The translations under genes and the position numbers were made by a program. The notes under the pieces are model-generated. The model worked only from the letters and a program-made list of their open reading frames with translations, ran no database searches and was not told where the DNA came from. 64,000 bases of DNA from Teichococcus aerophilus (GTDB taxonomy: Bacteria > Pseudomonadota > Alphaproteobacteria > Acetobacterales > Acetobacteraceae), in the NCBI RefSeq assembly GCF_014490485.1, contig NZ_JACTVA010000025.1, positions 1-64,000 on the forward strand. Direction: 5' to 3'. Numbering within the stretch: the stretch's first letter is position 1; every line of letters starts with the position of its first letter. Shown one piece after another: positions 1 through 64,000 of this stretch.

Positions 1-1036
1 CCTGGGCGAAGGCGGCGGCGTCCGACCGGCCGGCGTCGTGGGCGGCGGCCAGGCCGGCCAGGCGGCCGGCATGCACCGCGGGGGCCTGGCCGCGCAGCAA
101 GGCGCCATCGCCCACGGCGAACAGGCCGGGGATGCTGGTGCGGCCTTCGGCATCCACCTGCGGCACCCAGCCGCCGAGGGTACGGTCGAACCGCATCGGG
201 GCGCGCAGCAGGCGGGGTATCTCGGCGCCAGGGACCAGCCCGTCGCCGACGCAAAGCGCGTCGGCCATGAAGCGGCGGGGCGGCGCGGCGGCAAAGCTGC
301 CGTCGGTGGCCAGTGGGGCCACCTGCACGGCTTCCAGCACGTCCTGGCCCTCGGCGGCGTGGATGGCGTGACCAAACAGCACCGGCACCCGTCGCCCGGC
401 GATGCGTAGCGCCCAGCCGAGCCCGCGTGCCAGCAGGCGCGGCCGGGTAGCGAGGTGGCGGGTGGCGGCCAGCCACTCGGCCCGGCTGGCACGGTCCACC
501 ACGGCCACGACCTCGCCGCCGCTGGCCAGGATCTTGGCGGCGACGGCGGCCAGGAGCGGGCCGCAACCGGCGACCACCACGCGCTGGCCCGGCAGCACCG
601 CCTGCGCCTTCAACATGACGGTAGCGGCGGCGAGGCCAACCACGCCGGGCAGGGTCCAGCCTGGGAAGGGGATCACGCGCTCCACCGCGCCGGTGGCCGC
701 CACCAGCCGGGGCGCGGCGAGGTTGAGCGGCCCGGATTCGGTGGCCGCATCCAGGCGGAAGCCCCCCTCCGGCAATGTGTTGACCGACCAGGCGCGGGCG
801 TTGAAATGCGTTTCGACACGGGAAGCAACGAGGCGATCGCGCAGAGCGGCGCCAGCCGTGGCATCCTCGTCCGGCTTGGGCAAAGCGAGGCCGGGATAGG
901 GCGCCCGCCAGACCTGCCCGCCCGCGGCCTGGGCTTCCTCGACCAGCACGACATCCAGCCCCGCTGCGCTGGCGGCCAGGGCGGCTTCCGTTCCGGCCGG
1001 GCCGGCGCCCAGCACGATGAGGTCGGTCTGCCTCAT
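1..1036 (-). CDS. FAD/NAD(P)-binding oxidoreductase, opine/hydroxyproline-dehydrogenase alpha type (3' part outside window)
   Basis: The visible 345 residues begin with a Rossmann FAD motif (LGAGPAGTEAAL) and carry a second dinucleotide-binding motif (VVAGCGPLLAAVAAK) near residue 160, followed by an ...IPGLFAVGDG... FAD-contact segment close to the window edge. This layout is that of the large subunit of multi-subunit amine dehydrogenases (octopine/nopaline oxidase, HcnB, D-hydroxyproline dehydrogenase), which oxidise a secondary amine and pass electrons to a small 2Fe-2S subunit. Its ATG lies inside the stop codon of the upstream 2Fe-2S gene (ATGA overlap), so the two are translationally coupled. 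The C-terminus lies beyond base 1. The exact substrate cannot be read from sequence; the neighbouring amino-acid transporter points to an imino acid or opine. Confidence 0.85.
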   Translation of the reverse strand, partial: MRQTDLIVLGAGPAGTEAALAASAAGLDVVLVEEAQAAGGQVWRAPYPGLALPKPDEDATAGAALRDRLVASRVETHFNARAWSVNTLPEGGFRLDAATESGPLNLAAPRLVAATGAVERVIPFPGWTLPGVVGLAAATVMLKAQAVLPGQRVVVAGCGPLLAAVAAKILASGGEVVAVVDRASRAEWLAATRHLATRPRLLARGLGWALRIAGRRVPVLFGHAIHAAEGQDVLEAVQVAPLATDGSFAAAPPRRFMADALCVGDGLVPGAEIPRLLRAPMRFDRTLGGWVPQVDAEGRTSIPGLFAVGDGALLRGQAPAVHAGRLAGLAAAHDAGRSDAAAFAQ

Positions 1037-1323
1037 GGCATGGCGTCCGGCACCGGCTGTACGTCGAGGCCGGGGCGCACGGGCACCAGGCAGGCCTGGC
1101 GCGGCACGCCATCCACCAGCACCAGGCATTCCTGGCAGCTGCCCATGAAGCAGAAGGCGCCGCGCGGCGTGCCGGCAGCCGGGCTGCGGCGCAGGCCCAG
1201 CACGCCGGCGCAGGCCAGTGCCGTCGCCAATGCTTCCCCCACCGGGGCGCGCTGCGGCGTGCCGGCATAGGTGAAGGCGACCTCGGCCGGGCGGGTGGCG
1301 CCAGGTATGCGGCGGGATGTCAT
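1033..1323 (-). CDS. Small (2Fe-2S)-binding dehydrogenase subunit
   Basis: A 96-residue protein with a plant-ferredoxin-like cysteine pattern: C58-x4-C63-x2-C66 and a fourth Cys at 78. This is the pattern of the small electron-transfer subunit (HcnA/OoxX/D-hydroxyproline dehydrogenase gamma) that partners the downstream FAD subunit. The start chosen is the ATG at 1323, which overlaps the permease stop codon by four bases (ATGA). A longer reading upstream would run through the permease gene and is rejected. It sits between transporter and FAD subunit in one minus-strand operon, so uptake and oxidation of the substrate are probably co-expressed. Confidence 0.85.
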   Translation of the reverse strand: MTSRRIPGATRPAEVAFTYAGTPQRAPVGEALATALACAGVLGLRRSPAAGTPRGAFCFMGSCQECLVLVDGVPRQACLVPVRPGLDVQPVPDAMP

Positions 1324-2048
1324 GCCGCCGCGCCCTGCACCGTCAGCTCCGGCGCCGGGCGACGGCGGGCCTCGTGTACCAGCTTGCGCTCGGCCCGCTT
1401 GCCGATGCGGGAGAAGCTGTAGGAAATGACGAAGTAGATGACGAGGATGGTGCCGTAGCAGAGGAAGGCGGAGAAGCCGCGCTGGTTGAGCATGCGCGCG
1501 GCGAAGGTCAGCTCCAGGAAGCCGATCTGCGATACCAGCGCGGTCTCCTTCACCATGCTGACTGCATGGATGGTGGAAGGCGGCAGGATGACCCGCCAGG
1601 CCTGTGGCAGTACCACGCGGAACAGGGTGGAGAGCGCACCCATGTTCATCGTCAGCGCGGCTTCCCACTGGCGTTCCGGCACCGATTCCAGACCCGCGCG
1701 GATATTCTCGGCGGCCAGGGCGGACATGCGCAACGCCACGGCGACCAGCGCTACGGTGAACAGGCTGCTATCGGCCCCCGCCATCTGGAAGCCGAAGAAC
1801 ACGCACATCAGCAGCACCAGGAACGGGATGCGGCGGAACCATTCCGTCCAGAGCAGGGAGAGCCAGCGCGGCAGGCGCCAAGTGACAACGTGGCGTTGCC
1901 GCAGCAGCGCCAGCACGAAGCCCGCCGCATAGCCGATGCCGCAGCCGGCGAAGGACACCAGCAAGGTGTTCAGCGCCGCCTGGCCGAGGAACAGCAGGTT
2001 CCAATAGGTGTAGAAGCGCGGCGCCTCCTCCAGCAACTGCGCCAGCAT
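1320..2048 (-). CDS. Polar amino-acid ABC transporter permease (second)
   Basis: A 242-residue inner-membrane permease of the HisMQ/GlnP family with about five hydrophobic segments. The EAA-type cytoplasmic loop that docks the ATPase is visible (EAALTMNMGALSTLFRVVLPQA region). The start is the ATG at 2048, which overlaps the upstream permease stop (TGATG); longer readings in this frame are out-of-frame shadow of the first permease. Paired with the permease immediately upstream it forms the heterodimeric channel for the binding protein at 2731-3564 and the ATPase encoded divergently at 3695. Confidence 0.9.
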   Translation of the reverse strand: MLAQLLEEAPRFYTYWNLLFLGQAALNTLLVSFAGCGIGYAAGFVLALLRQRHVVTWRLPRWLSLLWTEWFRRIPFLVLLMCVFFGFQMAGADSSLFTVALVAVALRMSALAAENIRAGLESVPERQWEAALTMNMGALSTLFRVVLPQAWRVILPPSTIHAVSMVKETALVSQIGFLELTFAARMLNQRGFSAFLCYGTILVIYFVISYSFSRIGKRAERKLVHEARRRPAPELTVQGAAA

Positions 2049-2716
2049 CAGAAAACCCCCCGGCGGACACGGAACAGCCAGCGGCCCAACGCGAACAGCA
2101 CGGCCGAGGCGACGACGGTGATGCCGACATAGAGGATGGCGGTGATGGAGAAGATCTCGATGGAGCGGAAGCTGATGGCGTTGGCGTTCAGCGCCCGCCC
2201 GGTCAGTTCCTCCACGCCGAAGATGGCCGCCATCGACGTGCCCAGCGTCATGATGATGTATTGCGAGGACAGCGCGGGGTAGAGCGTGCGCACCACATGC
2301 GGCGCGATGACGTACCACACCATCTGCACCCGGCTGAAGCCGAGCGTCTCGGCGGCCTCGATCTCCTCCCGACGCACGGAATCGAAGCCGGCCCGCTGGA
2401 TTTCCGTCAGGTAGGCGCCGGCATTCAGCGTCATGCCCAGCAGCACGGCCTGGAACGGCGTCAGCAGGATGCCGGCCTCGGGCAACGCGTAGAACAGGAA
2501 GAACACCTGCACGAGCTGCGGCGTGTTGGTGAAGAAGCCGACATAGGCCCGCACCGGCAGCCGCGCCGCGCGCGGCCCGAAGCGCAGCACCGAGGCGCCG
2601 AGCAGCCCGATGCCGAGCCCCATGGCGAAGGCCAGGAAGGCGATCTGGAGCGACAGCAGCGCGCCGCGCAGGAAATCCGGCACGTAGGGCAGGATCTGTC
2701 CGAATTGCAGCTGCAC
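2048..2716 (-). CDS. Polar amino-acid ABC transporter permease (first)
   Basis: A 222-residue HisMQ-family permease beginning VQLQFGQILPYVPDFLRGA, with the EAA loop (EAAETLGFSRVQMVWYVIAPHVV) in the C-terminal half. I place the start at the GTG at 2716: an AAGGA Shine-Dalgarno lies ten bases upstream and overlaps the 3' end of the binding-protein gene, and no ATG fits the family N-terminus. Longer readings run into the binding-protein gene. It forms the membrane channel together with the next permease downstream. Confidence 0.85.
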   Translation of the reverse strand: MQLQFGQILPYVPDFLRGALLSLQIAFLAFAMGLGIGLLGASVLRFGPRAARLPVRAYVGFFTNTPQLVQVFFLFYALPEAGILLTPFQAVLLGMTLNAGAYLTEIQRAGFDSVRREEIEAAETLGFSRVQMVWYVIAPHVVRTLYPALSSQYIIMTLGTSMAAIFGVEELTGRALNANAISFRSIEIFSITAILYVGITVVASAVLFALGRWLFRVRRGVF

Positions 2717-2730
2717 GGCGCGATGGTCCT

Positions 2731-3564
2731 TCAGAACATCGGGTTCAGCGGCACCGGGGTGCGCATCGGCCCGCCGAACCATTTTTCCCACGCGGCGTTG
2801 ACGAAGCCGCGGGAATGCATGTCGAATAGCGCGACGTTCACCGCGTCCCGCAACGTGCTGTTGCCCTTCTGCACGCCGATGCCGGTCCACATCGTGGCCA
2901 GCACCTCATCCAGCACGCGCCAGCGTACATTGGGCTGGTTCTTCATCGGGATGGCGACGGATTCGTACACGTCCACCAGCGCATCGGCGCGGCCCTGGGC
3001 GAGGGCGCGGAACACATCCGGGTAGTTGTCCAGCAGCGTCACCTGCGCCTGGGGCGCGTTGGCCTGGATCCAGGGAATACCGGTGGTGCCGCGCACCTGC
3101 ACCAACTTCACGTCCTTGTTGTTCAGGTCAGCCGGCTTGGACAGCGGCACGGCCGTGCCTTCTCGCGCCAGCACCACCATGCTCTGCGAATGCAGCGGCA
3201 TGGTGAAGTCGATCACCAGGGCGCGGTCCACCGTGCGGGTGATGGAGCCCATCACGAGGTCCACCCGGTCGGACTGCACGAAGGGCACGCGGTCGGGCGA
3301 GCCGACCTGGACGATCTCCAGCTCCGCCTTCAGCAGCCGTGCCAGTTCCCGCGCGATGTCCGCGTCGAAGCCGTCGATCTGATTGCGGTCGTTGAACACG
3401 CCGAAGGGTGGCAGGGTCGGGTTGATGCCAACGCGCAGCTTCTTGGTGGAGAGAACCTGCTCCAGCGGCCTGGCCTGCGCGCTGCCGCGGGGCAGGGCGG
3501 CGAGGGCCGTGCCGGCGGCGAGGAGAGAGAGGGCGGCGCGGCGGCCGTGACGGGGTTCGGGCAT
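2731..3564 (-). CDS. Amino-acid ABC transporter substrate-binding protein (SBP family 3)
   Basis: A 277-residue periplasmic protein: an arginine-rich signal peptide (MPEPRHGRRAALSLLAAGTA, cleaved near ARA/ARP) followed by a family-3 binding fold, with the typical opening LRVGINPTLPPFGV and the hinge region MGSITRTVDRALVIDF. It would capture a polar or imino amino acid for the two permeases that follow. The ATG at 3564 is preferred over an upstream in-frame start at 3612, because the latter would place the strong palindrome at 3591-3602 inside the coding region and add a non-signal N-terminus. It is the first gene of the minus-strand transport/dehydrogenase operon. Confidence 0.9.
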   Translation of the reverse strand: MPEPRHGRRAALSLLAAGTALAALPRGSAQARPLEQVLSTKKLRVGINPTLPPFGVFNDRNQIDGFDADIARELARLLKAELEIVQVGSPDRVPFVQSDRVDLVMGSITRTVDRALVIDFTMPLHSQSMVVLAREGTAVPLSKPADLNNKDVKLVQVRGTTGIPWIQANAPQAQVTLLDNYPDVFRALAQGRADALVDVYESVAIPMKNQPNVRWRVLDEVLATMWTGIGVQKGNSTLRDAVNVALFDMHSRGFVNAAWEKWFGGPMRTPVPLNPMF

Positions 3565-3590
3565 GGGCGACGACCTTATCCGGGAGGCCG

Positions 3591-3613
3591 ATTGTGCACA
3601 ATGCTTGCACAAT
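3591..3613. promoter_or_regulatory. Operator-like palindrome between divergent transport genes
   Basis: ATTGTGCACAAT is a perfect 12-bp palindrome at 3591-3602. It is followed two bases later by a second half-matching block TTGCACAAT (3605-3613). The pair lies 27 bp upstream of the SBP start codon and about 80 bp upstream of the ATPase gene on the other strand, where a shared regulator would act. TTGT-N2-ACAA symmetry is compatible with GntR/FCD family operators, and an FCD regulator is encoded at 4877-5548, but the link is inference. Confidence 0.55.
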
Positions 3614-3694
3614 TACGGGAGAGGCCGCAGAGTAGCGACGGCCCGCGCCACCGCGCAAGGCCGCATTTCTGCCGGCATGAGCAAAGGGGTTGAC

Positions 3695-4429
3695 GTGAGC
3701 TACCTGTCCATCGACCGACTCTCCGCCCGCTACGGCAGCCTCGACGTTCTGTCCGATATCTCCCTCTCCGTCGAGAAGGGGGAGGTGGTGGCGCTGATCG
3801 GCCCCTCCGGCTCTGGCAAGAGCACGCTGCTGCGCGCCTTTGTCGGCCTGCTGAAGCCGTATGGCGGCACGGTGCGCCTGGCCGGCAATACGCTGGACTA
3901 TGCGGACGCGGCCTCGCTCCGCCGGGCGAGGGACCGCTTCGCCATCGTGTTCCAGCAATACAACCTGTTCCAGAACATGACCGTGCTGCGCAACGTCTGC
4001 ATCGCGCCGACCCTGGTGAAGAAGCGCGACAAGAAGGACGTCGAGGCCACCGCCCTCGCGCTGCTGGAAAAAATAGGGCTCGGCCACAAGCTGCACGCCT
4101 ATCCGGACGAACTCTCCGGCGGCCAGCAGCAGCGCGTGGCCCTGGCCCGCGCCCTGGCGCTGAAGCCCGACGTGTTGCTGCTGGACGAAGTGACCTCCGC
4201 CCTCGACCCCGAGCTGGTCAACGAGGTGCTGGACGCCATCCGCACCCTGGCGGCCGACGGCATGACCATGGTGATCGTCAGCCACGAAATGGGCTTCGTC
4301 CGCGAAGTCTCCAGCCGCGTCGTGTTCATGGACCGCGGCCGCGTGGTGGAAGAAGGGCCGCCGTCCATGCTGGACGCGCCGCGCACGGAGCGGCTGCGCG
4401 ACTTCACGGCGAAGATCATCCGGCACTGA
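3695..4429 (+). CDS. Amino-acid ABC transporter ATP-binding protein
   Basis: A 244-residue GlnQ/HisP-type ATPase. Walker A (GPSGSGKST), Q-loop region (VFQQYNLFQNMTVLRN), ABC signature ([15 protein letters not shown]), Walker B (VLLLDEVTSALDPE) and H-loop (VSHEMGF) are all present, so it should hydrolyse ATP to drive the importer encoded divergently at 1320-3564. The GTG at 3695 is chosen because AAAGGGG lies five bases upstream; an ATG at 3677 (six residues longer) is the alternative. The gene is followed after 11 bp by repeat copy 1, whose left end is a probable terminator. Confidence 0.92.
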   Translation: MSYLSIDRLSARYGSLDVLSDISLSVEKGEVVALIGPSGSGKSTLLRAFVGLLKPYGGTVRLAGNTLDYADAASLRRARDRFAIVFQQYNLFQNMTVLRNVCIAPTLVKKRDKKDVEATALALLEKIGLGHKLHAYPDELSGGQQQRVALARALALKPDVLLLDEVTSALDPELVNEVLDAIRTLAADGMTMVIVSHEMGFVREVSSRVVFMDRGRVVEEGPPSMLDAPRTERLRDFTAKIIRH

Positions 4430-4440
4430 CTGACATGGGA

Positions 4441-4683
4441 GAAGGCCGGGAAAGAATTCCCCGGGCTCCTTCTTTTGCTTTTTCGAGTTTTCTGGCGTGG
4501 CTTTTGATGGTTCGGGTCTGAGATCCGGCTGGGTGCGCCGGAGGTCTATGACCTTCGGCGACTAGGGTTTCCGCCGCGTGGCCCCTATTTAAATTCATCG
4601 AGAAGCGTCCTCTCAGCCCTGAACCGCGACGCCAACTCGAAGAAAAAAAGAAGGGGGCCGGGGAATTTTTTCCCCGGCCTTCT
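4441..4683 (+). repeat. CTR intergenic repeat, copy 1 (terminator-ended, standard interior)
   Basis: It fills the convergent junction between the ABC ATPase and the GntR gene. The left end opens GAAGGCCGGGAAAGAATTCC, a hairpin with an AGAA loop (one G shorter than in the other copies), then a T-rich run to about 4489. The right end is the inverted counterpart (A-rich run, then hairpin ending GGCCTTC). The interior carries the central dyad at 4535-4560, here imperfect (CGCCGGAGGTC against GACCTTCGGCG). Confidence 0.85.
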
Positions 4684-4815
4684 CTCTTCGGATGCGCTCG
4701 AGCCGAGTACAGTCTCGCGTCAAGCCGGCGGCGCGGAAGGCCGACAACAAAGGGTAGCTGGCGGTTCAGCCTTTGTCGCCGTCCGCCATCATCCAGGCTG
4801 CGTCACCCAACGCCG

Positions 4816-4869
4816 AAGCCAAACGCGCAGAGAAAGATGGAGCCCTGGGGGAATCCTGCCCCCTGGCCT
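4816..4869 (-). repeat. Solo degenerate right end of the CTR repeat; probable terminator of the gntR gene
   Basis: GCCAAACGCGCAGAGAAAGA followed by a G5/C5 hairpin and GGCCT matches the right-hand end of the repeat family (compare copy 4, 24730-24781) with several substitutions. No matching left end or interior precedes it. Read on the minus strand it gives a hairpin then a CT-rich run, seven bases past the GntR stop codon. It looks like a relic or an independently retained terminator half. Confidence 0.6.
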
Positions 4870-4876
4870 GCCCCTT

Positions 4877-5548
4877 TCACTTCACCGTCGCCAGCGTGAA
4901 GCGGGAGAGGGAGCGCAAGTGGATCTGCACCGCGCGCCGTGCGGCCTTGGCATCGCCGGCGATCAATGCGTCCAGGATGGCGATGTGTTCGGAGGAATCG
5001 GGTGCCACGCGGTCGGACAGGCGGGCGATTTCGAACAGCCGTGTGGTGGTGCGCAGGCCTTCGATCAGCCGGGCCATGACGTCGTTGCCGCAATGTTCGG
5101 CATAGATGCGGTGGACGTTGTCGTCCGAGAGCCAGTGGGCGGCGGTGTGGGTATTGGCGCCTTGCAGTTCCACCGCTTCGGCGCGCACCGTGCGGAGCCG
5201 GCCGAGCGGGATGTGCCCGGCGGCCAGGGCGGCGGCCTCCGGTTCCAGAATTTCGCGCGCCTTCAGGCTATGCAGGTATTCGCCGAGGTCGACATGACGG
5301 ACGACAAAGGAGCGGTTGGCGGTCTTGACCACCAGTCCTTCCCCTTCCAGCCGCTGCAGCGCTTCGCGGAGCGGGGTGCGGGATATGCCGAGTGCCTCGG
5401 CCAGGCGTTGCTCCACTACCGTCTCTCCGCCGCGCAGGCGCCGGTCGCGGATCATGTCCGAGATGGAACGGTAGGCCAGCCCCGCCAAATTGATGGAAGC
5501 CCGCGGGCTGTCGCTGGGCTCCGGGATGTCCGATGGGGTGTCCGGCAT
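4877..5548 (-). CDS. GntR-family transcriptional regulator, FCD subfamily
   Basis: A 223-residue repressor-type protein. The N-terminal winged helix holds the GntR recognition segment LAEALGISRTPLREALQRLEGEG (about residues 52-74). The C-terminal all-helical FCD domain carries the usual metal-binding His/Asp scatter (DNVHRIY, SSEHIAILDAL, HLRSL). FCD regulators sense small organic acids or amino acids. The ATG at 5548 gives the usual length. It is a single gene, convergent with the transporter ATPase; it may control the amino-acid operon to its left (palindrome at 3591) or the aldehyde oxidoreductase operon to its right, and neither is proven. Confidence 0.88.
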   Translation of the reverse strand: MPDTPSDIPEPSDSPRASINLAGLAYRSISDMIRDRRLRGGETVVEQRLAEALGISRTPLREALQRLEGEGLVVKTANRSFVVRHVDLGEYLHSLKAREILEPEAAALAAGHIPLGRLRTVRAEAVELQGANTHTAAHWLSDDNVHRIYAEHCGNDVMARLIEGLRTTTRLFEIARLSDRVAPDSSEHIAILDALIAGDAKAARRAVQIHLRSLSRFTLATVK

Positions 5549-5680
5549 GGTCTGTCCCCCCTTCCTTAGCCAGGCAGCGGCCGGATGGCGAGGCGTAACA
5601 TCGCCGTTGTTCCAGATTCCATACACAGATTGATCCCCAGAATTTGGGGATAACTCGGGGGCAGGCGGCCGGGGGCGGCC

Positions 5681-5713
5681 GGCGGTCCGGGCGGGTGGAG
5701 CGCCCGGGCCGCC
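5681..5713 (-). terminator. Strong GC hairpin after the Mo-hydroxylase operon
   Basis: GGCGGTCCGGGCG (5681-5693) and CGCCCGGGCCGCC (5701-5713) form a 13-bp stem with one mismatch and a 7-base loop. It begins 14 bp past the stop codon of the large Mo subunit. There is no T-tract, so it may stabilise the 3' end or act with Rho rather than as a classic intrinsic terminator. Confidence 0.5.
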
Positions 5714-5727
5714 CGGCCTGGCAGGCT

Positions 5728-8016
5728 TCAGCAGAGATCGGCCAGGGTGATCGGCAGGTCGCGCACCCGCTTGCCGGTGGCGTGGAACACCGCGTTGGCG
5801 ATGGCCGCCGCCAGGCCGACGATGCCCAGCTCCCCCACCCCCTTGCCGCCGAGCGCGGAGGCATGCGGGTCCGGCTCGCCGACCGAGATGACCTCGATGG
5901 GCGGGATGTCGGCATGGGTCGGCAGCAGGTAGTCGGCCAGGTTGTTGTTCAGCACCCGGGCGTGGCGGCGGTCGACGATGCCGCCTTCCAGCAGTGCCTG
6001 GCCGATGCCCATGACGATGCCGCCCTTGATCTGGCTTTCCGCCAGCCGTGGGTTGTAGAGCAGCCCGGCATCGAAGGCGGTGACGATGCGGCGCAGGCGC
6101 ACGCTGCCCAGGGCCTCGTCCACCGCCAGCTCGACGAAATGGGCGCACCAGCTGTGCATCGAGTATTCGCCATCGGTGGGCGCACGCATGGTGGAGACGG
6201 TGGTGAAGGCGCGGTAGCGGTCCTCCGGCTTCAGGCCGTTTTCCGCCAGGGTGTCCCGCAACGCCTCCACGCGGTCCCGGCCGATGGCGGTGAGCAACTC
6301 GGCGATCGGCAGGGGCGGGGCCTCGCCACGCGGTGCAATCAGCCGGCCCTCGGCCACGGCCAGGGTATTAGCCACCCCGCGCAGCGGTGAGCGCGGGTCG
6401 TTGAGCGCCAGGCCGATCAGCTCCTCCCGCGCGGCGCGGGCGGCCTTGTCCACCGCGCCGGTCATCAGCCCGGCCATCTGCGAGCCGCCGGAGACGGGGG
6501 CGCGGGGGAGGGTGGAATCCCCCAGCGTCACCCGCACGCGGGCGAGCGGCAGGCCGAAGACGGAGGCGGCGGTCTGCGCCAGGATGGTGTAGGCGCCGGT
6601 GCCCATGTCGCTGGTGCTGCTGGCGACCTCGACGCCGCCATCGGCCAGAATGCGCACCATGGCCTCGCCCGCGCTGCGCCGCACCGGGTAGGTGCCGGCG
6701 GCCATGCCCCAGCCAAGGCGCAGGGGGCCGTCCCGCATCGCGCCCGGGGTCGGGTTCCGGCGGGCCCAGCCGAAGGAATCGGCGCCGGCTGCATAGGCTT
6801 CCCGCATCCGGCGGCTGGACCACAGCTTGCCGGAATGCGGGTCCCGCCCCGGCTCGTTGCGCAGGCGGAGCGCCAGCGGGTCCTGGCCCAGCGCGTAGGC
6901 CAGCTCGTCCATCGCGCATTCCAGCGCGAAGGCGGAGGGGTTTTCGCCCGGTGCGCGCTTGGCGGAAGGGGTGACGGTATTGACCGGCACCACGCGCTGC
7001 CGGCTGCTGAGATGCGGTACCTCGTACATCAGGGCGGTGGCGGCGTTCAGCGGCTCCACCCACAGGCCGTTGCGGGAGGTCTCCTGCCAGCCGCGATGGC
7101 GGATGGCGAGCAAGTGGCCGTCCGCGTCGGCGCCCAGCTCGAGAAGCTGTCGTGTGGCCGCGCGCCCGCCGAAGGCGGTGAAGGTCTGCGGCCGGGTCAG
7201 CACCAGCTTCACCGGCCGGCCGAGCATCCGCGCCGCCTGGGCCGCGATGGCGCCGTGCGGCAGCGCCAGCGCCTTGCTGCCGAAGCCACCGCCAATATAG
7301 GGCGAGATCAGCCGCACCTGCTCGAACCCGATGCCGAACCATTCGGCGTAGTTGCGCGCCATGCCGTCCAGCCACTGGCTGGGCTCCCACAGGGTCAGGG
7401 CATCGCCGTCCCAGCGTGCGGTCAGGCCGTGCGGCTCGATCGGCACGTTGTATTCGCGCGGCGTGCCGTACTCGGCGCTGATGCGGATATCGGCGCTGGC
7501 CAGCGCCGTGTCCGCATCGCCGCGCTCGATGGTCAGGGGCGGCAGGTCCTGGCCTTCCCCGGCGTCGGGCACGGTGAAATCGGCCAGGAAGGGCGCGGCC
7601 TCGTAGTCCACGCGCAGCAGCGTGGCGGCCTCGGTCGCCTGTTCCAGGCTTTCCGCCACCACCAGGGCGATCTGTTGGCCGACATGGCGGATCTCGGGCT
7701 CCAGCGGCCGGTACTCGGAGGTCGGCGGCGCTTCGCCGGTCCAGGTGGAGGCGGCGTGCAGCGGTGGCGTGTTGCCCGGCGTCAGCACCAGCAGCACGCC
7801 GGGCGCGGCCTCCGCCGCCGTGCGGTCGATGCCGCGCACCCATCCGGCGGCGATGGTGGCGGTGACGAGCACGGCATGCGCCAGCCCCTCCACCGGCTGG
7901 TCCATGGCGTAGGCGGCCTCGCCACGGATCTTGGCCAGGCCGTCGATGCGCGGCGGGCGGCCGCCGATGCCATCGCCGGCATCGCCACGTTGGGGCGAGA
8001 TGTCGAGCGGGCTCAT
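5728..8016 (-). CDS. Aldehyde oxidoreductase molybdenum-binding subunit (PaoC/YagR-like)
   Basis: A 762-residue xanthine-dehydrogenase-family large subunit that would hold the molybdopterin cytosine dinucleotide cofactor and hydroxylate aldehydes or N-heterocycles. The N-terminus GRPPRIDGLAKIRGEAAYAM and the motif GGGFGSKAL (cofactor/substrate channel) are family hallmarks. Near the C-terminus KGVGELGIVG contains the conserved Glu expected to act as base. Overall match is best to PaoC of the PaoABC aldehyde oxidoreductase, judged from the companion FAD subunit. It is the last gene of the 2Fe-2S/FAD/Mo operon, with an ATGA overlap with the FAD gene. No XdhC/PaoD-type maturation gene is present in the window. 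Confidence 0.88.
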   Translation of the reverse strand: MSPLDISPQRGDAGDGIGGRPPRIDGLAKIRGEAAYAMDQPVEGLAHAVLVTATIAAGWVRGIDRTAAEAAPGVLLVLTPGNTPPLHAASTWTGEAPPTSEYRPLEPEIRHVGQQIALVVAESLEQATEAATLLRVDYEAAPFLADFTVPDAGEGQDLPPLTIERGDADTALASADIRISAEYGTPREYNVPIEPHGLTARWDGDALTLWEPSQWLDGMARNYAEWFGIGFEQVRLISPYIGGGFGSKALALPHGAIAAQAARMLGRPVKLVLTRPQTFTAFGGRAATRQLLELGADADGHLLAIRHRGWQETSRNGLWVEPLNAATALMYEVPHLSSRQRVVPVNTVTPSAKRAPGENPSAFALECAMDELAYALGQDPLALRLRNEPGRDPHSGKLWSSRRMREAYAAGADSFGWARRNPTPGAMRDGPLRLGWGMAAGTYPVRRSAGEAMVRILADGGVEVASSTSDMGTGAYTILAQTAASVFGLPLARVRVTLGDSTLPRAPVSGGSQMAGLMTGAVDKAARAAREELIGLALNDPRSPLRGVANTLAVAEGRLIAPRGEAPPLPIAELLTAIGRDRVEALRDTLAENGLKPEDRYRAFTTVSTMRAPTDGEYSMHSWCAHFVELAVDEALGSVRLRRIVTAFDAGLLYNPRLAESQIKGGIVMGIGQALLEGGIVDRRHARVLNNNLADYLLPTHADIPPIEVISVGEPDPHASALGGKGVGELGIVGLAAAIANAVFHATGKRVRDLPITLADLC

Positions 8017-8999
8017 GCGGCGTCTCCCTGCAGCAATTGCTCCAGCGCGCGGTGCACCAGGCGGGGGGCGAGGTCGAGCTTGTGGCGGTTATCCGGGCGT
8101 GGCGTGGCACCCTGCATGGCGAGCAGGCTGGCCTCCCGCAGCGTCGCCGGGGTCGGATGCCGGCCGGTCAGCGCGGCTTCCACCGCGTGCAGCCGCCACG
8201 GGATGGTGGCGACCCCACCGAGGGCCAGTCGCACATCGGCAATGGTGCCATCCGCGGCCAGTTCCAGCCCCGCCGCGACGCTGACGCTGGCGAATTCGTA
8301 GGAAGCGCGGTCCCGTAGCTTGAGATAGGCGGAGCGGCGGGACGCGGCGCTGGCGGGGATGCAGAGGGCGGTGACGATCTCGCCGGGTTCGAGGGCGAAT
8401 TCGCGGTGGGGCGTCTCGCCGGGCAGCAGGAAGAAGTCCTCCGCCGGCATCCAGCGCGTGCCGATCTCGATGACAGCGCCGACGGCCACCAGGGCCACGG
8501 CGAGATCGCCTGGATAGGTGGCGATGCAGGCCTCGCTGGTACCGAGCAGGGCGTGATGGTGGGTGACGCCGCCCGCTGCCGCGCAGCCGCTGCCGGGGGT
8601 ACGGCGGTTGCAGGCGGGGAAGGAAGCGGGGTCCCGGTAATAGGCGCAGCGGGTGCGTTGCAGCAGGTTGCCGCCCAGCGTCGCCATGTTGCGGATCTGC
8701 GCCGAGGCGGAGAGCGCCAGCGCCTGGGCGACGGCCGGGCAGGCGGCGCGCACGGCCACGTGTCGCATGGCCGCCGCCATCCGTACCAGGGCGCCGAGAT
8801 GGAGCGATTCCGCATCGGCACGGATATCGGCGAGGCCGGGCAGGTGGGTGATGTCGACCACCTCTGCGGGCCGGACGACGTCGCACTTGGCAAGGTCCAG
8901 CAGCGTGGTGCCGCCGGCCAGGATGGCGCTTTCCGCGCGCGCGGCCAGCGGCCCGGCCTGTTCCAGCGTGGTGGCGCGATGGTAGGCGAAGTCCCTCAT
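8013..8999 (-). CDS. Aldehyde oxidoreductase FAD-binding subunit (PaoB/YagS-like)
   Basis: A 328-residue FAD-binding subunit. The flavin loop AILAGGTTLLDLAK is near residue 30. Around residue 115 the sequence GGNLLQRTRC, then AC and GSGC, reproduces the extra cysteine-rich insertion of PaoB, which binds a [4Fe-4S] cluster between the FAD and the 2Fe-2S subunit. GTSEACIATYPGDLAVAL and the DRASYEFASVSVAA segment are also PaoB-like. The ATG at 8999 is preceded by GGAGG inside the upstream gene and overlaps its stop codon (ATGA). This subunit is the reason for calling the operon PaoABC-type rather than generic xanthine dehydrogenase. Confidence 0.88.
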   Translation of the reverse strand: MRDFAYHRATTLEQAGPLAARAESAILAGGTTLLDLAKCDVVRPAEVVDITHLPGLADIRADAESLHLGALVRMAAAMRHVAVRAACPAVAQALALSASAQIRNMATLGGNLLQRTRCAYYRDPASFPACNRRTPGSGCAAAGGVTHHHALLGTSEACIATYPGDLAVALVAVGAVIEIGTRWMPAEDFFLLPGETPHREFALEPGEIVTALCIPASAASRRSAYLKLRDRASYEFASVSVAAGLELAADGTIADVRLALGGVATIPWRLHAVEAALTGRHPTPATLREASLLAMQGATPRPDNRHKLDLAPRLVHRALEQLLQGDAA

Positions 9000-9553
9000 G
9001 ATGAAGCCTCCGACGGCAGGGCGGCGGCGGCGCGTTGCACCGCGGCGACGATGTGGGGATAGGCGCCGCACCGGCAGAGATTGCCGGACATGTATTCGCG
9101 GATCTCGGCCTCCGAGCCGGCATGGCCCTCGCGGATGCAGGCGACGGCGGACATGATCTGGCCCGGCGTGCAGAAGCCGCACTGGAAGGCATCTTCCGCC
9201 AGGAAGGCGGCCTGCACGGCGTGCAGCGTGCCGTCGGCGCCGGCCAGGCCCTCGATGGTGGCGATAGCGCTGCCCTCGGCCTGGCGGGCCAGGGTCAGGC
9301 AGGCCAGCACGCGCTGGCCGTCCAGATGCACGGTGCAGGCGCCGCACTGGCCCTGGTCGCAGCCCTTCTTGGTGCCGGTGAGGTGCAGACGCTCGCGCAG
9401 CGCATCGAGCAGGGTGGTACGGTCCTCCACCATCACCACATGGTCGTGGCCGTTGATGAAAAGCGTGATCGGACGGTTCGGCACGGGCGATCCTTGCGGC
9501 AGCGCGGCCGGAGGCGCAGCCGCGGGGGCGGCTGCATGGGCGGTAGGGGGCAT
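8996..9553 (-). CDS. Aldehyde oxidoreductase 2Fe-2S subunit (PaoA/YagT-like)
   Basis: A 185-residue iron-sulfur subunit with both expected clusters: the ferredoxin-type motif KKGCDQGQCGACTVHLDG plus a later Cys (VLACL), and the helical-domain motifs CGFCTPGQIM and GNLCRCGAYPHI. It passes electrons between the Mo and FAD subunits. E. coli PaoA has a twin-arginine signal; here the N-terminus is a neutral Ala/Pro-rich stretch (MPPTAHAAAPAAAPPAALP) with no RR motif, so a cytoplasmic location is inferred. It is the first gene of the operon and faces the TetR gene across a region holding a TetR-type operator. Confidence 0.9.
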   Translation of the reverse strand: MPPTAHAAAPAAAPPAALPQGSPVPNRPITLFINGHDHVVMVEDRTTLLDALRERLHLTGTKKGCDQGQCGACTVHLDGQRVLACLTLARQAEGSAIATIEGLAGADGTLHAVQAAFLAEDAFQCGFCTPGQIMSAVACIREGHAGSEAEIREYMSGNLCRCGAYPHIVAAVQRAAAALPSEASS

Positions 9554-9594
9554 GACAGAGGCTCCCGATGGACAGATAATGGGGGGCGGGGCAC

Positions 9595-9615
9595 AAACGG
9601 AGGGTGCCTCCGTTT
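9595..9615. promoter_or_regulatory. TetR-type operator, perfect 9-bp inverted repeat
   Basis: AAACGGAGG (9595-9603) and CCTCCGTTT (9607-9615) form a perfect inverted repeat around GTG. It lies between the Mo-hydroxylase operon (first codon at 9553) and the TetR gene (start 9676). Length, symmetry and position fit an operator bound by the adjacent regulator, controlling itself and the oxidoreductase operon. Confidence 0.75.
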
Positions 9616-9675
9616 ACAATCGGGATCTATGGCGGTCCGGTCAAGGGGAGAATTGCGCCCGTGGGAGCTGGTGGC

Positions 9676-10287
9676 GTGAATGACGCGGTGAATCGCCCTC
9701 AACATTCCGGGGCGAAGCGGGCCGATGCCCGGCGCAACCGGGAACGCCTGCTGGCCGCCGCCCGCCACCTGTTGGCCGAGCAGGGCATGGCCGCCTCGCT
9801 GGAAGCGGTTGCCCGCCAGGCCGGCGTCGGCATCGGCACGCTCTACCGCCACTTCCCGACGCGGGAAGCCTTGGTCGAGGCCCTGTACCGCGATGAGCTG
9901 GACGCGCTGCTGGAGGCTTCCACCCGCCTGTCCGCCACCCTGCCGCCGGACGAGGCGCTGGCCCAGTTCATGCACCACAGCCTGGACTACATGGCCACCA
10001 AGCGCGGCCTGGGCGACAGCCTGCGCCAGCTGATGCAGGCCAGGCCGGAATTGCTGGAGGCGGCGCAGGCGAGCTTCCCCGGCACCGTCTCCCGCCTTGT
10101 GCAGGAGGGCATCGCCGCCGGCCGCATCCGCCCGGACGCCGAGGCGGAGGACGTGCTGCAAGCCCTGGCCGGTCTGTACTCCGCACCGGTCGGGCCCGAT
10201 TGGCGCCGCCGCGCCGGCCGGGTGCTGACCCTGCTGATGGATGGGCTGCGGACGCTGCCACAGGCGGGTGGAATGCCGTCAGCGTAG
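9676..10287 (+). CDS. TetR-family transcriptional regulator of the aldehyde oxidoreductase operon
   Basis: A 203-residue TetR regulator: helix-turn-helix segment LEAVARQAGVGIGTLYRHFPTREALVEALY in the N-terminal third and a helical ligand domain after it. The GTG at 9676 is chosen because GGGAG lies eight bases upstream; an in-frame GTG at 9604 would start inside the operator palindrome, and its extra residues (PPFTIGIYGGP...) resemble no TetR N-terminus. Divergent orientation and the shared palindrome imply repression of the PaoABC-like genes, probably relieved by an aldehyde or aromatic ligand. Repeat copy 2 follows eight bases after the stop codon. Confidence 0.88.
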   Translation: MNDAVNRPQHSGAKRADARRNRERLLAAARHLLAEQGMAASLEAVARQAGVGIGTLYRHFPTREALVEALYRDELDALLEASTRLSATLPPDEALAQFMHHSLDYMATKRGLGDSLRQLMQARPELLEAAQASFPGTVSRLVQEGIAAGRIRPDAEAEDVLQALAGLYSAPVGPDWRRRAGRVLTLLMDGLRTLPQAGGMPSA

Positions 10288-10295
10288 TCGGCAGG

Positions 10296-10537
10296 GAAGG
10301 CCGGGGAAGGAATTCCCCGGACCCCTTCTTTTCTTTTTCGAGTTCTGGGGCGTGGCTGTGGAACGGTTGTACAAGGATGACGGCTGGGTGCGCCGGAGGT
10401 CTTGGACCTCCGGCGACTGACGGCCCAGCCCGCGTAGCCCCATTAAAACATCACGAAGCGTCCGCTCTCAGTCTGAAGCGTGGACGCCAAACTCGCAGAA
10501 AAAAGAAGGGGTCTGGGGAATTCTTTCCCCAGCCTTG
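10296..10537 (+). repeat. CTR intergenic repeat, copy 2 (standard interior)
   Basis: It sits at the convergent junction between the TetR gene and the cytochrome gene. The left hairpin CCGGGGAAGGAATTCCCCGG is followed by CCCCTTCTTTTCTTTTT. The right end is the mirror image (AAAAAAGAAGGGG, then a CTGGGGAA/TTCCCCAG hairpin). The central dyad at 10391-10415 has perfect 11-bp arms, with outer GGCTGGG/CCCAGCC arms. Confidence 0.88.
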
Positions 10538-10577
10538 CTGCATCTCCAGGTAGAAGCGATAGAAAGAACCAAGTTCC

Positions 10578-12311
10578 CTACAGCGTCTTCAGATACTCGA
10601 CGATATCGCGGCGCTGCCCCTCGCCCAGTTCCGGCCCGATGATGCCGGGCCCTGGGCCTCCGTTGCGGAATTCGTGGCCGCGGTTGGAGTTGCCGGGCAG
10701 GGCGGTATCGAACCGGAAGGTGCCGGGGCGTGTGACGGTGGAGAAGCCGACGTCGCGCGGGTTGAATTGCCGGCTGCCGACCTGGAATACGGCGTCGCGT
10801 TGCTCGCCGGGTAGCAGCATCTGGTAGAGGCTGGGGACGGCGCCGTTGTGCAGGTAGGGCGCGGTGGCCCAGATGCCGTTGAGGGGGCGGGCGCGGTAGG
10901 CGGCGGGGGCGCGCCATTCGTTCGGGCGGTTGCCGCTCATCGCGGCGCGGCCGGGGCGGACGACGCCGGCGGTGTCGGTCCACGGGCCTTGTGCCGGCAC
11001 CTGGTAGAATTCGAAGAAGCCTTCGATGACGGCTGTGGTGGCTTCCTGCAGCCCGGCGGCGGCGGAGACGCGGCGGCCATCGGGCAGGGTGGCCATGCGC
11101 TGGCGGAAATTCATGGCGGTGCGGGGGTCAGTACCGATGCGCTGCAGCGGCACCATGGTGACCTGCGGGGTGGATGCCGCCGCACTGGGCGCGGCGGGGT
11201 CCCAGGCCTGGTGGCAGCCGGAGCAGAGCTGCGCGAAGTATGTCTGGCCGCGCGCTGCGGCGGCACGGTCGATCGGGCCGAGGATGTCTTCCGGCCAGGG
11301 GGGCGCGCGCAGGCCGGCGCCGGGGGCAGGGCCGGCCAGCAGGCTTTCCATGTCGAAGATATTCTGGATGCGGACGGAGCTGCGGTGGATCTGCTCCGGC
11401 GTGCCGCCCTGCTTGACGATGGCGCGCACGCCCAGCGCTTCGGCGACGTTGCGGGCCAGGGGCTGGCGGATGGCGCCGTTATACTGCACCCAGTCGAACC
11501 AGGGGGCGTCCCACAGCGCGGGGTAGCTGACCGGGCCATCGGCCACGGCCAGGTTCTCCGGCCGGTTCGGCAGGGTGGCGAAGACGAAGTTGCCGCCGCG
11601 GCCCAGTGCGTCCAGCCGGCCGAAGCCTTCGGTGACGGGATAGATGTGGCGCCGCTCGGCCAGCCCGGCTTCGGTGCGGCCCCGGTCCAGTGCCAGGCCC
11701 AGGCGGGTGTGCAGCGCGTCGCGCGCTTGCGGCGTATCGGGCTGGTTGGCGGCGGCGAGGACGCGGGAGGCGAAGCGGTCGAAGCGCGGTTCGGAGCCGT
11801 AGGTGAGGAACATCGCGATGCCGATGGCGTCCTGGAAGGCGCCGATATCGACCATGGAAGGCCCGCCCTCGATGCGGATGGCTTTGCGGCCGAGCTCGAC
11901 CTGCCCGGTGTGGCAGGCGGCGCAGGTCAGGCCCACCACGACTTCCGGCGTGTCCGAGCCTTCCTGCACGCCGAACTCGTCTCGCGCGAAGCCGATGGGG
12001 AGCGTGTCCGGGTTGAGGGGGGAAGGCGCGGAGGGCAGGAAGCCGAAGCGGGCCATGTGCGCCGGGGCGATGAAGGCCGGCGCTGCCGCGGGCCAGCTCA
12101 GTACCGGCTGTTCCAGCGCCAGCAGCCAGGCGTAGGGCATCAGCTTGGTGCCCTGGGAGGTATGGTGGAACCAGGCGCGCTGCCCGGCGCTCCAGTTCTG
12201 CGCCGCGATGTGGATGACCTCGTCCGGCTGGTCGTCGGGCAGGCGGCTGGCGCAGCCGAAGCTGGCGAGTGCGACGAGGGAAGCCGCCACCAGGGTGAGG
12301 CGCTGGGTCAA
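10578..12311 (-). CDS. Di-haem cytochrome c protein (cytochrome c peroxidase / RoxA-like), exported
   Basis: A 577-residue exported protein with two c-type haem sites, CAACH (C130-x2-C133-H134) and CSGCH (about residue 365), in the MauG/di-haem peroxidase arrangement. The N-terminus is a signal peptide ending ...SLVALASFGCAS, possibly a lipoprotein signal, although the lipobox is imperfect. Length and haem spacing resemble the RoxA-like group annotated as 'di-haem cytochrome c peroxidase', longer than classical bacterial peroxidases (about 320-350). The start is a TTG at 12311 supported by GGAGGA seven bases upstream. It is a single gene between repeat copy 2 and a divergent TetR gene. The substrate is unknown; an oxidative role in the periplasm is inferred. 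Confidence 0.75.
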   Translation of the reverse strand: MTQRLTLVAASLVALASFGCASRLPDDQPDEVIHIAAQNWSAGQRAWFHHTSQGTKLMPYAWLLALEQPVLSWPAAAPAFIAPAHMARFGFLPSAPSPLNPDTLPIGFARDEFGVQEGSDTPEVVVGLTCAACHTGQVELGRKAIRIEGGPSMVDIGAFQDAIGIAMFLTYGSEPRFDRFASRVLAAANQPDTPQARDALHTRLGLALDRGRTEAGLAERRHIYPVTEGFGRLDALGRGGNFVFATLPNRPENLAVADGPVSYPALWDAPWFDWVQYNGAIRQPLARNVAEALGVRAIVKQGGTPEQIHRSSVRIQNIFDMESLLAGPAPGAGLRAPPWPEDILGPIDRAAAARGQTYFAQLCSGCHQAWDPAAPSAAASTPQVTMVPLQRIGTDPRTAMNFRQRMATLPDGRRVSAAAGLQEATTAVIEGFFEFYQVPAQGPWTDTAGVVRPGRAAMSGNRPNEWRAPAAYRARPLNGIWATAPYLHNGAVPSLYQMLLPGEQRDAVFQVGSRQFNPRDVGFSTVTRPGTFRFDTALPGNSNRGHEFRNGGPGPGIIGPELGEGQRRDIVEYLKTL

Positions 12312-12621
12312 GGCCGTGTCCTCCTGCCGTTGCCCGGTACGGCGTGGGCGATGTCCGGGTTGTCATGGATGGCGCATCAGGAAATGTCGGGAGGCACGTT
12401 GGCCGCGGGGCCGCCACGCCCGAAGGGCGTGCGTGCGCCACGTCGTCGTGGTGGGGGTGGCGCGGTGCCGCCGGGCGTGGAGCGTAATCTGCGCCGTCAG
12501 GCATTTCGTTTTCAAGTCGGAATAATTTGTGGAGCTGTGCTTTCAGGTGCGCCGGCTTTGCGGGCTTGCAGTTAAATGTTGAGCGTCATAAATAAGGGCC
12601 CGGAGCATCGAGAGGGCCGTC
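12312..12621. other. Divergent intergenic region with hairpin and promoter
   Basis: This 310-bp stretch has no gene. It holds a perfect CACGCCC/GGGCGTG hairpin (12415-12431, loop GAA) within very GC-rich DNA. Its last 120 bases are AT-rich and contain the promoter listed separately for the TetR gene. No repeat copy is present, as for most divergent junctions here. Confidence 0.5.
12566..12594 (+). promoter_or_regulatory. Sigma-70-type promoter for the TetR/MFS operon
   Basis: TTGCAG (12566-12571) and TAAATA (12589-12594) are separated by 17 bp. They end 27 bp before the TetR start codon, in an AT-rich island that stands out from the surrounding DNA. Confidence 0.5.
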
Positions 12622-13233
12622 ATGCGCGTCAGCCGGGAGCAGGCGGGGAAGAACCGCGAGGACGTCATTGCCGTCGCCAGCCAGCTGTTCCGCGAGCGGG
12701 GCTTCGACGGCGTCGGCATCGCTGACATCATGAAGGCCGCCGGGCTGACCCATGGCGGCTTCTACGGCCAGTTCCAGTCCAAGCAGCATCTGGCGGCCGA
12801 GGCGAGCAAGGCGGCGCTGGAGAAGACCCGGCTGATGCTGGCGCAGGTCGCCGCCCAGGCAGGCGCGCGGGGCTTCGATGCCATCGTGGAATTCTACCTG
12901 TCCGGCAAGCCGAGCCAGAACCCGGCGCGCGGTTGCCCGGTGCCCGCCCTGGGCGCCGATGCGGCACGAGCCGGCGGCGCGGTGCAGGCGGCCTTCGAGG
13001 CCGGGGTGGAAGGCTATGTGACGCTGCTGGCCGAGGCGATCGCCGCTCAGGCGGGCGGAACCGCCGCGTCCCGCCGTCCGGATGCCATGGCTGCCTTCGC
13101 CGCCATGGTGGGCGCGCTCACCCTTTCCCGTGCCGTGGGCGACCCTGACCTTGCGGCGGAGATCCGCCAATCCTGCCTGCGCGACCTGCAAGCGCGGGTG
13201 GCGACGGCGCGCCTGCCGGACGCGGCGGGCTGA
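12622..13233 (+). CDS. TetR/AcrR-family regulator of drug efflux
   Basis: A 203-residue TetR regulator. The DNA-binding helices are visible in GFDGVGIADIMKAAGLTHGGFYGQF (about residues 32-56), followed by QSKQHLAAEA. The C-terminal half is helical with a conserved CPVPALGADAAR segment. It starts 66 bp upstream of the Bcr/CflA exporter in the same direction, so it probably represses that gene and itself. The ATG at 12622 follows the promoter at 12566-12594. Confidence 0.87.
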   Translation: MRVSREQAGKNREDVIAVASQLFRERGFDGVGIADIMKAAGLTHGGFYGQFQSKQHLAAEASKAALEKTRLMLAQVAAQAGARGFDAIVEFYLSGKPSQNPARGCPVPALGADAARAGGAVQAAFEAGVEGYVTLLAEAIAAQAGGTAASRRPDAMAAFAAMVGALTLSRAVGDPDLAAEIRQSCLRDLQARVATARLPDAAG

Positions 13234-13299
13234 ACGACCGCCTTCCCGAATTCCCGTGCAGCCGGTGACGCTGCCACTCGCGCCAGAGGAACCTCGCTG

Positions 13300-14550
13300 T
13301 TGCCCGCAACCCATGAGACGGCTTCGGCCCAGGACGGCACGGCGCCAGCGCGCCGGCTGACCGGCGGCACGCTGGCCCTGCTGGCCGGGCTCTCGGCCAT
13401 CGGTACGCTGTCGACCACGATCATCCTGCCATCCTTCCCGGCCATGGCACGGGATTTCGACGTGACGACGCGGCAACTGGGCCTGGCGCTTTCCAGCTTC
13501 TTCGTCGCCTTCGCCATCGGCCAGCTGCTCATTGGCCCGCTGTCGGACCGTTTTGGCCGGCGGTGGCTGGTGCTGGGCGGGCTGATGGTGTTCGCGGCGG
13601 GCTGCGTGGTGTGCGCGCTGGCACCGTCCTTCGCCGTGCTCATCCTCGGCCGGGTGGTGCAGGCGCTCGGCGTCTGCGCCGCCTCCGTGCTCTCCCGAGC
13701 CATCGCACGGGACCTGTTCGAGGGCGAGGCGCTGGCCCGCGCGCTGTCCCTCACCATGATCGCCATGGCGGCGGCGCCGGGCTTCTCGCCGCTGTTGGGC
13801 AGCGGGCTGGACGTCGCCTTCGGTTGGCGCTGGACGTTCCTGCTGGTGGGCGCGGCGGGGTTGCTGCTGGGCCTGCGGTATCTCGCTGCCCTGGGCGAGA
13901 CGCATCCGCCGGACCGCCGTTCCGCCCATGCGCCAAGATCCATCGCCGCCGCCTATGGCCAGCTGGCGACAAACCGCATCTTCCTGATGCCGGCACTGGC
14001 CGTCAGCTGCATCATCGGCGGGCTCTACGCCTTCTTCGGTGCGAGCCCGGCGGTGCTGCTGGGAGTGTTTGGCCTGACGCCGCTGCATCTCGGCCTGCTC
14101 TTCGCGGCGACGGTGGTCGTCGTCTTCGCCGCCGGGTTGCTGGCGCCCCGGCTGGCCCGCCGCTTCGGGGCACGGCGCGTGGCGCTGGCGGGCATCGTCA
14201 TCGCGCTGGGCGGCGGCAGCATCCTGCTGGCGTCGTCCGGTACGCCCAACCTGCCGCTCTTCACGACCGGGGTAACGGTGTTCCTGTTCGGCATGGGGCT
14301 GGTGAACCCGATCGGGACGGCCATGGCGCTGCAACCCTTCGGCCAGCAGGCCGGCCTGGCCTCCGCGTTGCTGGGGTTTTTCCAGATGGGCTGCGCTGCA
14401 CTGGGAACCTGGCTGAGTACCAGCCTGCCGCTACCGACGATGGCGGCGCTGGGGGTCATTCTCGTCGGTGGATCGCTGGCGGCCCTGGCGGCGTTCGCGG
14501 GGTATCGGGTGCCGGCTGCCATCCCCGGTCCCGCCATCGGGAAGGCATAG
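13300..14550 (+). CDS. Bcr/CflA-family multidrug MFS exporter
   Basis: A 416-residue inner-membrane protein with about twelve hydrophobic segments. The loop 2-3 motif GPLSDRFGRRWLVLGG is the MFS signature. The opening segment (LALLAGLSAIGTLSTTIILPSFPAMA) and the motif GRVVQALGVCAASVLSRAIARD are typical of drug/H+ antiporters of the Bcr/CflA group. The start is a TTG at 13300 with AGAGGAA about eight bases upstream; no nearby ATG preserves the family N-terminus. It is co-directional with the TetR gene. Likely function is proton-driven export of a toxic small molecule; the substrate is not predictable. Confidence 0.88.
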   Translation: MPATHETASAQDGTAPARRLTGGTLALLAGLSAIGTLSTTIILPSFPAMARDFDVTTRQLGLALSSFFVAFAIGQLLIGPLSDRFGRRWLVLGGLMVFAAGCVVCALAPSFAVLILGRVVQALGVCAASVLSRAIARDLFEGEALARALSLTMIAMAAAPGFSPLLGSGLDVAFGWRWTFLLVGAAGLLLGLRYLAALGETHPPDRRSAHAPRSIAAAYGQLATNRIFLMPALAVSCIIGGLYAFFGASPAVLLGVFGLTPLHLGLLFAATVVVVFAAGLLAPRLARRFGARRVALAGIVIALGGGSILLASSGTPNLPLFTTGVTVFLFGMGLVNPIGTAMALQPFGQQAGLASALLGFFQMGCAALGTWLSTSLPLPTMAALGVILVGGSLAALAAFAGYRVPAAIPGPAIGKA

Positions 14551-14688
14551 CGGCATGCGTGCGTCCGTGCCACGCCATGGCCGTGCGCGGGCACACGCCA
14601 CCACGCCGCTGCGAAATCCGCAGGCTGCGACTGAATCGAGGGCTCACGCTGCATGCGGGACTTCCCCGCAAACGCCAATGGAGGTTTC

Positions 14689-15876
14689 ATGACTCACGCT
14701 GATCCCGTCGTCATCGTCGCCGCGGTGCGCACGCCGCTTGGCCGCTTCCAGGGCGAGCTGGCCGGAGTTTCGGCCCACGCCCTCGGCAGCCATGCCATCA
14801 GGTCCGCGCTGGCCCGGGCTGGTCTGGAAGGCGGGCAGGTGGACGAGGTGCTGATGGGCTGCGTCCTGCCCGCCGGCCAGGGGCAGGCGCCGGCGCGGCA
14901 GGCCGCGCGCGGTGCCGGCCTGCCGGACGCGGTAGGCGCCACCACGGTCAACAAGGTCTGTGGTTCCGGCATGAAGGCGACGATGCTGGCGCACGACCTG
15001 ATCCTGGCCGGCTCGGCCGGCATCGTCGTCTCCGGCGGCATGGAATCGATGTCCAACGCCCCGTACTTGCTCGCCAAGGCGCGCGGCGGCTACCGCGTCG
15101 GCCACGACCGCATCTTTGACCACATGATGCTGGACGGGCTGGAAGATGCCTATGAGCAGGGCCGCGCCATGGGCGAGTTCGGCGAAGTGGCAGCGCAGCG
15201 CTACGGCTTCACCCGCCAGGACCAGGACGACTACGCGGTCGAGACCCTGACGCGTGCCCGGCAGGCCATCGAGGGCGGCGCCTTCCAGGCGGAGATCGAG
15301 CCGGTCGCCGTGCCGGTCAAAGGCGGCACGCAGCTCGTCAGCCAGGACGAGCACCCGATGAAGGTCTCGCCGGAGAAGATCCCGAAGCTGAAGCCGGCCT
15401 TCAGCGCCGATGGCACCATCACCGCCGCCAGCGCCTCGGCCAATGCCGACGGCGCGGCGGCACTGGTGCTGATGCGGCGCTCCGCCGCGTTGCAGGCGGG
15501 CTTGACGGTGCTGGCCGAGATCAAGGCACACGCCACCCACAGCCAGGAACCGGGCTGGTACACCACCGCGCCAATCCCCGCCATTCGCAAGCTGCTGGAC
15601 AAGGCCGGCTGGTCCGTCGCCGATGTAGACCTGTTCGAAATCAACGAGGCCTTCGCCGTCGTCGCCATGGCCGCCGCGAAGGAACTGGACATCGCGCGCG
15701 GCAAACTCAACGTCCACGGCGGCGCCTGCGCCCTGGGCCACCCGATCGGCGCAACCGGTGCGCGGCTGATCGTCACGCTGCTGCATGCGTTGCAACGCCA
15801 GGGCGCGAAGCGCGGCGTCGCCGCCTTGTGCATCGGCGGCGGGGAAGCGACGGCGATTGCGATTGAGCGCCCTTGA
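14689..15876 (+). CDS. Acetyl-CoA C-acetyltransferase (thiolase)
   Basis: A 395-residue thiolase that interconverts two acetyl-CoA and acetoacetyl-CoA. The nucleophilic Cys lies in NKVCGSGMKA (about residue 90), the catalytic His in GGACALGHPIGATGAR (about residue 350), and the second Cys in ALCIGGGEA near the C-terminus. NEAFAVVAMA is also standard. The ATG at 14689 has GGAGG four bases upstream; an earlier in-frame ATG at 14653 adds residues the family lacks. AtoB and PhaA-type enzymes cannot be separated by sequence alone. It could use acetoacetyl-CoA derived from the mevalonate route at 45982-48175, though the genes are 30 kb apart. Confidence 0.92.
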   Translation: MTHADPVVIVAAVRTPLGRFQGELAGVSAHALGSHAIRSALARAGLEGGQVDEVLMGCVLPAGQGQAPARQAARGAGLPDAVGATTVNKVCGSGMKATMLAHDLILAGSAGIVVSGGMESMSNAPYLLAKARGGYRVGHDRIFDHMMLDGLEDAYEQGRAMGEFGEVAAQRYGFTRQDQDDYAVETLTRARQAIEGGAFQAEIEPVAVPVKGGTQLVSQDEHPMKVSPEKIPKLKPAFSADGTITAASASANADGAAALVLMRRSAALQAGLTVLAEIKAHATHSQEPGWYTTAPIPAIRKLLDKAGWSVADVDLFEINEAFAVVAMAAAKELDIARGKLNVHGGACALGHPIGATGARLIVTLLHALQRQGAKRGVAALCIGGGEATAIAIERP

Positions 15877-15897
15877 TGGGGAGACTTGGTAGGGAGG

Positions 15898-16147
15898 GAA
15901 GGCCGGGGGAAGGAATTCCCCCGGGCCCCCTTCTTTTGTTTTTGCGAGTTTGGCGTATTGCCAGGGTGGTCGAATTATCGCGGTGCTCTGAAAGACATAC
16001 TGGGCACTTGTGACGTCAAACGACTGCCTATCTGGGGTCGGAAGATTGGGCTTTTTGGATCACTGACTTCCGCGCTGCATTCAGAGGAACCAACACAAAC
16101 TCGAAGAAAAGAAAGAAGGGGCCTGGGGAATTCCTTCCCCAGCCTTC
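15898..16147. repeat. CTR intergenic repeat, copy 3 (variant interior)
   Basis: The ends are typical (GAAGGCCGGGGGAAGGAATT...; right end GAAGGGGCCTGGGGAATTCC...), at the convergent junction of the thiolase and M20 genes. The 160-base interior is unrelated to the standard one: it lacks the CGCCGGAGGTC dyad and is less GC-rich. This shows that the ends are the conserved unit. Confidence 0.82.
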
Positions 16148-16171
16148 TGCTCCACGCTTGATAAACCCGGC

Positions 16172-17389
16172 TCAGTCCTGTTCGCAGATCGTCAGGATCG
16201 TCAGTAGGTAGACGCGCACCATGTCCAGGAAGTCGGGGATGTCCACGCGCTCATCCGGCATGGTGTTGTAGCGGCCGCCGGGGCCGCAGACGATGCCTTC
16301 CATGCCGCCCAACGTGCAGAGATGCCCGGCATCCGTGCCGTAATAGGCGGGGGGCGTGATGGCGCCAGTGGGCTGCGTCTCGCCCCGCACGGCCAGGTAG
16401 GCGGCGTTGATGGCTTGCACGATGGGGCTGTCGCGCCGCACCTCGAAGGCCGGCATGGGCTGGTGGCCGCCGGCATTCTCGACCTTGATCTCCGCCTTCA
16501 GGCCGGGGAAGCGTGCCTCCAGCGCCTGTAGTTCCCGCTGCATGTCGGCCACCGCGCCCTCCTGCGTCTGGCCGGGGGCGTAGCGGCCGGAGCCCTTGAT
16601 GCGGACGAAATCGGCCACCTGCGGCGCGCGCCACTCTTGCAGGTCCCGCCCCAGCGCGCCGTGCACGACGCCGACATTGACGCGGTTGATCGCGGCATGG
16701 TCCGGGGATGCGGCGCCGGTGAAGCGCATCGCGTTCAGCCGGGGGATCAGGTCGGTGGCGGCGACGATGGCATCCACCGCTTCCTCCCGCTTGGAGAGAT
16801 GGCGGGTGACGCCGGTCAGCTCGATGACGAAGACGAAGGCGGCCGCATGCATGGTCATGGCGGCCAGGTCGGTCGGCTCGCTGTTGACGAAGTAGTCTGC
16901 GCGCAGCCCCTGCTCCATCAGGGAGCGGGTGCCGACGCCGCCCTGCAATTCGCCCACCACGAAGGTGAGTATGACGTCGCCCTTCAGCTTCACACCGGCC
17001 TTCACCAGCGTCTTGACGGCGCAGAGATAGGCGGCATCCCCGGCCTTCATGTTGGAGACGCCGATGCCGTAGATGAAGTCCTTGTCGATCTTGCCGCCCC
17101 AGGGGTCGACGGTCCAACCCTCGCTCACCGGGTTGGTGTCGACATGGCCGTTGAACAGCAGGCTCTTGCCGCCGCCGTTGCCGCGCAGGCGGCCGACGGC
17201 GTTGACGCGATCGCCCGGCACCGGCGTCAGCTCGGCCTCCAGGCCCAGCGCCTGCATCTGCCGCATCATCTCGGTCGCCAGCAGCTTCTCGCCTTCGGTC
17301 TGGCTGTAGCTCTTGTGCCGCACCATGGCGGCGAGTGTGTCGAGGCAGTCCTGCGTGTCGATCTGCGCCAGGATGTCCTGCGGGGTCAT
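16172..17389 (-). CDS. M20-fold peptidase/deacetylase homologue with non-canonical metal ligands
   Basis: A 405-residue protein with clear M20 (ArgE/DapE/CPG2) architecture. The first ligand pair is normal (GHVDTN, H82/D84), but the usual D-M-K-G is SNMKAG (Asp replaced by N113), the catalytic/metal Glu pair DEE is GEL (E147 kept, second Glu replaced by L148), and the C-terminal A-H-x-P-D-E is RYNTMPDE (His lost). SEPT (E171) is retained. Two-zinc chemistry is therefore doubtful; it may be a one-metal or non-enzymatic member, or a coherent subfamily with altered chemistry. It is the last gene of the peptide-transporter operon, 13 bp after the ATPase gene, whose first gene encodes a canonical M20 enzyme. 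Confidence 0.8.
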   Translation of the reverse strand: MTPQDILAQIDTQDCLDTLAAMVRHKSYSQTEGEKLLATEMMRQMQALGLEAELTPVPGDRVNAVGRLRGNGGGKSLLFNGHVDTNPVSEGWTVDPWGGKIDKDFIYGIGVSNMKAGDAAYLCAVKTLVKAGVKLKGDVILTFVVGELQGGVGTRSLMEQGLRADYFVNSEPTDLAAMTMHAAAFVFVIELTGVTRHLSKREEAVDAIVAATDLIPRLNAMRFTGAASPDHAAINRVNVGVVHGALGRDLQEWRAPQVADFVRIKGSGRYAPGQTQEGAVADMQRELQALEARFPGLKAEIKVENAGGHQPMPAFEVRRDSPIVQAINAAYLAVRGETQPTGAITPPAYYGTDAGHLCTLGGMEGIVCGPGGRYNTMPDERVDIPDFLDMVRVYLLTILTICEQD

Positions 17390-17402
17390 GAAACGCTCCA
17401 AT

Positions 17403-18995
17403 TCAGCCGACGGGCGCCGGCGAGGCGGCGATGAGCGCGCGGGTATAGGGATGCGCATCCGGCGCATCGATCGCCGCGGCGTCACGCAGATCCACCAGCT
17501 CGCCCTGCTGCATCACGGCGATGCGGTGGGCGATCTGCCGGATCAGGTTCAGGTCGTGGGTGATGAACAGATAGGCGGTGCCGTGCTGCCGCCGCAGCGC
17601 CAGCAGCAACTCGACCACCTGCGCCTGGACCGAGACGTCGAGGGCGGCGGTGATCTCGTCGCAGATGACCAGGCTGGGGCGGGCGGCGAAGGCGCGGGCG
17701 ATGGCGACGCGCTGCTTCTCCCCACCCGAGAGCTGGTGCGGGTATTTCCGCGCATAGTCGGCGGGCAGCCGGACCTGTTCCAACAGGGCGGGGATATCCG
17801 ACAGCGCGCCGCCATACAGCTTCAGCGGCCGGGCCAGGATGTCGCCGATGCGCATGCGAGGGTTCAGCGAGGAGTCCGGGTGCTGGAACACGATCTGCAC
17901 GGCGCGGCGATAGGCCTTGTCCATTTGCCGCGCGTGGTCCAGCCGGCGGCCGGTGGCGTGGATGCCGCCGTCGAACTCGGCGAGGCCGGTCAGGCCACGC
18001 GCAAGCGAGGATTTTCCGGAACCGGATTCGCCCACCACACCGAGGATCTCGCCCGCGCGCACCTCCAGCGACACGGCCTTGGTGGCGGGCGGCGGCGGCG
18101 GGCGGAACAGGCGGCGGCGGCCGTAGCGGACGCTCAGGCCATTGGCGGCCAGCACCGTGTCGCCGCCGGCGGCGTCGTCCACCAGCCGGCGATGCGGCCG
18201 GGGCACGGCGGCCACCAGGCGGCGCGTGTAGTCATGCCGTGGGTCGAGGAACACCGCTTCCGGCGCGCCTTCCTCGACGATGCGGCCCTGGCGCAGCACG
18301 CTGACCCGGTCCGCGACGCGGGAGACGAGGCCGAGGTCGTGCGAGATGTACAGGGCCGCCACGCCCGTGCGTTCCCGCAGCCGCGCGAACAACTCCAGGA
18401 TGCGCGCGCCGGTGATGACGTCGAGCGCCGTGGTCGGCTCGTCGAACAGGATCAGCTCGGGCGCCGTGGCGAAGGCGGTGGCGATGACGACGCGTTGCTT
18501 CTCGCCGCCGCTGGCCTCGTGCGGGTAGCGCCGCATCAGTGCCGTGGGGTTGCGCAGCTCCACCTCGGCCAGCGCGGCCTCGGCGGCGTCGCGCGCCTCG
18601 GCACGGCCGAGGCCGCGATGGCGCATCAGCACCTCGATCACCTGCTCGCCCAGGCGCAGCGTCGGGTTCAGCGCGGTGGAGGGGTCCTGGAAGACCATGC
18701 CGATGCGCTTGCCGCGCACCGCCTGCAGGCCCTTGGCATCCAGCCCGCGCAGGTCCAGCCCGCCCAGGCTCAGCCGGCCGCTGGCCTCCACCGCATTGCG
18801 CGGCAGGTGGCGCATGATGGCCCAGGCCAGCGAGGACTTGCCGGAGCCGGATTCGCCCACCAGCCCAACCACCTCGCCCTTGCCGATGGCAAGGTTCACG
18901 CCGTCCAGCACCCGCGCCGTGCCGTGGCGCAGCGTGTAATCCAGGCTGTAGTTCTCGATGGCCAGCACGGGGCTGGCGGGGGGTGCGGCGGTCAT
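17403..18995 (-). CDS. Peptide ABC transporter fused ATP-binding protein (DppD-DppF type)
   Basis: A 530-residue fusion of two complete ABC ATPase domains that supply energy to the peptide importer. Domain 1 (about 10-265): Walker A GESGSGKSS, signature ASGGEKQRV, Walker B LILFDEPTTALD. Domain 2 (about 285-525): Walker A GESGSGKSS, signature [14 protein letters not shown], Walker B LVICDEITAALD. Each domain is followed by the oligopeptide-transporter tail (HDYTRRLVAAVP, HPYTRALIAASP). In domain 1 the signature begins ASGGE rather than LSGGE. The start overlaps the permease stop codon (ATGA). Confidence 0.92.
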   Translation of the reverse strand: MTAAPPASPVLAIENYSLDYTLRHGTARVLDGVNLAIGKGEVVGLVGESGSGKSSLAWAIMRHLPRNAVEASGRLSLGGLDLRGLDAKGLQAVRGKRIGMVFQDPSTALNPTLRLGEQVIEVLMRHRGLGRAEARDAAEAALAEVELRNPTALMRRYPHEASGGEKQRVVIATAFATAPELILFDEPTTALDVITGARILELFARLRERTGVAALYISHDLGLVSRVADRVSVLRQGRIVEEGAPEAVFLDPRHDYTRRLVAAVPRPHRRLVDDAAGGDTVLAANGLSVRYGRRRLFRPPPPPATKAVSLEVRAGEILGVVGESGSGKSSLARGLTGLAEFDGGIHATGRRLDHARQMDKAYRRAVQIVFQHPDSSLNPRMRIGDILARPLKLYGGALSDIPALLEQVRLPADYARKYPHQLSGGEKQRVAIARAFAARPSLVICDEITAALDVSVQAQVVELLLALRRQHGTAYLFITHDLNLIRQIAHRIAVMQQGELVDLRDAAAIDAPDAHPYTRALIAASPAPVG

Positions 18996-19822
18996 CGTTC
19001 GTCCCGCGGGTTCAGCGCGTCGCGCAGCCCGTCCCCCAACAGGTTGAAGGCGATGGCGGTGACGCCGATGGCCAGTGCCGGCGCCAGGATGATCCACGGC
19101 GCCTGGTGCACGAAGCGGCGTGCCTCCGCCACCATCAGTCCCCATTCCGGCGCCGGCGGCTGCGCGCCGAGGCCGAGGAAACTGAGCGTCGCGAACAGCA
19201 TCACCGCGAAGGCGACGCGGATGGTGGTCTCCACCACCACGGGGCCGACGACGTTCGGCAGCATCTCCCGCAACACGATGAAGCTGGCGCGCTCGCCGCG
19301 TGCCAGCGCGGCCTTCACGTAGTCCTGCGCCCTCACGTTGAGGGCGACGGAGCGGGTGACGCGCGCCATGCCGGGGGTGAAGGCGATGGCGATGGCCAGC
19401 GTGGCGTTCAGGCTGCCCTTGCCGAGGCTGCTGACCAGCAGCAGCGCCAGCAACAGGCCGGGAATGGCCATCACCGCATCGACATTGCGCATGATCGCCT
19501 CGTCCCACCGCCCGCCGAGATAGGCGGAGAGCGTGCCGATCACCGCACCCGCCAGCGTGCCGAGCAACGTGGCCAGCAGGGCGAGCGGGATGGTGGAGCG
19601 GGCGCCGGTCATCAGCCGGCTCAGCACGTCGCGGCCCAGCTGGTCGGCGCCCAGCCAGTTCTGCGCGCCGGGCGGGCGGAAGCGGCCGAGGAAGTCGATC
19701 GCCTCCGGGTCACGCGGCGCCAGCTCGGGGCCCAGCAGGCAGAGCAGGGCCAGCAACACCAGCAGCGCGCTGCCGATGGCGCCCTGCGGCGTGCGCAACA
19801 GGCGGCGGAGCAGGTCAGTCAT
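18992..19822 (-). CDS. Peptide ABC transporter permease (DppC type)
   Basis: A 276-residue inner-membrane permease. It has the OppC/DppC N-terminal topology (one segment, then GPELAPRDPEAIDFLGRFRPP and the conserved LGADQLGRDVLSRLMTGAR), followed by the five-helix core and the ATPase-contact loop (YVKAALARGERASFIVLREMLPNV). The ATG at 19822 overlaps the DppB-type gene by eight bases; a longer start at 19882 would run into it. It pairs with the next upstream permease to form the peptide channel. Confidence 0.92.
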   Translation of the reverse strand: MTDLLRRLLRTPQGAIGSALLVLLALLCLLGPELAPRDPEAIDFLGRFRPPGAQNWLGADQLGRDVLSRLMTGARSTIPLALLATLLGTLAGAVIGTLSAYLGGRWDEAIMRNVDAVMAIPGLLLALLLVSSLGKGSLNATLAIAIAFTPGMARVTRSVALNVRAQDYVKAALARGERASFIVLREMLPNVVGPVVVETTIRVAFAVMLFATLSFLGLGAQPPAPEWGLMVAEARRFVHQAPWIILAPALAIGVTAIAFNLLGDGLRDALNPRDER

Positions 19823-20762
19823 AGCGGATCCGCCGGTCGAGAAGGGCATAGGCGATGTCGGCCAGGGTGCTGGCCACCGCATAGGTCACGGCCATGACCA
19901 GCGCGCCGGCCTGGATGGCGGGAAGGTCCCGCGCCGTGATGGCGACGATCAACTGCCGCCCGATGCCGGGCAGGGCGAATATCTCCTCCACCACGATGAT
20001 GCCGCCGAGCAGGTAGCCGACATCCAGCGCGACGATGGTGATGACCGGCAGCAACGCGTTGCGCAGCACGTGCCGCAGCAGGACCGAGCGGGGCGCGAGG
20101 CCCTTCAGCCTGGCGGCGCGGATATAGTCGCTGTGCAGGACGTCGATTGTCTCGGACCGCACCATGCGGGACACGTGCGCGACCATGATGACCGAGACGG
20201 TCAGCACCGGCAGCACGAGATGCGCCATGGAGTCCCAGAAATCCTCGCCCGGCGGCACGTAGCCGGTGGCGGGCAGCCATTGCAGCCAATCCGCCAGCAC
20301 GATCAGCAGCAGCGTCGCGGTGACGAATTCCGGCAGCGAGACGCCGATATAGGAGATGAAGCCGGTGACGAGATCCGCCGCCTTGCCCTGCCGCAGTGCC
20401 GCCCAGAGGCCGAGCGGCACGGCGACCGCCAGCATCAGCAGGATGCTGAGCAGCGCCAGCAGCAGGGAGCGGGAGAGCGCTGTCAGCATCATCGGCGCCA
20501 CCGGCTGGCCGGTGCGCATGGAATGGCCGAAATCGCCGGTCAGCGCGGCGGTCAGCCAGTGCCAGTATTGCAGCCAGATGGGGTCGTTCAGCCCCAGCCG
20601 GTCGCGCACGGCGGCCAGCGCCTCCGGCGTCGCGTTCTCGCCCAGCAGCGTCACCGCCGCATCCGCCGGCAGCACCTGGGTGATGGCGAAGACCAGCACC
20701 GAGACGACCAGGACGGTATAGGCGACCAGGAACAGCCGCCGGAGAAGCCAGCCCGTGCTCAA
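19815..20762 (-). CDS. Peptide ABC transporter permease (DppB type)
   Basis: A 315-residue inner-membrane permease of the OppB/DppB family: N-terminal helix (LLRRLFLVAYTVLVVSVLVFAI), the extracellular GDFGHSMRTGQPV segment, the contact loop YIRAARLKGLAPRSVLLRHVLRNALLPV, and the C-terminal signature VVEEIFALPGIGRQLIVAI. The start is a TTG at 20762, only five bases after the binding-protein stop codon; no suitable ATG or GTG lies nearby. Translation is probably coupled to the upstream gene. Confidence 0.9.
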   Translation of the reverse strand: MSTGWLLRRLFLVAYTVLVVSVLVFAITQVLPADAAVTLLGENATPEALAAVRDRLGLNDPIWLQYWHWLTAALTGDFGHSMRTGQPVAPMMLTALSRSLLLALLSILLMLAVAVPLGLWAALRQGKAADLVTGFISYIGVSLPEFVTATLLLIVLADWLQWLPATGYVPPGEDFWDSMAHLVLPVLTVSVIMVAHVSRMVRSETIDVLHSDYIRAARLKGLAPRSVLLRHVLRNALLPVITIVALDVGYLLGGIIVVEEIFALPGIGRQLIVAITARDLPAIQAGALVMAVTYAVASTLADIAYALLDRRIRYD

Positions 20763-20767
20763 GGCGC

Positions 20768-22387
20768 TCAGCCCCGCCGCGGGGCGCCGTCGCCCATCCA
20801 GACCTGGTCCAGCCGGAACACGGCGCCGCGCGGGTGCAGCGTGTAGCCCTGCACGTAGCTGCGCTGGGCCGCCAGCAGGTCGAAGAAGGCGGGGATGACG
20901 GAGGGGACTTCCTCATGCATCAGCTTCTGCGCAGCATCGTACAGGCCGCGCCGCTTCGCCTCGTCCGCCGTCACGCGTGCCTCGCGTACCAGCTTGTCGA
21001 AGTCGGCGTTGTTCCAGCGGGTTTCGTTCCAGGCGGAATCGGAGGTGTAGAGCAGGGAGAAGATGGCGTCGGCTGTCGCCTGCATGTTGTAGAAGCCGAC
21101 ATAGAAGCTGCCCTTCTTCCACACCTGGTCCAGGTAGGTGGCGTGCGGCATGGTCTGCACGTTGATGCGGAAGCCGGCCGGCCGCGCCATCTCCCGCATC
21201 GCCACCGCGAGCTGCGCGCGCGTGCCCGGGTTCTCCGAGGCGACGAGGGTGACATCCAGCCCATTCGGGTGCCCGGCTTCCGCCAGCAGCCGCTTGGCGG
21301 CGGCGATGTCCGGCTTCTTCAGCGGGAATTCCTTGTGGAAATGGTAGGCGGCGTTCATCGGCACGTCGTTGCCCGGCGTGCCGTAGCCCTGGGCGACGAA
21401 GCCGACCATCGCCTCCCGGTCCATCGCCAGCGCCAGCGCCCGCCGCACGCGGACATCGTTGAAGGGCGGCTGCGCGCAATCCATGTTCACGTTGAGGAAC
21501 TGGCCGGATGGCACGCGCAGCGCCTTGACGCCGCGGGCCGAGGACAGGCGCGGGAACTCGCCCTGGCCGGCATTGCTCATCAGGTCCGTATCGCCCGAGA
21601 TCAGCGCCGAGGCTTCCGCGGTCGAGTCTGGGAAGACCATGACCTCGACCCGGTCCAGATAGGGGCGGGCCGGGTCGTAATATTGCTCGTTGCGCGTGAC
21701 GATGATGCGGCGGTCCGGCTCGTAGGACACCAGCTTGAAGGGGCCGGTGCCGACCGCCTGGCGGGCCAGTGCGTCGAGGTCCCCTTCTGCAAAGCGGGCC
21801 GGGATGATGCGGGCGGAGGTGTAGGCGACCGCCACCGGCAGGTCGGCATAGGGGGCGGAGAGACGGAACAGTACCGTCTGCGCATCCACCGCCTCGACAC
21901 TCGCGATGGGGCCGACATTGGTGCGCGCGGGGGAGGCGGTCTTGGGGTCCAGGATCGCCTTGAAGGTGGCGGCGACGTCGGTGGCGGTGCAGGGCGTGCC
22001 GTCGTGGAACACGACGCCCTGACGCAGCGTGAAGCGCCACTCGGTCAGGTCGGCATTGGGCGTCCAGGCGGTGGCGAGGTCAGGCTCCGGCGTCATGTCC
22101 GGCTTCAGCCGGGTCAGGTTGCTGTAGAGCAACTCGGTGACGAGGTACTCGGGGTTCACCCGGCTGCGCAGCGGGTGGATGACGCTGGCGGCCTGGTCGA
22201 CCGAGACGCGCAGCACGCCGCCGCGGCGCGGCGCGCCGGCCGCCGGGGCCGGGATGGTGGAGGCCGGGCTGGTGGAGGCCGGGCTGGTGGAGGATTGGGC
22301 CAGCACGGGCAGCGCGCCCGCCGGCAGTGTGGCGATGCCGGCGACGCCGGCCAGCAGGTGGCGGCGGGAGAAGGGCAGGCGGGTCAT
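20768..22387 (-). CDS. Peptide ABC transporter substrate-binding protein (SBP family 5)
   Basis: A 539-residue periplasmic binding protein. The signal region MTRLPFSRRHLLAGVAG has a twin-arginine-like SRRHLL motif, then comes a short low-complexity linker with repeated STSPA units, probably a flexible spacer. The mature fold has family-5 hallmarks: LATAWTPNADLTEWRFTLR, GTGPFKLVSYEPDR and DVRVRRALALAMDREAM. It would capture peptides or acylated amino acids for the DppBC channel downstream. It lies between the canonical M20 gene (14 bp upstream) and dppB. Confidence 0.9.
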   Translation of the reverse strand: MTRLPFSRRHLLAGVAGIATLPAGALPVLAQSSTSPASTSPASTIPAPAAGAPRRGGVLRVSVDQAASVIHPLRSRVNPEYLVTELLYSNLTRLKPDMTPEPDLATAWTPNADLTEWRFTLRQGVVFHDGTPCTATDVAATFKAILDPKTASPARTNVGPIASVEAVDAQTVLFRLSAPYADLPVAVAYTSARIIPARFAEGDLDALARQAVGTGPFKLVSYEPDRRIIVTRNEQYYDPARPYLDRVEVMVFPDSTAEASALISGDTDLMSNAGQGEFPRLSSARGVKALRVPSGQFLNVNMDCAQPPFNDVRVRRALALAMDREAMVGFVAQGYGTPGNDVPMNAAYHFHKEFPLKKPDIAAAKRLLAEAGHPNGLDVTLVASENPGTRAQLAVAMREMARPAGFRINVQTMPHATYLDQVWKKGSFYVGFYNMQATADAIFSLLYTSDSAWNETRWNNADFDKLVREARVTADEAKRRGLYDAAQKLMHEEVPSVIPAFFDLLAAQRSYVQGYTLHPRGAVFRLDQVWMGDGAPRRG

Positions 22388-22401
22388 GCAGGTGGGTTCC
22401 T

Positions 22402-23709
22402 TCAGGGCGCGCGGTCGGGGGCGGGGCGGAGGGCGGGCGCGAAATCCGCAGCCAGATAGGCCAGCACACTCTGTGCCAGGGCGACGAGGTCGGCGGTGGT
22501 GGTGTGTTCGTCCGGGCCGTGGATGTTGTTGCCCTCGCGGCCGAGGCCGGTGAGCAGCACTTCCTGCTGGCCGGTGGCCTGCTGGACCCAGCCGAAATCG
22601 GAGCAGCTGGACGCACCCCAGGCGCGGAATTCGGCAGGGTCGTAGCCGAAGCCAGCGGAGAGCGCCGCCTGCCAGCGCGGCCAGTGCGGGCCACGCGGGT
22701 CGGCGGTGGGCATCAGGTGGCCGACGAGGTCGAGCTCTGCCGTCACGCCGGGCGGCACTGCGGCGCGGATGGCGGCCTCGATCTCGGCGCGCGCCTCGGC
22801 AGCATCTTCCTCCGGCGTGTAGCGGCGGTTCAGCGTCAGGGTCAGCGCATCCGGTACCTGGCCGCCACTGCCGGTGCCGCCCTGCGCCGCGACGATGGAG
22901 AGACTGGCGGCCAGCTTGCGGCCGTTCCACCACGGCGGTGCCGGCAGGTCGGACGTGCGCGCGGCGACCACCGGCTTCAGCGCCGCCAGCGCCTGCATCA
23001 CCGGCAGCGCGGCCTCCACCGCGTTCACCGCGGCGCCGGGGTCGCCGGCATGGGCGGTGCGGCCGGTCAGGCGCAGCTGCAGGTTGATCACGCCGAAGCA
23101 GCCGGCCCAGATGCGCGCCGCGGCCGTGCCGTTGAAGTTCAGCACATGGCCTTCCAGCAGCCCCTGCTCCGCCAGGTAGCGCACGCCGGGGTAGAGGCCG
23201 CCCTCTTCATCCGTGCACAGCAGGAACATCGGGTCGTAGGCCAGCTCGACGCCGCAGGCATCGGCGGCGCGCAGCGCCAGCATGGCGGCGGCGATGCTGC
23301 CCTTCATGTCGGCGGCGCCCAGGCCGTGCAGGCGGTCACCCTCCCGCGTCAGGGCGAAGGGGTCGCGGGTCCAGCCCCGGGCGGGGGGCACGGTATCGGT
23401 ATGGAAATACAGGCCCAGCACCGGGCGGCCGGTCCGGCGGGTCGCGATCAGATTCACCCGCTCGCCCACCGCCGGGCCGCCGGGGACGTGCCAGAGCGCC
23501 TCCGGCACGCTCACACGCCGGGTTTCCAGCGCGAACGGGGCCAGCAATTCCTCCAGCAGATCCGCGAAGCCAGCGTAGCCGGTACCGGGCGGAAAGGCCG
23601 TGTCCACCGTTAGCATCCGCGCGAGGTCGGCCACCGCGCCCTCGACATCCCGCGCGATGCGGTCGAAGGCAGAACGGAGTGATGCTGGAGCGGTTGAGGT
23701 TGGCTGCAT
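22402..23709 (-). CDS. M20-family metallohydrolase (ArgE/DapE/CPG2-type deacylase)
   Basis: A 435-residue enzyme with the full di-zinc M20 signature: H103-x-D105 (FHTDTVPP), D134 in GAADMKG, catalytic E168 and metal E169 (CTDEEGG), and the late His in NNIHGPDEH. It should hydrolyse an amide bond in an acylated or dipeptide-like substrate in the cytoplasm. It is the first gene of the peptide-uptake operon, so import and hydrolysis are coupled; the operon ends with a second M20-like protein lacking several ligands. The ATG at 23709 faces the HutC-type regulator across 53 bp of AT-rich DNA. Confidence 0.9.
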   Translation of the reverse strand: MQPTSTAPASLRSAFDRIARDVEGAVADLARMLTVDTAFPPGTGYAGFADLLEELLAPFALETRRVSVPEALWHVPGGPAVGERVNLIATRRTGRPVLGLYFHTDTVPPARGWTRDPFALTREGDRLHGLGAADMKGSIAAAMLALRAADACGVELAYDPMFLLCTDEEGGLYPGVRYLAEQGLLEGHVLNFNGTAAARIWAGCFGVINLQLRLTGRTAHAGDPGAAVNAVEAALPVMQALAALKPVVAARTSDLPAPPWWNGRKLAASLSIVAAQGGTGSGGQVPDALTLTLNRRYTPEEDAAEARAEIEAAIRAAVPPGVTAELDLVGHLMPTADPRGPHWPRWQAALSAGFGYDPAEFRAWGASSCSDFGWVQQATGQQEVLLTGLGREGNNIHGPDEHTTTADLVALAQSVLAYLAADFAPALRPAPDRAP

Positions 23710-23726
23710 CTGTTCCAGGCCGATGG

Positions 23727-23749
23727 ATTTCTATATTCTATACATAATT
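23727..23749. promoter_or_regulatory. AT-rich promoter/operator between M20 operon and GntR gene
   Basis: A 23-bp block made almost only of A and T (about 80%) in otherwise GC-rich DNA. It contains two TCTATA units (TTTCTATATTCTATACATAA). It is the only plausible promoter/operator in the 53-bp divergent gap and probably binds the adjacent regulator. Confidence 0.45.
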
Positions 23750-23762
23750 GAGCGGACGAAGC

Positions 23763-24524
23763 ATGCCTCCTGTCAAGAGCGATCTCCCGACGATGACGCC
23801 GCCTGGCCAGCAGGGAGGGCTGCCGCTGCCGCTCTACGAGCACGTGAAGCAGCTGATCCTGGACGGTATCCTGGTGGGCACCTGGCCGCCCGGCGCGGTG
23901 CTGCCGGGGGAGGTGGCGCTTGCGGCGCATTTCGGCGTGGCTGTGGGCACGGTGCGCCGGGCGCTGGCGGACCTGGTCAGCGACGGCCAGCTGATGCGGC
24001 GGCGCAAGACCGGCACCGTCGTCACCGGCCGGGTGCCGATGCACAACCTGCGCAACTTCTTCCAGTATTTCCGCCTGCACGGCGCCGATGGCGGCCTGCT
24101 GCATTCCGAGACGGAGGTGCTGGCGCTCCGCCGGGAGGCGCCCACCCTGGCCGAGATCGCGCTGTTCCCGGATGCCGATGCCGGCATGCTGCGCCTGCAC
24201 CGCCTGCGCCACGTCAAAGGCCGACCGGTGATGCATGAATGGATGATGCTGCCCGCAGCGCGGCTGCCCGACTTCCCCGAAGTGCCGCCGCCGCTGTTGT
24301 ACCGCTTCCTGGTGGACCGCTACGGCATCCGCGTCTCCGCCGTGCGGGAAAGCGTGACGGCCAGCCTGGCGACGGAAGAAGACCTGACCCTGCTGCAACT
24401 GGAAGGCCCGGCCGCGCTGCTGGCCATCCAGGAAACCGCCTACGACCAGGCCGGCGCACCCATCATCGCCAGCCAGCACCGGGTGGTGACGGAAGGGCTT
24501 TGCTACCTGAACGAGTTGCGCTGA
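23763..24524 (+). CDS. GntR-family regulator, HutC/UTRA subfamily
   Basis: A 253-residue regulator. The N-terminal winged helix includes LPLYEHVKQLILDGILVGTW and VALAAHFGVAVGTVRRALADL. The C-terminal UTRA ligand domain follows (MLRLHRLRHVKGRPVMHEWMM; final ASQHRVV segment). UTRA domains bind small metabolites, here probably a peptide-derived amino acid. The ATG at 23763 is preferred over a TTG at 23748 that lies in the AT-rich operator. Divergent from the M20/peptide ABC operon, its likely target. Repeat copy 4 follows 13 bases after the stop codon. Confidence 0.88.
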   Translation: MPPVKSDLPTMTPPGQQGGLPLPLYEHVKQLILDGILVGTWPPGAVLPGEVALAAHFGVAVGTVRRALADLVSDGQLMRRRKTGTVVTGRVPMHNLRNFFQYFRLHGADGGLLHSETEVLALRREAPTLAEIALFPDADAGMLRLHRLRHVKGRPVMHEWMMLPAARLPDFPEVPPPLLYRFLVDRYGIRVSAVRESVTASLATEEDLTLLQLEGPAALLAIQETAYDQAGAPIIASQHRVVTEGLCYLNELR

Positions 24525-24537
24525 GGATTGTTGAAGG

Positions 24538-24781
24538 GAAGGCCGGGGAACGAATTCCCCGGACCCCATCTTCTTTTTTCGAGTTTTCGGGCGTGGCCGT
24601 TGAAAGGTTGGGCTTGAGATGAGGCTGGGTGCGCCGGAGGTCTTGGACCTCCGGCGACTGAGGGTTCAGCCCGCGTGGCCCATTTTAAATATCATCAAGC
24701 AGCGCTGGCTCTCAGTCCTGAAGCGCTTCGCCAAACTTGCAGAAAAAAGAAGGGGTCTGGGGAATTCTTTCCCCAGCCTTC
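24538..24781 (+). repeat. CTR intergenic repeat, copy 4 (standard interior)
   Basis: Convergent junction between the HutC-type regulator and the CMD gene. The left hairpin CCGGGGAACGAATTCCCCGG starts at 24543 and is followed by CCCCATCTTCTTTTTTC. The central dyad at 24632-24656 has perfect 11-bp arms. The right end is GAAGGGGTCTGGGGAATTCT... ending AGCCTTC. Confidence 0.88.
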
Positions 24782-24821
24782 TCCCGTCTTCCATTCATGT
24801 CCACCCCAACAAAGAAAGCCC

Positions 24822-25394
24822 TCACTCCGAGGGCGGCGGTACAGACTTGCCGAGCGATTGCATCAGCCGGTTGGCGTTAGCGAACATGGCGATGGAGTGG
24901 ATCAGGTCCAGCACTTCCAGATCGGTCAGCCCTGCTTCGCGCAGTGGCTTCAGATCGGGACCGGACAGTTCGCCTGGTGTCGCTGTCAGCTTGGCGGAGA
25001 ATTCGACGATGGCGCGGCGGCGTGGCGAGAGTTCGGTGCTGAAGCCTTCGTCCAGCAGGCGCTGCATCACCTCCGGTTCCTTCGTCAGCTCGGCGAAGCG
25101 GCGGGCGTGGACGGATGTGCAGTAGATGCAGCCATTGACGATGGAAACGGCGGCGGTTGCCAGTTCGCGCTCCGCGCGCGGTAGGCCGCGGGGTGCGTAC
25201 ATCACCGCGTTGAACAGCGCGCCGCGTTCGCCGAGCGAGCCGGGATCGTTGGCGAGAGTGAGGAAGTAGGTGGAGCGGCGCTGCGCCGGCGGGCAGGCTT
25301 CGAGCGCCGCCAGTTGCTGTGGCGTGGCGGTCTCGGCATCGACGGGGGGGATACGCGGCTCCCAGCCGACAGTCTCCATGGTGAAGTGGCTCAT
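24822..25394 (-). CDS. Alkylhydroperoxidase-fold (CMD family) protein, Avi_7169-like
   Basis: A 190-residue protein of the carboxymuconolactone decarboxylase/AhpD fold. The redox motif is CIYCTSVHARRFAELT (about residues 89-104), a C-x2-C with following His as in AhpD. C-terminal helices include LTDLEVLDLIHSIAMFANANRLMQ. I recognise the arrangement of this protein next to a second CMD protein as the Avi_7169/Avi_7170 family pair (from memory of the family definitions). It is the last gene of an operon led by a flavin monooxygenase; the start overlaps the upstream stop (ATGA). A peroxidase or detoxifying role for a monooxygenase product is inferred. Confidence 0.8.
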   Translation of the reverse strand: MSHFTMETVGWEPRIPPVDAETATPQQLAALEACPPAQRRSTYFLTLANDPGSLGERGALFNAVMYAPRGLPRAERELATAAVSIVNGCIYCTSVHARRFAELTKEPEVMQRLLDEGFSTELSPRRRAIVEFSAKLTATPGELSGPDLKPLREAGLTDLEVLDLIHSIAMFANANRLMQSLGKSVPPPSE

Positions 25395-25894
25395 GAAGAG
25401 GCTTCCTCCTGCAGGGCGCGCAAGCCGGCGAGTAGCCGGGTCTGGTAGGGTACGAAGGCGATCAGCTGCGTCACCGCGACGATATCCTGCGGCGAGAGGC
25501 CCTGTGCGGCCAGGGCGTCGATATCCTCCTGGCCGCAGCATTCGGGTTGCACTGCCACCATGTCCGCGTAGCGCAACAGCAGGGCTGTACGGTCCGCGCC
25601 GGCGGGGGCGGGGAAGTGCTGCGCCGCCGCCAGCAAGGCGGCATCGCCATGCTGCTGCAGCAACGCGCGGAAATGCGCGGCAAGGCCTTCGTGGCGCTCG
25701 ATCAACGCGACGCGCAGGGCGAGGGCTGCCCGTTCGGCCAGGCTGACGCCGCCGGGCTCGGCGGGCAGCACCAGCTCCCGGTAGGCGCCTTCGCTGTGCT
25801 GGCGGATGCTGGCGCGTTCCGTCCGCAGCACCGCCAGGGGTGAGTCGGGGGCGATGCCCAGCAGGCGTTCGGCGAGGTCTTCGGTATCGGCCAT
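25391..25894 (-). CDS. CMD-domain protein, Avi_7170-like
   Basis: A 167-residue helical protein resembling the CMD domain family found beside Avi_7169-type peroxidases. The second half (RTALLLRYADMVAVQPECCGQEDIDAL and LSPQDIVAVTQLIAFVPYQTRLLAGL) is the recognisable part. It lacks the C-x2-C-x3-H redox motif of its neighbour; only an isolated CC pair is present, so catalysis is doubtful and it may be a partner subunit. It lies 17 bp after the flavin monooxygenase gene and overlaps the next CMD gene by four bases. Confidence 0.7.
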   Translation of the reverse strand: MADTEDLAERLLGIAPDSPLAVLRTERASIRQHSEGAYRELVLPAEPGGVSLAERAALALRVALIERHEGLAAHFRALLQQHGDAALLAAAQHFPAPAGADRTALLLRYADMVAVQPECCGQEDIDALAAQGLSPQDIVAVTQLIAFVPYQTRLLAGLRALQEEASS

Positions 25895-25911
25895 GGCGGC
25901 AATCTCCTCCC

Positions 25912-27372
25912 TCAGGCGGCGTTCTGGTCAGACGTAGCGGGGGCGGGCGTGGCAGGCCATTCGTCGCCCTGTAATTCGGGCGTGTCGAAGGCCTGCAGGC
26001 GGGCGAAGTGCAATGCGCTGTCGGCCACGAACAGCCGGCGGGCGATACCCTCCGCCAGGCGCCTTGCGCCGGCGCTGACGGCGGGGATGTCGCCGGTCAG
26101 CTTGCCGTGGCTCAGCGTCGATGGATAGTTGAAGCAGTGGATGCGGGAGAGGGCCGGGCACAGGCCGGGCTGCTTTTCCTGGAAGGCGAAGTCAGGTGCG
26201 AGGTCCGGTGAGGCCGCCAGCTCCGGCTGTTCCTGCCCGGCGTCTGGCGTGAAGCGGTCCCGCCAGAAGCGGATATGCGGGCCGACGGTCGCCAGTTCCG
26301 GCCGCAGCGAAAGGTCGACCTGGAAGCCAGTGCCGAAGACCAAAAAGTCCAGGACATGCTCGCCCTGCGGCGTGGTGACGACGAGGGCGTCGTCCTGCTC
26401 CCGCAACGCCTGCACCGGACTGCCGAGATGCAGGCGCGCCTGCTTGTGGCGGGAGACGCGCAGGGTGCTGTCGCGGGGTGGCGGCGTCTGCTCGCCGAAT
26501 ACGTGGTGCAGGAAGCGCCACTTCCACGCGTCCGGCAAGGCCTCGAAGCCATGCACCACGCCGGCGCTGGCGATGCCGGTGAACTTGTTGACGCGCGGCA
26601 GCGTGGTGCGGCGGACGAACAGGTCCAGGCTGGCGGCACCGGCTTCCAGCGCCGAGGCGGCGTTGTCCATGGCCGAGGCACCGGCGCCGACGACGCCGAC
26701 GCGCTTGCCGGCCAGGGCGGCGAAGTCGATGGCATCGCGGGAATGGGCCCAGAAACGCCGGTCGATGCCGGCGGCCATGGCCGGGACGAAGGCGCCGCCC
26801 AGCCCGTCCCGCCCGGTGGCCAGCACCACATGCCGTGCCAGCAGGCTGCCGGCATTGTCGGTCTGGACGGCGATCAGGTCGTCGCTGGCGGGGACGAGGT
26901 TGCTGGCGGTGACGCCGTTCTCCACGGTGATGCCCATGACCTGGCGGTACCAGACGAGGTACTCCATCCATTGGGCGCGGGGGATCTTGCCCAGGCTTTC
27001 CCACGCGGCCTGGCCGAAGCGGGCCTCGAACCAGGCACGGAAGGTCAGCGCCGGCAGGCCCAGCGCCGGGCCGGCCAGGGTCTTGGGAGAGCGCAGGGTT
27101 TCCATGCGGGCATAGGTCAGCCAGGGGCCTTCCTGGCCGGCGGGGGCACGGTCCAGCACCCGCAGGTTATCGATGCCTAGCAGCCGCAGGGAGGCCGCGG
27201 CGGCCAGCCCGCACATGCCGGCGCCGAGGATGACGACGTCGACCACTGTCTGACCGTTGGCTTCGCGGCGGGGCACCCAGGGCTTGCCGGGGAGTTCCAG
27301 CCATTCCAGGTCCTGGCGCAGGCGGGCTTCCAGGGCGTCCAGGCCGATCGGGTCGCGGCGGTCTTGCAGCAC
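25912..27372 (-). CDS. Flavin-dependent NAD(P)H monooxygenase (FMO-like)
   Basis: A 486-residue cytoplasmic flavoprotein. The FAD Rossmann motif is VVDVVILGAGMCGLAAAASL (about residue 45) and the NAD(P)H motif is KRVGVVGAGASAMDNAASAL (about residue 220). A late LDFLVFGTGFQVD segment matches the conserved ATG/GTG-G motif of flavin monooxygenases. It would oxygenate a nitrogen- or sulfur-containing or ketone substrate. The start is a GTG at 27372 with an excellent AAGGAGG seven bases upstream. It heads an operon with two CMD-fold proteins and is divergent from a LysR gene. Confidence 0.85.
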   Translation of the reverse strand: MLQDRRDPIGLDALEARLRQDLEWLELPGKPWVPRREANGQTVVDVVILGAGMCGLAAAASLRLLGIDNLRVLDRAPAGQEGPWLTYARMETLRSPKTLAGPALGLPALTFRAWFEARFGQAAWESLGKIPRAQWMEYLVWYRQVMGITVENGVTASNLVPASDDLIAVQTDNAGSLLARHVVLATGRDGLGGAFVPAMAAGIDRRFWAHSRDAIDFAALAGKRVGVVGAGASAMDNAASALEAGAASLDLFVRRTTLPRVNKFTGIASAGVVHGFEALPDAWKWRFLHHVFGEQTPPPRDSTLRVSRHKQARLHLGSPVQALREQDDALVVTTPQGEHVLDFLVFGTGFQVDLSLRPELATVGPHIRFWRDRFTPDAGQEQPELAASPDLAPDFAFQEKQPGLCPALSRIHCFNYPSTLSHGKLTGDIPAVSAGARRLAEGIARRLFVADSALHFARLQAFDTPELQGDEWPATPAPATSDQNAA

Positions 27373-27395
27373 CGGGGGCCTCCTTGCGGCTTACT

Positions 27396-27446
27396 ATGAT
27401 ATAACTGCATGATGAAATCACCATCATCAATAATATGCAATATCAT
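27396..27446. promoter_or_regulatory. Nested dyads between FMO operon and LysR gene
   Basis: An outer interrupted inverted repeat runs ATGATAT-aac-TGCAT (27396-27410) against ATGCA-ATATCAT (27435-27446). Inside it lies TGATG (27410-27414) against CATCA (27425-27429). The block is AT-rich and about 25 bp upstream of the FMO start, where a LysR tetramer would bind to activate the divergent operon. Confidence 0.55.
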
Positions 27447-27576
27447 TCGGGTCGCATGGTCAGGCCTGCCAGCCAGGTATCGCAGGCTTGCCAGGCACGG
27501 GGCGGGTAGTGCGGCCGCGTCGTCCCGCCGGGCGTAGGCGGCAGGCCGCGCGCATGACATTCTGCCCACCCCCGAC

Positions 27577-28536
27577 ATGGATGGATGGATGCCCCGTTCC
27601 CTGAACCTGCGCCAGATCGAGGCCTTCGCGGCGGTCATCGCCGCCGGCACCATCACCGAGGCGGCGCAGATGCTGGACCGCTCCCAATCCGCCGTCACGC
27701 GGCTGATCCAGGAGCTGGAGGCCGAGCTGGGCTACAAGCTGCTGCACCGGAACGGCCCGCGCATCACGCCGACCGAGCGCGGCGTGCTGTTCCATGTCGA
27801 AGTGGAGCGCCATCTGGTCGGCCTGCGCCACCTGCGGGACCGCGCGGAGGCCATCGGGCGCGACGAGCGCCCGGCGATCGAGGTGGTGGCCATCGCGGCG
27901 CTGGCGGTCGGTATCCTGCCACAGGCCCTGGCACGGCTGGCGGAGGGCGAGATGCCGCGCCAGGTGCATCTGCGCAGCGCCTCGGCCGAGCAGCTGGCAC
28001 AGTCGGTGGCGGCGCGCACGGCGGATCTGGGTGTCTCCAGCCTGCCGGTCAGCAGCCCCGAGCTGACGCTGCATTGGTCGGCGGAGGCGCCCTGCGTGGC
28101 GGTGCTGCGCCAGGACGACCCGCTGGCGGCGGAGGGCGTGGTGCAGCTGCGCCAACTGACGGGCCGCCGCCTGATCGCCACCGGCAACCCCTACCGGCTG
28201 CGCCGCCGGGTGGACGATGCGTTGCGGGAGGCGGGCGTGGCACCGCAGGCGGTGATCGACGCCAACACCTCGCTGGCCGCCATGGGGGCGGTGCGGGCCG
28301 GGCTGGGCGTTGCGTTGATTGAGCCGGTGACGCCAGCCAGCTTCCCGCTGGAAGGCGTGGTGTACCGGCCCGTGGATGCGGATATCCCGTTCGCCTGGGG
28401 CATGGTCACCGCCATGGGCCGCCCTGTGCCGGCGGCCATCCGCAGCCTGATGGCGGAGATCGCGGTCGTATCGGCCGCCACCATTCGCGGCCTGCGGTCA
28501 CTAGGGGTGGAGGAGGACGCGGTGGGGCCGCGCTGA
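27577..28536 (+). CDS. LysR-family transcriptional regulator
   Basis: A 319-residue LysR regulator. The N-terminal HTH reads LRQIEAFAAVIAAGTITEAAQMLDRSQSAVTRLIQELEAELG, and the C-terminal periplasmic-binding-like effector domain follows (VVAIAALAVGILPQALARL; AVLRQDDPLA; GVALIEPVTP). The start could be ATG 27577 or ATG 27589. Divergent from the flavin monooxygenase/CMD operon with dyads between them, so that operon is the likely target. Two adjacent palindromes lie just past its stop codon. Confidence 0.88.
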   Translation: MDGWMPRSLNLRQIEAFAAVIAAGTITEAAQMLDRSQSAVTRLIQELEAELGYKLLHRNGPRITPTERGVLFHVEVERHLVGLRHLRDRAEAIGRDERPAIEVVAIAALAVGILPQALARLAEGEMPRQVHLRSASAEQLAQSVAARTADLGVSSLPVSSPELTLHWSAEAPCVAVLRQDDPLAAEGVVQLRQLTGRRLIATGNPYRLRRRVDDALREAGVAPQAVIDANTSLAAMGAVRAGLGVALIEPVTPASFPLEGVVYRPVDADIPFAWGMVTAMGRPVPAAIRSLMAEIAVVSAATIRGLRSLGVEEDAVGPR

Positions 28537-28573
28537 CCGTTTAGGCAGGACGTATCGGACCTGGCGCGGAGCG

Positions 28574-28609
28574 CGGGGAATTCCCCGAAGTTTCCCCGCA
28601 GATCTGCGG
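28574..28609. other. Two adjacent 14-bp perfect palindromes
   Basis: CGGGGAATTCCCCG (28574-28587) and CCGCAGATCTGCGG (28596-28609) lie eight bases apart. They fall between the LysR stop codon and the next binding-protein gene. An alternative fold pairs GCGGGGAA (28573-28580) with TTCCCCGC. The GGGGAATTCCCC core recalls the CTR hairpins, but no loop bases or T-tract are present. This could be an operator pair, a terminator or a relic. Confidence 0.5.
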
Positions 28610-28724
28610 ATTGCGCTTGCCATTATGTCATAGTGATGCGTTCATATTGCGAATTCTGCATGATGGAGCCTGCGGCGCCTGACATTCTTGGCTGGTGCGC
28701 CGCTCCCCTGAAGGACAAGCTGCC

Positions 28725-30311
28725 ATGAAGCGTCGTGACATCCTGCCCGCCCTTGCCGGACTGGGCCTGCTGCCCGCCATCTGCCCTTCGCACGCCCAGG
28801 GGGCCGCCGCGCGCAAGCTGACCATCGGCTTTGGCGACCCGGTCTCCTCGCTCGACCCGCAGCTGAACAACTTCGCCGGCGACCGCTCGGTGGACCTGCA
28901 CTTCTTCGACCTGCTGATCGAGAACCGGGCGGACGGCCTGAAGCCTGGCCTGGCCACCGCCTGGCGCGCGGTGGATGACCGCGTGTGGGAATTCACCCTG
29001 CGCGAAGGCGTCACCTGGTCCGACGCCAAGCCCTTCACTGCCGATGACGTCGTGTTCTCCTACGGCCGGGCGCCGGATGTGCAGGGCAGCACCGCCAGCT
29101 TCGCCGGCTACCTGCGGACGGTGGAGAAGACCGAGGCCGCCGGGCCGCATCTGCTGCGCATCACCACCAAGGAAGCCAACCCTCTGCTGCCGCTGAACCT
29201 GGCCTCGGTGCACATCGTCAGCCGGCATGGGACGGAGGGCGCGACCAGCGCCGATTTCAACAGCGGCAAGGCGTTGATCGGTACCGGGCCTTACCGGCTG
29301 GTGTCCTACACGCCGGGGGATCGCGTCATCATGAAAGCGCGGCCGGATTACTGGGCCGGCCAGCCGGTGTGGGAAGATGTGGACTACCGCTACATCCCCA
29401 ACGCCGCTACCCGCACCGCGGCGCTGCTGGCCGGCGACGTGGACGTGATCGACAAGGTCTCGGTCTCCGACCTCGCGCAACTGCGGGCGCGGGAGGACGT
29501 GAAGGTCTTCGCCTATCCCGGGCTGCGCATGCTGTTGCTGCAGCCGAGCTTCTCCGAGACCCCCAGCCGCTACACACTGTCCCATGACGGGCAGCCGCTT
29601 TCCCGCAATCCGTTCCTGGACGTGCGGGTGCGCCGGGCGCTCTCCATCGCCATCAACCGCGATGCGCTGTGCGACCGGCTGCTGCTGGGCACCGCCACCT
29701 CCACCGGCCAGTGGATGCCCGAGGGCAGCTTCGGCTACGACCCCACCGTCAAGCCGCCTGCCTTCCAGCCTGACCAGGCCAAGGCGCTGCTGGCCGAGGC
29801 CGGCTTCCCCAACGGCTTCCAGTTGACCATCCACCTGCCCAACGACCGCTACGTGCTGGGCCCGCAGACGGCGCAGGCCATCGCGCAGATGTGGGCGCGC
29901 ATCGGCGTCCGCACGCAGGTGGAGGCGGTGCCGTGGTCGGTCTATTCCGCCCAGGTGAAGACCGGCGAATACGCCATGACCACGCTGGCCTGGGGCAACG
30001 GCACGGGCGAGGGGAGCTATGCGCTGATCAACGTGTTGGGCAGCGTGGACCCGAAGCAGGGGCGCGGCGTCTCCAACTGGGGCCGCTACAAGAATCCAGC
30101 CGTGGACCAGGCGCTGGAGGATGCGATGGGCGCCTTCGACGACGGTAAGCGAGAGGCCATTCTGCAATCGGCGGCGCGGGTGGTGGCGGAGGATGCGGGC
30201 ATCATCCCGCTGTTCCACTACCAGAATTTGTGGGCGGCGAAGCGCGGCCTGACAGTGACGCCGCTGACCAGCGACCGCACCACGGCGACGATGGTGACGC
30301 GGGCGGGCTGA
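28725..30311 (+). CDS. Peptide/nickel-type ABC substrate-binding protein (SBP family 5), orphan
   Basis: A 528-residue periplasmic protein with a cleavable signal peptide (MKRRDILPALAGLGLLPAIC...SHAQ). Family-5 features include LATAWRAVDDRVWEFTLREG, SDAKPFTADDVVFSYGR, GTGPYRLVSYTPGD and DVRVRRALSIAINRDAL. AAGGA lies nine bases before the ATG at 28725. No permease or ATPase gene is adjacent, so it must borrow a transporter or its partners lie elsewhere. It is clearly paralogous to the binding protein at 52346-53917 along its whole length. Transcription probably starts in the AT-rich region around 28618-28650. Confidence 0.88.
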   Translation: MKRRDILPALAGLGLLPAICPSHAQGAAARKLTIGFGDPVSSLDPQLNNFAGDRSVDLHFFDLLIENRADGLKPGLATAWRAVDDRVWEFTLREGVTWSDAKPFTADDVVFSYGRAPDVQGSTASFAGYLRTVEKTEAAGPHLLRITTKEANPLLPLNLASVHIVSRHGTEGATSADFNSGKALIGTGPYRLVSYTPGDRVIMKARPDYWAGQPVWEDVDYRYIPNAATRTAALLAGDVDVIDKVSVSDLAQLRAREDVKVFAYPGLRMLLLQPSFSETPSRYTLSHDGQPLSRNPFLDVRVRRALSIAINRDALCDRLLLGTATSTGQWMPEGSFGYDPTVKPPAFQPDQAKALLAEAGFPNGFQLTIHLPNDRYVLGPQTAQAIAQMWARIGVRTQVEAVPWSVYSAQVKTGEYAMTTLAWGNGTGEGSYALINVLGSVDPKQGRGVSNWGRYKNPAVDQALEDAMGAFDDGKREAILQSAARVVAEDAGIIPLFHYQNLWAAKRGLTVTPLTSDRTTATMVTRAG

Positions 30312-30393
30312 GCCGCACCGGGGAATGGAACGGTCACAGATCGTCCACAGGGGTGTTCACAGCTCTGTCCCCGGAATCTGTGGGTAAGTAAGG

Positions 30394-30523
30394 GAAGGCT
30401 GGGGGAAGGAATTCCCCCAGGACCCCTTCTTTTTTCTGCGCGTTGGCGGTGCGCCTCGGCCGCCAGGACACCTGAAATTCAAAAAGAAAAGATGGGGTCC
30501 GGGGAATTCCTTCCCCGGCCTTG
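30394..30523. repeat. CTR intergenic repeat, copy 5 (short variant)
   Basis: The shortest copy (130 bp), at the convergent junction of the binding-protein and amidohydrolase genes. Left end GAAGGCTGGGGGAAGGAATT, then CCCCTTCTTTTTTC; right end AAAAGATGGGGTCCGGGGAA and a hairpin ending GGCCTTG. Only about 60 bases of unrelated interior remain. Both terminator ends are intact although the core is absent. Confidence 0.82.
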
Positions 30524-30534
30524 CTTCCCCTTGC

Positions 30535-31917
30535 TCAGCTCTCGAACGCAGCGCGTGCCTCCGGCAGGTCCCAGATCTTCTGGATGGCGGCGGTGCCGGC
30601 GGCGGTGATGGCGGCCTCGTCGCCAGCCAGGTAGCGGCCGCCGCGCAGCAGCAGCCGGCCATCGACCATCAGCGCATCCAGGTTGCCGCGATGGCCGAGC
30701 CAGACCAGGGCTCGGCGCGGGTCGTGCAACGGCTGCATGTGCGGGTGGGTCATGTCCATCACCGTCAAATCCGCTGCCGCGCCGGGGCGGATGACGCCGA
30801 GATCTTCCCGCCCGATGGCCGCCGCCGCATCGCGGGTGATGGCGGCCAGGAGCTGCGGCGCGGTCGCGACCTCGGCATCGCCGGTGCTGACCTTGGAGAT
30901 GATGGCGGCGGCATTGACCTCGCCCACCAGATCCATGTTGTAGCCGTCGGTGCCGACGACGGTGCGGACGCCGTGCTCGGCGAAATAGGCGAAGGAGGCG
31001 GTCTTGCCGGCGCGGGCGAAGACGCGCGGGCAGTTCAGCACCGTGGCGCCGCGCGCCGCCATCAGCCTCAGGTCATCCGGCGTGCAGTCGATGCAATGGG
31101 CGGCCAGCACGTCGGGGCCGAGGACGCCGAGCCAGTCCAGATACTCGGCCGGGGTACGGCCTTCGTAGCGCTCGGCGATGGTCTTCACCTCGCCCTGGCT
31201 CTGCGCCAGGTGGATGGTGATCGGTGCGCCGACTTCCCGCGCGCGGGCGGCGGCGGCGCGCAGCAGGTCGGGGCCGCAGGTGTCGGTGGCGTGCGGGCTC
31301 ATCGCCACGCGGATGCGGCCGTTGTCGCGGCCTTCCCAGGTGGCGTGGATGCGGTTCCAGGCTTCCAAGTCGGCGGCGCCGTCATCGCCCCTGTAGATGA
31401 CCCGGCCGGAAGCATCGGCCTTCGCGTCGGCGGTGGAGAACAGGTAGGGCGCGCCGTAGAAGCGCAGGCCCATTTCCAGCGCCGCGTCGAACATCTCGGG
31501 GATGCCGTTGCGGAAGGGCTCCATCACCGTGGTGGCGCCGCCCTTCAACAATTGCAGGATGCCCATCCGCGCGATGGCCAGCCGCTCCTCGCGCGAGAGG
31601 ATGTCGATGCCCCGCTTGGTCAGCGGCAGCAGCACCGTGTAGACGATGCTCTCGTTGTTCTTGCGGCCGGCACCGTCTTCCGTGTGGGTGCGGGCGACGG
31701 CCTCGCTGAAGCAATGGTTGTGCAGGTTCATCAGGCCGGGCAGCACGAAGCGGCCCGGCTGGTCCAGCACGATATCGGCCCGCGGCCGCTCCGTGGTGAT
31801 GGCGGCGATGTGCCGCCCCTTGGTCACCACCCAGTGGTCACGCAGCACCACCTGCTCCCCATCCCGTTCGGTGAGGACGTAGGAGCCGAAGATGGCAGTG
31901 GTCGCGGGCTCGGTCAT
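30535..31917 (-). CDS. Amidohydrolase, Atz/Trz (guanine/adenosine deaminase-like) family
   Basis: A 460-residue cytoplasmic metal hydrolase of the cyclic amidohydrolase superfamily. Metal ligands are visible: H-x-H in LMNLHNHCF (about residue 68), His in ITIHLAQSQGEV, His in LAAHCIDCTPDD and Asp in VVGTDGYNMD. The C-terminal composite domain ends LMVDGRLLLRGGRY. Relatives deaminate or dechlorinate purines, triazines and other N-heterocycles. It lies downstream of a binding-protein gene and the carbamoylase/amino-acid transporter cluster, fitting uptake and breakdown of a nitrogen heterocycle; the exact substrate is not determinable. Repeat copy 6 separates it from the gene upstream. Confidence 0.85.
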   Translation of the reverse strand: MTEPATTAIFGSYVLTERDGEQVVLRDHWVVTKGRHIAAITTERPRADIVLDQPGRFVLPGLMNLHNHCFSEAVARTHTEDGAGRKNNESIVYTVLLPLTKRGIDILSREERLAIARMGILQLLKGGATTVMEPFRNGIPEMFDAALEMGLRFYGAPYLFSTADAKADASGRVIYRGDDGAADLEAWNRIHATWEGRDNGRIRVAMSPHATDTCGPDLLRAAAARAREVGAPITIHLAQSQGEVKTIAERYEGRTPAEYLDWLGVLGPDVLAAHCIDCTPDDLRLMAARGATVLNCPRVFARAGKTASFAYFAEHGVRTVVGTDGYNMDLVGEVNAAAIISKVSTGDAEVATAPQLLAAITRDAAAAIGREDLGVIRPGAAADLTVMDMTHPHMQPLHDPRRALVWLGHRGNLDALMVDGRLLLRGGRYLAGDEAAITAAGTAAIQKIWDLPEARAAFES

Positions 31918-32078
31918 GGTCGTTTCCTTTTATCCTGCGGCGGCCAGGGCGTGATCCTCGCAGGTTTTGCCATCCTGAGATGTGAATCACGCCATTCAAC
32001 AAAAGGGCGGGGCATGTCGGCTTTGTCTGCCTGCGGCAGACATGCCTGGGGTCTTTCGATACGCGCGAGAGGAAAAGG

Positions 32079-32288
32079 GAAGGCCAGGGGAAAGAATTCC
32101 CCTGGAACCCCATCTTTTTTCTGATCATTTGGGTTCGGCCTTAAAGGCGGAGAATTCACTGCTAGCCTCTCTAAGAGAGTCGTGCGGCACGAACCCGGCC
32201 TAGGCTAACAAAGCCAGACGCCCCCTCAGCCACACCCAAAAAACTCCAGAAAAAAGATGGGGTCTGGGGAATTCCTTCCCCAGCCTTC
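32079..32288. repeat. CTR intergenic repeat, copy 6 (variant interior, tandem junction)
   Basis: The only copy between two genes on the same strand: downstream of the binding-protein gene (ends 32304) and upstream of the amidohydrolase gene. The ends are typical (GAAGGCCAGGGGAAAGAATT; right end AAAAAAGATGGGGTCTGGGG). The interior differs from the standard one but is itself dyadic: GGGTTCG (32131-32137) pairs with CGAACCC (32190-32196), and CTCTC/GAGAG (32167-32179) lies between. Confidence 0.82.
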
Positions 32289-32303
32289 CTTCCCCAATCT
32301 TCC

Positions 32304-33887
32304 TCAGGCCGGGCGCACGTTCCAGAAGGTGGCGGTGCCGCGGCCGATGCCGGTGATGGCCTTGCGATAGGCGGTCGGCTGCTTGTACTGGCCGAGCGGG
32401 TAGTAGGGCACTTCCTCGAACGAGAGGCGCTGGATCTCGGCGCAAATGGCCTGCTGCTCCTGCACCGTCGTGGCTTCCAGCCATGTCTGGCGCAGCGCCT
32501 CGGTGCGCGGGCTTTCGGACCAGCCGGGGTAGCTGGCATTGCCACGCAGGGTCAGGTGCGCCGCCGGGTTCAGCCAGTCCATGCCTTGCCAGTTGGCGAC
32601 GAAGGCGCTCCAGCCACCATCCTCCACCGGGGTCTTGCGATTGCGGCGCGTCAGCACGGAGCCGAAGTCGATGCCGACATACTCGACGTTCATGCCGGCC
32701 TGCTGCAGCGTGCCGAAGGCGACGTCGCCCAGCGGCTTCTGCGCCAGGGAGTCCGCCGGGATCAGCACCACAACCTTCTCGCCGTTGTAGCCGGCGGCGG
32801 CCAGGTCGCGCTTCACCTTGGCGAAATCGCGCGGGCCACGGAAGATGTCGAGGCCGACATCACTGGCCATCGGCGTGTTCGGGCAGAAGAAGCCGATGGG
32901 GGTGTGCTGGAACTCGGCATCGTCGCCGGCCACCGCGGTCATGAAGTCCCGCTGGTCGATGGCGCCGAGCAGCGCGCGGCGGATGGCGGGGTTGTTGAAG
33001 GGCGGCTGCAGATGGTTGACGCGCATCAGGCAGGTAAAGCCCAGCGGGTCCAGCACATCGACGGAAATGTTGCGGTTGCGGCGGAGCAGCGGCAGCAGGT
33101 CATGCGGGGTGGTTTCCTGCCAGTCCTGCTCGCCCGATTGCAGGGCGGCGGCGCCTGTCGCGGCATCCGGCATCGTGGTCCACTCGACGCGGTCGTAGTG
33201 CACGACCTTGGGGCCGGAGGTCCAGTCGCTGACGCCGTTCTCGCGCGGCTTGTAGCCTTCGAAGCGCTGGTAGACGTTGCGGGCACCCGGCACGCGCTCA
33301 TTGGCCACGAAGCGGAACGGGCCGCTGCCGATCACCTCTGGCATTACCTTGAACGGATCGGTATTGGCCAGCCGCTCCGGCATCATGAAGCAGGCGGGCA
33401 CGGCGGCCTTGCCGAGTGCCTGCGGCAGCAGCGGGAAGGGGCGCTTCAGGCGGAAGCGGATGGTGCGATCGTTAGGGGCGGAGAGCTCGTCCGTCGCGGC
33501 CATCAGCGCATCGCCGAACGGGTCGCGCTTCGACCAGCGGCGGATGGAGGCGACGCAGTCGCGCGCCGTGACCTTCTCGCCATCGTGCCAGGTGAGGCCT
33601 TCGCGCAACGTCAGGTCCCAGCGGCGGCCGTCATCTTCAACGCGATGGCCCTCGACCATCTGCGGCGTGGCTTCCAGCTTGCTGTTCATGCCGTACAGCG
33701 TGTCGAACACCATGAAGCCGTGGTTCCGCGACACCTGCGCGGTGGAATAGATCGGGTCCACGAAGGCGAGGTCGATGACCGGCACGAAGCGCAGCGTGGT
33801 GGCGGAGGCGGCACGGGCGGAACGCGGTGCGGCGAGGCCGGCCAGCGGCGCAGCTGCGGCGGCCTGCAACAGGGAGCGACGGAGCAT
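32304..33887 (-). CDS. ABC transporter substrate-binding protein (SBP family 5)
   Basis: A 527-residue periplasmic protein with signal peptide MLRRSLLQAAAAAPLAGLAAPRSARA. The body has family-5 features (VEDDGRRWDLTLREGLTWHDGEKVTARDC, GSGPFRFVANERV, NNPAIRRALLGAIDQRDF). Compared with the two other orphans in the window its sequence is more distant. No permease or ATPase gene is next to it. It follows the carbamoylase operon on the same strand after a 191-bp gap that shows no convincing motif. Repeat copy 6 provides a probable terminator 15 bases past its stop codon. Confidence 0.88.
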   Translation of the reverse strand: MLRRSLLQAAAAAPLAGLAAPRSARAASATTLRFVPVIDLAFVDPIYSTAQVSRNHGFMVFDTLYGMNSKLEATPQMVEGHRVEDDGRRWDLTLREGLTWHDGEKVTARDCVASIRRWSKRDPFGDALMAATDELSAPNDRTIRFRLKRPFPLLPQALGKAAVPACFMMPERLANTDPFKVMPEVIGSGPFRFVANERVPGARNVYQRFEGYKPRENGVSDWTSGPKVVHYDRVEWTTMPDAATGAAALQSGEQDWQETTPHDLLPLLRRNRNISVDVLDPLGFTCLMRVNHLQPPFNNPAIRRALLGAIDQRDFMTAVAGDDAEFQHTPIGFFCPNTPMASDVGLDIFRGPRDFAKVKRDLAAAGYNGEKVVVLIPADSLAQKPLGDVAFGTLQQAGMNVEYVGIDFGSVLTRRNRKTPVEDGGWSAFVANWQGMDWLNPAAHLTLRGNASYPGWSESPRTEALRQTWLEATTVQEQQAICAEIQRLSFEEVPYYPLGQYKQPTAYRKAITGIGRGTATFWNVRPA

Positions 33888-34078
33888 AGGGAGCTTCTCC
33901 AGGCTGGAGCACGATCGTCGCCGGCTGCATCAACCGGGGACAGGGATCGCGCGAACGGACAAAGTGTGGGGCAAGGCCGCCGCATCTTCTGGCGGCGGAC
34001 TGGCCCTAGGGCGTGACGATCACTGGCGGCCACGCGGAGCGACCACGCGGGTGGACGGGGCGCGCTGGCATGACACGG

Positions 34079-35095
34079 TCAGGATTGGCCGGGCGTGGCG
34101 GATGCGACGCGCAGCAGCAGCTTGCCGGCACGGCCGCCGGCTTCCATGGCGCGATGCGCCTCGGCGGCATCGGCCAGGGCGAAGGAACGGTCGATGACCG
34201 GGCGCACGGCGCCGCTGGCCACATGCGGCCAGAGTAGCCTGCGCACGCCGGCCATGATGCGCGCCTTGGCGGCGGGCGAGCGGTCGCTGAGCGAGGTGGA
34301 GCACAGGCTGCCGCGCTTCTTCATCAGTGCCGCCAGGTTGATCTCTGCCACCCGGCCGCCTTGCAGGCCGATGGACATGATGCGGCCATCCAGCGCCAGG
34401 CACTCGATGTTCTGGGCAAGGTGGGAGGCGCCCATATTGTCCAGGATGACATCGGCGCCATGGCCATTGGTGGCGGCGAGGAAGGCAGCGGCGGCAGTCT
34501 CGTCGCGATAGTCGAAGCTGCGCTCGGCGCCGAGGGATTCGCAGAATGCGCGGCGGGTGGCGCTGGCGGTGCAGAAGACACGTGCGCCCAGCGCCCGGCC
34601 GAATTGCAGCGCCAGGCTGCCGATGCCACCGGCCCCGCCATGCACCAGCAGGATGCCGCCCGGCTGCAGCCCGCCGAGATCGAAGACATTGGACCAGATG
34701 GTGGCGGCGGCTTCCGGCATCGCGGCGGCATCGGCGAGGTCCAGGCCATCCGGTACCGCCAGCAACTGGGATTGGTGCGCCGTGGCGTATTCGGCATAGC
34801 CGCCCTTGCCGAGCAGCGCACAGACCCGCTGGCCGATCGCCCAGTCCGTGACGCCATCGCCAAGGGCGGCGATGGTGCCGGAGCATTCCAGCCCGAGGAC
34901 GCGCGGGCCGGACGACATGATGTAGGCACCCTGGCGCTGCCGCACATCGGCCAGGTTCAACGCCGTGGCGGCAACGCGGATCAGCACTTCGCCCGCCGCC
35001 GGTACCGGCACCGGCTGTTCGCCGAGGCGCAGCACCTCCGGCCCGCCTGTCCGGTCGAACAGGATGGCGCGCATGGCGGCGGGCGACGGGCTCAT
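34079..35095 (-). CDS. NAD(P)H:quinone oxidoreductase-like MDR protein
   Basis: A 338-residue zinc-independent medium-chain dehydrogenase/reductase. The N-terminal catalytic fold has ALNLADVRQRQGAY and LGLECSGTIAALGDGV; the nucleotide-binding motif is LVHGGAGGIGSLALQFGRALGA (about residue 150), and no structural or catalytic zinc Cys cluster is seen. It matches the QOR/PIG3 group that reduces quinones or enones with NADPH. It is the last gene of the carbamoylase/transporter operon and overlaps the upstream binding-protein gene by four bases (ATGA). Confidence 0.87.
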   Translation of the reverse strand: MSPSPAAMRAILFDRTGGPEVLRLGEQPVPVPAAGEVLIRVAATALNLADVRQRQGAYIMSSGPRVLGLECSGTIAALGDGVTDWAIGQRVCALLGKGGYAEYATAHQSQLLAVPDGLDLADAAAMPEAAATIWSNVFDLGGLQPGGILLVHGGAGGIGSLALQFGRALGARVFCTASATRRAFCESLGAERSFDYRDETAAAAFLAATNGHGADVILDNMGASHLAQNIECLALDGRIMSIGLQGGRVAEINLAALMKKRGSLCSTSLSDRSPAAKARIMAGVRRLLWPHVASGAVRPVIDRSFALADAAEAHRAMEAGGRAGKLLLRVASATPGQS

Positions 35096-35937
35096 TCGCC
35101 GGCGTCGATCGTGACGGTGGCCAGGGCCTGGTGCTCCAGGCCATGCTTCTTCAGGATCTCCGCATAGGTGCCGTTGGCGATCAGCCGCGTGAGTCCAGCG
35201 GCAACCGCGTCACGCAGGGGCGCCTGCGCCTTGTCGAAGGAGAAGCCGAACAGGCCGCGGGTCAGCGGCGTGCCGACGGCGGCGTAGGTGCCCGGTTCCT
35301 GCTGCGACAGGTAGACGACGAACTCGGCGCCCAGCACGGCGCCATCGGCCCGGCCCTGGCGCAGGTCGGTGCGGGTGGCGGTCGCGCCCTCGCTCGGGAT
35401 CACGCGGATGGGCGGCTTGCCGGCGGCGACGCAGTTGGCATTGCTCCACTCCTCCACCTGGCGCGGGTAGTTGGTGGTGCGGGGGGCGGAGACGCTGCGG
35501 CCGCAGAAGTCGGCGGCCTGGGTGGCGCCGCGCTGCTGCGCCACGGTGGTGAAGATCTGCGCGCCGGTGCTGGCATAGTTGACGAAGGTCAGGCGGTCCC
35601 GCCGCGCCGGCGTATCCGTCATGGAGGTACCGTTGAACTCGACCCGGCCGGTGGTGACGGCGGGGATGAGCTGCGCGAAGGCCATTTCCTCGTAGCGGAA
35701 CTCGATGCCCATCTCCTTGGAGAGTGCGGCGAGCAGATCCGTGTTCACGCCACGGCGTTCATTGGTCGCCGGGTCCTTGTAGGACATCGGCGGGTAGGTG
35801 GTCTCCACCCCCACACGGACAAAGCCCTGCTGCCGGATAGCATCCGGCAGGGGCGCTGGCTGAGTCTGGGCGTTAGCGAAGGCAGGCGCCATGGCGGACA
35901 GGGCGGCGATGCCGGCAGCGAACAACACGGTCTTCAT
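35092..35937 (-). CDS. Amino-acid ABC transporter substrate-binding protein (SBP family 3), second of operon
   Basis: A 281-residue periplasmic protein with signal peptide (MKTVLFAAGIAALSAMAPAFANAQ) and family-3 fold (GFVRVGVETTYPPMSYKD; FNGTSMTDTPARRDRLTFVNY; ANGTYAEILKKHGL). Two Cys (about 150 and 174) could form a disulfide. The operon has a second family-3 binding protein (36842-37672) but only one permease and one ATPase, so the two probably feed a single channel with different ligands. It follows the deacetylase gene after 30 bp. Confidence 0.88.
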   Translation of the reverse strand: MKTVLFAAGIAALSAMAPAFANAQTQPAPLPDAIRQQGFVRVGVETTYPPMSYKDPATNERRGVNTDLLAALSKEMGIEFRYEEMAFAQLIPAVTTGRVEFNGTSMTDTPARRDRLTFVNYASTGAQIFTTVAQQRGATQAADFCGRSVSAPRTTNYPRQVEEWSNANCVAAGKPPIRVIPSEGATATRTDLRQGRADGAVLGAEFVVYLSQQEPGTYAAVGTPLTRGLFGFSFDKAQAPLRDAVAAGLTRLIANGTYAEILKKHGLEHQALATVTIDAGE

Positions 35938-35967
35938 GAAGCCTACCTTCTTCTCAGTTGAGCGGGT

Positions 35968-36855
35968 TCAGCCTGCGGCTTCGCAGGCGGCGAAATGCGC
36001 GGCGATCTGTTCACCCGTGGTGATCCAGACATCGCCGTAAGCGCGGGCGTGTTCGAGGAACTCGCGCAGCAGACGCAGGCGCATCGGGCGGCCGCTGCAT
36101 TGCGGGTGCAGCACGGTGGTGGCCATGGCGCCCCAGTCCCGCAGCTCGGCCAGCTCGTCGGTCCAGAGCGACAGCACCTGCTCGCGCGTCAGCAGCGTGT
36201 GACGGCTGTAGCGCTGGGAGAGGCCGAGCAGCCAGTCGTCGTAGCTGGCCGTCACTGGCAGCTCGATCAGCCCGGGGGTGTTGTCGGCCAGCAGGTGGCG
36301 ATATGGCCGCACGTCGTCGCGGAAGGAGGAGGTATAGGTCAGCCCGCGTGCCTTCAGCAGCACGCGCAGTTCCTCGCAGAACTCGCCGGAGGGCGCGCGG
36401 TAGCCCTTGGGCAAGACGCCCAGGCGGCGCTTCAGCGAATCCAGGCCGCGGTCTATCTCTTCCACCAGCATCGGGTCGCCCGGCATGGGCATGACGTGGT
36501 GGAAGCCGTGGTGGCCGATCTCGTGCCCGTCCTTGAGGATCGCCTCGCACATGGCGGGGTGCGCCTCGACCGACCAGCCGGTGATGAAGAAGGTGGCCTT
36601 CAGCTCCTGCTGCCGCAGCATCTCCAGCAGCTTGGCGGTGCCGACGCGTGCCTCGTAGCCACCGAAGGACATGGTGACGAGCTCGCCGTAGCGGGCAGGG
36701 TCCTTCGCTGTCCAGGCCGTCTCGGCATCGACGTCGAAGGAGAGGAACATCGCCGCCTTGTTGCCTGCCGGCCAGAGGTACTCGGGCGCCAGCGGCGCCC
36801 GGTTTGCGGGCAGCAGGGGAATGGCGTTCAGCCCGGCAGAATCAGCGGCCGCCAT
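35968..36855 (-). CDS. Polysaccharide-deacetylase/NodB-fold hydrolase (PuuE or HP0310-like)
   Basis: A 295-residue NodB-homology protein. The metal/catalytic motif 1 is FLSFDVDAETAW (Asp-x-Asp) and motif 2 is GHEIGHHGFHHVMPMP; GYRAPSGEF is motif 3. No signal peptide is visible, and relatives with this short cytoplasmic form include metal-dependent allantoinase PuuE and H. pylori HP0310, which act on C-N bonds of small molecules rather than on chitin. Beside an N-carbamoyl hydrolase this suggests hydrolysis of a cyclic ureide. The gene overlaps the upstream binding-protein gene by 14 bases. Confidence 0.82.
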   Translation of the reverse strand: MAAADSAGLNAIPLLPANRAPLAPEYLWPAGNKAAMFLSFDVDAETAWTAKDPARYGELVTMSFGGYEARVGTAKLLEMLRQQELKATFFITGWSVEAHPAMCEAILKDGHEIGHHGFHHVMPMPGDPMLVEEIDRGLDSLKRRLGVLPKGYRAPSGEFCEELRVLLKARGLTYTSSFRDDVRPYRHLLADNTPGLIELPVTASYDDWLLGLSQRYSRHTLLTREQVLSLWTDELAELRDWGAMATTVLHPQCSGRPMRLRLLREFLEHARAYGDVWITTGEQIAAHFAACEAAG

Positions 36856-37672
36856 TGATCTGCACCTCCGGGATGGCGGAGGGCGTCAGCTGCCACTTCT
36901 CCAGCAGGCGGGCATAGGTGCCGTCGGCGATCAGCGCGCGCATGCCATCGGCCAGGGCCTGCTGCAGCCCGGCCTCTTCCTTGCCGACGGCGATGCCCAT
37001 CAGCGTGAAGCGGACCGGCTCGCCGACCGGTGCGTAGGTGTTGGGCTCCAGGCCCATGATGTAGGGGAGGGTTTCGCCGCCCTGCATGGCGGCATCGATG
37101 CGGCCCTGGCGCAGCTGCGTCCGGGCGTCGGCGGAGCCTTCGGTTGGCACGTATTCGATGGCCGGGCGGCCCTTGGCGACGCATTCCGCATCGCTGAACG
37201 CCTTGATGTCGTTCGGCAGCGAGGTGCGGCGGCTGGCGCCGACGCGCTTGCCGCACAGGGCTTCCGGCGTGGCGAACTCGGCGGCGCGGCTGGCCTGGGT
37301 GAAGAATTGCGAGCCGCTGCGGAGGTAGTCGATGAAGGTCGCCGTTTCCTGCCGGCTCGCCAGGTCGCTCATGCCGGACATGACGATGTCGACGCGGCCG
37401 GTGCGGACGGAGGTCAGCATCTGCTCGAAATTGGTCTCCTGCCACTGCATCCGCACGCCCAGCTTGGCGGCCAGCGCGTTGCCCAGCTCGATATCGAAGC
37501 CGGTCAGCTCGTTGGTCTTGGGGTCGCGCAGTTCCAGCGGCGGGTAGTTCGGCACCACGGCGGCGATGATGGCGCCACGCGACGTGATGCGCGACGGCAG
37601 CTCGGCGGCGGCGACGGGTAGGGAGGCGGTGCCGGCCAGCAATGCGGCGGCCAGGGCGATGGTCTTCTTCAT
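36842..37672 (-). CDS. Amino-acid ABC transporter substrate-binding protein (SBP family 3), first of operon
   Basis: A 276-residue periplasmic protein: signal peptide MKKTIALAAALLAGTASLPVAAAE, then GAIIAAVVPNYPPLELRDPKTNELTGFDIELG, typical of polar amino-acid binding proteins, and MSGMSDLASRQETATFIDYL at the hinge. AGGA precedes the ATG at 37672. It lies 10 bp after the ATPase gene and with the permease and ATPase forms a complete importer, likely for an amino acid or its N-carbamoyl derivative. Confidence 0.9.
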   Translation of the reverse strand: MKKTIALAAALLAGTASLPVAAAELPSRITSRGAIIAAVVPNYPPLELRDPKTNELTGFDIELGNALAAKLGVRMQWQETNFEQMLTSVRTGRVDIVMSGMSDLASRQETATFIDYLRSGSQFFTQASRAAEFATPEALCGKRVGASRRTSLPNDIKAFSDAECVAKGRPAIEYVPTEGSADARTQLRQGRIDAAMQGGETLPYIMGLEPNTYAPVGEPVRFTLMGIAVGKEEAGLQQALADGMRALIADGTYARLLEKWQLTPSAIPEVQINGGR

Positions 37673-37682
37673 GGACGTGTCC

Positions 37683-38453
37683 TCAGGACAGAACGGCGGA
37701 GAGGAAGGCCTGGGTCCGCGCCTCGCGCGGGTTGCCCAGGACTTCACTTGCGGAACCGGATTCGACGATGCTGCCATGGTCCATGAAGACCACCCGGTCG
37801 GCGACTTCCTTGGCGAAGCCGAGCTCGTGCGTGACGACGATCATCGTCATGCCGGAGCGGGCGAGTTCCTTCATCACCGCCAGCACATCGCCCACCAGCT
37901 CGGGGTCCAGCGCGCTGGTCGGCTCGTCGAACAGCATCAGCTTCGGCTTCATCGCCAGGGCGCGGGCGATGGCGACGCGCTGCTGCTGGCCGCCGGAGAG
38001 ATTGGCGGGATAGGCATCGGCCTTGTGCGCCAGGCCCACGCGCTCCAGCAGCGTCCGGGCCTCGGCCTCGCATTCGCGGCGCGGGCGGCCCTGCACCTGC
38101 ACCGGGCCCTCGACGATGTTCTCCAGCGCCGTCATGTGCGGGAACAGGTTGAAGCGCTGGAACACCATGCCGGTGGAGAGGCGCTGGCGCGCGATCTCGG
38201 CCTCCGACAGCGGGTGCAGGCTGTGGCCCTGGATGCGGTGGCCGGTCAGCTCCCCATCCACCCAGATGGCGCCGCTATCGGTATGCACCAGTTGGTTGAT
38301 GCAGCGGAGCAGCGTGGTCTTGCCGGAGCCGGAGGCTCCGATGATGCACAGCACCTCGCCCGCCTGGACATCCAGCGACACGCCCTTCAGCGCATGGAAG
38401 CTGCCGAAATGCTTCTCGACATTGACGATGGAGACGAGAGGACGACCACTCAT
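37683..38453 (-). CDS. Amino-acid ABC transporter ATP-binding protein
   Basis: A 256-residue GlnQ/HisP-type ATPase. Walker A (GASGSGKTT), Q-loop ([16 protein letters not shown]), signature ([15 protein letters not shown]), Walker B ([14 protein letters not shown]) and switch His (VTHELGFA) are all present. The first codon overlaps the permease stop codon. It powers the importer of the carbamoylase operon. Confidence 0.92.
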
Positions 38454-39301
38454 CGGGAACCTCCGGCACCGCGCGAGAAGCGGCGTTCCAGCAGCATCTG
38501 CGCCGGCGTCAGGATGGAGACGATGACCAGGTACCAGATGGCGGCGACGATCAGCAGCTCGATCACGCGGGAATTGGCGTAGTAGATGTTCTGCGCGTTG
38601 TGCAGGATCTCGGCGAACTGGATGACGCTGGCCAGCGAGGTCAGCTTCACCATGCCGATGAACTCGTTGCCCAAAGGCGGGATGATGACGCGCATGGCCT
38701 GCGGGAAGACGATGCGGCGCAGCGCGGTCAGGCGCGTCATGCCGATGGACTTCGCCGCCTCATACTGCCCGGTATCGACCGAAAGCATGCCGGCGCGGAC
38801 GACTTCCGAGGTATAGGCGCCCTGGTTGATGCCGAGGCCGAGCAGCGCCGCCAGCATCGGCGTCATGACATCGACGGTCCGCAGCGAGTAGTCGCCCCAG
38901 CCTAGCTTCGGGAACACCAGCGCCAGGTTGAACCACAGCAGCAGCTGCAGGATGATGGGGGTGCCGCGGAACAGCCAGGTGTAGCCCATGGCGACGCCCT
39001 GCAGCACCGGGTTGGGCGACATCCGCATCACCGCCGTGCCGACGCCGAGCGTGATGCCCAGCGCCATGGCGGCGATGGACATCCAGATGGTGTTGACCAG
39101 GCCCTGCATGATGGCCGGCGCGGTCAGGAACTGGCCGACATAGGTCCACTCGATATCGCCGACGGCGAAGGCGCGGGCCAGGCCGGCCAGCAGCAGCGCG
39201 ATGAGCGCCACGGCGGCCCAGCGGCCCCAGTGCCGCTCCGGCACCAGGCGGTAGCCGGAGATATCCGGCAGCGCGCTGCGTGCCTGGACAGGTTGCGTCA
39301 T
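38450..39301 (-). CDS. Amino-acid ABC transporter permease
   Basis: A 283-residue inner-membrane permease of the HisMQ family. A longer-than-usual N-terminal cytoplasmic stretch leads to the first helix ([20 protein letters not shown]); the EAA loop is [30 protein letters not shown]. Only one permease gene is in the operon, so it probably forms a homodimer. The ATG at 39301 avoids a long out-of-frame-looking extension (to 39466) that overlaps the upstream carbamoylase gene. The intergenic gap to that gene is 46 bp. Confidence 0.9.
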
Positions 39302-39347
39302 GGGCGCGGGGCCTCCTGTAGGGGGTCCGGGGTGTTCGGTACGGGTA

Positions 39348-40289
39348 TCAGGCCGGGGGCTGCGCGCCGACCTGGTCGACGATGCGGCGGTAGTGTTCCG
39401 GCCGGCGGTGCTGGGCGAAGTTGAACATCTTGTCCTTGCCCTGGCGCACGGCATCGAGGTCGGCATCCGCCACCACCACCTCGTCCTCCAGCGTCTTGGC
39501 TTGGCCGACGATGACGCCGTTCGGGTCGACGATGACGGAGCTGCCGATCAGGCCGGAGCCATCCTCGTTGCCGGCCTTGGCGACGCTGACCGCCCAGGTG
39601 GCGTTCATGTAGGCATTGGCCTGCACGGCGATGTTGGAGTGGAAGGTGCGGATTTCTTCGTTCTCGGTGGTGCCGCCATTCGGGTCGTAGGCCGCCGAGT
39701 TGTAGCCCATCACCATCAGCTCCACGTCCTGCAGGCCGTATTCGCGCCAGGCCTCGGGCCAGCGGCGGTCATTGCAGATCAGCATGCCCATGATGGGGCG
39801 GTGCCAGGATTCGGCGCCGCGGAAGGCGGGGAAACCGGTGTCGCCATACTCGAAGTAGCGCTTCTCCAGCTGCTGGAAGCGAGCGCCCTCGCGCGGCTCG
39901 ACGCTGCCCGGCAGGTGCACCTTGCGGTACTTGCCGAGGATGCTGCCGTCCGGACCCACGGTGATGGCGCTGTTGTAGTGCAGGCCTTCCGGCGTGCGTT
40001 CGGCATAGCCGACATAGAAGCCGATGCCGAGTTCACGGGCGCGGTCGAACAGCTCCTGCACCTGCGGGTTCGGCATGCTGGCTTCGTAGTAGGATTCCAG
40101 TTCCTCGCCGCTCAGCAGCCAGCGGGGGAAGAAGGTGGTGAAGGCCAGCTCGGGGAACACCACGAGCTGGGCGCCCTGGCTGGCGGCCTGTTCCAGCAGC
40201 GCGATCAGGCGGGCCAGCGTCACGTCCCGCGGCTCGGCCCGCTGGGTGGGGCCCATCTGGGCGGCGGCAAGGCGAAGGATACGGGGCAT
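39348..40289 (-). CDS. N-carbamoyl-D-amino-acid hydrolase-like nitrilase-superfamily enzyme
   Basis: A 313-residue cytoplasmic carbon-nitrogen hydrolase. The Glu-Lys-Cys triad is complete: E47 (VVFPELAF), K123 (KYRKVHLPG) and C172 (GMLICNDRRWPEAWR). The C-N-D-R-R-W-P-E context around Cys is characteristic of D-carbamoylases, which release the amino acid, CO2 and ammonia from N-carbamoyl amino acids in hydantoin/ureide breakdown. It is the first gene of an operon with an amino-acid importer and a NodB-fold hydrolase. The ATG at 40289 fits the family N-terminus (RILRLAAAQMGP). Confidence 0.88.
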   Translation of the reverse strand: MPRILRLAAAQMGPTQRAEPRDVTLARLIALLEQAASQGAQLVVFPELAFTTFFPRWLLSGEELESYYEASMPNPQVQELFDRARELGIGFYVGYAERTPEGLHYNSAITVGPDGSILGKYRKVHLPGSVEPREGARFQQLEKRYFEYGDTGFPAFRGAESWHRPIMGMLICNDRRWPEAWREYGLQDVELMVMGYNSAAYDPNGGTTENEEIRTFHSNIAVQANAYMNATWAVSVAKAGNEDGSGLIGSSVIVDPNGVIVGQAKTLEDEVVVADADLDAVRQGKDKMFNFAQHRRPEHYRRIVDQVGAQPPA

Positions 40290-40362
40290 GGCAGGCGTTC
40301 TCTTGCTTCTTGATGCGGCCGGGCACCGCCCGGCGCTGGCAACAATCGCATAATAAGAACGC

Positions 40363-40378
40363 AGTGCAATCATGCACT
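40363..40378. promoter_or_regulatory. Dyad between carbamoylase operon and pirin gene
   Basis: AGTGCA-ATCA-TGCACT is a perfect 6-bp inverted repeat. It lies in an AT-rich stretch about 75 bp upstream of the carbamoylase start and 165 bp upstream of the pirin gene. It is a candidate operator for a GntR- or MarR-like regulator not encoded nearby. Confidence 0.45.
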
Positions 40379-40542
40379 TGATATAAAATCGTCGCTTACC
40401 ATTCAGCCAGATTATAGTTCGACGTGCGGATGGCTGCCCATTGTGCAGCGCGGCAACCAACGCAGCGCCTAGCGGAAACCCTGGAAGCGCCCGGCCCCCA
40501 GGGCTTAATCTATCCGCCAGCACAGCAGCGCGGGAGATCGGC

Positions 40543-41487
40543 ATGAGCGTGGAACAGGACCCCGGCGCCTCCCTGGCGCTGCCAGCGGGCATCGATCACG
40601 TCATCATCCCCCGCGCCCATGATATCGGTGGCTTCGAGGTGCGGCGCGCCCTGCCGGCGCGTGAACGACAGATGGTCGGCCCATTCATCTTCTTTGATCA
40701 GATGGGTCCCGGCGAGTTCCTTTCCGGCCACGGGCTCGATGTCCGCCCGCATCCGCATATCGGGCTCTCCACCGTGACCTACCTGTTCGAGGGCGCCATC
40801 CAGCACCGGGACAGCCTGGGCTCCGACCAGCCGATCGTGCCGGGGGACGTCAACTGGATGACCGCCGGGCGCGGCATCGCGCATTCCGAGCGCACAGCCC
40901 AGGCACTGCGGCCGATTGGCGGCAAGCTCTCCGGCATCCAGTCCTGGGTCGCCCTGCCGAAGGCGGCGGAGGAAGATGCCCCGGCCTTCGTGCACCACGG
41001 TGCCGCCACCCTGCCGGTGTTGGAAGACGGCGGCGCCCGCGTGCGGTTGATCGCCGGCGAGGCCTTCGGTGCCCGGGCGCCCGTCGTCACGCATTCGCCC
41101 CTCTTCTACGCCGATGCCATCCTCGCCGCCGGAGCCGCCCTGCCGATTCCCGACGGGCATGACGAACGTGCCGCTTACGTGCTGGAAGGCGAGGTCAGCA
41201 TCGCCGGGGACCGCTTCACCGCCGGCCGCATGCTGGTCTTCCGCGCCGGGGACCACATGTCCCTGCTGGCCGGACCCCTGGGCGCCCGCCTGCTGCTGCT
41301 GGGCGGCGCCACCATGGACGGGCCGCGCCACATCTTCTGGAACTTCGTCTCCTCCTCGCGCGAACGGATCGAGCACGCCAAGGCCGACTGGAAAGCCGGG
41401 CGCTTCGACCGCGTGCCTGGCGACGACCAGGAATTCATCCCGCTGCCGGAAGAGCGCGTCCGCGTGCGGGCTGCGACGCGGGAGTAG
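40543..41487 (+). CDS. Pirin-family protein
   Basis: A 314-residue bicupin. The N-terminal pirin domain has the metal-binding set [24 protein letters not shown], with further His/Glu in GRGIAHSE, and the second cupin ends in the conserved [23 protein letters not shown] tail. Pirins act as quercetinases or as redox-sensitive metal proteins; the role here is unknown. It is a single gene divergent from the carbamoylase operon and followed after 43 bp by repeat copy 7. The ATG at 40543 is chosen over an upstream frame with no family similarity. Confidence 0.88.
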
Positions 41488-41530
41488 AGGTGCCTTGGAC
41501 GGCGCAGGGCTTGGGAGTTTTGGGTGTGGA

Positions 41531-41778
41531 GAAGGCCGGGGAAAGAATTCCCCGGACCCCTTCTTTTATTTCTGCGAGTTTGGCGTGGCGCTTCAGGACT
41601 GAGAGCGGACGCTGCTTGATGATTTTAATCATGGGCCACAGGGGCTGAACCGTCAGTCGCCGGAGGTCTACGACCTCCGGCACACCCAGCCTTCTCTCAG
41701 GCCCAACCTCTCAGCGGCCACACCCGGAAAAACTCGAAAAAAGAAGATGGGGTCCGGGGAATTCTTTCACCGGCCTTT
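41531..41778 (-). repeat. CTR intergenic repeat, copy 7 (standard interior, reversed)
   Basis: At the convergent junction of the pirin and beta-lactamase genes. The ends are as in other copies, but the interior is inverted relative to copies 1, 2, 4 and 8: the CAGGACTGAGAGCGGACGC block comes first and the core dyad (41659-41680) follows. The right hairpin has one substitution (TTTCACCGG). A further 204 bp without recognisable features separates it from the beta-lactamase stop codon. Confidence 0.85.
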
Positions 41779-41982
41779 CCCTTTCTCGACACTGCCCAGG
41801 CGCCCAACAAGGTTATCGTCCTGGATGACGAAGGCAGCCCTCGCTCAAGATGGCTCCTAAAGGCCATCGCGCGCCCTGTGCCAGTTCGTTCATCGGCACC
41901 CATAGGACGTGAGACGGCGGGGAGACGATGTCTGCCGTCGCTGCCAGTGGCGGCGCCTGGCCGGCAGATGCCGCCAAGCGCG

Positions 41983-42885
41983 TCACGGGGACCAGGCGGC
42001 GGCGACGGCGGCGCCCACATCGGCCAGGGCGGCGTCGCGGATGGCGCCGTCGGCGGCGCCTTCGGTCAGGTAGGCGGCGACCAGGATAGGGGCGGCGCCG
42101 CCGGGGGGCCAGAACAGGCCGATGTCGTTGCTGGTGCGGGATTCGTTATAGGTGCCGGTTTTCTCACCCGCCTGCCAACCGGGGGGGAGGCGGGCCTTCA
42201 GGCGCTTGTCGCCGGTCAGGTTGCCGCGCAGCCATCCCAGCAGTTGGGCCCGGCTGGCGGGGGCGAGGGTGTCGCCGAGCGCCAGCTTATGGAGCGTGGC
42301 GATGAGGGCAGCGGGGGTGCTGGTGTCGCGGTGATCGTCGCCGACGGATTCGTTCAGGGCGGGTTCGTTGCGGTCCAGGCGGGTGGTGGGATCACCGATC
42401 CGCCGCAGCCAGGCGGTCAGGCCTGCCGGGCCGTCCAGCACGTCCCGCAGCAGCAGGTTGGCGGCGCCATTGTCGCTGAGGACCATAGTGGCCTCGCACA
42501 GGGCGGCCAGCGTCATGCCGTTGCCGCCGATGTGCTTTTCCGTCGTCGGGGAGTAGGCGACGAGGTCCTGCCGCGTGTAGCGGATGCGCTGGTCCATGCG
42601 GACCTGCCCCGCATCGGCGCGGGCCAGGACGGCGGCGGCGGCCAACAGCTTGAAGGTGCTGCACAGCACGAAGCGCTCGTCCTGGCGGTGGCCGGCCTGC
42701 TGGCCGTTGCCGGTATCCAGCACCGCGACGCCGAGGCGGCCGCCGCGCGTGGCCTCGATGCGTGCGAAAGTGGCGGGCAGGGCGGCGAAGCCGCCGGCGG
42801 CGTGGGCCAGGCGTGGCGCGCCGAAGCCCATGGCCAGGGCGCTCAGGGCCGCCGTACCGCCCATCCAGGACCGTCTGCTGATCAT
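41983..42885 (-). CDS. bla: Class A beta-lactamase
   Basis: A 300-residue serine beta-lactamase that hydrolyses beta-lactams in the periplasm. All class A motifs are visible: S76-T-F-K79 (Ambler S70-x-x-K73), S137-D-N139 (S130-D-N), E174 in NEPALN (E166) and K242-T-G (K234-T-G). The residue before the active Ser is Cys (C75), but the position equivalent to Ambler 238 is not Cys, so the disulfide typical of class A carbapenemases is absent. The N-terminus MISRRSWMGG suggests Tat export. The adjacent divergent AmpR-type regulator indicates inducible expression. Spectrum cannot be inferred. Confidence 0.93.
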   Translation of the reverse strand: MISRRSWMGGTAALSALAMGFGAPRLAHAAGGFAALPATFARIEATRGGRLGVAVLDTGNGQQAGHRQDERFVLCSTFKLLAAAAVLARADAGQVRMDQRIRYTRQDLVAYSPTTEKHIGGNGMTLAALCEATMVLSDNGAANLLLRDVLDGPAGLTAWLRRIGDPTTRLDRNEPALNESVGDDHRDTSTPAALIATLHKLALGDTLAPASRAQLLGWLRGNLTGDKRLKARLPPGWQAGEKTGTYNESRTSNDIGLFWPPGGAAPILVAAYLTEGAADGAIRDAALADVGAAVAAAWSP

Positions 42886-42964
42886 GCTGTGTCTCCTTCT
42901 GTGGGCGCCGAGATGGCGCAGCCGGCGGCGTCCGGACAAACGATGATCCCTTGCCGGAGACCCA

Positions 42965-42973
42965 AGATTATCT
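42965..42973. promoter_or_regulatory. AT-rich AmpR-type control site in the bla-ampR gap
   Basis: The 101-bp divergent gap between bla and ampR contains AGAT-T-ATCT (42965-42973) inside AAGATTATCTAATG, its only AT-rich dyad. AmpR/LysR proteins bind such sites between their own gene and the beta-lactamase gene. Assignment rests on position and composition only. Confidence 0.4.
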
Positions 42974-42986
42974 AATGTCACCAGGC

Positions 42987-43865
42987 ATGAGCCTGAACCG
43001 CGTCCCCCTGAATGCCTTGAGAGCCTTTGAGGTCTCCGCGCGGCAGTTAAGCTTCACCCGGGCGGGGCTGGAGCTGCGCGTGACCCAGGCGGCGGTGAGC
43101 CAGCAGGTGAAGACCCTGGAGGAAATCTTGGGTGTGCCGCTGTTCCGGCGGCTGCCGCGCGGCCTGGCGCTGACCGAGGAGGGGGAGGCGTTGCTGCCGG
43201 TGCTGACCGACGCCTTCCGCCGCATCGCCGGCACGCTGGACCGGTTCGAGGGCGGGCGGGTGCGGGAGGTGCTGACGCTCGGCGCGGTCGGCACCTTCGT
43301 CACCGGCTGGCTGCTGCCGCGGCTGGCGGAGTTCCGTGCCGCGCAGCCTTTCGTCGATGTGCGGCTGATGACCAACAACAACCGCGTCGACCTGGCGGGG
43401 GAGGGGCTGGACTATGCCATCCGCTTTGGGGACGGCGCCTGGCATGGCACGGAGGCGTTGCGTCTGTTCTCCGCGCCGCTTTCGCCGCTCTGCGCGCCCG
43501 CGCTGGCGCGGCGGCTGCGGCAGCCGGCCGATCTGGCGCGGGAGACGCTGCTGCGCTCCTACCGCGTGGATGAATGGTCCCGCTGGTTCGCCGTGGTGGA
43601 CCTGCCACCGCGCACGACGCGCGGCTACGTGTTCGACTCGTCGTTGACCATGGCGGAGGCAGCTGTGCAAGGCACGGGCGTGGCTCTGCTGCCGGTGCGG
43701 ATGTTCGAGCATGACATCCGCCAGGGCCGGCTGGCACGCCCCTTCGGCGCGGAGGTGACGCTGGGCAGCTACTGGCTGACCCGGTTGAAATCGCGCGAGG
43801 AGACGGCAGCGATGTCGGCGTTCCGCGACTGGCTGCTGGCGCAGCCGGACACGCAGCCTGCATGA
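42987..43865 (+). CDS. ampR: AmpR-type LysR regulator of beta-lactamase
   Basis: A 292-residue LysR-type activator closely resembling AmpR of enterobacteria: PLNALRAFEVSARQLSFTRAG and QAAVSQQVKTLEEILGVPLF in the HTH, VGTFVTGWLLPRLAEF and NNNRVDLAGEGLDYAIRFG in the effector domain, VFDSSLTMAEAAVQGTGVAL and LGSYWLTRL near the end. AmpR senses muropeptides and switches on the divergent beta-lactamase gene. The ATG at 42987 gives the same spacing to the PLN-LRAFE motif as in known AmpR; an upstream ATG at 42975 abuts the putative control site. Confidence 0.9.
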   Translation: MSLNRVPLNALRAFEVSARQLSFTRAGLELRVTQAAVSQQVKTLEEILGVPLFRRLPRGLALTEEGEALLPVLTDAFRRIAGTLDRFEGGRVREVLTLGAVGTFVTGWLLPRLAEFRAAQPFVDVRLMTNNNRVDLAGEGLDYAIRFGDGAWHGTEALRLFSAPLSPLCAPALARRLRQPADLARETLLRSYRVDEWSRWFAVVDLPPRTTRGYVFDSSLTMAEAAVQGTGVALLPVRMFEHDIRQGRLARPFGAEVTLGSYWLTRLKSREETAAMSAFRDWLLAQPDTQPA

Positions 43866-43902
43866 ACCGCCGCAAGGCCGTGGATGCGAGGGGAATAGAA
43901 CG

Positions 43903-44100
43903 ATGAAGCCGCCATTCGAAGGTATGTTGATGGCGGGCTACCACCAGTTCTTCATCGCGGAGGCGCAGGTGGAGCCCGAGGCCGCGCTGCGGACGGATGC
44001 GGACCTGCTGGCCAGCGGTTCGGTGATCTCCGCCTTTATCGCGCGAAACATGCCGGGCTGTGCGAACAGATTACGCTGCAGCGTGGCATGGGGGGCGTGA
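43903..44100 (+). pseudogene. Short unidentified ORF, probably a 5' gene remnant
   Basis: A 65-codon ORF beginning MKPPFEGMLMAGYHQFFIAEAQ with a good GAGGGGAA ribosome site eleven bases upstream. The first 40 residues read like the N-terminus of a folded soluble protein (the AGYHQFF segment is reminiscent of ComJ-type proteins, a weak resemblance). The last 20 residues (CANRLRCSVAWGA) look random, and base composition drops in the same place. The simplest reading is a truncated gene whose 3' part was lost upstream of the MocR gene. It could instead be a genuine small protein. Confidence 0.45.
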
Positions 44101-44146
44101 CGGATATGCGGGGCGGCAAGCAACCTTGTGTGGCGTGGTTGCCGGC

Positions 44147-45556
44147 ATGAGGGGTGCCTCCAAGGCGGACCAGATCGTTGCCCGGCTGGCGGCCGCCGTG
44201 GAGGGTGGGCTGCTACGTCCGGGCCTCCGCGTCGCCTCTGTCCGCGCCGCCGCGCGGGAACAGGGCCTGTCCAAGAACACCGTGGCCGAGGCCTATGAGC
44301 GGCTGGTGGCTTCCGGCCATCTGGAGGCACGGCGCGGCGCCGGCTACTTCGTTGCCAATCAGCCCTGCCGCCCGCCGCCGCGGCGACAGGAGGTGGTGGA
44401 AGCGCTGAGCCTCGTCTCCCTGCTGCGTGAGCAGACCGAGGAACACTACGTGGTCCGCCCCGGCGAGGGCCGCCCGCCCCCCTCCTGGATGGAAGAGTCC
44501 GAGCTGGCCCGCTGCCTGACCCAGGCCAGCCGCGACCAGTACCGGGGCGAGGCGCATAGCTACGGCAGTTCCTGGGGCTATGAACCGCTGCGCGAGCGGA
44601 TCGCGCAGTCGCTGTCCGAACGCGCCATCCATTGCACGCCAGGCCACGTGCTGCTGACCCAGGGGGCCAACCATGCCCTGGACCTGGTCATTCGCAACAT
44701 GGTCGCGCCCGGGGACCGCGTGCTGGTCGATGACCCAGGCTACTACCCGCTCTTTGCCAAGCTGCGCCTGGCGCAGGCGGAGATCGTCGGCATCCGTCGC
44801 AACCCTGACGGGCCAGACATCGACGACTTGCGCGCCAAACTGGCGCAGCGCCCGGCGCGCGCCTTCTTCACCCAGTCCCTGGGGCATAATCCCACCGGGG
44901 GCACCCTCAGCCCAAGCGTTGCGGCGGCGGTGTTGCAACTGGCCGAGCAGCACGGATGCCAGCTGGTGGAGGACGACCCCTTCGCCGACCTGCTGCCCGC
45001 CGCCAGCCCCCGCCTGGCCGCGATCGGCGGGCTGGGGCGGGTGCTGTATGTCGGCACTTTCTCCAAGACCCTGTCGGCCTCGCTCCGCGTCGGCTTCGTG
45101 GCCGGGGCGGCGCCGGTGGTGGAGGCGCTGAACGACCTGAAGCTGCTGACCGTCGTCTCCACTTCTCAGTACGCGGAGCGGCTGGTAGCGCAGTTGATCG
45201 AGGCCGGGCACTACCGCCGCCACCTGCGCCGCCTGGCGCGCCGTGTCGAGGCCGCCACGGCACAGGCCACGCTGGATCTCGGCGCGCTGGGCCTCACCCT
45301 GTCCCGCCCCACCGGCGGCTTCTACCTATGGGCCAAGCTGCCCGCCGGGCTGGAGGAGGAACCTCTCTGCCGCAGCGCCGCCGCGCGCGGCATCTTCCTG
45401 GCACCCGGCGCCGTCTTCAGCCCCGACCGCGGCCAGGGCGTGCCCGCCCTCCGCATCAACGTTGCCCATGCGAGCGACCCTCGCTTCCTGGAATTCCTGG
45501 CGGATGCGATGGGCGTGCCGTTTCACTCTGCGGGCGGCGCAAGCACGGACGCATAA
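44147..45556 (+). CDS. MocR/GabR-type regulator (GntR HTH fused to PLP aminotransferase fold)
   Basis: A 469-residue chimeric regulator. Residues 1-75 are a GntR winged helix (VRAAAREQGLSKNTVAEAYERLVASGHLEARRG). Residues about 115-460 are a fold-type I aminotransferase domain with the PLP aldimine Lys in TFSKTLSASLRVG, LGHNPTGGTLS at the substrate loop and DDPGYYPLF upstream. MocR proteins sense PLP-linked amino compounds and usually control a neighbouring metabolic or transport gene. No such intact gene is adjacent; the gene upstream is a truncated ORF. The ATG at 44147 gives the usual N-terminus, and the longer 44060 reading is not family-like. Confidence 0.87.
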   Translation: MRGASKADQIVARLAAAVEGGLLRPGLRVASVRAAAREQGLSKNTVAEAYERLVASGHLEARRGAGYFVANQPCRPPPRRQEVVEALSLVSLLREQTEEHYVVRPGEGRPPPSWMEESELARCLTQASRDQYRGEAHSYGSSWGYEPLRERIAQSLSERAIHCTPGHVLLTQGANHALDLVIRNMVAPGDRVLVDDPGYYPLFAKLRLAQAEIVGIRRNPDGPDIDDLRAKLAQRPARAFFTQSLGHNPTGGTLSPSVAAAVLQLAEQHGCQLVEDDPFADLLPAASPRLAAIGGLGRVLYVGTFSKTLSASLRVGFVAGAAPVVEALNDLKLLTVVSTSQYAERLVAQLIEAGHYRRHLRRLARRVEAATAQATLDLGALGLTLSRPTGGFYLWAKLPAGLEEEPLCRSAAARGIFLAPGAVFSPDRGQGVPALRINVAHASDPRFLEFLADAMGVPFHSAGGASTDA

Positions 45557-45664
45557 GCCATTTAGGTGGTTCGCAAGTGGGTATGGCGAAGCAGGCTTGG
45601 GTGTGGAGGTCGATTTACCCTGATCTGTTGGGAAGAACTGAAAGATTTTGGTCCATAGTGGAAG

Positions 45665-45909
45665 GAAGGCCGGGGAAAGAATTCCCCGGGCCCCTTCTTT
45701 TCTTTTTTCGAGTTTTCCGGAGCGGCTGGTGAGGGTGCGGTCTTGAGAGACGGCTGGGCGCGCCGGAGGTCCTAGACCTCCGGTGACTGACGGCCCAGCC
45801 CGCGTGGCCCATTTTAAACATCATCAGAAGCGTTCGCACTCAGTCCTGAAGCGTGACGCCAAACGCGAAAAAAGAAGATGGGGTCCGGGGAATTCTTTCC
45901 CCGGCCTTC
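45665..45909 (+). repeat. CTR intergenic repeat, copy 8 (standard interior)
   Basis: Convergent junction of the MocR and HMG-CoA lyase genes. Left hairpin CCGGGGAAAGAATTCCCCGG, then CCCCTTCTTTTCTTTTTTC. The central dyad at 45761-45785 has arms CGCCGGAGGTC and GACCTCCGGTG with loop CTA, extended outward by GGCTGGG/CCCAGCC. Right end GAAGATGGGGTCCGGGGAAT, ending GGCCTTC. Confidence 0.88.
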
Positions 45910-45981
45910 CTTCACTTCGCTTCCCCTTTCGCTGCGGATGAACGAAAACCGAAATCGTGCGTCTACGGTCAGACGCCGGGC

Positions 45982-46908
45982 TTAAGCACCGAAGACGCCC
46001 CGGGCCTGTGCGAGGCGGGAGGCGGGCCGCCGGTTCAGGTGGCGGGAGATCAGGGCGGTGGCGGCCAGTAGCTGGTCCAGATCCACGCCGGTTTCGATGC
46101 CCATGCCGTGCAGCATGTAGACGAGGTCCTCGGTGGCGACGTTGCCGGAGGCGCCCTTGGCGTAGGGGCAGCCGCCAAGGCCGGCGACGGCACTGTCCAC
46201 GACCGAGACGCCGAGTTGCAGGCAGGCCAGGATATTGGCCAGGGCCTGGCCGTAGGTGTCGTGGAAGTGCAGGGCGAGCTGCCCGACCGGCACCCGGGCG
46301 GCGACGGTGGCGAGCATGTTCTGGGCTTGCAGTGGCGTACCGGTGCCGATGGTGTCGCCGAGCGAGATTTCGTAGCAGCCCATGGCGGAGAGGGCGGCCG
46401 CGACTGTGGCCACGACATCCGGCGCCACCTCGCCCTCATAGGGGCAGCCGAGGACGCAGGAGACGTAGCCACGCACACGCAGCCCTGCCGAGACGGCCTG
46501 GGCGACGACGGGGGCGAAGCGGTCCAGACTCTCGGCGATGGAGCAGTTGATGTTCTTGTGGGAGAAGCTCTCGGACGCGGCGCCGAAGACCGCGATCTCC
46601 CGTGCGCCGGCGGCCAGGGCGGCGTCCAACCCTTTCAGGTTGGGCACCAGCACGGGGTAGCGGATGCCGGCATCGGGCGTCAGCGCCGCCAGCACCGCGG
46701 CCGTGCCGTCCATCTGCGGCACCCAGCGGGGCGAGACGAAGCTGCCGGCCTCGATATCGCGCAGGCCGGACGCCGCCAGGGCTTGGATCAGCGCGATCCG
46801 CGTGGCCACGGGGACGGTGACGGCCTCGTTCTGCAGCCCGTCGCGCGGGCCGACCTCGACGATGCGGACGGAACGGGGCAGCGTCGTCCTGCTGGGTTCA
46901 GCCACCAC
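45982..46908 (-). CDS. mvaB: Hydroxymethylglutaryl-CoA lyase
   Basis: A 308-residue TIM-barrel lyase cleaving HMG-CoA to acetoacetate and acetyl-CoA. Motifs: [12 protein letters not shown] at the barrel entry, GCPYEGEV, metal-binding [12 protein letters not shown], and the HMG-CoA lyase signature with active-site Cys ([22 protein letters not shown] region). The GTG at 46908 is chosen because GGAG lies seven bases upstream inside mvaA; a second GTG follows immediately at 46905. It overlaps the reductase stop codon by eleven bases. With mvaA it makes a two-step mevalonate degradation route as in Pseudomonas mevalonii. Confidence 0.93.
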
Positions 46909-48175
46909 GCATCCGCTCCAGCTCCGCGATGGCGACATCCTGGCGCACCTGGCGGCGCTCCACCAGCAGCGCGGCCAGCTTCGCCACTTCGTCACCCACC
47001 GCGCCGGCGGCGATGGCGACGTTGTTGGCGTGCAGCGCCATGTGCCCCTTCTGGATGCCGGTCGTCGCCAGGGCCTTCATGGCACCAAAATTCTGCGCCA
47101 GGCCGACGGCGGCGATGATGCGTGCCAGTCCCGCCGCGCTGGTGACGCCGAGGATCTTCAGGCAGGCCCGCGCGGTCGGGTGGATCTTGGTGGCGCCGCC
47201 CACCAGCCCGACCGGCATTGGCAGTTCGATGGAGCCGGCGAGGCTGCCATCGGCGGTGACTTCCCAGTTGGTCAGGCTGCTGTAGCGGCCGTTGCGGGCG
47301 GCATAGGCGTGGGCGCCAGCCTCCACCGCGCGGGTGTCGTTGCCGGTGGCCAGCACGACGGCGGAGACGCCGTTCATGATGCCCTTGTTGTGCGTGGCGG
47401 CGCGATAGGGGTCGGCCTCGGCGAAGTGGTAGGCGGAGATCATGCCGTCCCGCACCGCCTCGCCGCCGATGGCCTCCACCGGCCAGATGGCCCGGGCGCG
47501 GGCCAGGCGGCGGTCGGCGAGGTTGGAGAGGATGCGCAGGAAAACCTTGCCGCCGGTCCAGGCCTCGATCTTCGGCGCCAGCGTCTCGGCCATGGTGTTG
47601 ACGGTGTTGGCGCCCATCGCATCCCGCGTGTCGATGATCAGGTGCGTGATGACCATGGCGCCGCCACGGGAGTTGACGATGCGCACTTCCAGGTCGCGGA
47701 AGCCGCCGCCAAGTTGCACCAGCAGCGGGTCGCAGCCATCGCAGATGGCGGCGATCTCCTCGCGGTGCTCCAGGATGCTGAGGCGGGCATTCTCCGGATC
47801 GGTCAGACCTACCAGCTGCACCTGCGCGATCATCAGCGTGCCGGAGACGGAGGTGATGAAGCCGCCGGAATCGTAGCACTGCCGGGCGGAGTTGCAGACG
47901 GCAGCGACGACGGAGGATTCCTCCGTGGCCATCGGCACCAGCACATCCTGGCCATCGACGCGCATGTTGGTGGCGACGCCGATGGGGATGGAGAGGGTGG
48001 CGACCACGTTCTCGATCATGTGGTCGGCCAGGTGCGTGTTGATATTGCCGGGCGCGGCGAGCTGCGCCCGCGTGGCGTCATCGAGGTCGGAGAACGCCGC
48101 CACGGCGTCCAGCCGCTCCGCGGTGCTCATGCGGTGGAAACCGGAGATACGGGACGTGAGGTTCTGGATGGACAT
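46898..48175 (-). CDS. mvaA: Class II (degradative) hydroxymethylglutaryl-CoA reductase
   Basis: A 425-residue class II HMG-CoA reductase. Diagnostic segments: [16 protein letters not shown], the catalytic Glu region [29 protein letters not shown] (Asp), the active Lys in [10 protein letters not shown] and the C-terminal catalytic His in GHMALHANN. In bacteria with mvaB downstream this enzyme runs from mevalonate to HMG-CoA with NAD(P)+. The ATG at 48175 is preferred, with another in-frame ATG two codons upstream (48181). It overlaps mvaB and follows a TctC-type binding-protein gene, together a likely mevalonate uptake and catabolism unit. Confidence 0.93.
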
Positions 48176-48229
48176 GAGCATTCCGTAAGGAGGCAGCGGG
48201 ACGGGAGAAGCGGACGCGGGTTGGTGCGG

Positions 48230-49213
48230 TTATTCGAGGCGGATATTGCCCTCGCGGATCACGTCCCCCCACTTGCGGGTATCGTCCCGCAGGGCGGCGC
48301 GCAGCATCGCGGCGTCGCCAGTGACCAACTCGACGCCCTGTTCCGCCATGCGGGTGCGGATGGTGGGATTGTCGGTGGCGGACCGCAGCGCGGTGGCGGC
48401 GCGGGCCAGAATGGCGGCCGGGGTCCCGGCGGGGGCGAACAGGCCCTGCCAGAAGAACACCTCGAAGCCTGGCAGCGTGTTGGAGACCGGCGGCAGGCTG
48501 GGATAGCCCTGGATCGGCGCGCTCGCCGTCACGGCCAAGCCGCGCGTGCCGCCGTCCGCCAGGGTGGTCGCGGCTTCCTGGATGGCCTGGAACACGACAT
48601 GGATGCGGCCCTGCCGCAGGTCCAGCGCCGCCGGCGCACCGCCGCGATAGGGCACGTGAACGATGTCGATGCCCGCCCGGGCGCGGAACATCTCCAGGCA
48701 CAGATGGCTGACCGAGCCGGTGCCCGGCGAGCCGAACAGCACCTTGCCCGGGTTGGCCTTGCAATAAGCGATCAGGCTGGCTGTGTCCGTGACGGGCAGG
48801 GACGGATGCACGTGCAGGATGAAGGGCGTGCGGAACACCATGCCGATCGCGTCCAGCTCCGCCGCCGGGTCCTTCGGCGTCAGTTGCGGCTGCAGCGTCT
48901 GGTTGATGGCCAGGGTGGTGGTGCCCATTACCAGCGTATAGCCATCCGGCCGCGCCCGGGCGGCGTAGGTGGCGGCGACCGAGGTGGCGGCGCCGGGGCG
49001 GTTGTCGATGACCACCGGCACGCCGAGATTGCGCGACATCGGCTCGGCCACGGCGCGGGACGCCAGGTCGGTCACGCCACCAGGCGGGTAGCCCTCCACC
49101 AGCGTAACGGGGCGGTTCGGCCAGGCATTCGGGTCCGTCTGTGCCAGGGTGGGACGTGCGAGCAGCAGGCCGGGCAGGGCAAGGCCGGCCCCGAGCAGGG
49201 TGCGACGATTCAT
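48230..49213 (-). CDS. TctC/Bug-family tripartite tricarboxylate transporter binding protein
   Basis: A 327-residue periplasmic protein: signal peptide MNRRTLLGAGLALPGLLLARPTLAQ, then the Bug-family opening WPNRPVTLVEGYPPGGVTDLASR, the ligand-contact segment VVIDNRPGAATSVAA and HVPYRGGAPAALDLRQG. Such proteins bind carboxylates with high affinity; the TctAB membrane partners are not in the window. It heads the mvaAB operon (54 bp upstream), so mevalonate or a related hydroxy acid is a plausible ligand, by inference from context. Confidence 0.9.
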   Translation of the reverse strand: MNRRTLLGAGLALPGLLLARPTLAQTDPNAWPNRPVTLVEGYPPGGVTDLASRAVAEPMSRNLGVPVVIDNRPGAATSVAATYAARARPDGYTLVMGTTTLAINQTLQPQLTPKDPAAELDAIGMVFRTPFILHVHPSLPVTDTASLIAYCKANPGKVLFGSPGTGSVSHLCLEMFRARAGIDIVHVPYRGGAPAALDLRQGRIHVVFQAIQEAATTLADGGTRGLAVTASAPIQGYPSLPPVSNTLPGFEVFFWQGLFAPAGTPAAILARAATALRSATDNPTIRTRMAEQGVELVTGDAAMLRAALRDDTRKWGDVIREGNIRLE

Positions 49214-49252
49214 GAGGGCGTTTCCTGTTTTGGTCTTCTTTATCCGCTCAGA

Positions 49253-49293
49253 TTGTCCCATCCGCAGGGCGGCCAACAGGGACAGTTTGTCCC
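49253..49293. promoter_or_regulatory. TTGTCCC repeats and GGGACA/TGTCCC dyad upstream of the mevalonate operon
   Basis: GGGACA-GTT-TGTCCC (49279-49293) is a perfect inverted repeat. A third half-site TTGTCCC lies at 49253-49259, 34 bp from the matching half. The site sits 40-80 bp upstream of the TctC start codon, a position suited to a dimeric or tetrameric regulator. Confidence 0.55.
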
Positions 49294-49755
49294 CAAATCA
49301 TTGGCACAGTTCCATGCGGCGGCGCAGCATGGTGGCCATGGAAGGGTCTGGTTCGGGTTGATCGGGCACTTGAAGATCAGGCAAGGCCGGGGAAAGAATT
49401 CCCCGGGGGCCCTCTTTTTTCTTCGAGTTTAGCGTGGTGCTGTCGGACTGAGTGCGGACGCTCTTCTATGATATCTCAATTGGGCCACGCGGGCTGAACC
49501 ATCAGTCGCCGGAGGTTTAGGACCTTAGGCGCGCCCAGTCGTCTCTCAGGCCAGACCTTTCAACGGCCACGCCGGCAAAACTCGAAAAAAGAAAAGAAGG
49601 GGCCCGGGGAATTCTTTCCCCGGCCTTGTCCCTTCCCCAACGCGTCAGCTTCCGCCAGCCCTGGTCCTCCTGCTTGATCCACAGGGATAAGGCGGCTTCA
49701 ATCAGCGGATTGGAGGCGCATTGCCTCTCCATGCCGCAGGAAGGTTCCGCCCCGC
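49294..49755. other. Divergent intergenic region containing repeat copy 9
   Basis: No gene is seen here. After the TTGTCCC operator block come 88 bases with no convincing motif, then repeat copy 9 (49382-49628), then 127 bases that must hold the promoter of the molybdoenzyme gene; no clear -35/-10 pair is visible. This is the only divergent junction in the window that holds a repeat copy. Confidence 0.5.
49382..49628 (-). repeat. CTR intergenic repeat, copy 9 (standard interior, reversed; divergent junction)
   Basis: The ends are typical, with the left end slightly changed (GCAAGGCC, T-tract CCCTCTTTTTTC). The interior is inverted as in copies 7 and 10; the core dyad at 49507-49531 is degenerate (GGAGGTTTAGGACCTTAGG). 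It lies between two gene starts, so its terminator ends would stop transcription of neither gene but could block read-through between them or from cryptic starts. Confidence 0.85.
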
Positions 49756-52059
49756 ATGAATGCCCCGACCGATCCGAAGGACCTGAAGCCACACGCCGCG
49801 CATTGGGGCGTATTCCGGGCCGGTTGGCGGGATGGCACCCTGGTGGTGGAGCCACATCCGGGCGACCCGGACCCGTCCCCCATCCTGCAGAACTTCCCGG
49901 AAGCCCTGCGGCACCGGGCGCGGATTGCCCAGCCCATGGTGCGGCGCGGCTGGCTGGAGAACGGCCCCGGCCCCAGCGACCGCCGCGGGCGGGACGAGCT
50001 GGTGCCGGTGTCGTGGGACCAGGCGCTGGACCTGCTGGCGGGTGAATTGGCACGGGTGCGGGACCAGCACGGGGTGCGGTCCATCTTCGGCGGGTCGTAT
50101 GGCTGGTCCTCCGCCGGGCGGTTCCACCATGCGCAGAGCCAGGTGCACCGGTTCCTGAACACCACGCTCGGCGGCTATGTCCGCTCCATCAACAGCTATA
50201 GCGCGGGGGCGTCCAACGTCATTATCCCGCATGTGCTGGGGCCGTTCGAGCCGGTGACGCGCCACAGCGTGACCTGGGACCAGGTGGTGGAGCATACCGA
50301 GCTGGTGCTGGCCTTCGGCGGCATGGCGGTGAAGAACAGCGCCGTTGGCGGCGGCGGCGTCAGCAAGCATATCGAGCGTGGCGCCATGGGTGCCGCCCAT
50401 GCACGGGGCTGCCGCTTCGTGCTGATCGCGCCGCTGCGGGACGACCTACCGGAGGAGGCGGGCGCGGAGTGGCTGCCGCTGACCCCTGGCACCGACACGG
50501 CGCTGATGCTGGGCATGGCGCATACCCTGGCTACCGAGAACCTGCATGACCGCGACTTCCTGGACCGTTTCTGCGTCGGCTGGCCGGAATTCGAAGCGTA
50601 TCTGCTGGGCCACAAGGACGGTACGCCGAAGGATGCCGCCTGGGCCGCCGCCATCAGCGGCGTGAAGGCGGAGAGCATCGCCCAGCTGGCGCGCGATGCC
50701 GCCGGCAAGCGCGTGCTGGTGACGATGGCGCATTCCCTGCAGCGCGCGGAGCATGGCGAGCAGCCGGTGTGGATGGGGGCCGTGCTGGCGGCCATGCTGG
50801 GGCAGATCGGCCTGCCGGGGGGCGGCTTCAACTATGCGCTGGGCTCTATCGCGCATTACGGCAAGCGCAAGGTCGCCGTGGCGGTCGCCGGATTGCCGCA
50901 GGGGCGCAACACGGTGCGGGACTTCATCCCGGTGGCGCGCATTTCCGACATGCTGCTGAACCCGGGCGCGCCCTTCGACTACGACGGGCAAAAGCTGACC
51001 TACCCGGACATCAAGCTGGTCTACTGGGCCGGCGGCAACCCGTTCCACCACCACCAGGACATCAACCGGCTGCGCGAGGCGTTCTATCGCGTCGATACGC
51101 TGGTGGTGCATGAGACGGCCTGGACCGCCACGGCGCGCCATGCAGACATCATCCTGCCCTGCACCATGACGCTGGAGCGCGAGGACATCGCCGCCGCCAC
51201 CACCGACCCGCTGATGGTGGCGATGCACCCGGTCTCCGCCCCCTATGGCGAGGCGCGCGACGATTACAGCATCTTCGCCGCGCTCGCCGCCCGCCTGGGC
51301 AAGGAGGACGCCTTCACCGAAGGCCGCGACGCACGTGGCTGGCTGAGGCACCTGTACGAGATCACCCGCGTCTCCATGGCGGAGCATGGTGCCCCCGCCC
51401 CGGATTTCGACACCTTCTGGGCGGCCGGCGAGCTGGAGATGCCGCTGGAGCAGGATACCGGCGGCATTCTCGGCGCCTTCCGCCGCGACCCGGACGCCCA
51501 CCCGCTGCCGACGCCGAGTGGCAAGGTAGAGATTTTCTCCGCCACCATCGACGCCTTTGGCTATGACGACTGCCCCGGCCACCCGACCTGGCTGGAGCCA
51601 GTGGACGTACCGAACGACGCTGCCCCACTCTGGATCGTTGCCAACCAGCCGGCGACGCGCCTGCACAGCCAGTTGGATTTCGGCGGCACCAGCGCCAACA
51701 GCAAGCGCCGGGGGCGGGAGGTAATGCGGATGCACCCCGCCGACGCCGCCGCACGCGGCATCGCCGAGGGCGACGTGGTGCGCCTGTTCAACGGACGCGG
51801 CGCCTGCCTGGCCGCCGCCGCGCTGAGCGACGCGGTGGCGCCAGGGGTGGTGCAATTGGCCACCGGCGCCTGGTACGACCCGGCGGACCCGGAGGAGGAC
51901 AAGCCGCTCTGCGTCCACGGCAACCCGAACGTGCTGACGCGGGACGCCGGGACGTCCCGCCTGGCCCAGGGCTGCACAGGCCAGTTGACCACCGTGCAGG
52001 TGGAGCTGTTCACCGGCAACCTGCCGCCGATCCGGGCGTGGGACCCGCCGGCGGTGTGA
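49756..52059 (+). CDS. bisC: Molybdopterin-dependent reductase of the BisC/TorA/DMSO-reductase family
   Basis: A 767-residue Mo-bis-MGD enzyme. GGSYGWSSAGRFHHAQSQ holds the Mo-ligating Ser (about S119) as in DMSO/TMAO reductase and BisC, and there is no N-terminal 4Fe-4S cysteine motif. HSVTWDQ, YWAGGNPFHHHQDINRL and the C-terminal HSQLDFG... and GDVVRLFNGRGACLAAA segments fit the family. No signal peptide is seen, so a cytoplasmic biotin-sulfoxide/methionine-sulfoxide reductase role (BisC) is preferred over periplasmic TMAO reductase. It is a single gene followed after 32 bp by repeat copy 10. Confidence 0.85.
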   Translation: MNAPTDPKDLKPHAAHWGVFRAGWRDGTLVVEPHPGDPDPSPILQNFPEALRHRARIAQPMVRRGWLENGPGPSDRRGRDELVPVSWDQALDLLAGELARVRDQHGVRSIFGGSYGWSSAGRFHHAQSQVHRFLNTTLGGYVRSINSYSAGASNVIIPHVLGPFEPVTRHSVTWDQVVEHTELVLAFGGMAVKNSAVGGGGVSKHIERGAMGAAHARGCRFVLIAPLRDDLPEEAGAEWLPLTPGTDTALMLGMAHTLATENLHDRDFLDRFCVGWPEFEAYLLGHKDGTPKDAAWAAAISGVKAESIAQLARDAAGKRVLVTMAHSLQRAEHGEQPVWMGAVLAAMLGQIGLPGGGFNYALGSIAHYGKRKVAVAVAGLPQGRNTVRDFIPVARISDMLLNPGAPFDYDGQKLTYPDIKLVYWAGGNPFHHHQDINRLREAFYRVDTLVVHETAWTATARHADIILPCTMTLEREDIAAATTDPLMVAMHPVSAPYGEARDDYSIFAALAARLGKEDAFTEGRDARGWLRHLYEITRVSMAEHGAPAPDFDTFWAAGELEMPLEQDTGGILGAFRRDPDAHPLPTPSGKVEIFSATIDAFGYDDCPGHPTWLEPVDVPNDAAPLWIVANQPATRLHSQLDFGGTSANSKRRGREVMRMHPADAAARGIAEGDVVRLFNGRGACLAAAALSDAVAPGVVQLATGAWYDPADPEEDKPLCVHGNPNVLTRDAGTSRLAQGCTGQLTTVQVELFTGNLPPIRAWDPPAV

Positions 52060-52091
52060 AGCCTGGGCGTGGCTGCTGGTGTCGGATGAAG

Positions 52092-52334
52092 GAAGGCCGG
52101 GGAAAGAATTCCCCGGACCCCTTCTTCTTTTTCAAGTTTGCCGTTGTGCCTCAGGACTGAGAGCAGACGCTGCTTGATGATTTTAATGGACTACGCGGGC
52201 TGAACCCTCAGTCGCCGGAGGTCCTAGACCTCCGGCGCACCGAGCCGGCTCTTAGGCTTGACCCATCAACAGCCACGCACGGAAAATTCGAAAAAAGAAA
52301 AGATGGGGCCCGGGGAATTCTTTCCCCGGCCTTC
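52092..52334 (-). repeat. CTR intergenic repeat, copy 10 (standard interior, reversed)
   Basis: Convergent junction of the BisC-like and binding-protein genes. It has the best-preserved core: CGCCGGAGGTC and GACCTCCGGCG around CTA at 52213-52237, a perfect dyad. Left hairpin CCGGGGAAAGAATTCCCCGG then CCCCTTCTTCTTTTTC; right end AAAAGATGGGGCCCGGGGAA..., ending GGCCTTC only eleven bases from the binding-protein stop codon. Confidence 0.88.
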
Positions 52335-52345
52335 GCTTCCCCCCC

Positions 52346-53917
52346 TTAAGGCGTGCTGCGCGCCCCCGTCGCCACCGTCCGCTGGTCCTGGCGCGGTTCG
52401 TAGGTAATGCCGGCGCGGGAGGCCCAGAAGTTCACCAGCTGGTAGAGCGGGATGCCTGCCACGTCCTCGGCGACGATCTTCTGGCCCTGGATCAGCAGCT
52501 GCTCGCGGACGCTGTCATCCATGGTGGATTGGGCACGGTCGATCAGCGCGTCCAGGGTGGGGTTGGAATAGGCGCCCCAATTGGCCGGGCCGCGGCCGGT
52601 GCGGGCATCCATGGTGGTGAACATGTTGGTCAGGGCGTAGCCGGCCTCGCCGGTGCTGATGCCCCAGCTGAAGAACGGCATGGCGAATTCATGCCGTGCA
52701 CCGCGGCTGAGATAGGAGGAGGCGGGGATGGCATCGACCTGGGTGCGCACGCCCACCCGCGTCCACATCTGGGCGATGGCCTGGGCCACGGTGCGGAAAT
52801 CCGGCCGGTCGGCGAAGGCGCTGATGGTCAGGCGGAAGCCGTTGGGGAAGCCGGCCTCGGCCAACAGGGCGCGGGCACGGACCTGGTCATGCTCGGGCAT
52901 GCTGATATCCGGCGTGTAGGAATAGGCGCCGGGCCACATGAACTGGCCGGCGGCCTGGGCGGTGCCTTCCAGCACGCGCTCGGCCAGGGCCTTGCGGTCG
53001 ATGGCGTGGGAGAGTGCCTGGCGTACGCGCAGGTCGCGCAGCGGGTTGGTCGCCAGGGGCTTGCCGTCATTGTCGGCGGCCTGGGGGCTGCTCTCCTCCA
53101 GGAAGCTGGGCAGGAGCAGGATGGAACGGTTGCCAGGGGTGGAGGTGACGCGGAAGCGCGGGTCCTGGCGCAGCCGCGGCAGGTCGTTGCGGGAAGGGCT
53201 GTCGATCATGTCGACATCGCCGGAGAGCAGGGCGGCGCTGCGGGCGCCCTCATTGGCGATGAAGCGGAAGGAGACGCGGTCCCACTCCGCCCGTTCGCCC
53301 CACCATTGCGGGTTGCGCTCCATCTCGACGCGCTCGTTCTTGGCGAAGCGGGTGACGCGGTAGGGCCCGGTGCCGACGGCGGCGCGGCCGCCATCGAAGT
53401 CGGAACTCTCCGCCCCCTCCACCACATGCTTCGCCACGATGGAGATGGCGCTGAGATTGACCGGCAGGATGGGCGAGGGCTGCCGGGTGACGATGCGGAT
53501 GCTGTTCGGCCCCGCCACCTCGACCCGCGCGATATCCCGCGTGAAGGGTGCGTAGCCGAGCGGGCTGTTCGGGATATTGGCCGAGCGGCTGATGGAGAAC
53601 GCCACGTCCTCCGGCGTCAGGGGTCGGCCGTCGGACCAGCGCACGCCCTCGCGCAGCGTGAACTCCCATTCGGTGTCGGAGACCAGTTTCCAGCTGGTGG
53701 CCAGGCCGGGCGTCAGCGACATGTCGCCCTTCTGCTCGACCAGCCGGCTGAACAGGTGCAGCGAGAGATTGCGGTCGCCGATGCCGTTGTAGAAATGCGG
53801 GTCGGCGGAGAGCGGGAAGGCGCTGGCACCGATGGTGAGGTCGGCGGCCCGGGCCGGCATCAGTGCGGTGCAGCCCAGCAGCAGTGCCGCCACGACGGGT
53901 CGTTTCCAGGCCATCAT
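52346..53917 (-). CDS. Peptide-type ABC substrate-binding protein (SBP family 5), orphan
   Basis: A 523-residue periplasmic protein with signal peptide MMAWKRPVVAALLLGCTALMPARA. Family-5 features: LATSWKLVSDTEWEFTLREGVRWSD, GTGPYRVTRFAKNERV and DLRVRQALSHAIDRKAL. It aligns along its whole length with the orphan at 28725-30311 (for example WEFTLREGV-WSD, GTGPYR, RALS-AI-R-AL, MFTTMDARTGRGPANWG versus NVLGSVDPKQGRGVSNWG). No channel or ATPase gene adjoins it. Two in-frame ATGs (53917, 53914) could start translation. Confidence 0.88.
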   Translation of the reverse strand: MMAWKRPVVAALLLGCTALMPARAADLTIGASAFPLSADPHFYNGIGDRNLSLHLFSRLVEQKGDMSLTPGLATSWKLVSDTEWEFTLREGVRWSDGRPLTPEDVAFSISRSANIPNSPLGYAPFTRDIARVEVAGPNSIRIVTRQPSPILPVNLSAISIVAKHVVEGAESSDFDGGRAAVGTGPYRVTRFAKNERVEMERNPQWWGERAEWDRVSFRFIANEGARSAALLSGDVDMIDSPSRNDLPRLRQDPRFRVTSTPGNRSILLLPSFLEESSPQAADNDGKPLATNPLRDLRVRQALSHAIDRKALAERVLEGTAQAAGQFMWPGAYSYTPDISMPEHDQVRARALLAEAGFPNGFRLTISAFADRPDFRTVAQAIAQMWTRVGVRTQVDAIPASSYLSRGARHEFAMPFFSWGISTGEAGYALTNMFTTMDARTGRGPANWGAYSNPTLDALIDRAQSTMDDSVREQLLIQGQKIVAEDVAGIPLYQLVNFWASRAGITYEPRQDQRTVATGARSTP

Positions 53918-54086
53918 CCTACTCCCTGATCAGTCCAGGGCGACACTATGGCCGGGATGCGCCGGGGTGTCAGCCCGCGCGGGTCACAGCACGGCGCGTT
54001 CACAGCCGTTCACATACCCTGCTCTCTGCTTGTGTTTGATCGCGTGATTCGGGATCTTCGGTGATTCCACCTTAAGCCACCACGCT

Positions 54087-55250
54087 CTAGTCGAAGCGCA
54101 GGCCCAGCGCGGTGATGTCGTCCGCCTGGGGCGCGCCGTCGGCGAAGGCGGTGACGCTGCCGAACAGGCCCTCCACCACGGCGCGCGCGCTGCCGTCCTG
54201 CCGCTCCAGCCGGTTCAGCTCGGCCAGCAGGCGCTCCCGGCCGAAGAAGGCTTCGTCACGATCCTCGGCCTCGGTCACGCCATCGGAGTAGAGCAGCAGG
54301 CCTTCGCCGGGGGAGAGGGCGAAGTCACCGCTGCGGTAGGCGATGTCCTCCATCGCGCCCAGCGGCGGCTGGCGTGGCAGTCCGGGCAGTGGGCGGGGTG
54401 GCAGGCCAGCGCCGTAGAGCAACGGCGTCTCGTGCGCCGCCACGGCGATTCGGCCCCGGCCCGTGCGCATATCCAGCACGCCGAGCGCGACGGTGACGAA
54501 GGTGGCGTCCTCGTTCTCCCGCGCCAGATCGTCATTGGCGAGGGTGAGGATCTCCGCCGGATCGGGCGTGCCGCGCAGCGCCAGCAGCCGGGCGGCGGCG
54601 CGCACCAGCCCCAGCGTGCGCGCCATGGTCAGCCCCGCCGGTGCGCCCTTGCCGGCAACATCGGCGACGGTGAACAGCAAGGTGGCATCGTCCAGCCGCA
54701 CGGCGTCGTACAGGTCGCCGCCCACCTGCCGGGCCGGCACCATGGCGGCATGCAGGCTGACGCGGTGGCCGGCGATGGCGGCGAAATCGCGCGGCACCAG
54801 CGCCAGCTGCGCCAGCCGCGCGCTCTCCAGCTCCGCTTCCAGGAGGTTGAGGCGCTGGGCGGCAAGATCGCGCAGCCGCTTCTTCTCCAGCACGGCGGAG
54901 AGGCGCGCACGCAGCAGCGGCGGGTCGAAGGTCTTGGGCAGGTAGTCCTCGGCCCCCAGCTCGATGCAGCGCACCACCGCCGACATCTCGGTCAGCGCGG
55001 AGATGACGATGACCGGCGGCTCCGCCCGGCCGGAAGCATGCAGGCGTTCCAGCACGCCGATGCCGTCCAGCTCCGGCATCTCGATATCCAGCAGCACGAC
55101 GTCGAAATCCTGCGCGGCGATGGCGGCCAGGCCCTCGATGCCGTTCTGGGCGGTGACGACGTTGGTGTAGCCCAGCTCGGCCAGCCGCTTGGTCAGCAGC
55201 AGACGGTTGAACGGGCTGTCATCGACGATCAGCAGCGTGACATCGTTCAT
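54087..55250 (-). CDS. Response regulator with PP2C/SpoIIE phosphatase output (RsbU-like)
   Basis: A 387-residue protein: N-terminal receiver (LIVDDSPFNR, phospho-acceptor D55 in VVLLDIEMPELDG, VISALT, Lys in LPKTFD), a helical linker rich in Leu/Glu (about 115-155), then a PP2C-type SpoIIE domain with GGDLYDAV, DVAGKGAPAG, LLLYSDGVTEA and QADDITAL metal motifs. Phosphorylation by CheA would gate dephosphorylation of a phospho-STAS antagonist; a STAS protein is encoded in the same operon. It is the last gene of the chemosensory operon, overlapping cheA by four bases. Confidence 0.92.
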   Translation of the reverse strand: MNDVTLLIVDDSPFNRLLLTKRLAELGYTNVVTAQNGIEGLAAIAAQDFDVVLLDIEMPELDGIGVLERLHASGRAEPPVIVISALTEMSAVVRCIELGAEDYLPKTFDPPLLRARLSAVLEKKRLRDLAAQRLNLLEAELESARLAQLALVPRDFAAIAGHRVSLHAAMVPARQVGGDLYDAVRLDDATLLFTVADVAGKGAPAGLTMARTLGLVRAAARLLALRGTPDPAEILTLANDDLARENEDATFVTVALGVLDMRTGRGRIAVAAHETPLLYGAGLPPRPLPGLPRQPPLGAMEDIAYRSGDFALSPGEGLLLYSDGVTEAEDRDEAFFGRERLLAELNRLERQDGSARAVVEGLFGSVTAFADGAPQADDITALGLRFD

Positions 55251-57880
55251 GCCAGTTCCTCATGCGTGGATGGCATCGCGATGCCGTCAGGTTCGAGAAT
55301 CACCACGGCCTCGCCATTGCCGAGGATGCCGGCACCGCCGAGCGCGGGCAGCGTGGCCAGGGCCGGGGGCAACGGGCGCAGCAGCAGGTCGGTCCGCTGC
55401 CGCACCTGGTCCACCGCCAGCGCCACCTGGCCGCCCATGGTCTGGCGCAGCAGCACCACGGCGCCGGGCGGGCGGGTGGGGCGCAGGCCGAGCAGGCGGG
55501 CCAGCGGCATGGCGGGCGTATCGGCGGGCAGCACCGCCTCCACCCGCGCGGTGGGGAAAGCGTAGGTGTGGCCTTCCACCTCCACCAGCAGCACCGCCGC
55601 CATGGCGGCCGAGAGCGGCAGGTTCAGCACGAAGGTGGTACCCCGGCCGGGGGTGCTGGAGAGGTCCAGCGTACCGCCGGCGCGGCGCACCGCCTCCTGC
55701 ACCACATCCAGGCCGACGCCGCGGCCGGAGGTCTCGCTGACGCGCTCCCGCGTCGAGAAGCCGGGGCGGAACAGCAGGCGGCGGGCGTCGTGGTCGTCCA
55801 TCGCCGCGGCCTCGGCCTCGCTGACCAGCCCACGGGTCAGCGCGGCGCGCAGCACGGCCTGGCGGTCGATGCCGCGCCCGTCATCCGAGACCTCGACGCG
55901 CACCATGCCTGTGCGGCGCTCGGCGCGCACGCGCAGGGTGGCGCGGGGGGGCTTGCCGGCGGCGCGGCGGGCATCCGGTTCCTCCACGCCATGGTCCACG
56001 GCGTTGCGGGCCAGGTGCAGCAGCGGGTCGGCCAGCAGCTCGATCAGCGCGCGGTCGATGCGGACATCCTGGCCCTCCATCTCCAGCGCCACGTCCTTGG
56101 CGGCGCTCTGCGCCACGCTGCGGACGATGCGGGGCAGCCGGTTGAACAGCGTGCCGATGGGCACGACGCGCAACTCCATCACCGCGTCGTCCAGCCGCCG
56201 CAGCGCCAGGGCGAGGTGGGAGCGTGCCCGCTCGCGCGGCGCGCGGGCATGGCCCAGCCGGGCAGCCAGCGCTGCCAGTTCCCGCCCGGCGCTGCCGCCG
56301 GCGCGGCGGGCAAGGGCGGCCAGGGTGGCAGGCAGTGAATCGGCCTCCTCCTGCGCCAGCAGGCCGTCCAGGGAGAGGACGGCGGCGTGCAACTCGGCCT
56401 CCAGGCCGATGATGCCGTCCACCGCTTCCTGCCTCACCCGCAGGCTGGCAACCGGGGCGGCGTTGGCCTCGCCGCTGGGCTGGGTGGCGGCGCGCAGCGG
56501 CGTCATGGCCAGCACCAGCCGGCCGGCGGGGTCGAAGGCGGCGCGGGCGGCGGCCAGCGCTTCCGGCTCGGCGGGCGCCAGGAACAGCATGTCCAGCGTC
56601 GGCGGCACGGTATCCAGCAGAGTGCGGCTGGTCAGCGGCTCGGCGTTCTGCGCCTCCAGCCAGCTTTGCACCGCGGCTTCCTCCACCGCGTCGGAGGGGA
56701 CGCCGAGGCGGGCCCGGTACAGGCTGCGGCCGGCGGCGAGGCCTTCCTCGACCCGGCGATGGCCCTCCGCGCTGAGCAGATGCGCCAGTTCCTCCGGCAC
56801 CGAAGCCGTGGCGGGGGAGAGGGCGGAGGCGGGGGCCACGCCGGGGGGCGGCATGGCGCGCAGGGCAGCGGCATCGGTGCGGCGGCCGAGTTGCGCCGCC
56901 AGGTCCGGGCCCAGCGCGGCCAGCAGCGCGGCCGCATCGTCATCGGTGGCGGCGCGGCCGGCGAGGTCCTCCGTCAGCAGCAGCCAGTCTTCCAGCGCGT
57001 CCAGGCCCAGGGCGGCGGCGATTTCGCCCAGCGCGCGGGCCTCGGGCACCAGGGCCGCCGGGTTACCGGCCAGCAGGGGCGCGAGGGCGGCGAGGCGGGG
57101 TAGCCAACCGCCATCGTCCAACGCCGCCGTGGCCGCTGCCAGCGCATCGGCACCTGCATCTACGCTGGCCAGCAGGGCGAGGCTGCCGAGTTGGCGGCGC
57201 AGGGCGCCCAGCAGCGGCAGGGGCGGCTGAGCGTCCAACTCGGCCAGCCGGGCGGCGAGGCGGGTCTGGCCGGCGCGCCGTGCCTCCTCCGCCAGTGCGC
57301 CGGAGAGGGGTGAGGCGCCTTCATGCGCGGCGGCGGCCAGTTCGACGGCGCTGTCGCGCAGCATGGCGGCCAGCGGGGCCAGGGCGGCTTGTTCGTCAGC
57401 CGCCCGATGGTCGACGGCCTGATCGTCGGCGGGTTGGTGGGCGCCCGGCATCTGGGCTGCAGGCGGAGCGGCTCTGGCCGGGGTGACTCCAGTGGTGGCT
57501 CCGGCGGTGGGCACGGCCTCCAGCGTCTCCAGCCGGTGCAGCAGGCCGGGCGGCGGCTTCGCGTCGCGCCGGGTTGCCAGCACGCTGCTGCGTTGCGCCC
57601 GCAGGGCATCCACCGCCGCCAGCAGCGCCGCCATCACCGGTGGCGTCATGGCCCGGCGGCCCTGGCGCGCCTGCCCCAGCAGGTCCTCGCAGTGATGCGC
57701 TACCTGGGCCATGCCGGCGGCGCCCAGCGCCGCGCTCATGCCTTTCAGCGAGTGGAAGGCACGGAACAGCGCCGCCACCCCGCCGGCGTCGGGCGTGGTG
57801 GCCAGCAGGCGTTCGGCGGTATCGCAATGCTCCTCGCTCTCGGCGCCGAATTCGTCCCACAGGGCGTCGTCGTTCAGCAT
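55247..57880 (-). CDS. cheA: Chemotaxis-type histidine kinase CheA
   Basis: An 877-residue CheA, longer than the E. coli enzyme (about 650). P1 HPt has the phospho-accepting His43 in FHSLKGMSAALG. A long Ala/Pro-rich middle (about 110-500) shows no recognisable P2 domain. The kinase core has N-box HLARNAVDHGVEEPDARRAAG, G1 DDGRGID, F-box FRPGFSTRERVSETSG and G2 GRGVGLDVV. The C-terminal CheW-like P5 domain follows (VLLVEVEGHTYAFPTARVEAVL). It should autophosphorylate in response to the MCP and pass phosphate to the CheB, receiver and REC-PP2C proteins of this operon. The start overlaps the upstream regulator gene by seven bases. Confidence 0.93.
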   Translation of the reverse strand: MLNDDALWDEFGAESEEHCDTAERLLATTPDAGGVAALFRAFHSLKGMSAALGAAGMAQVAHHCEDLLGQARQGRRAMTPPVMAALLAAVDALRAQRSSVLATRRDAKPPPGLLHRLETLEAVPTAGATTGVTPARAAPPAAQMPGAHQPADDQAVDHRAADEQAALAPLAAMLRDSAVELAAAAHEGASPLSGALAEEARRAGQTRLAARLAELDAQPPLPLLGALRRQLGSLALLASVDAGADALAAATAALDDGGWLPRLAALAPLLAGNPAALVPEARALGEIAAALGLDALEDWLLLTEDLAGRAATDDDAAALLAALGPDLAAQLGRRTDAAALRAMPPPGVAPASALSPATASVPEELAHLLSAEGHRRVEEGLAAGRSLYRARLGVPSDAVEEAAVQSWLEAQNAEPLTSRTLLDTVPPTLDMLFLAPAEPEALAAARAAFDPAGRLVLAMTPLRAATQPSGEANAAPVASLRVRQEAVDGIIGLEAELHAAVLSLDGLLAQEEADSLPATLAALARRAGGSAGRELAALAARLGHARAPRERARSHLALALRRLDDAVMELRVVPIGTLFNRLPRIVRSVAQSAAKDVALEMEGQDVRIDRALIELLADPLLHLARNAVDHGVEEPDARRAAGKPPRATLRVRAERRTGMVRVEVSDDGRGIDRQAVLRAALTRGLVSEAEAAAMDDHDARRLLFRPGFSTRERVSETSGRGVGLDVVQEAVRRAGGTLDLSSTPGRGTTFVLNLPLSAAMAAVLLVEVEGHTYAFPTARVEAVLPADTPAMPLARLLGLRPTRPPGAVVLLRQTMGGQVALAVDQVRQRTDLLLRPLPPALATLPALGGAGILGNGEAVVILEPDGIAMPSTHEELA

Positions 57881-58731
57881 GGCGGTGGCGCCGCCCGGCT
57901 GGCTGGCGGCGCGGCGTGGGTGATGGCCACAGGTGACGCCAGGATGTTGGGCGAGGCCGTCGCCGGAATAGGCGGGAACTGGCTGAGAGGCGGAGGCGTC
58001 TCGTGGGGTGGCCGGGTTGGCTCTTCCTGCGCTGGCGATGCCGGCAGGCCGAGGGCACCGCGGGCGGCAGCCAGGATGGCGCTGCCGCGCCGTTCCGCCA
58101 GGTCGAAGGAGAGCGCGCCGGCCGGCTTGCCGACGATCGCGGCGACGCCCAGCCGGCGCAATTGCCGCGCCTCCGGCGTGCCCGGTGGCGCGGCGGAGGA
58201 GACCACCACCACCTGGCCGCGCCCGGCCAGCGCCCAACGGTGCAGGAAGCCAATTCCGTCCAGTACCGGCATCTCCAGATCCAGCAGGATCAATGCCGGG
58301 TCGAGAGGTTCCAGCGCCGCCAGCGCCTCGGCGCCATTCGGCGCCTCCCCGACAACGGTGAAGGCGGGGTCGGCGGCGACGATGCCACGCACGACGCTGC
58401 GCATGGTAGGCGAGTCATCCACCACCAGCACGCGCCAGGGCGCTGCGGCCTCCGGTGCCGGTGCGTCCCCGTTCAGGCGGGCCATCGCCTGCCGCAACTG
58501 CGCGGCGGCGGCTTGCAGGGCGGCGGGGTCGAATGGATCGATGGCGTCGGCGGCGGCGTCCAGCCCCGGTGACAGGGCATCGAGGCCCAGGGCGGTGGCC
58601 ATCGCCCGCAGCCCGTCCAGCACACGCCCGGCGAGCTGGGGCGTGGCCGCGCCGTCCAGCCGCCCCAACCCGGCGAGGAATTCCGGTACGAAGGCTTCCA
58701 GCAACTCGCGGTCGACAGGCGGGGCGGTCAT
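57874..58731 (-). CDS. Response regulator with helical N-terminal extension
   Basis: A 285-residue protein of unusual layout. Residues about 1-95 are helical and resemble an HPt-like bundle (ELLEAFVPEFLAGLGRLDG, ALQAAAAQLRQAMARL) but lack an obvious HxxKG phospho-His. Residues about 97-215 are a receiver (VLVVDDSPTMRSVV, Asp in LILLDLEMPVLDGIGF, Lys in VGKPAGAL). The last 60 residues are Pro/Ala-rich and disordered-looking. With no output domain it could act as a CheY-like shuttle or phosphate sink. It sits between cheB (4-bp gap) and cheA (overlap). Confidence 0.82.
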   Translation of the reverse strand: MTAPPVDRELLEAFVPEFLAGLGRLDGAATPQLAGRVLDGLRAMATALGLDALSPGLDAAADAIDPFDPAALQAAAAQLRQAMARLNGDAPAPEAAAPWRVLVVDDSPTMRSVVRGIVAADPAFTVVGEAPNGAEALAALEPLDPALILLDLEMPVLDGIGFLHRWALAGRGQVVVVSSAAPPGTPEARQLRRLGVAAIVGKPAGALSFDLAERRGSAILAAARGALGLPASPAQEEPTRPPHETPPPLSQFPPIPATASPNILASPVAITHAAPPASRAAPPPC

Positions 58732-58735
58732 TCCA

Positions 58736-59782
58736 CTAGCGTGGCATGGAAACCAGCATGGAGGCCACCCTGGCACCCAGCTCGGCCGGGGTGCCGACCG
58801 CCAGTGCCAGCCCGGCGGCGATGACGGCGCCGGGCATGCCGGCGACGACGCAGCTGGCGGGCGCCTGGGCCAGGATGGGCATCTGCCGTGCCGCCATGGC
58901 GGCGGCACCCTCCGCTCCATCCCGCCCCATGCCGCTGAGCACCACGCCGACCGCGCCGGTCGCCACCGCGGCGGCGGAGCGGAACAGCGCGTCCACCGAG
59001 GGGTGCATGGTGGTGCCGGTTTCCAGCAGCCGCAGCGCCAGCCCGCTGGCGCGGCGTACCAGGACGCCGTCCCACCCGCCCGGCAGCACCGCCACCAGGC
59101 CGGGTGGCAGCGCCATGCCATCGGTGGCCACGGCGGCCCGGCGGCCCAGCCGGCGCCCCAGCGCCTCGGCCAGGGAAGGTGCCAGGCCGACTGGCATGTG
59201 CTGCGCTACCACACAGGGGATGGGCAGCGCCCCGCAGGCCTCCAGGAAGGCACCGACCGCGTCCGGCCCGCCGGTGGAGGCGCCGACCACCAGCAACTGC
59301 GGCGGGGCAAAGGTGGTCAGGGTGGGCGGGGCGGCCACCGGGCCCGCCGAGGGGGGCGGGCCACGCTCGGCGGCCCAGCGACGCAGCAAGGGCCGCAACG
59401 CGCGGTCCAGCCGGGCGAGGTCGGCGCCGCCGAGGTCGGAATCCTTCCAGAGATAATCCACCGCGCCATGGTCCAGCGCCGCGAGGGCGTCGGCGGAGCC
59501 ATCCCGCGTATGGGCGCTGACCATCACCACGGCGGGCGGGGCGGGCAGGCGCATGATGCGGCGCGTGGCTTCCAGCCCGTCCAGGCGCGGCATGGCGAGG
59601 TCCATCACCACCAAATCCGGCCGCAGGCGGGTGGCGGCCTCGATGGCGGCGATCCCGTCATTCGCTTCCCCCACCACGCGCAGATCGCCCTCGGCCTCGA
59701 TGATTTGCCGCAGGGCCAGGCGCATGAAGCTGCTGTCGTCGACGACGAGGACGGTGGGCAGCGCGCCGGCTTCCGGCGTCAT
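58736..59782 (-). CDS. cheB: Protein-glutamate methylesterase CheB
   Basis: A 348-residue CheB. The receiver domain (VLVVDDSSFMR, phospho-acceptor D61 in LVVMDLAMPRLDG, MVSAHT) is joined by a Pro-rich linker to the methylesterase, whose catalytic Ser is in VVGASTGGPDAV, His in CVVAQHMPVGLA and Asp in LSGMGRDGAEG. It removes methyl groups from chemoreceptors; the matching methyltransferase CheR is not in the window. It overlaps the CheW-like gene by four bases. Confidence 0.93.
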   Translation of the reverse strand: MTPEAGALPTVLVVDDSSFMRLALRQIIEAEGDLRVVGEANDGIAAIEAATRLRPDLVVMDLAMPRLDGLEATRRIMRLPAPPAVVMVSAHTRDGSADALAALDHGAVDYLWKDSDLGGADLARLDRALRPLLRRWAAERGPPPSAGPVAAPPTLTTFAPPQLLVVGASTGGPDAVGAFLEACGALPIPCVVAQHMPVGLAPSLAEALGRRLGRRAAVATDGMALPPGLVAVLPGGWDGVLVRRASGLALRLLETGTTMHPSVDALFRSAAAVATGAVGVVLSGMGRDGAEGAAAMAARQMPILAQAPASCVVAGMPGAVIAAGLALAVGTPAELGARVASMLVSMPR

Positions 59783-60921
59783 GCCGGCGTCACGGAGGGG
59801 GCGGCCAGCGCCCAGGGCCGGCACAGCGGCAGCAGGGCGCCGTCGCTGGCCACCAGCGCGGCGACCAGGGGGTCGTCCTCCAGCAGGGTGACCGCATCGT
59901 CCGGCAGGGTGCGGAGGCCGAGCACCTCGGCGACGGCCAGGGCCACCGGCCGGCCACCGGCTAGTCGCAGCAACGGTGGTGCCTGTGGCAGTGGCACGGG
60001 GCCGAGTGCGCGGGCGGCATCGGCCACCGGCAATACGGCGCCGCGATGGGCGCAGGCGCCGATCCAACCAGCAGACTGCGCGCCCCATGGCAGGGGCAGC
60101 GGCGCCTGCGGCGGCATCACGGCATCCACGGCCTCGGATGGCAGGAAGAAGCTGACGCCGCCGGCGCGGCAGAGCAGCAGGGAGCGGCTGGGCCGGGGCG
60201 AGACCTGCTCCACCGGGCGCAGGCGTGGCGCCAGGGCCAGCAGGCGGCGGCCTTCCGGCGTTTCCAGGCGCGGCAGGAAGGCGGGCCCGGTCTCGCCCGG
60301 CGCTACGGCGGTACAGGGGATGCCGAGTTGCCGCCCGGCATGCCGCAGCACCGCGACATGGCCATCCGCCTCGACGTGCTGGGACGCGGGAGTGCTGAAG
60401 CACCAGCCGGCGTCCAGCAGCAGCAACGGGCCATCCACCGTGTCCGCATAGCCCGCCGCGCCGGACGGGCGGCCCGGCACGGGCGAGCGGTGCGGTGGCC
60501 AGGGGCGGATGCCGGCGAGCGCGTGGAGGGACAGGTGCAGCGACGCCCCATCGAAGCGCAGCGCAGCCTGCACCGGCGGCTTCGGTGCGGTGCTCGTGGG
60601 CTCGGTGGCTGGTGGGGCCGGCAAGGGAGGGGCAGGGTGTGCCGGCGGCGTGGCGGGCAGGGCCAGCAGCTTGGCATCGGCTGGCGCCGGGGCAAAGCCG
60701 GTGCCGCCGATCAGCCCGGCCTCCAGCCGCACCCAGGCGGCCGGCGTGGCCTCCGCCGACCAGACCGGCAGCAACTGGCTGTCCTGCACCGCGAGGCCCA
60801 GCAGGCCGGGCGGCGCGCCCGGCAGCGGGCGGACCCGCGCGGGCGCGGGCACGGGCCGGCCACCCGGGGGGAGGCGGAAGACCTCCCCGGCGATGACCAA
60901 CCCGTCCTCCGGTGCCGTCAT
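59779..60921 (-). CDS. Divergent CheW-like scaffold protein
   Basis: A 380-residue protein in the position expected for cheW. It seems to contain two or three weak CheW-like beta-barrel repeats: GEVFRLPPGGRPVPAPARVRPLPGAPPGLLGLA near the start, a middle repeat (LLLLDAGWCFSTPASQHVEADG...), and a third repeat (RAGGVSFFLPSEAVDAVMPPQ; GACAHRGAVLPVADAARALG). A Pro/Ala linker (about 90-115) separates the first two. Canonical CheW is about 160 residues. It would couple the MCP to CheA; the identification relies mainly on context and weak repeat similarity. Confidence 0.7.
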   Translation of the reverse strand: MTAPEDGLVIAGEVFRLPPGGRPVPAPARVRPLPGAPPGLLGLAVQDSQLLPVWSAEATPAAWVRLEAGLIGGTGFAPAPADAKLLALPATPPAHPAPPLPAPPATEPTSTAPKPPVQAALRFDGASLHLSLHALAGIRPWPPHRSPVPGRPSGAAGYADTVDGPLLLLDAGWCFSTPASQHVEADGHVAVLRHAGRQLGIPCTAVAPGETGPAFLPRLETPEGRRLLALAPRLRPVEQVSPRPSRSLLLCRAGGVSFFLPSEAVDAVMPPQAPLPLPWGAQSAGWIGACAHRGAVLPVADAARALGPVPLPQAPPLLRLAGGRPVALAVAEVLGLRTLPDDAVTLLEDDPLVAALVASDGALLPLCRPWALAAPSVTPA

Positions 60922-60933
60922 GCGGACCGGGCC

Positions 60934-61263
60934 TCAGCCGAAGGAGGCGATGGCCTCGCCGCGCGTGCCGAAGACCGGGATGATCTGCAGGAAGCCGCCG
61001 ATCTCGAACACCTCGTGCACCGCAGGCTGCAGGCCGCAGGCGGCGAAACGCTGGCCGCCGGCGCGGGCCGCCTTGGCCGCCTTCAGCAGCACGCGCAGCC
61101 CGGCGCTGCTGACGAAGCGGACGCCGGAGAGATCCAGCACCAGGCCCTTGCCGGCCACCATGGCGAGCAGCCCGGGCTCCACGGCCGGCACCGTCGCGGT
61201 GTCCAGCCGGCCTTCGAGCGCGGCCAGGTTGACCCCTTCGACGCCGGAATCGATCACCTTCAT
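60934..61263 (-). CDS. STAS-domain anti-anti-sigma factor (SpoIIAA/RsbV-like)
   Basis: A 109-residue single STAS domain: EGRLDTATVPAVEPGL, then LVLDLSGVRFVSSAGLRVLL, in which S53 is the conserved phosphorylatable Ser, and FAACGLQPAVHEVFEIGGF. In partner switching it is phosphorylated by an RsbW-type kinase (encoded at 61491-61907) and dephosphorylated by an RsbU-type PP2C phosphatase (54087-55250). All three are in this operon. Twelve bases separate it from the CheW-like gene. A 227-bp gap upstream may hold an internal promoter. Confidence 0.92.
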   Translation of the reverse strand: MKVIDSGVEGVNLAALEGRLDTATVPAVEPGLLAMVAGKGLVLDLSGVRFVSSAGLRVLLKAAKAARAGGQRFAACGLQPAVHEVFEIGGFLQIIPVFGTRGEAIASFG

Positions 61264-61490
61264 TGCGCGTGTGTCCCTGCTGGCTGAAGCGTGGTGACCC
61301 GTGGCGGCCGCGCCGCCGGATACGGACCATGCGTTGGAGCGACGGTGTAGAGCATCACGGCCAATGGCTGAAGCCATCGTGGCCGGAGGACGGTGCATCG
61401 GAGAGGCGTCCGTCACGGATCAGGCTTTGCGCGCATACATCCACGGCGCACGCGCCTGCCGGCCTGTCGATCACGCCCGTCACGCGCGCC
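61264..61490. other. Gap inside the chemosensory operon
   Basis: This 227-bp stretch lies between the RsbW-like and STAS genes. I see no ORF with family similarity, no repeat copy and no clear terminator. It is the only sizeable gap in the eight-gene cluster and may hold an internal promoter. Confidence 0.4.
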
Positions 61491-61907
61491 TTAGTCCTGG
61501 CCAATCGTCAGGCCGAGGCGATTGCGCCCTGCAAGCCGCGTGTGGCGCACGTCGCTGGCCAAAGTGCGGACGAAATGCAGGCCAAGGCCGCCCACCGCGC
61601 GATCCTCCAGCGCGGCGCCAAGTGATGGTGGGGCGATGCTCAGCGGGTCGAAATCCGGGCCGTCATCCTCCAGCGTCAGATGCAGCACGGCGCCCTCCTG
61701 CCGCAGCGCCAGGGTCATGACGCGGGCGCCCGCCGGGGCCCCATGCTCGGCGATGTTGGCCGCCAGTTCCTCGCAGACCAGCATCAGGCGGCTGGCGAGG
61801 GCGGGGGGGAGGCCAGCGGCTTCGGCGAACGCTTCCAGACGGTCCAGCATCTCGCCGATGCCCGCGGCGGTGGCCGGCAGGCTGAGGTCAAGCGCCGGGG
61901 CGGGCAT
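61491..61907 (-). CDS. RsbW/SpoIIAB-like anti-sigma serine kinase
   Basis: A 138-residue GHKL ATPase of the anti-sigma type. N-box: [17 protein letters not shown]1: [13 protein letters not shown]2: [12 protein letters not shown]. Such kinases bind either a sigma factor or a STAS antagonist and phosphorylate the antagonist on Ser. No sigma factor gene is in the window, so the final target is unknown. Its ATG overlaps the end of the MCP gene by 20 bases. Confidence 0.9.
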
Positions 61908-63546
61908 CGTCGTCCTCGCGGTACTCCGCGGCGACGTCCTCCACCGCGCCCCGCGTCTCGGCGGCGAGGCGGGAGAGGTCGATCATGGTCACGGTGATCT
62001 CGCCGGCCGCGGTGGCGTTGGACTGGCCGATGCGCGTCAGCACCTCCACCCGCCCGGCGATGGTGGAGACGGTGGCCTGCTGCTCCTCCATGGCGATGGC
62101 GGTGGCACCGGACAGGCGGGCGCTCTCATCCATCAACCGTTGCAGCTCGTCCATCGCGGTGCCGACATCTCCGGCGCTCTGCCCGCCTTCCCGCGCCCGG
62201 GCGCCGGCCTGGACGACGACGTCGGAGATTTCCTGCGCCAGGGCCTCGGTATTCACCGCGAGCGCCCGCACTTCCTCGGCCACCACGGCCAGGCCCCGGC
62301 CATGCTCGCCGGCGCGGGCGGCCTCGATGGCGGCGTTGATGGCCAGGATGTTGGTCTGCGTCGCCACCTTGGCGATGGTGGTGGCGATGCGGGTGACGCG
62401 GGTGGTGTCTTCGCCCACCGCTTCCACCACGTCCAGCAGCGTGCCAATCTTGCGCAGGCTCTCGGCCAGCAGATTGCGCGCGGCCTCGGTCTGGTCGTGC
62501 GAGCCCTGGGTGATACGGCTGACCTCGCGGATGGCATCGCTGGTATGGCCGAGGGCCTCGGCCACTTCGCGTAGCTCCGCCAGCTGGGTGGCGGCGCCCT
62601 CGGAGATCTGGCCGATGGCGTCCGAGGCCTGGTGGGTGGCGACGGCAGTGCGGCGGGCGCCGGCCAGCGCCTGCTCGCTCAGACGGCGGGTGGTCAGCAG
62701 GTTCTCCCGGAACACCAGCACGGTACGGGCCATGTCCCCCACCTGGTCGCGCCGCGCGGTGCCAGGCACGGCGGCGTCCACCTGGCCATGCGCCAGCCGC
62801 TCCATCGCCTGCGCCAGGGTGCCGAGCGGGCGGGCGGTCAGTCGCACCAGCACCAGCCAGGTGAGCGCCAGCCCCAGCAGGCCGACGGTCAGGCCAGCGA
62901 TGTTCATCCAGCGGCCCTGCGCGGTCAGCGCGTGGGCGATCTCCAGGTTGCGGTCCGATTCCGCCTGGATGCTGCGGCGGGCTTCCCGCACCAAGCTGTT
63001 GAAGGTTACCGCCCGGGTGCGCCAGATGTCGTTCAGCGCGGTCAGCTGGTCCCGCTGGTCGTTGGCGAAGGCCTGCTGCATCTCCTGCCCCAGTGCCGGC
63101 ATCCGCTGCATCATGTCCCGCGTGGTGGAGACGAGGATGGGGTCCAGCCGGGCGCCGATGCGTTCCAGCAACTGGTCGTGGTAGCCGACCATCAGTTCCA
63201 CATGGCGGGGCACGCGGCGCGCGGCGACGGCGGGGCGCAGATCGCCCAGGATGACGCTGGTCAGCAGCCCGCCATAGGAGAACAGGCTGGTGGCGAAGTC
63301 ATCGACCGATTCGGTCTGGCCGCGCTGGCGGATGCCAAGCTCCTCGATCACGCGTTCCTGCCGCAGGTCGATCAGCGCCGAGCCGCCGGAGAGCACGCCG
63401 AGCACCAGTAGCATCAGCAGCACGATGCCGGCCGCGCGGGTGCCGATGCGGCCCGTCCAGGTGCCGAGGCGGCCACGGCGCAGGCCCGCCGCCATGGTTG
63501 CCGCCACGCCGGCGGTGCTGGACTGGTCCGGAACCTCTCTGGGCAC
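61888..63546 (-). CDS. Methyl-accepting chemotaxis protein
   Basis: A 552-residue membrane receptor. After a cytoplasmic lead of about 38 residues, helix 1 ([18 protein letters not shown]) starts a periplasmic helical sensor of about 155 residues (four-helix-bundle type), then helix 2 ([19 protein letters not shown]), HAMP ([19 protein letters not shown]) and the signalling domain with the conserved tip [32 protein letters not shown]. No C-terminal CheR-binding pentapeptide is seen. The start is a GTG at 63546 (GGAAGG about 11 bases upstream); an ATG at 63495 is possible. It is the first gene of the operon and should control CheA. Confidence 0.9.
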
Positions 63547-63698
63547 GAGTTGGGATCGCCTTCCGCCGTGGCGGGCAAGCTAGACCGTTCCGGACCCGTT
63601 CGCCAAGCCTGGGATGCGGCACGGGCGCCACGCCGCCGATACCGGCGAAGCCCATGCTGTTCTGTGTGAGGAGCCGCTCGGCCTCGCCGGGGCTGGCC

Positions 63699-64000
63699 TC
63701 AGAACACGCAGGTATCGTCCGGCAGCCAGCTGGCCTGGAGCTGCTGCCCAGGGTGCAGCGGCGGCATGTCCGCCCGCTGGGTGCGCTTGGCGACGATGGT
63801 CTGGCCGCCGGCCGCCAGCGTCAGCACGCACCGCGTGGCCTCGCCCATGAACACCACCTCCTGCACCGTCGCATCCAGCGCGTTGGGCGCGGGGGCGGGT
63901 ATGCCGGACGGTGACAGCATGATCTTCTCCGGCCGAACCATGCACACCTTGTCCGCCGGGTTGCCGCTGGCGGCGTGCAGCACCGTGCCCTGCAGATGGG
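63699..64000 (-). CDS. C-terminal part of a PotA/FbpC-type ABC ATPase (TOBE domain), gene continues outside window
   Basis: About 100 residues ending the protein: LQGTVLHAASGNPADKVCMVRPEKIMLSP, then a TOBE_2-type beta barrel (ATVQEVVFMGEATRCVLTL ... GQQLQASWLPDDTCVF). The VRPEKI motif is typical of spermidine/putrescine and ferric-ion ABC ATPases. The catalytic domain lies beyond base 64000. It is separated from the MCP gene by about 150 bp in which I see no feature. Confidence 0.8.
   Translation of the reverse strand, partial: HLQGTVLHAASGNPADKVCMVRPEKIMLSPSGIPAPAPNALDATVQEVVFMGEATRCVLTLAAGGQTIVAKRTQRADMPPLHPGQQLQASWLPDDTCVF

Follow-up and report, generated by a model that had tools for sequence, protein, structure and literature searches.

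In the 64,000 nucleotides of Teichococcus aerophilus DNA analyzed here (the whole stretch, called the window below), a similar segment recurs between genes at ten places, which raises the question of what kind of repeat this is and what it may do there. The original prediction described a dispersed intergenic family with inverted ends, and all ten copies were located where it had placed them, with lengths of 131 to 251 bp. A repeat search of the window recovered each end as ten copies in register. The ends (here named arms) are inverted repeats of about 50 bp, close to the 45 to 50 bp predicted, and match between copies at up to 51 of 51 positions. The sequence GAATTCCCC occurs 21 times in the window versus 0.35 expected from shuffles; 19 of these occurrences fall within the arms of the ten copies and the remaining two form one palindrome. 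Each arm is itself a hairpin, and a central hairpin, CGCCGGAGGTC..GACCTCCGGCG, is common to seven of the ten copies, while the interiors of those at 15898, 30394 and 32079 are unlike the other seven. Eight copies lie in convergent gaps, one in a tandem gap and one in a divergent gap, as follows.

4441..4682, + strand: copy 1, arms at both ends, central hairpin 4536-4560, convergent gap 4429/4877
10296..10538, + strand: copy 2, central hairpin 10391-10415, convergent gap 10287/10578, stop codon 5 bp before
15898..16148, no strand assigned: copy 3, typical arms, differing interior, convergent gap 15876/16172
24538..24782, + strand: copy 4, central hairpin 24632-24656, convergent gap 24524/24822
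30394..30524, no strand assigned: copy 5, short (131 bp), central hairpin not found, convergent gap 30311/30535
32079..32289, no strand assigned: copy 6, differing interior, tandem gap 31917/32304 with both genes on the - strand, 13 bp past the upstream stop
41531..41779, - strand: copy 7, central hairpin 41658-41682, convergent gap 41487/41983
45665..45910, + strand: copy 8, central hairpin 45761-45785, convergent gap 45556/45982
49382..49629, - strand: copy 9, the exception, central hairpin 49507-49531, divergent gap 49213/49756
52092..52335, - strand: copy 10, central hairpin 52213-52237, convergent gap 52059/52346

The neighbors of copy 9 are a TctC-family gene and a molybdopterin oxidoreductase gene (49756-52059, assigned by Pfam). 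According to the predicted fold, an entire copy can form one long hairpin, with -141.2 kcal/mol and a z-score of -8.6 for copy 4 (24538..24782). All copies are too short to encode a transposase, and the original prediction had likewise seen none.

A pattern search of the whole genome (5.66 Mb) returned 804 matches, summed over both strands and possibly including some counted twice, and none in the reversed control, which bears out the expected count in the hundreds; we estimate a genome-wide total of about 570 copies. A profile search of a 1.233-Mb sample, in which we discarded ends with E > 1e-3 and, wherever two ends overlapped, the weaker one, identified 171 elements, 133 of them inverted pairs. 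The element was present in 16 of 17 genomes of the genus and in 13 of 200 genomes of the family, ten of the 13 lying outside the genus; copies are thus concentrated in one genus, in line with the suspected restriction to a clade. No Rfam family matched at or above its gathering score in the window, the best subthreshold hit (E = 0.14) concerning one copy. Phages gave no element match and viral contigs none by exact pattern. A plasmid or phage origin was dropped, the sole plasmid match being 42 bases in one Pseudoroseomonas cervicalis record.

Closer examination of the arms showed that each is a bulged hairpin which, read inward, is followed by a T-rich tail. Copy 8 provides an example of each arm.

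45660..45715, + strand: left arm, stem made up of 10 outer pairs, a 3-base bulge and 8 inner pairs and followed by a T-rich tail; reads inward, -26.7 kcal/mol
45859..45912, - strand: right arm, hairpin and T-rich tail as in the left arm; reads inward

Read from the outside inward, an arm gives a hairpin, composed of the inner stem CCGGGGAA/TTCCCCGG, the 3-base bulge and the outer stem around GAAGG/CCTTC, and then the T-rich tract. One stem pair is variable and was complementary in 226 of the 243 arms whose stem could be parsed out of 304 (C-G 163, T-A 46, A-T 17), with a mutual information of 0.776 bits versus 0.013 after shuffling. In the same 243 arms, the G run was as long as the C run in 222. 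Profile columns gave a similar picture before parsing (C-G 186 and T-A 47 of 300 arms), and the adjacent pair covaried little (C-G 238, C-A 39 of 299). Pairing is weaker in the outer stem, where one position was A-T in 170 arms, A-A in 69 and G-A in 26. A check with an alignment tool on the best 150 of 190 matches, from a 667-kb part of the sequence examined, yielded 98.2% pairing and a covariation of 0.088 versus 0.046, reached in 0 of 500 shuffles. Between the left and right arms of the same element, the stem base was without association (0.007 versus 0.038 in 88 of the 133 pairs). Stem covariation therefore operates inside each arm and not across the two arms. The inverted ends of the original prediction are thus real, but its unit was the wrong one. 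In the genome G006, T-A is the commonest variable pair (35 of 46 arms).

Analysis of the surrounding genes, as called by our own script, revealed a pronounced bias. No element midpoint in the 1.233-Mb sample lay within a called gene (0/171), in keeping with the earlier claim that no copy invades a gene, and 167 elements could be placed between two called genes, four not lying in such a gap. Convergent gaps hold 92 of the 167 placed copies, where the leftover intergenic length would predict 28.2 (p = 5e-29), and divergent gaps hold 8 versus 42 expected, one of the 8 being in the window. Counted by gap, 85 of 155 convergent, 65 of 701 tandem and 8 of 147 divergent gaps were occupied, with the same trend in G006 (19/54, 12/207 and 4/55, respectively). 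Copies lie a median of 22 to 26 bp past stop codons. Forty-five of 51 pairs in tandem gaps were closer to the upstream stop than to the following start, with medians of 26 bp and 130 bp, respectively, in the 49 single-pair tandem gaps. Minus the copy, occupied convergent gaps measured 80 bp versus 119 bp for empty ones (p = 0.03), so occupied gaps are no longer than empty ones, which argues against random landing in spacer. REPs are described in an excerpt of PMC3733652 as generally lying at 3' ends; position by itself is therefore no proof of function. The strong tie to gene 3' ends had been missed in the original prediction.

A bias toward the gene-facing arm was sought in single arms and tandem pairs and was absent. 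Among the tandem pairs, conservation did not favor the arm toward the upstream gene (25/51, p = 0.45; hairpin energy, p = 0.88), and 4 of 14 lone single arms in tandem gaps pointed with the gene direction and 10 against it, two being near-symmetric minimal palindromes.

Using a bulge-tolerant finder, which was written after a plain terminator scan and detects the arms by design, we observed a terminator-like hairpin at 195 of the 235 copy-bearing gene ends versus 46 of 247 without a copy. By gap type, the copy-bearing ends showed hairpin plus T tract in 141 of 170 convergent and 54 of 65 tandem cases. The corresponding numbers for ends without a copy, a group that excludes convergent gaps below 60 bp and tandem gaps below 150 bp, were 19 of 104 and 27 of 143, and 16 of 200 positions inside genes scored. 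Altogether, 195 of the 241 terminator-like signals found at the examined gene ends coincide with a copy. At least five T among the eight bases past the stem occurred in only 146 of 304 arms read inward, and in 0 of 304 read outward. The plain scan of positions 40000-53500 of the window yielded 5 sites versus 6.5 in shuffles, none of them at an arm and two within copy interiors. At convergent ends, terminator-like signals were found in 1 of 16 cases in the genome G008, which has no copies, and in 1 of 30 in a copy-free 160-kb stretch of G014; given so few, terminator-like signals are evidently not required.

We consider it most probable (roughly 0.58) that the repeat is a mosaic, REP/BIME-like intergenic element made of two inward-facing terminator or 3'-sealing hairpins around a variable center that often carries a third hairpin. 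Each arm, read inward, would form an RNA hairpin followed by a T-rich tract, and an element directly past the stop codons would give each incoming transcript a 3' end resembling that of an intrinsic terminator, so that transcripts would end at the arms. With an arm at each side just past a stop codon, mostly between convergent genes, one element would close two genes. A closely related possibility is that the hairpin seals and stabilizes 3' ends after Rho-dependent termination. Several observations weigh against this reading: the lack of preference for the gene-facing arm in single arms and tandem pairs, the copies in divergent gaps, the failure of the plain scan to flag the arms, the incomplete T tracts, the weaker outer stem, the arms of relatives that seem to lack a T tract, and the scarcity of terminator-like signals in copy-free sequence. 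Copies may have been dispersed in trans or by gene conversion, a resident RAYT not having been found.

Several known systems resemble this element in part. REP repeats of the GTAG and CGTC superfamilies are palindromic, intergenic and of high copy number, often form inverted dimers and lie mostly between convergent or codirectional genes near 3' ends, according to an excerpt of PMC3733652, which also gives CGTC repeats as missing from Acetobacteraceae. The element described here is likewise palindromic, intergenic and of high copy number. However, such tags are no rule here: 76 of 304 arms have GTAG at most 19 nt to the outside or 24 nt to the inside, or GGAG at the foot, and 11 of 304 have CGTC. 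The T-rich tail past the stem, the length of about 250 bp with a central hairpin and the absence from called genes (0/171) set it apart. It resembles REPINs as an inverted pair of REP-like hairpins (133 of 171 elements) foldable into one long hairpin, but its genome lacks a RAYT domain and its two arms are not matched in their stem base. Bacterial interspersed mosaic elements (BIMEs; PMC2817692), mosaics of repeated motifs in alternating orientation, are similar in make-up: relatives combine this center with different arms, and the arms found here also flank different centers. As in a bidirectional intrinsic terminator, hairpin and T tract would serve two convergent genes, but here they belong to a family of dispersed repeats, in which two separate arms face inward and have a bulged stem not flagged by the plain scan. 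Compensatory stem changes have been reported for Bacillus cereus terminators (PMC5381666, in excerpt). The novelty suspected in the original prediction stands with respect to Rfam, but the kind of repeat, REPs at gene 3' ends, is already known, as far as the excerpt of PMC3733652 goes. Apparently, the element represents a new family within a known kind of bacterial repeat and is not an ordinary transposon.

Mosaicism was observed in relatives. At 12 loci of G013, G002, G001 and G015, selected for matching the center and one of them cut by a contig end, the same central module (81 to 92% identity) stands between other arms, which differ in sequence and, judged by eye, lack a clear T tract. Among 17 spaces between conserved flanks, five hold a copy here and none does in G006. 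Two of these five sites align cleanly and three too poorly for boundary placement; at one of the latter, the place of the copy is taken in G006 by a simple arm-like hairpin and a T run. At the site C49, alignment identity was 60% and the copy, read by eye, lies within a stop/start codon overlap. G014 and G009 were dropped as a close pair for empty sites, their stretches containing 0 and 4 elements, respectively, and that of G009 being 19% N.

The sites filled here and empty in G006 would also be expected of a nonautonomous transposable element (MITE/REPIN) without host function, with ends recognized by a transposase from elsewhere and a 3'-end bias produced by the loss of copies hitting promoters or genes. 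Such an origin, which we regard as unlikely, would further suit the many copies, the symmetric ends, the lack of preference for the gene-facing arm and the copies in divergent gaps. It is at odds with the absence of the Y1/RAYT domain PF01797 from the source genome, so that a RAYT-driven REPIN was dropped; the 17 genus genomes gave one short match (G005, 22.6 bits, 36 of 121 positions) in a search that detected the domain in 5 of 14 named control genomes. Facing single arms 600 to 6,000 bp apart, with room for cargo or a parent transposase, were not found in 1.233 of 5.66 Mb. Target-site duplications, which the original prediction had not seen, were not detected either: none of 62 pairs shared at least four bases in the 8-bp flanks, a test that covers the pairs with strict anchors (71 of 133 lacking them) and in which old duplications could have decayed, and G006 gave 1 of 15 versus 0.6 expected. 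An excess of 6-base matches in the 30-bp flanks (13 of 62 versus 5.6) was dropped since the other 71 pairs gave 12 versus 13.9. The best mutual identity among the 133 pairs examined, 45 of which lack a full-length partner and are left out of the count, was 90.8%, and this value and the missing association of stem bases between left and right arms likewise speak against such an origin.

That missing match between arms also weighs against a DNA-level element, for instance a gyrase or nucleoid-protein site at the meeting point of supercoils between convergent genes. An excerpt of PMC3733652 names REPs of E. coli as targets of gyrase, and the convergent placement and the folding of the whole copy into one long hairpin would fit, but the T tract is confined to the inward strand, and we consider this account improbable. 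Still further from the data, and to us barely credible, are pairs of DNA uptake signals serving as terminators, as in Neisseria and Haemophilus. In those genomes, as far as an excerpt of PMC1852404 describes them, a repeated sequence provides terminator hairpins genome-wide, most frequently between convergent genes, which is the likeness to our element. However, GAATTCCCC is not scattered singly in the window, 19 of 21 occurrences lying in arms and the other two in one palindrome, and the unit here is about 50 bp plus a tail, compared with a word of 9 to 11 bases.

The reading as paired terminator or 3'-sealing hairpins can be extended to self-spreading, genome-wide mosaic terminators. Arms and centers would assort independently and, with no RAYT resident, be homogenized per species (C-G here, T-A in G006) through either gene conversion or an unknown enzyme. 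The elements would fill over half of all convergent junctions and supply most recognizable intrinsic terminators of this 70% GC genome. We regard this extended version as quite unlikely.

If the elements do act as terminator or 3'-sealing hairpins, one dispersed repeat family would supply most terminator-like signals at the examined gene ends of a GC-rich genome, and transcript ends would come from a spreading element instead of gene-by-gene evolution. REP-like repeats would gain a testable role, with an example of high-copy REP-like dimers in a genome without a RAYT domain, and the genus, with the element in 16 of 17 genomes, would allow its gain, loss and homogenization to be traced.

All ten window copies of the original prediction were present at their stated coordinates, and the family proved to number in the hundreds. 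Run against the complete genome, an arm-core pattern (at most two mismatches) yielded 403 matches on one strand and 401 on the other, some possibly counted on both because the core is nearly palindromic, and its reversed control yielded 0. In the part read (1.233 of 5.66 Mb, window included), 304 ends were found in 171 elements, 133 of which are inverted pairs with a median length of 250 bp and 38 single arms. Since 242 of the 804 pattern matches fall within this part, we estimate a genome total of about 570 elements. Occupancy of convergent gaps is uneven: 17 of 20 are filled on contig C97, 8/9 in the window, and 2/27 in the element-poor stretches of contig C1, which may represent a separate replicon or a core region.

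Gene calls made with our own script (1017 genes in the 1.233 Mb) placed 0/171 element midpoints within called genes, in agreement with the earlier observation that no copy invades a gene. Compared with expectation from leftover intergenic length, copies are enriched between convergent genes (92 versus 28.2) and depleted in tandem (67 versus 97.2) and divergent gaps (8 versus 41.6); 85/155 convergent versus 8/147 divergent gaps are occupied (Fisher, 3e-22). Element ends in convergent gaps (n = 136) lie a median of 22.5 bp from the stop codon; in tandem gaps (n = 49) the medians are 26 bp from the stop and 130 bp from the next start. The same positional trend was seen in G006, a genome of another species. 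The divergent window copy (49382..49629) is genuine, with both neighboring genes identified by Pfam.

Going inward from its outer end, each arm forms a hairpin and then runs into a T-rich tract. The hairpin has CCGGGGAA/TTCCCCGG as its inner stem, a bulge of 3 bases, and an outer stem built around GAAGG/CCTTC. A central hairpin, CGCCGGAGGTC..GACCTCCGGCG, occurs in 7/10 window copies; in the part read, the central module is found in 80/133 pairs, and 84/85 of its matches are no more than 300 bp away from an element. A whole copy could also fold into a single long hairpin (computed fold, -141.2 kcal/mol, z -8.6), and the original prediction had described a repeat family with inverted ends of about 45 to 50 bp. 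By covariation of the stem pair, pairing is kept within each arm and not between left and right. Stem parsing succeeded in 243/304 arms. At the pair adjoining the G-run and C-run, these arms have 163 C-G, 46 T-A, and 17 A-T combinations, a total of 226 Watson-Crick pairs, with a within-arm mutual information of 0.776 bits versus 0.013 shuffled and equal run lengths in 222; the covarying arms share ancestry and are thus not independent events. For this variable pair, unparsed profile columns gave C-G in 186 and T-A in 47 of 300 (0.446 versus 0.019), with little covariation at the next stem pair. At one outer-stem pair, mismatches are frequent (A-A in 69 arms, G-A in 26). An alignment tool applied to the best 150 arms, in an alignment that had been fitted to the model, concurred, and slid controls scored lower. 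Between left and right arms, the same stem base showed no association (0.007 versus 0.038 shuffled, 88 elements) and G-run length a weak one (0.116 versus 0.039). The sole strong left-right signal among nine profile columns compared was column 52, beyond the T tract (0.48 versus 0.066; identical in only 13/93), which we take for an effect of differing interiors on the two sides. In G006 the variable pair is most commonly T-A (35/46; C-G in 10, one mismatch). Together, the within-arm pairing, the lack of a left-right stem-base link, and the T-A pair of G006 indicate, at the sequence level, that the conserved unit is the local arm hairpin, whose variable pair changes from species to species while staying paired.

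With a bulge-tolerant finder, a hairpin plus T tract was detected at most element-bearing gene ends (convergent, 141/170; tandem, 54/65), versus 19/104 and 27/143 at ends without a copy and 16/200 places inside genes. The T tract is confined to the inward strand (at least five T in eight positions for 146/304 arms inward versus 0/304 outward). A standard terminator scan of 13.5 kb flagged none of its arms, lone arms in tandem gaps do not favor the gene's direction (4/14), and the gene-facing arm is not better kept than the other (25/51). We consider it somewhat probable (about 0.6) that the arms are terminators or 3'-end-sealing hairpins, a value that the weakness of the outer stem and the scan's shuffled control lowered a little. 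Pairs of uptake sequences serve as terminators in Neisseria and Haemophilus (PMC1852404). Like this element, REP dimers sit near 3' ends between convergent genes, as described in PMC3733652, where CGTC repeats are said to be missing from Acetobacteraceae. A 2025 survey (PMC12306157) tells REPs from terminators by T-rich tails and reports 1,369 REPs for Lichenicola cladoniae, a species of that family, so that REP-rich Acetobacteraceae are already on record. Among the literature matches listed, none concerned such a repeat in Roseomonas/Acetobacteraceae or terminator-bearing repeat families.

The original prediction had noted no apparent transposase or target-site duplication; no RAYT domain was found in the T. 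aerophilus genome, no sign of target duplication at element flanks, and, in the 1.233 Mb read, no cargo between facing single arms. At 17 spaces with conserved flanks, a copy is present here in 5 and in G006 in 0, so copies have been gained or lost. None of the 133 pairs read are near-identical (best identity, 90.8%), and the median best identity is 85% in 88 pairs with a full-length partner. Gene conversion among copies is a putative means of spread that would agree with the lack of linkage between arms and with a pair specific to each species. Minimal single palindromes, AAGGCCGGGGAA..TTCCCCGGCCTT, on contigs C75 (37323, 60799, and 77828) and C46 (48424) look like a pair minus its interior, lost between repeated CCGGGGAA words. 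Short tandem repeats directly adjoin single arms (GAAGACT many times, GGGAA several times; C61 near 11651, C97 near 60189). A solitary GGGGAATTCCCC palindrome at 28575-28586 of the window does not belong to the family.

The end model matched 16/17 genus genomes, with from 17 to at least 99 ends per genome, and had no match in G008. Outside the genus, 5/41 relatives matched (1 to 12 matches each), as did 10 of the 13 matching genomes in a 200-genome family draw, whose strict filters may have lost weak matches. These 13 are spread over 9/102 genera, 3 belonging to the same genus; outside it, at least 28 matches occurred only in two genomes, both of genus g52. The family is also mosaic: at 12 loci in four relatives (G013, G002, G001, and G015), chosen for matching the center, the same central module (81 to 92% identity) lies between arms of different sequence, whose hairpins include GGGGTGACAGTGTCACCCC and which by eye lack a clear T tract. 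G013 additionally carries window-type arms (loci L172, L177, and L178), and 120 kb of G003 contained six single arms together with four short pairs (114 to 138 bp). At one gene end that bears a copy in T. aerophilus, G006 (contig C153, near 5300) carries a simple hairpin resembling an arm, GGGGGAAGCAATTCCCCC with a run of T, which may be an ancestral or reduced form. A second repeat, unrelated to this family and containing GGAGCAGATCCCG or its complement, recurs with variations between convergent genes in three genomes of the genus.

Sites of the second repeat (positions in joined stretches)
G003: 16144 and 44827
G012: 13133 and 42940
G008: 76924

The molybdopterin oxidoreductase gene at 49756-52059, whose product has its closest named relatives in Acetobacteraceae bacterium AT-5844, Roseomonas sp., and Pseudoroseomonas, is followed soon past its stop by an element in 4/15 genus genomes (T. 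aerophilus, G007, G012, and G003), beside three different neighbors as judged by eye. G004 shares the neighbor gene of G012 and G003 and has no element there. In another species, G005 (locus L033), the gap after the related gene is filled by an inverted element of a different kind, rich in AT and with GGCGTCCCGCC..GGCGGGACGCC as its central GC hairpin; this role at gene ends may therefore be shared by other repeats.
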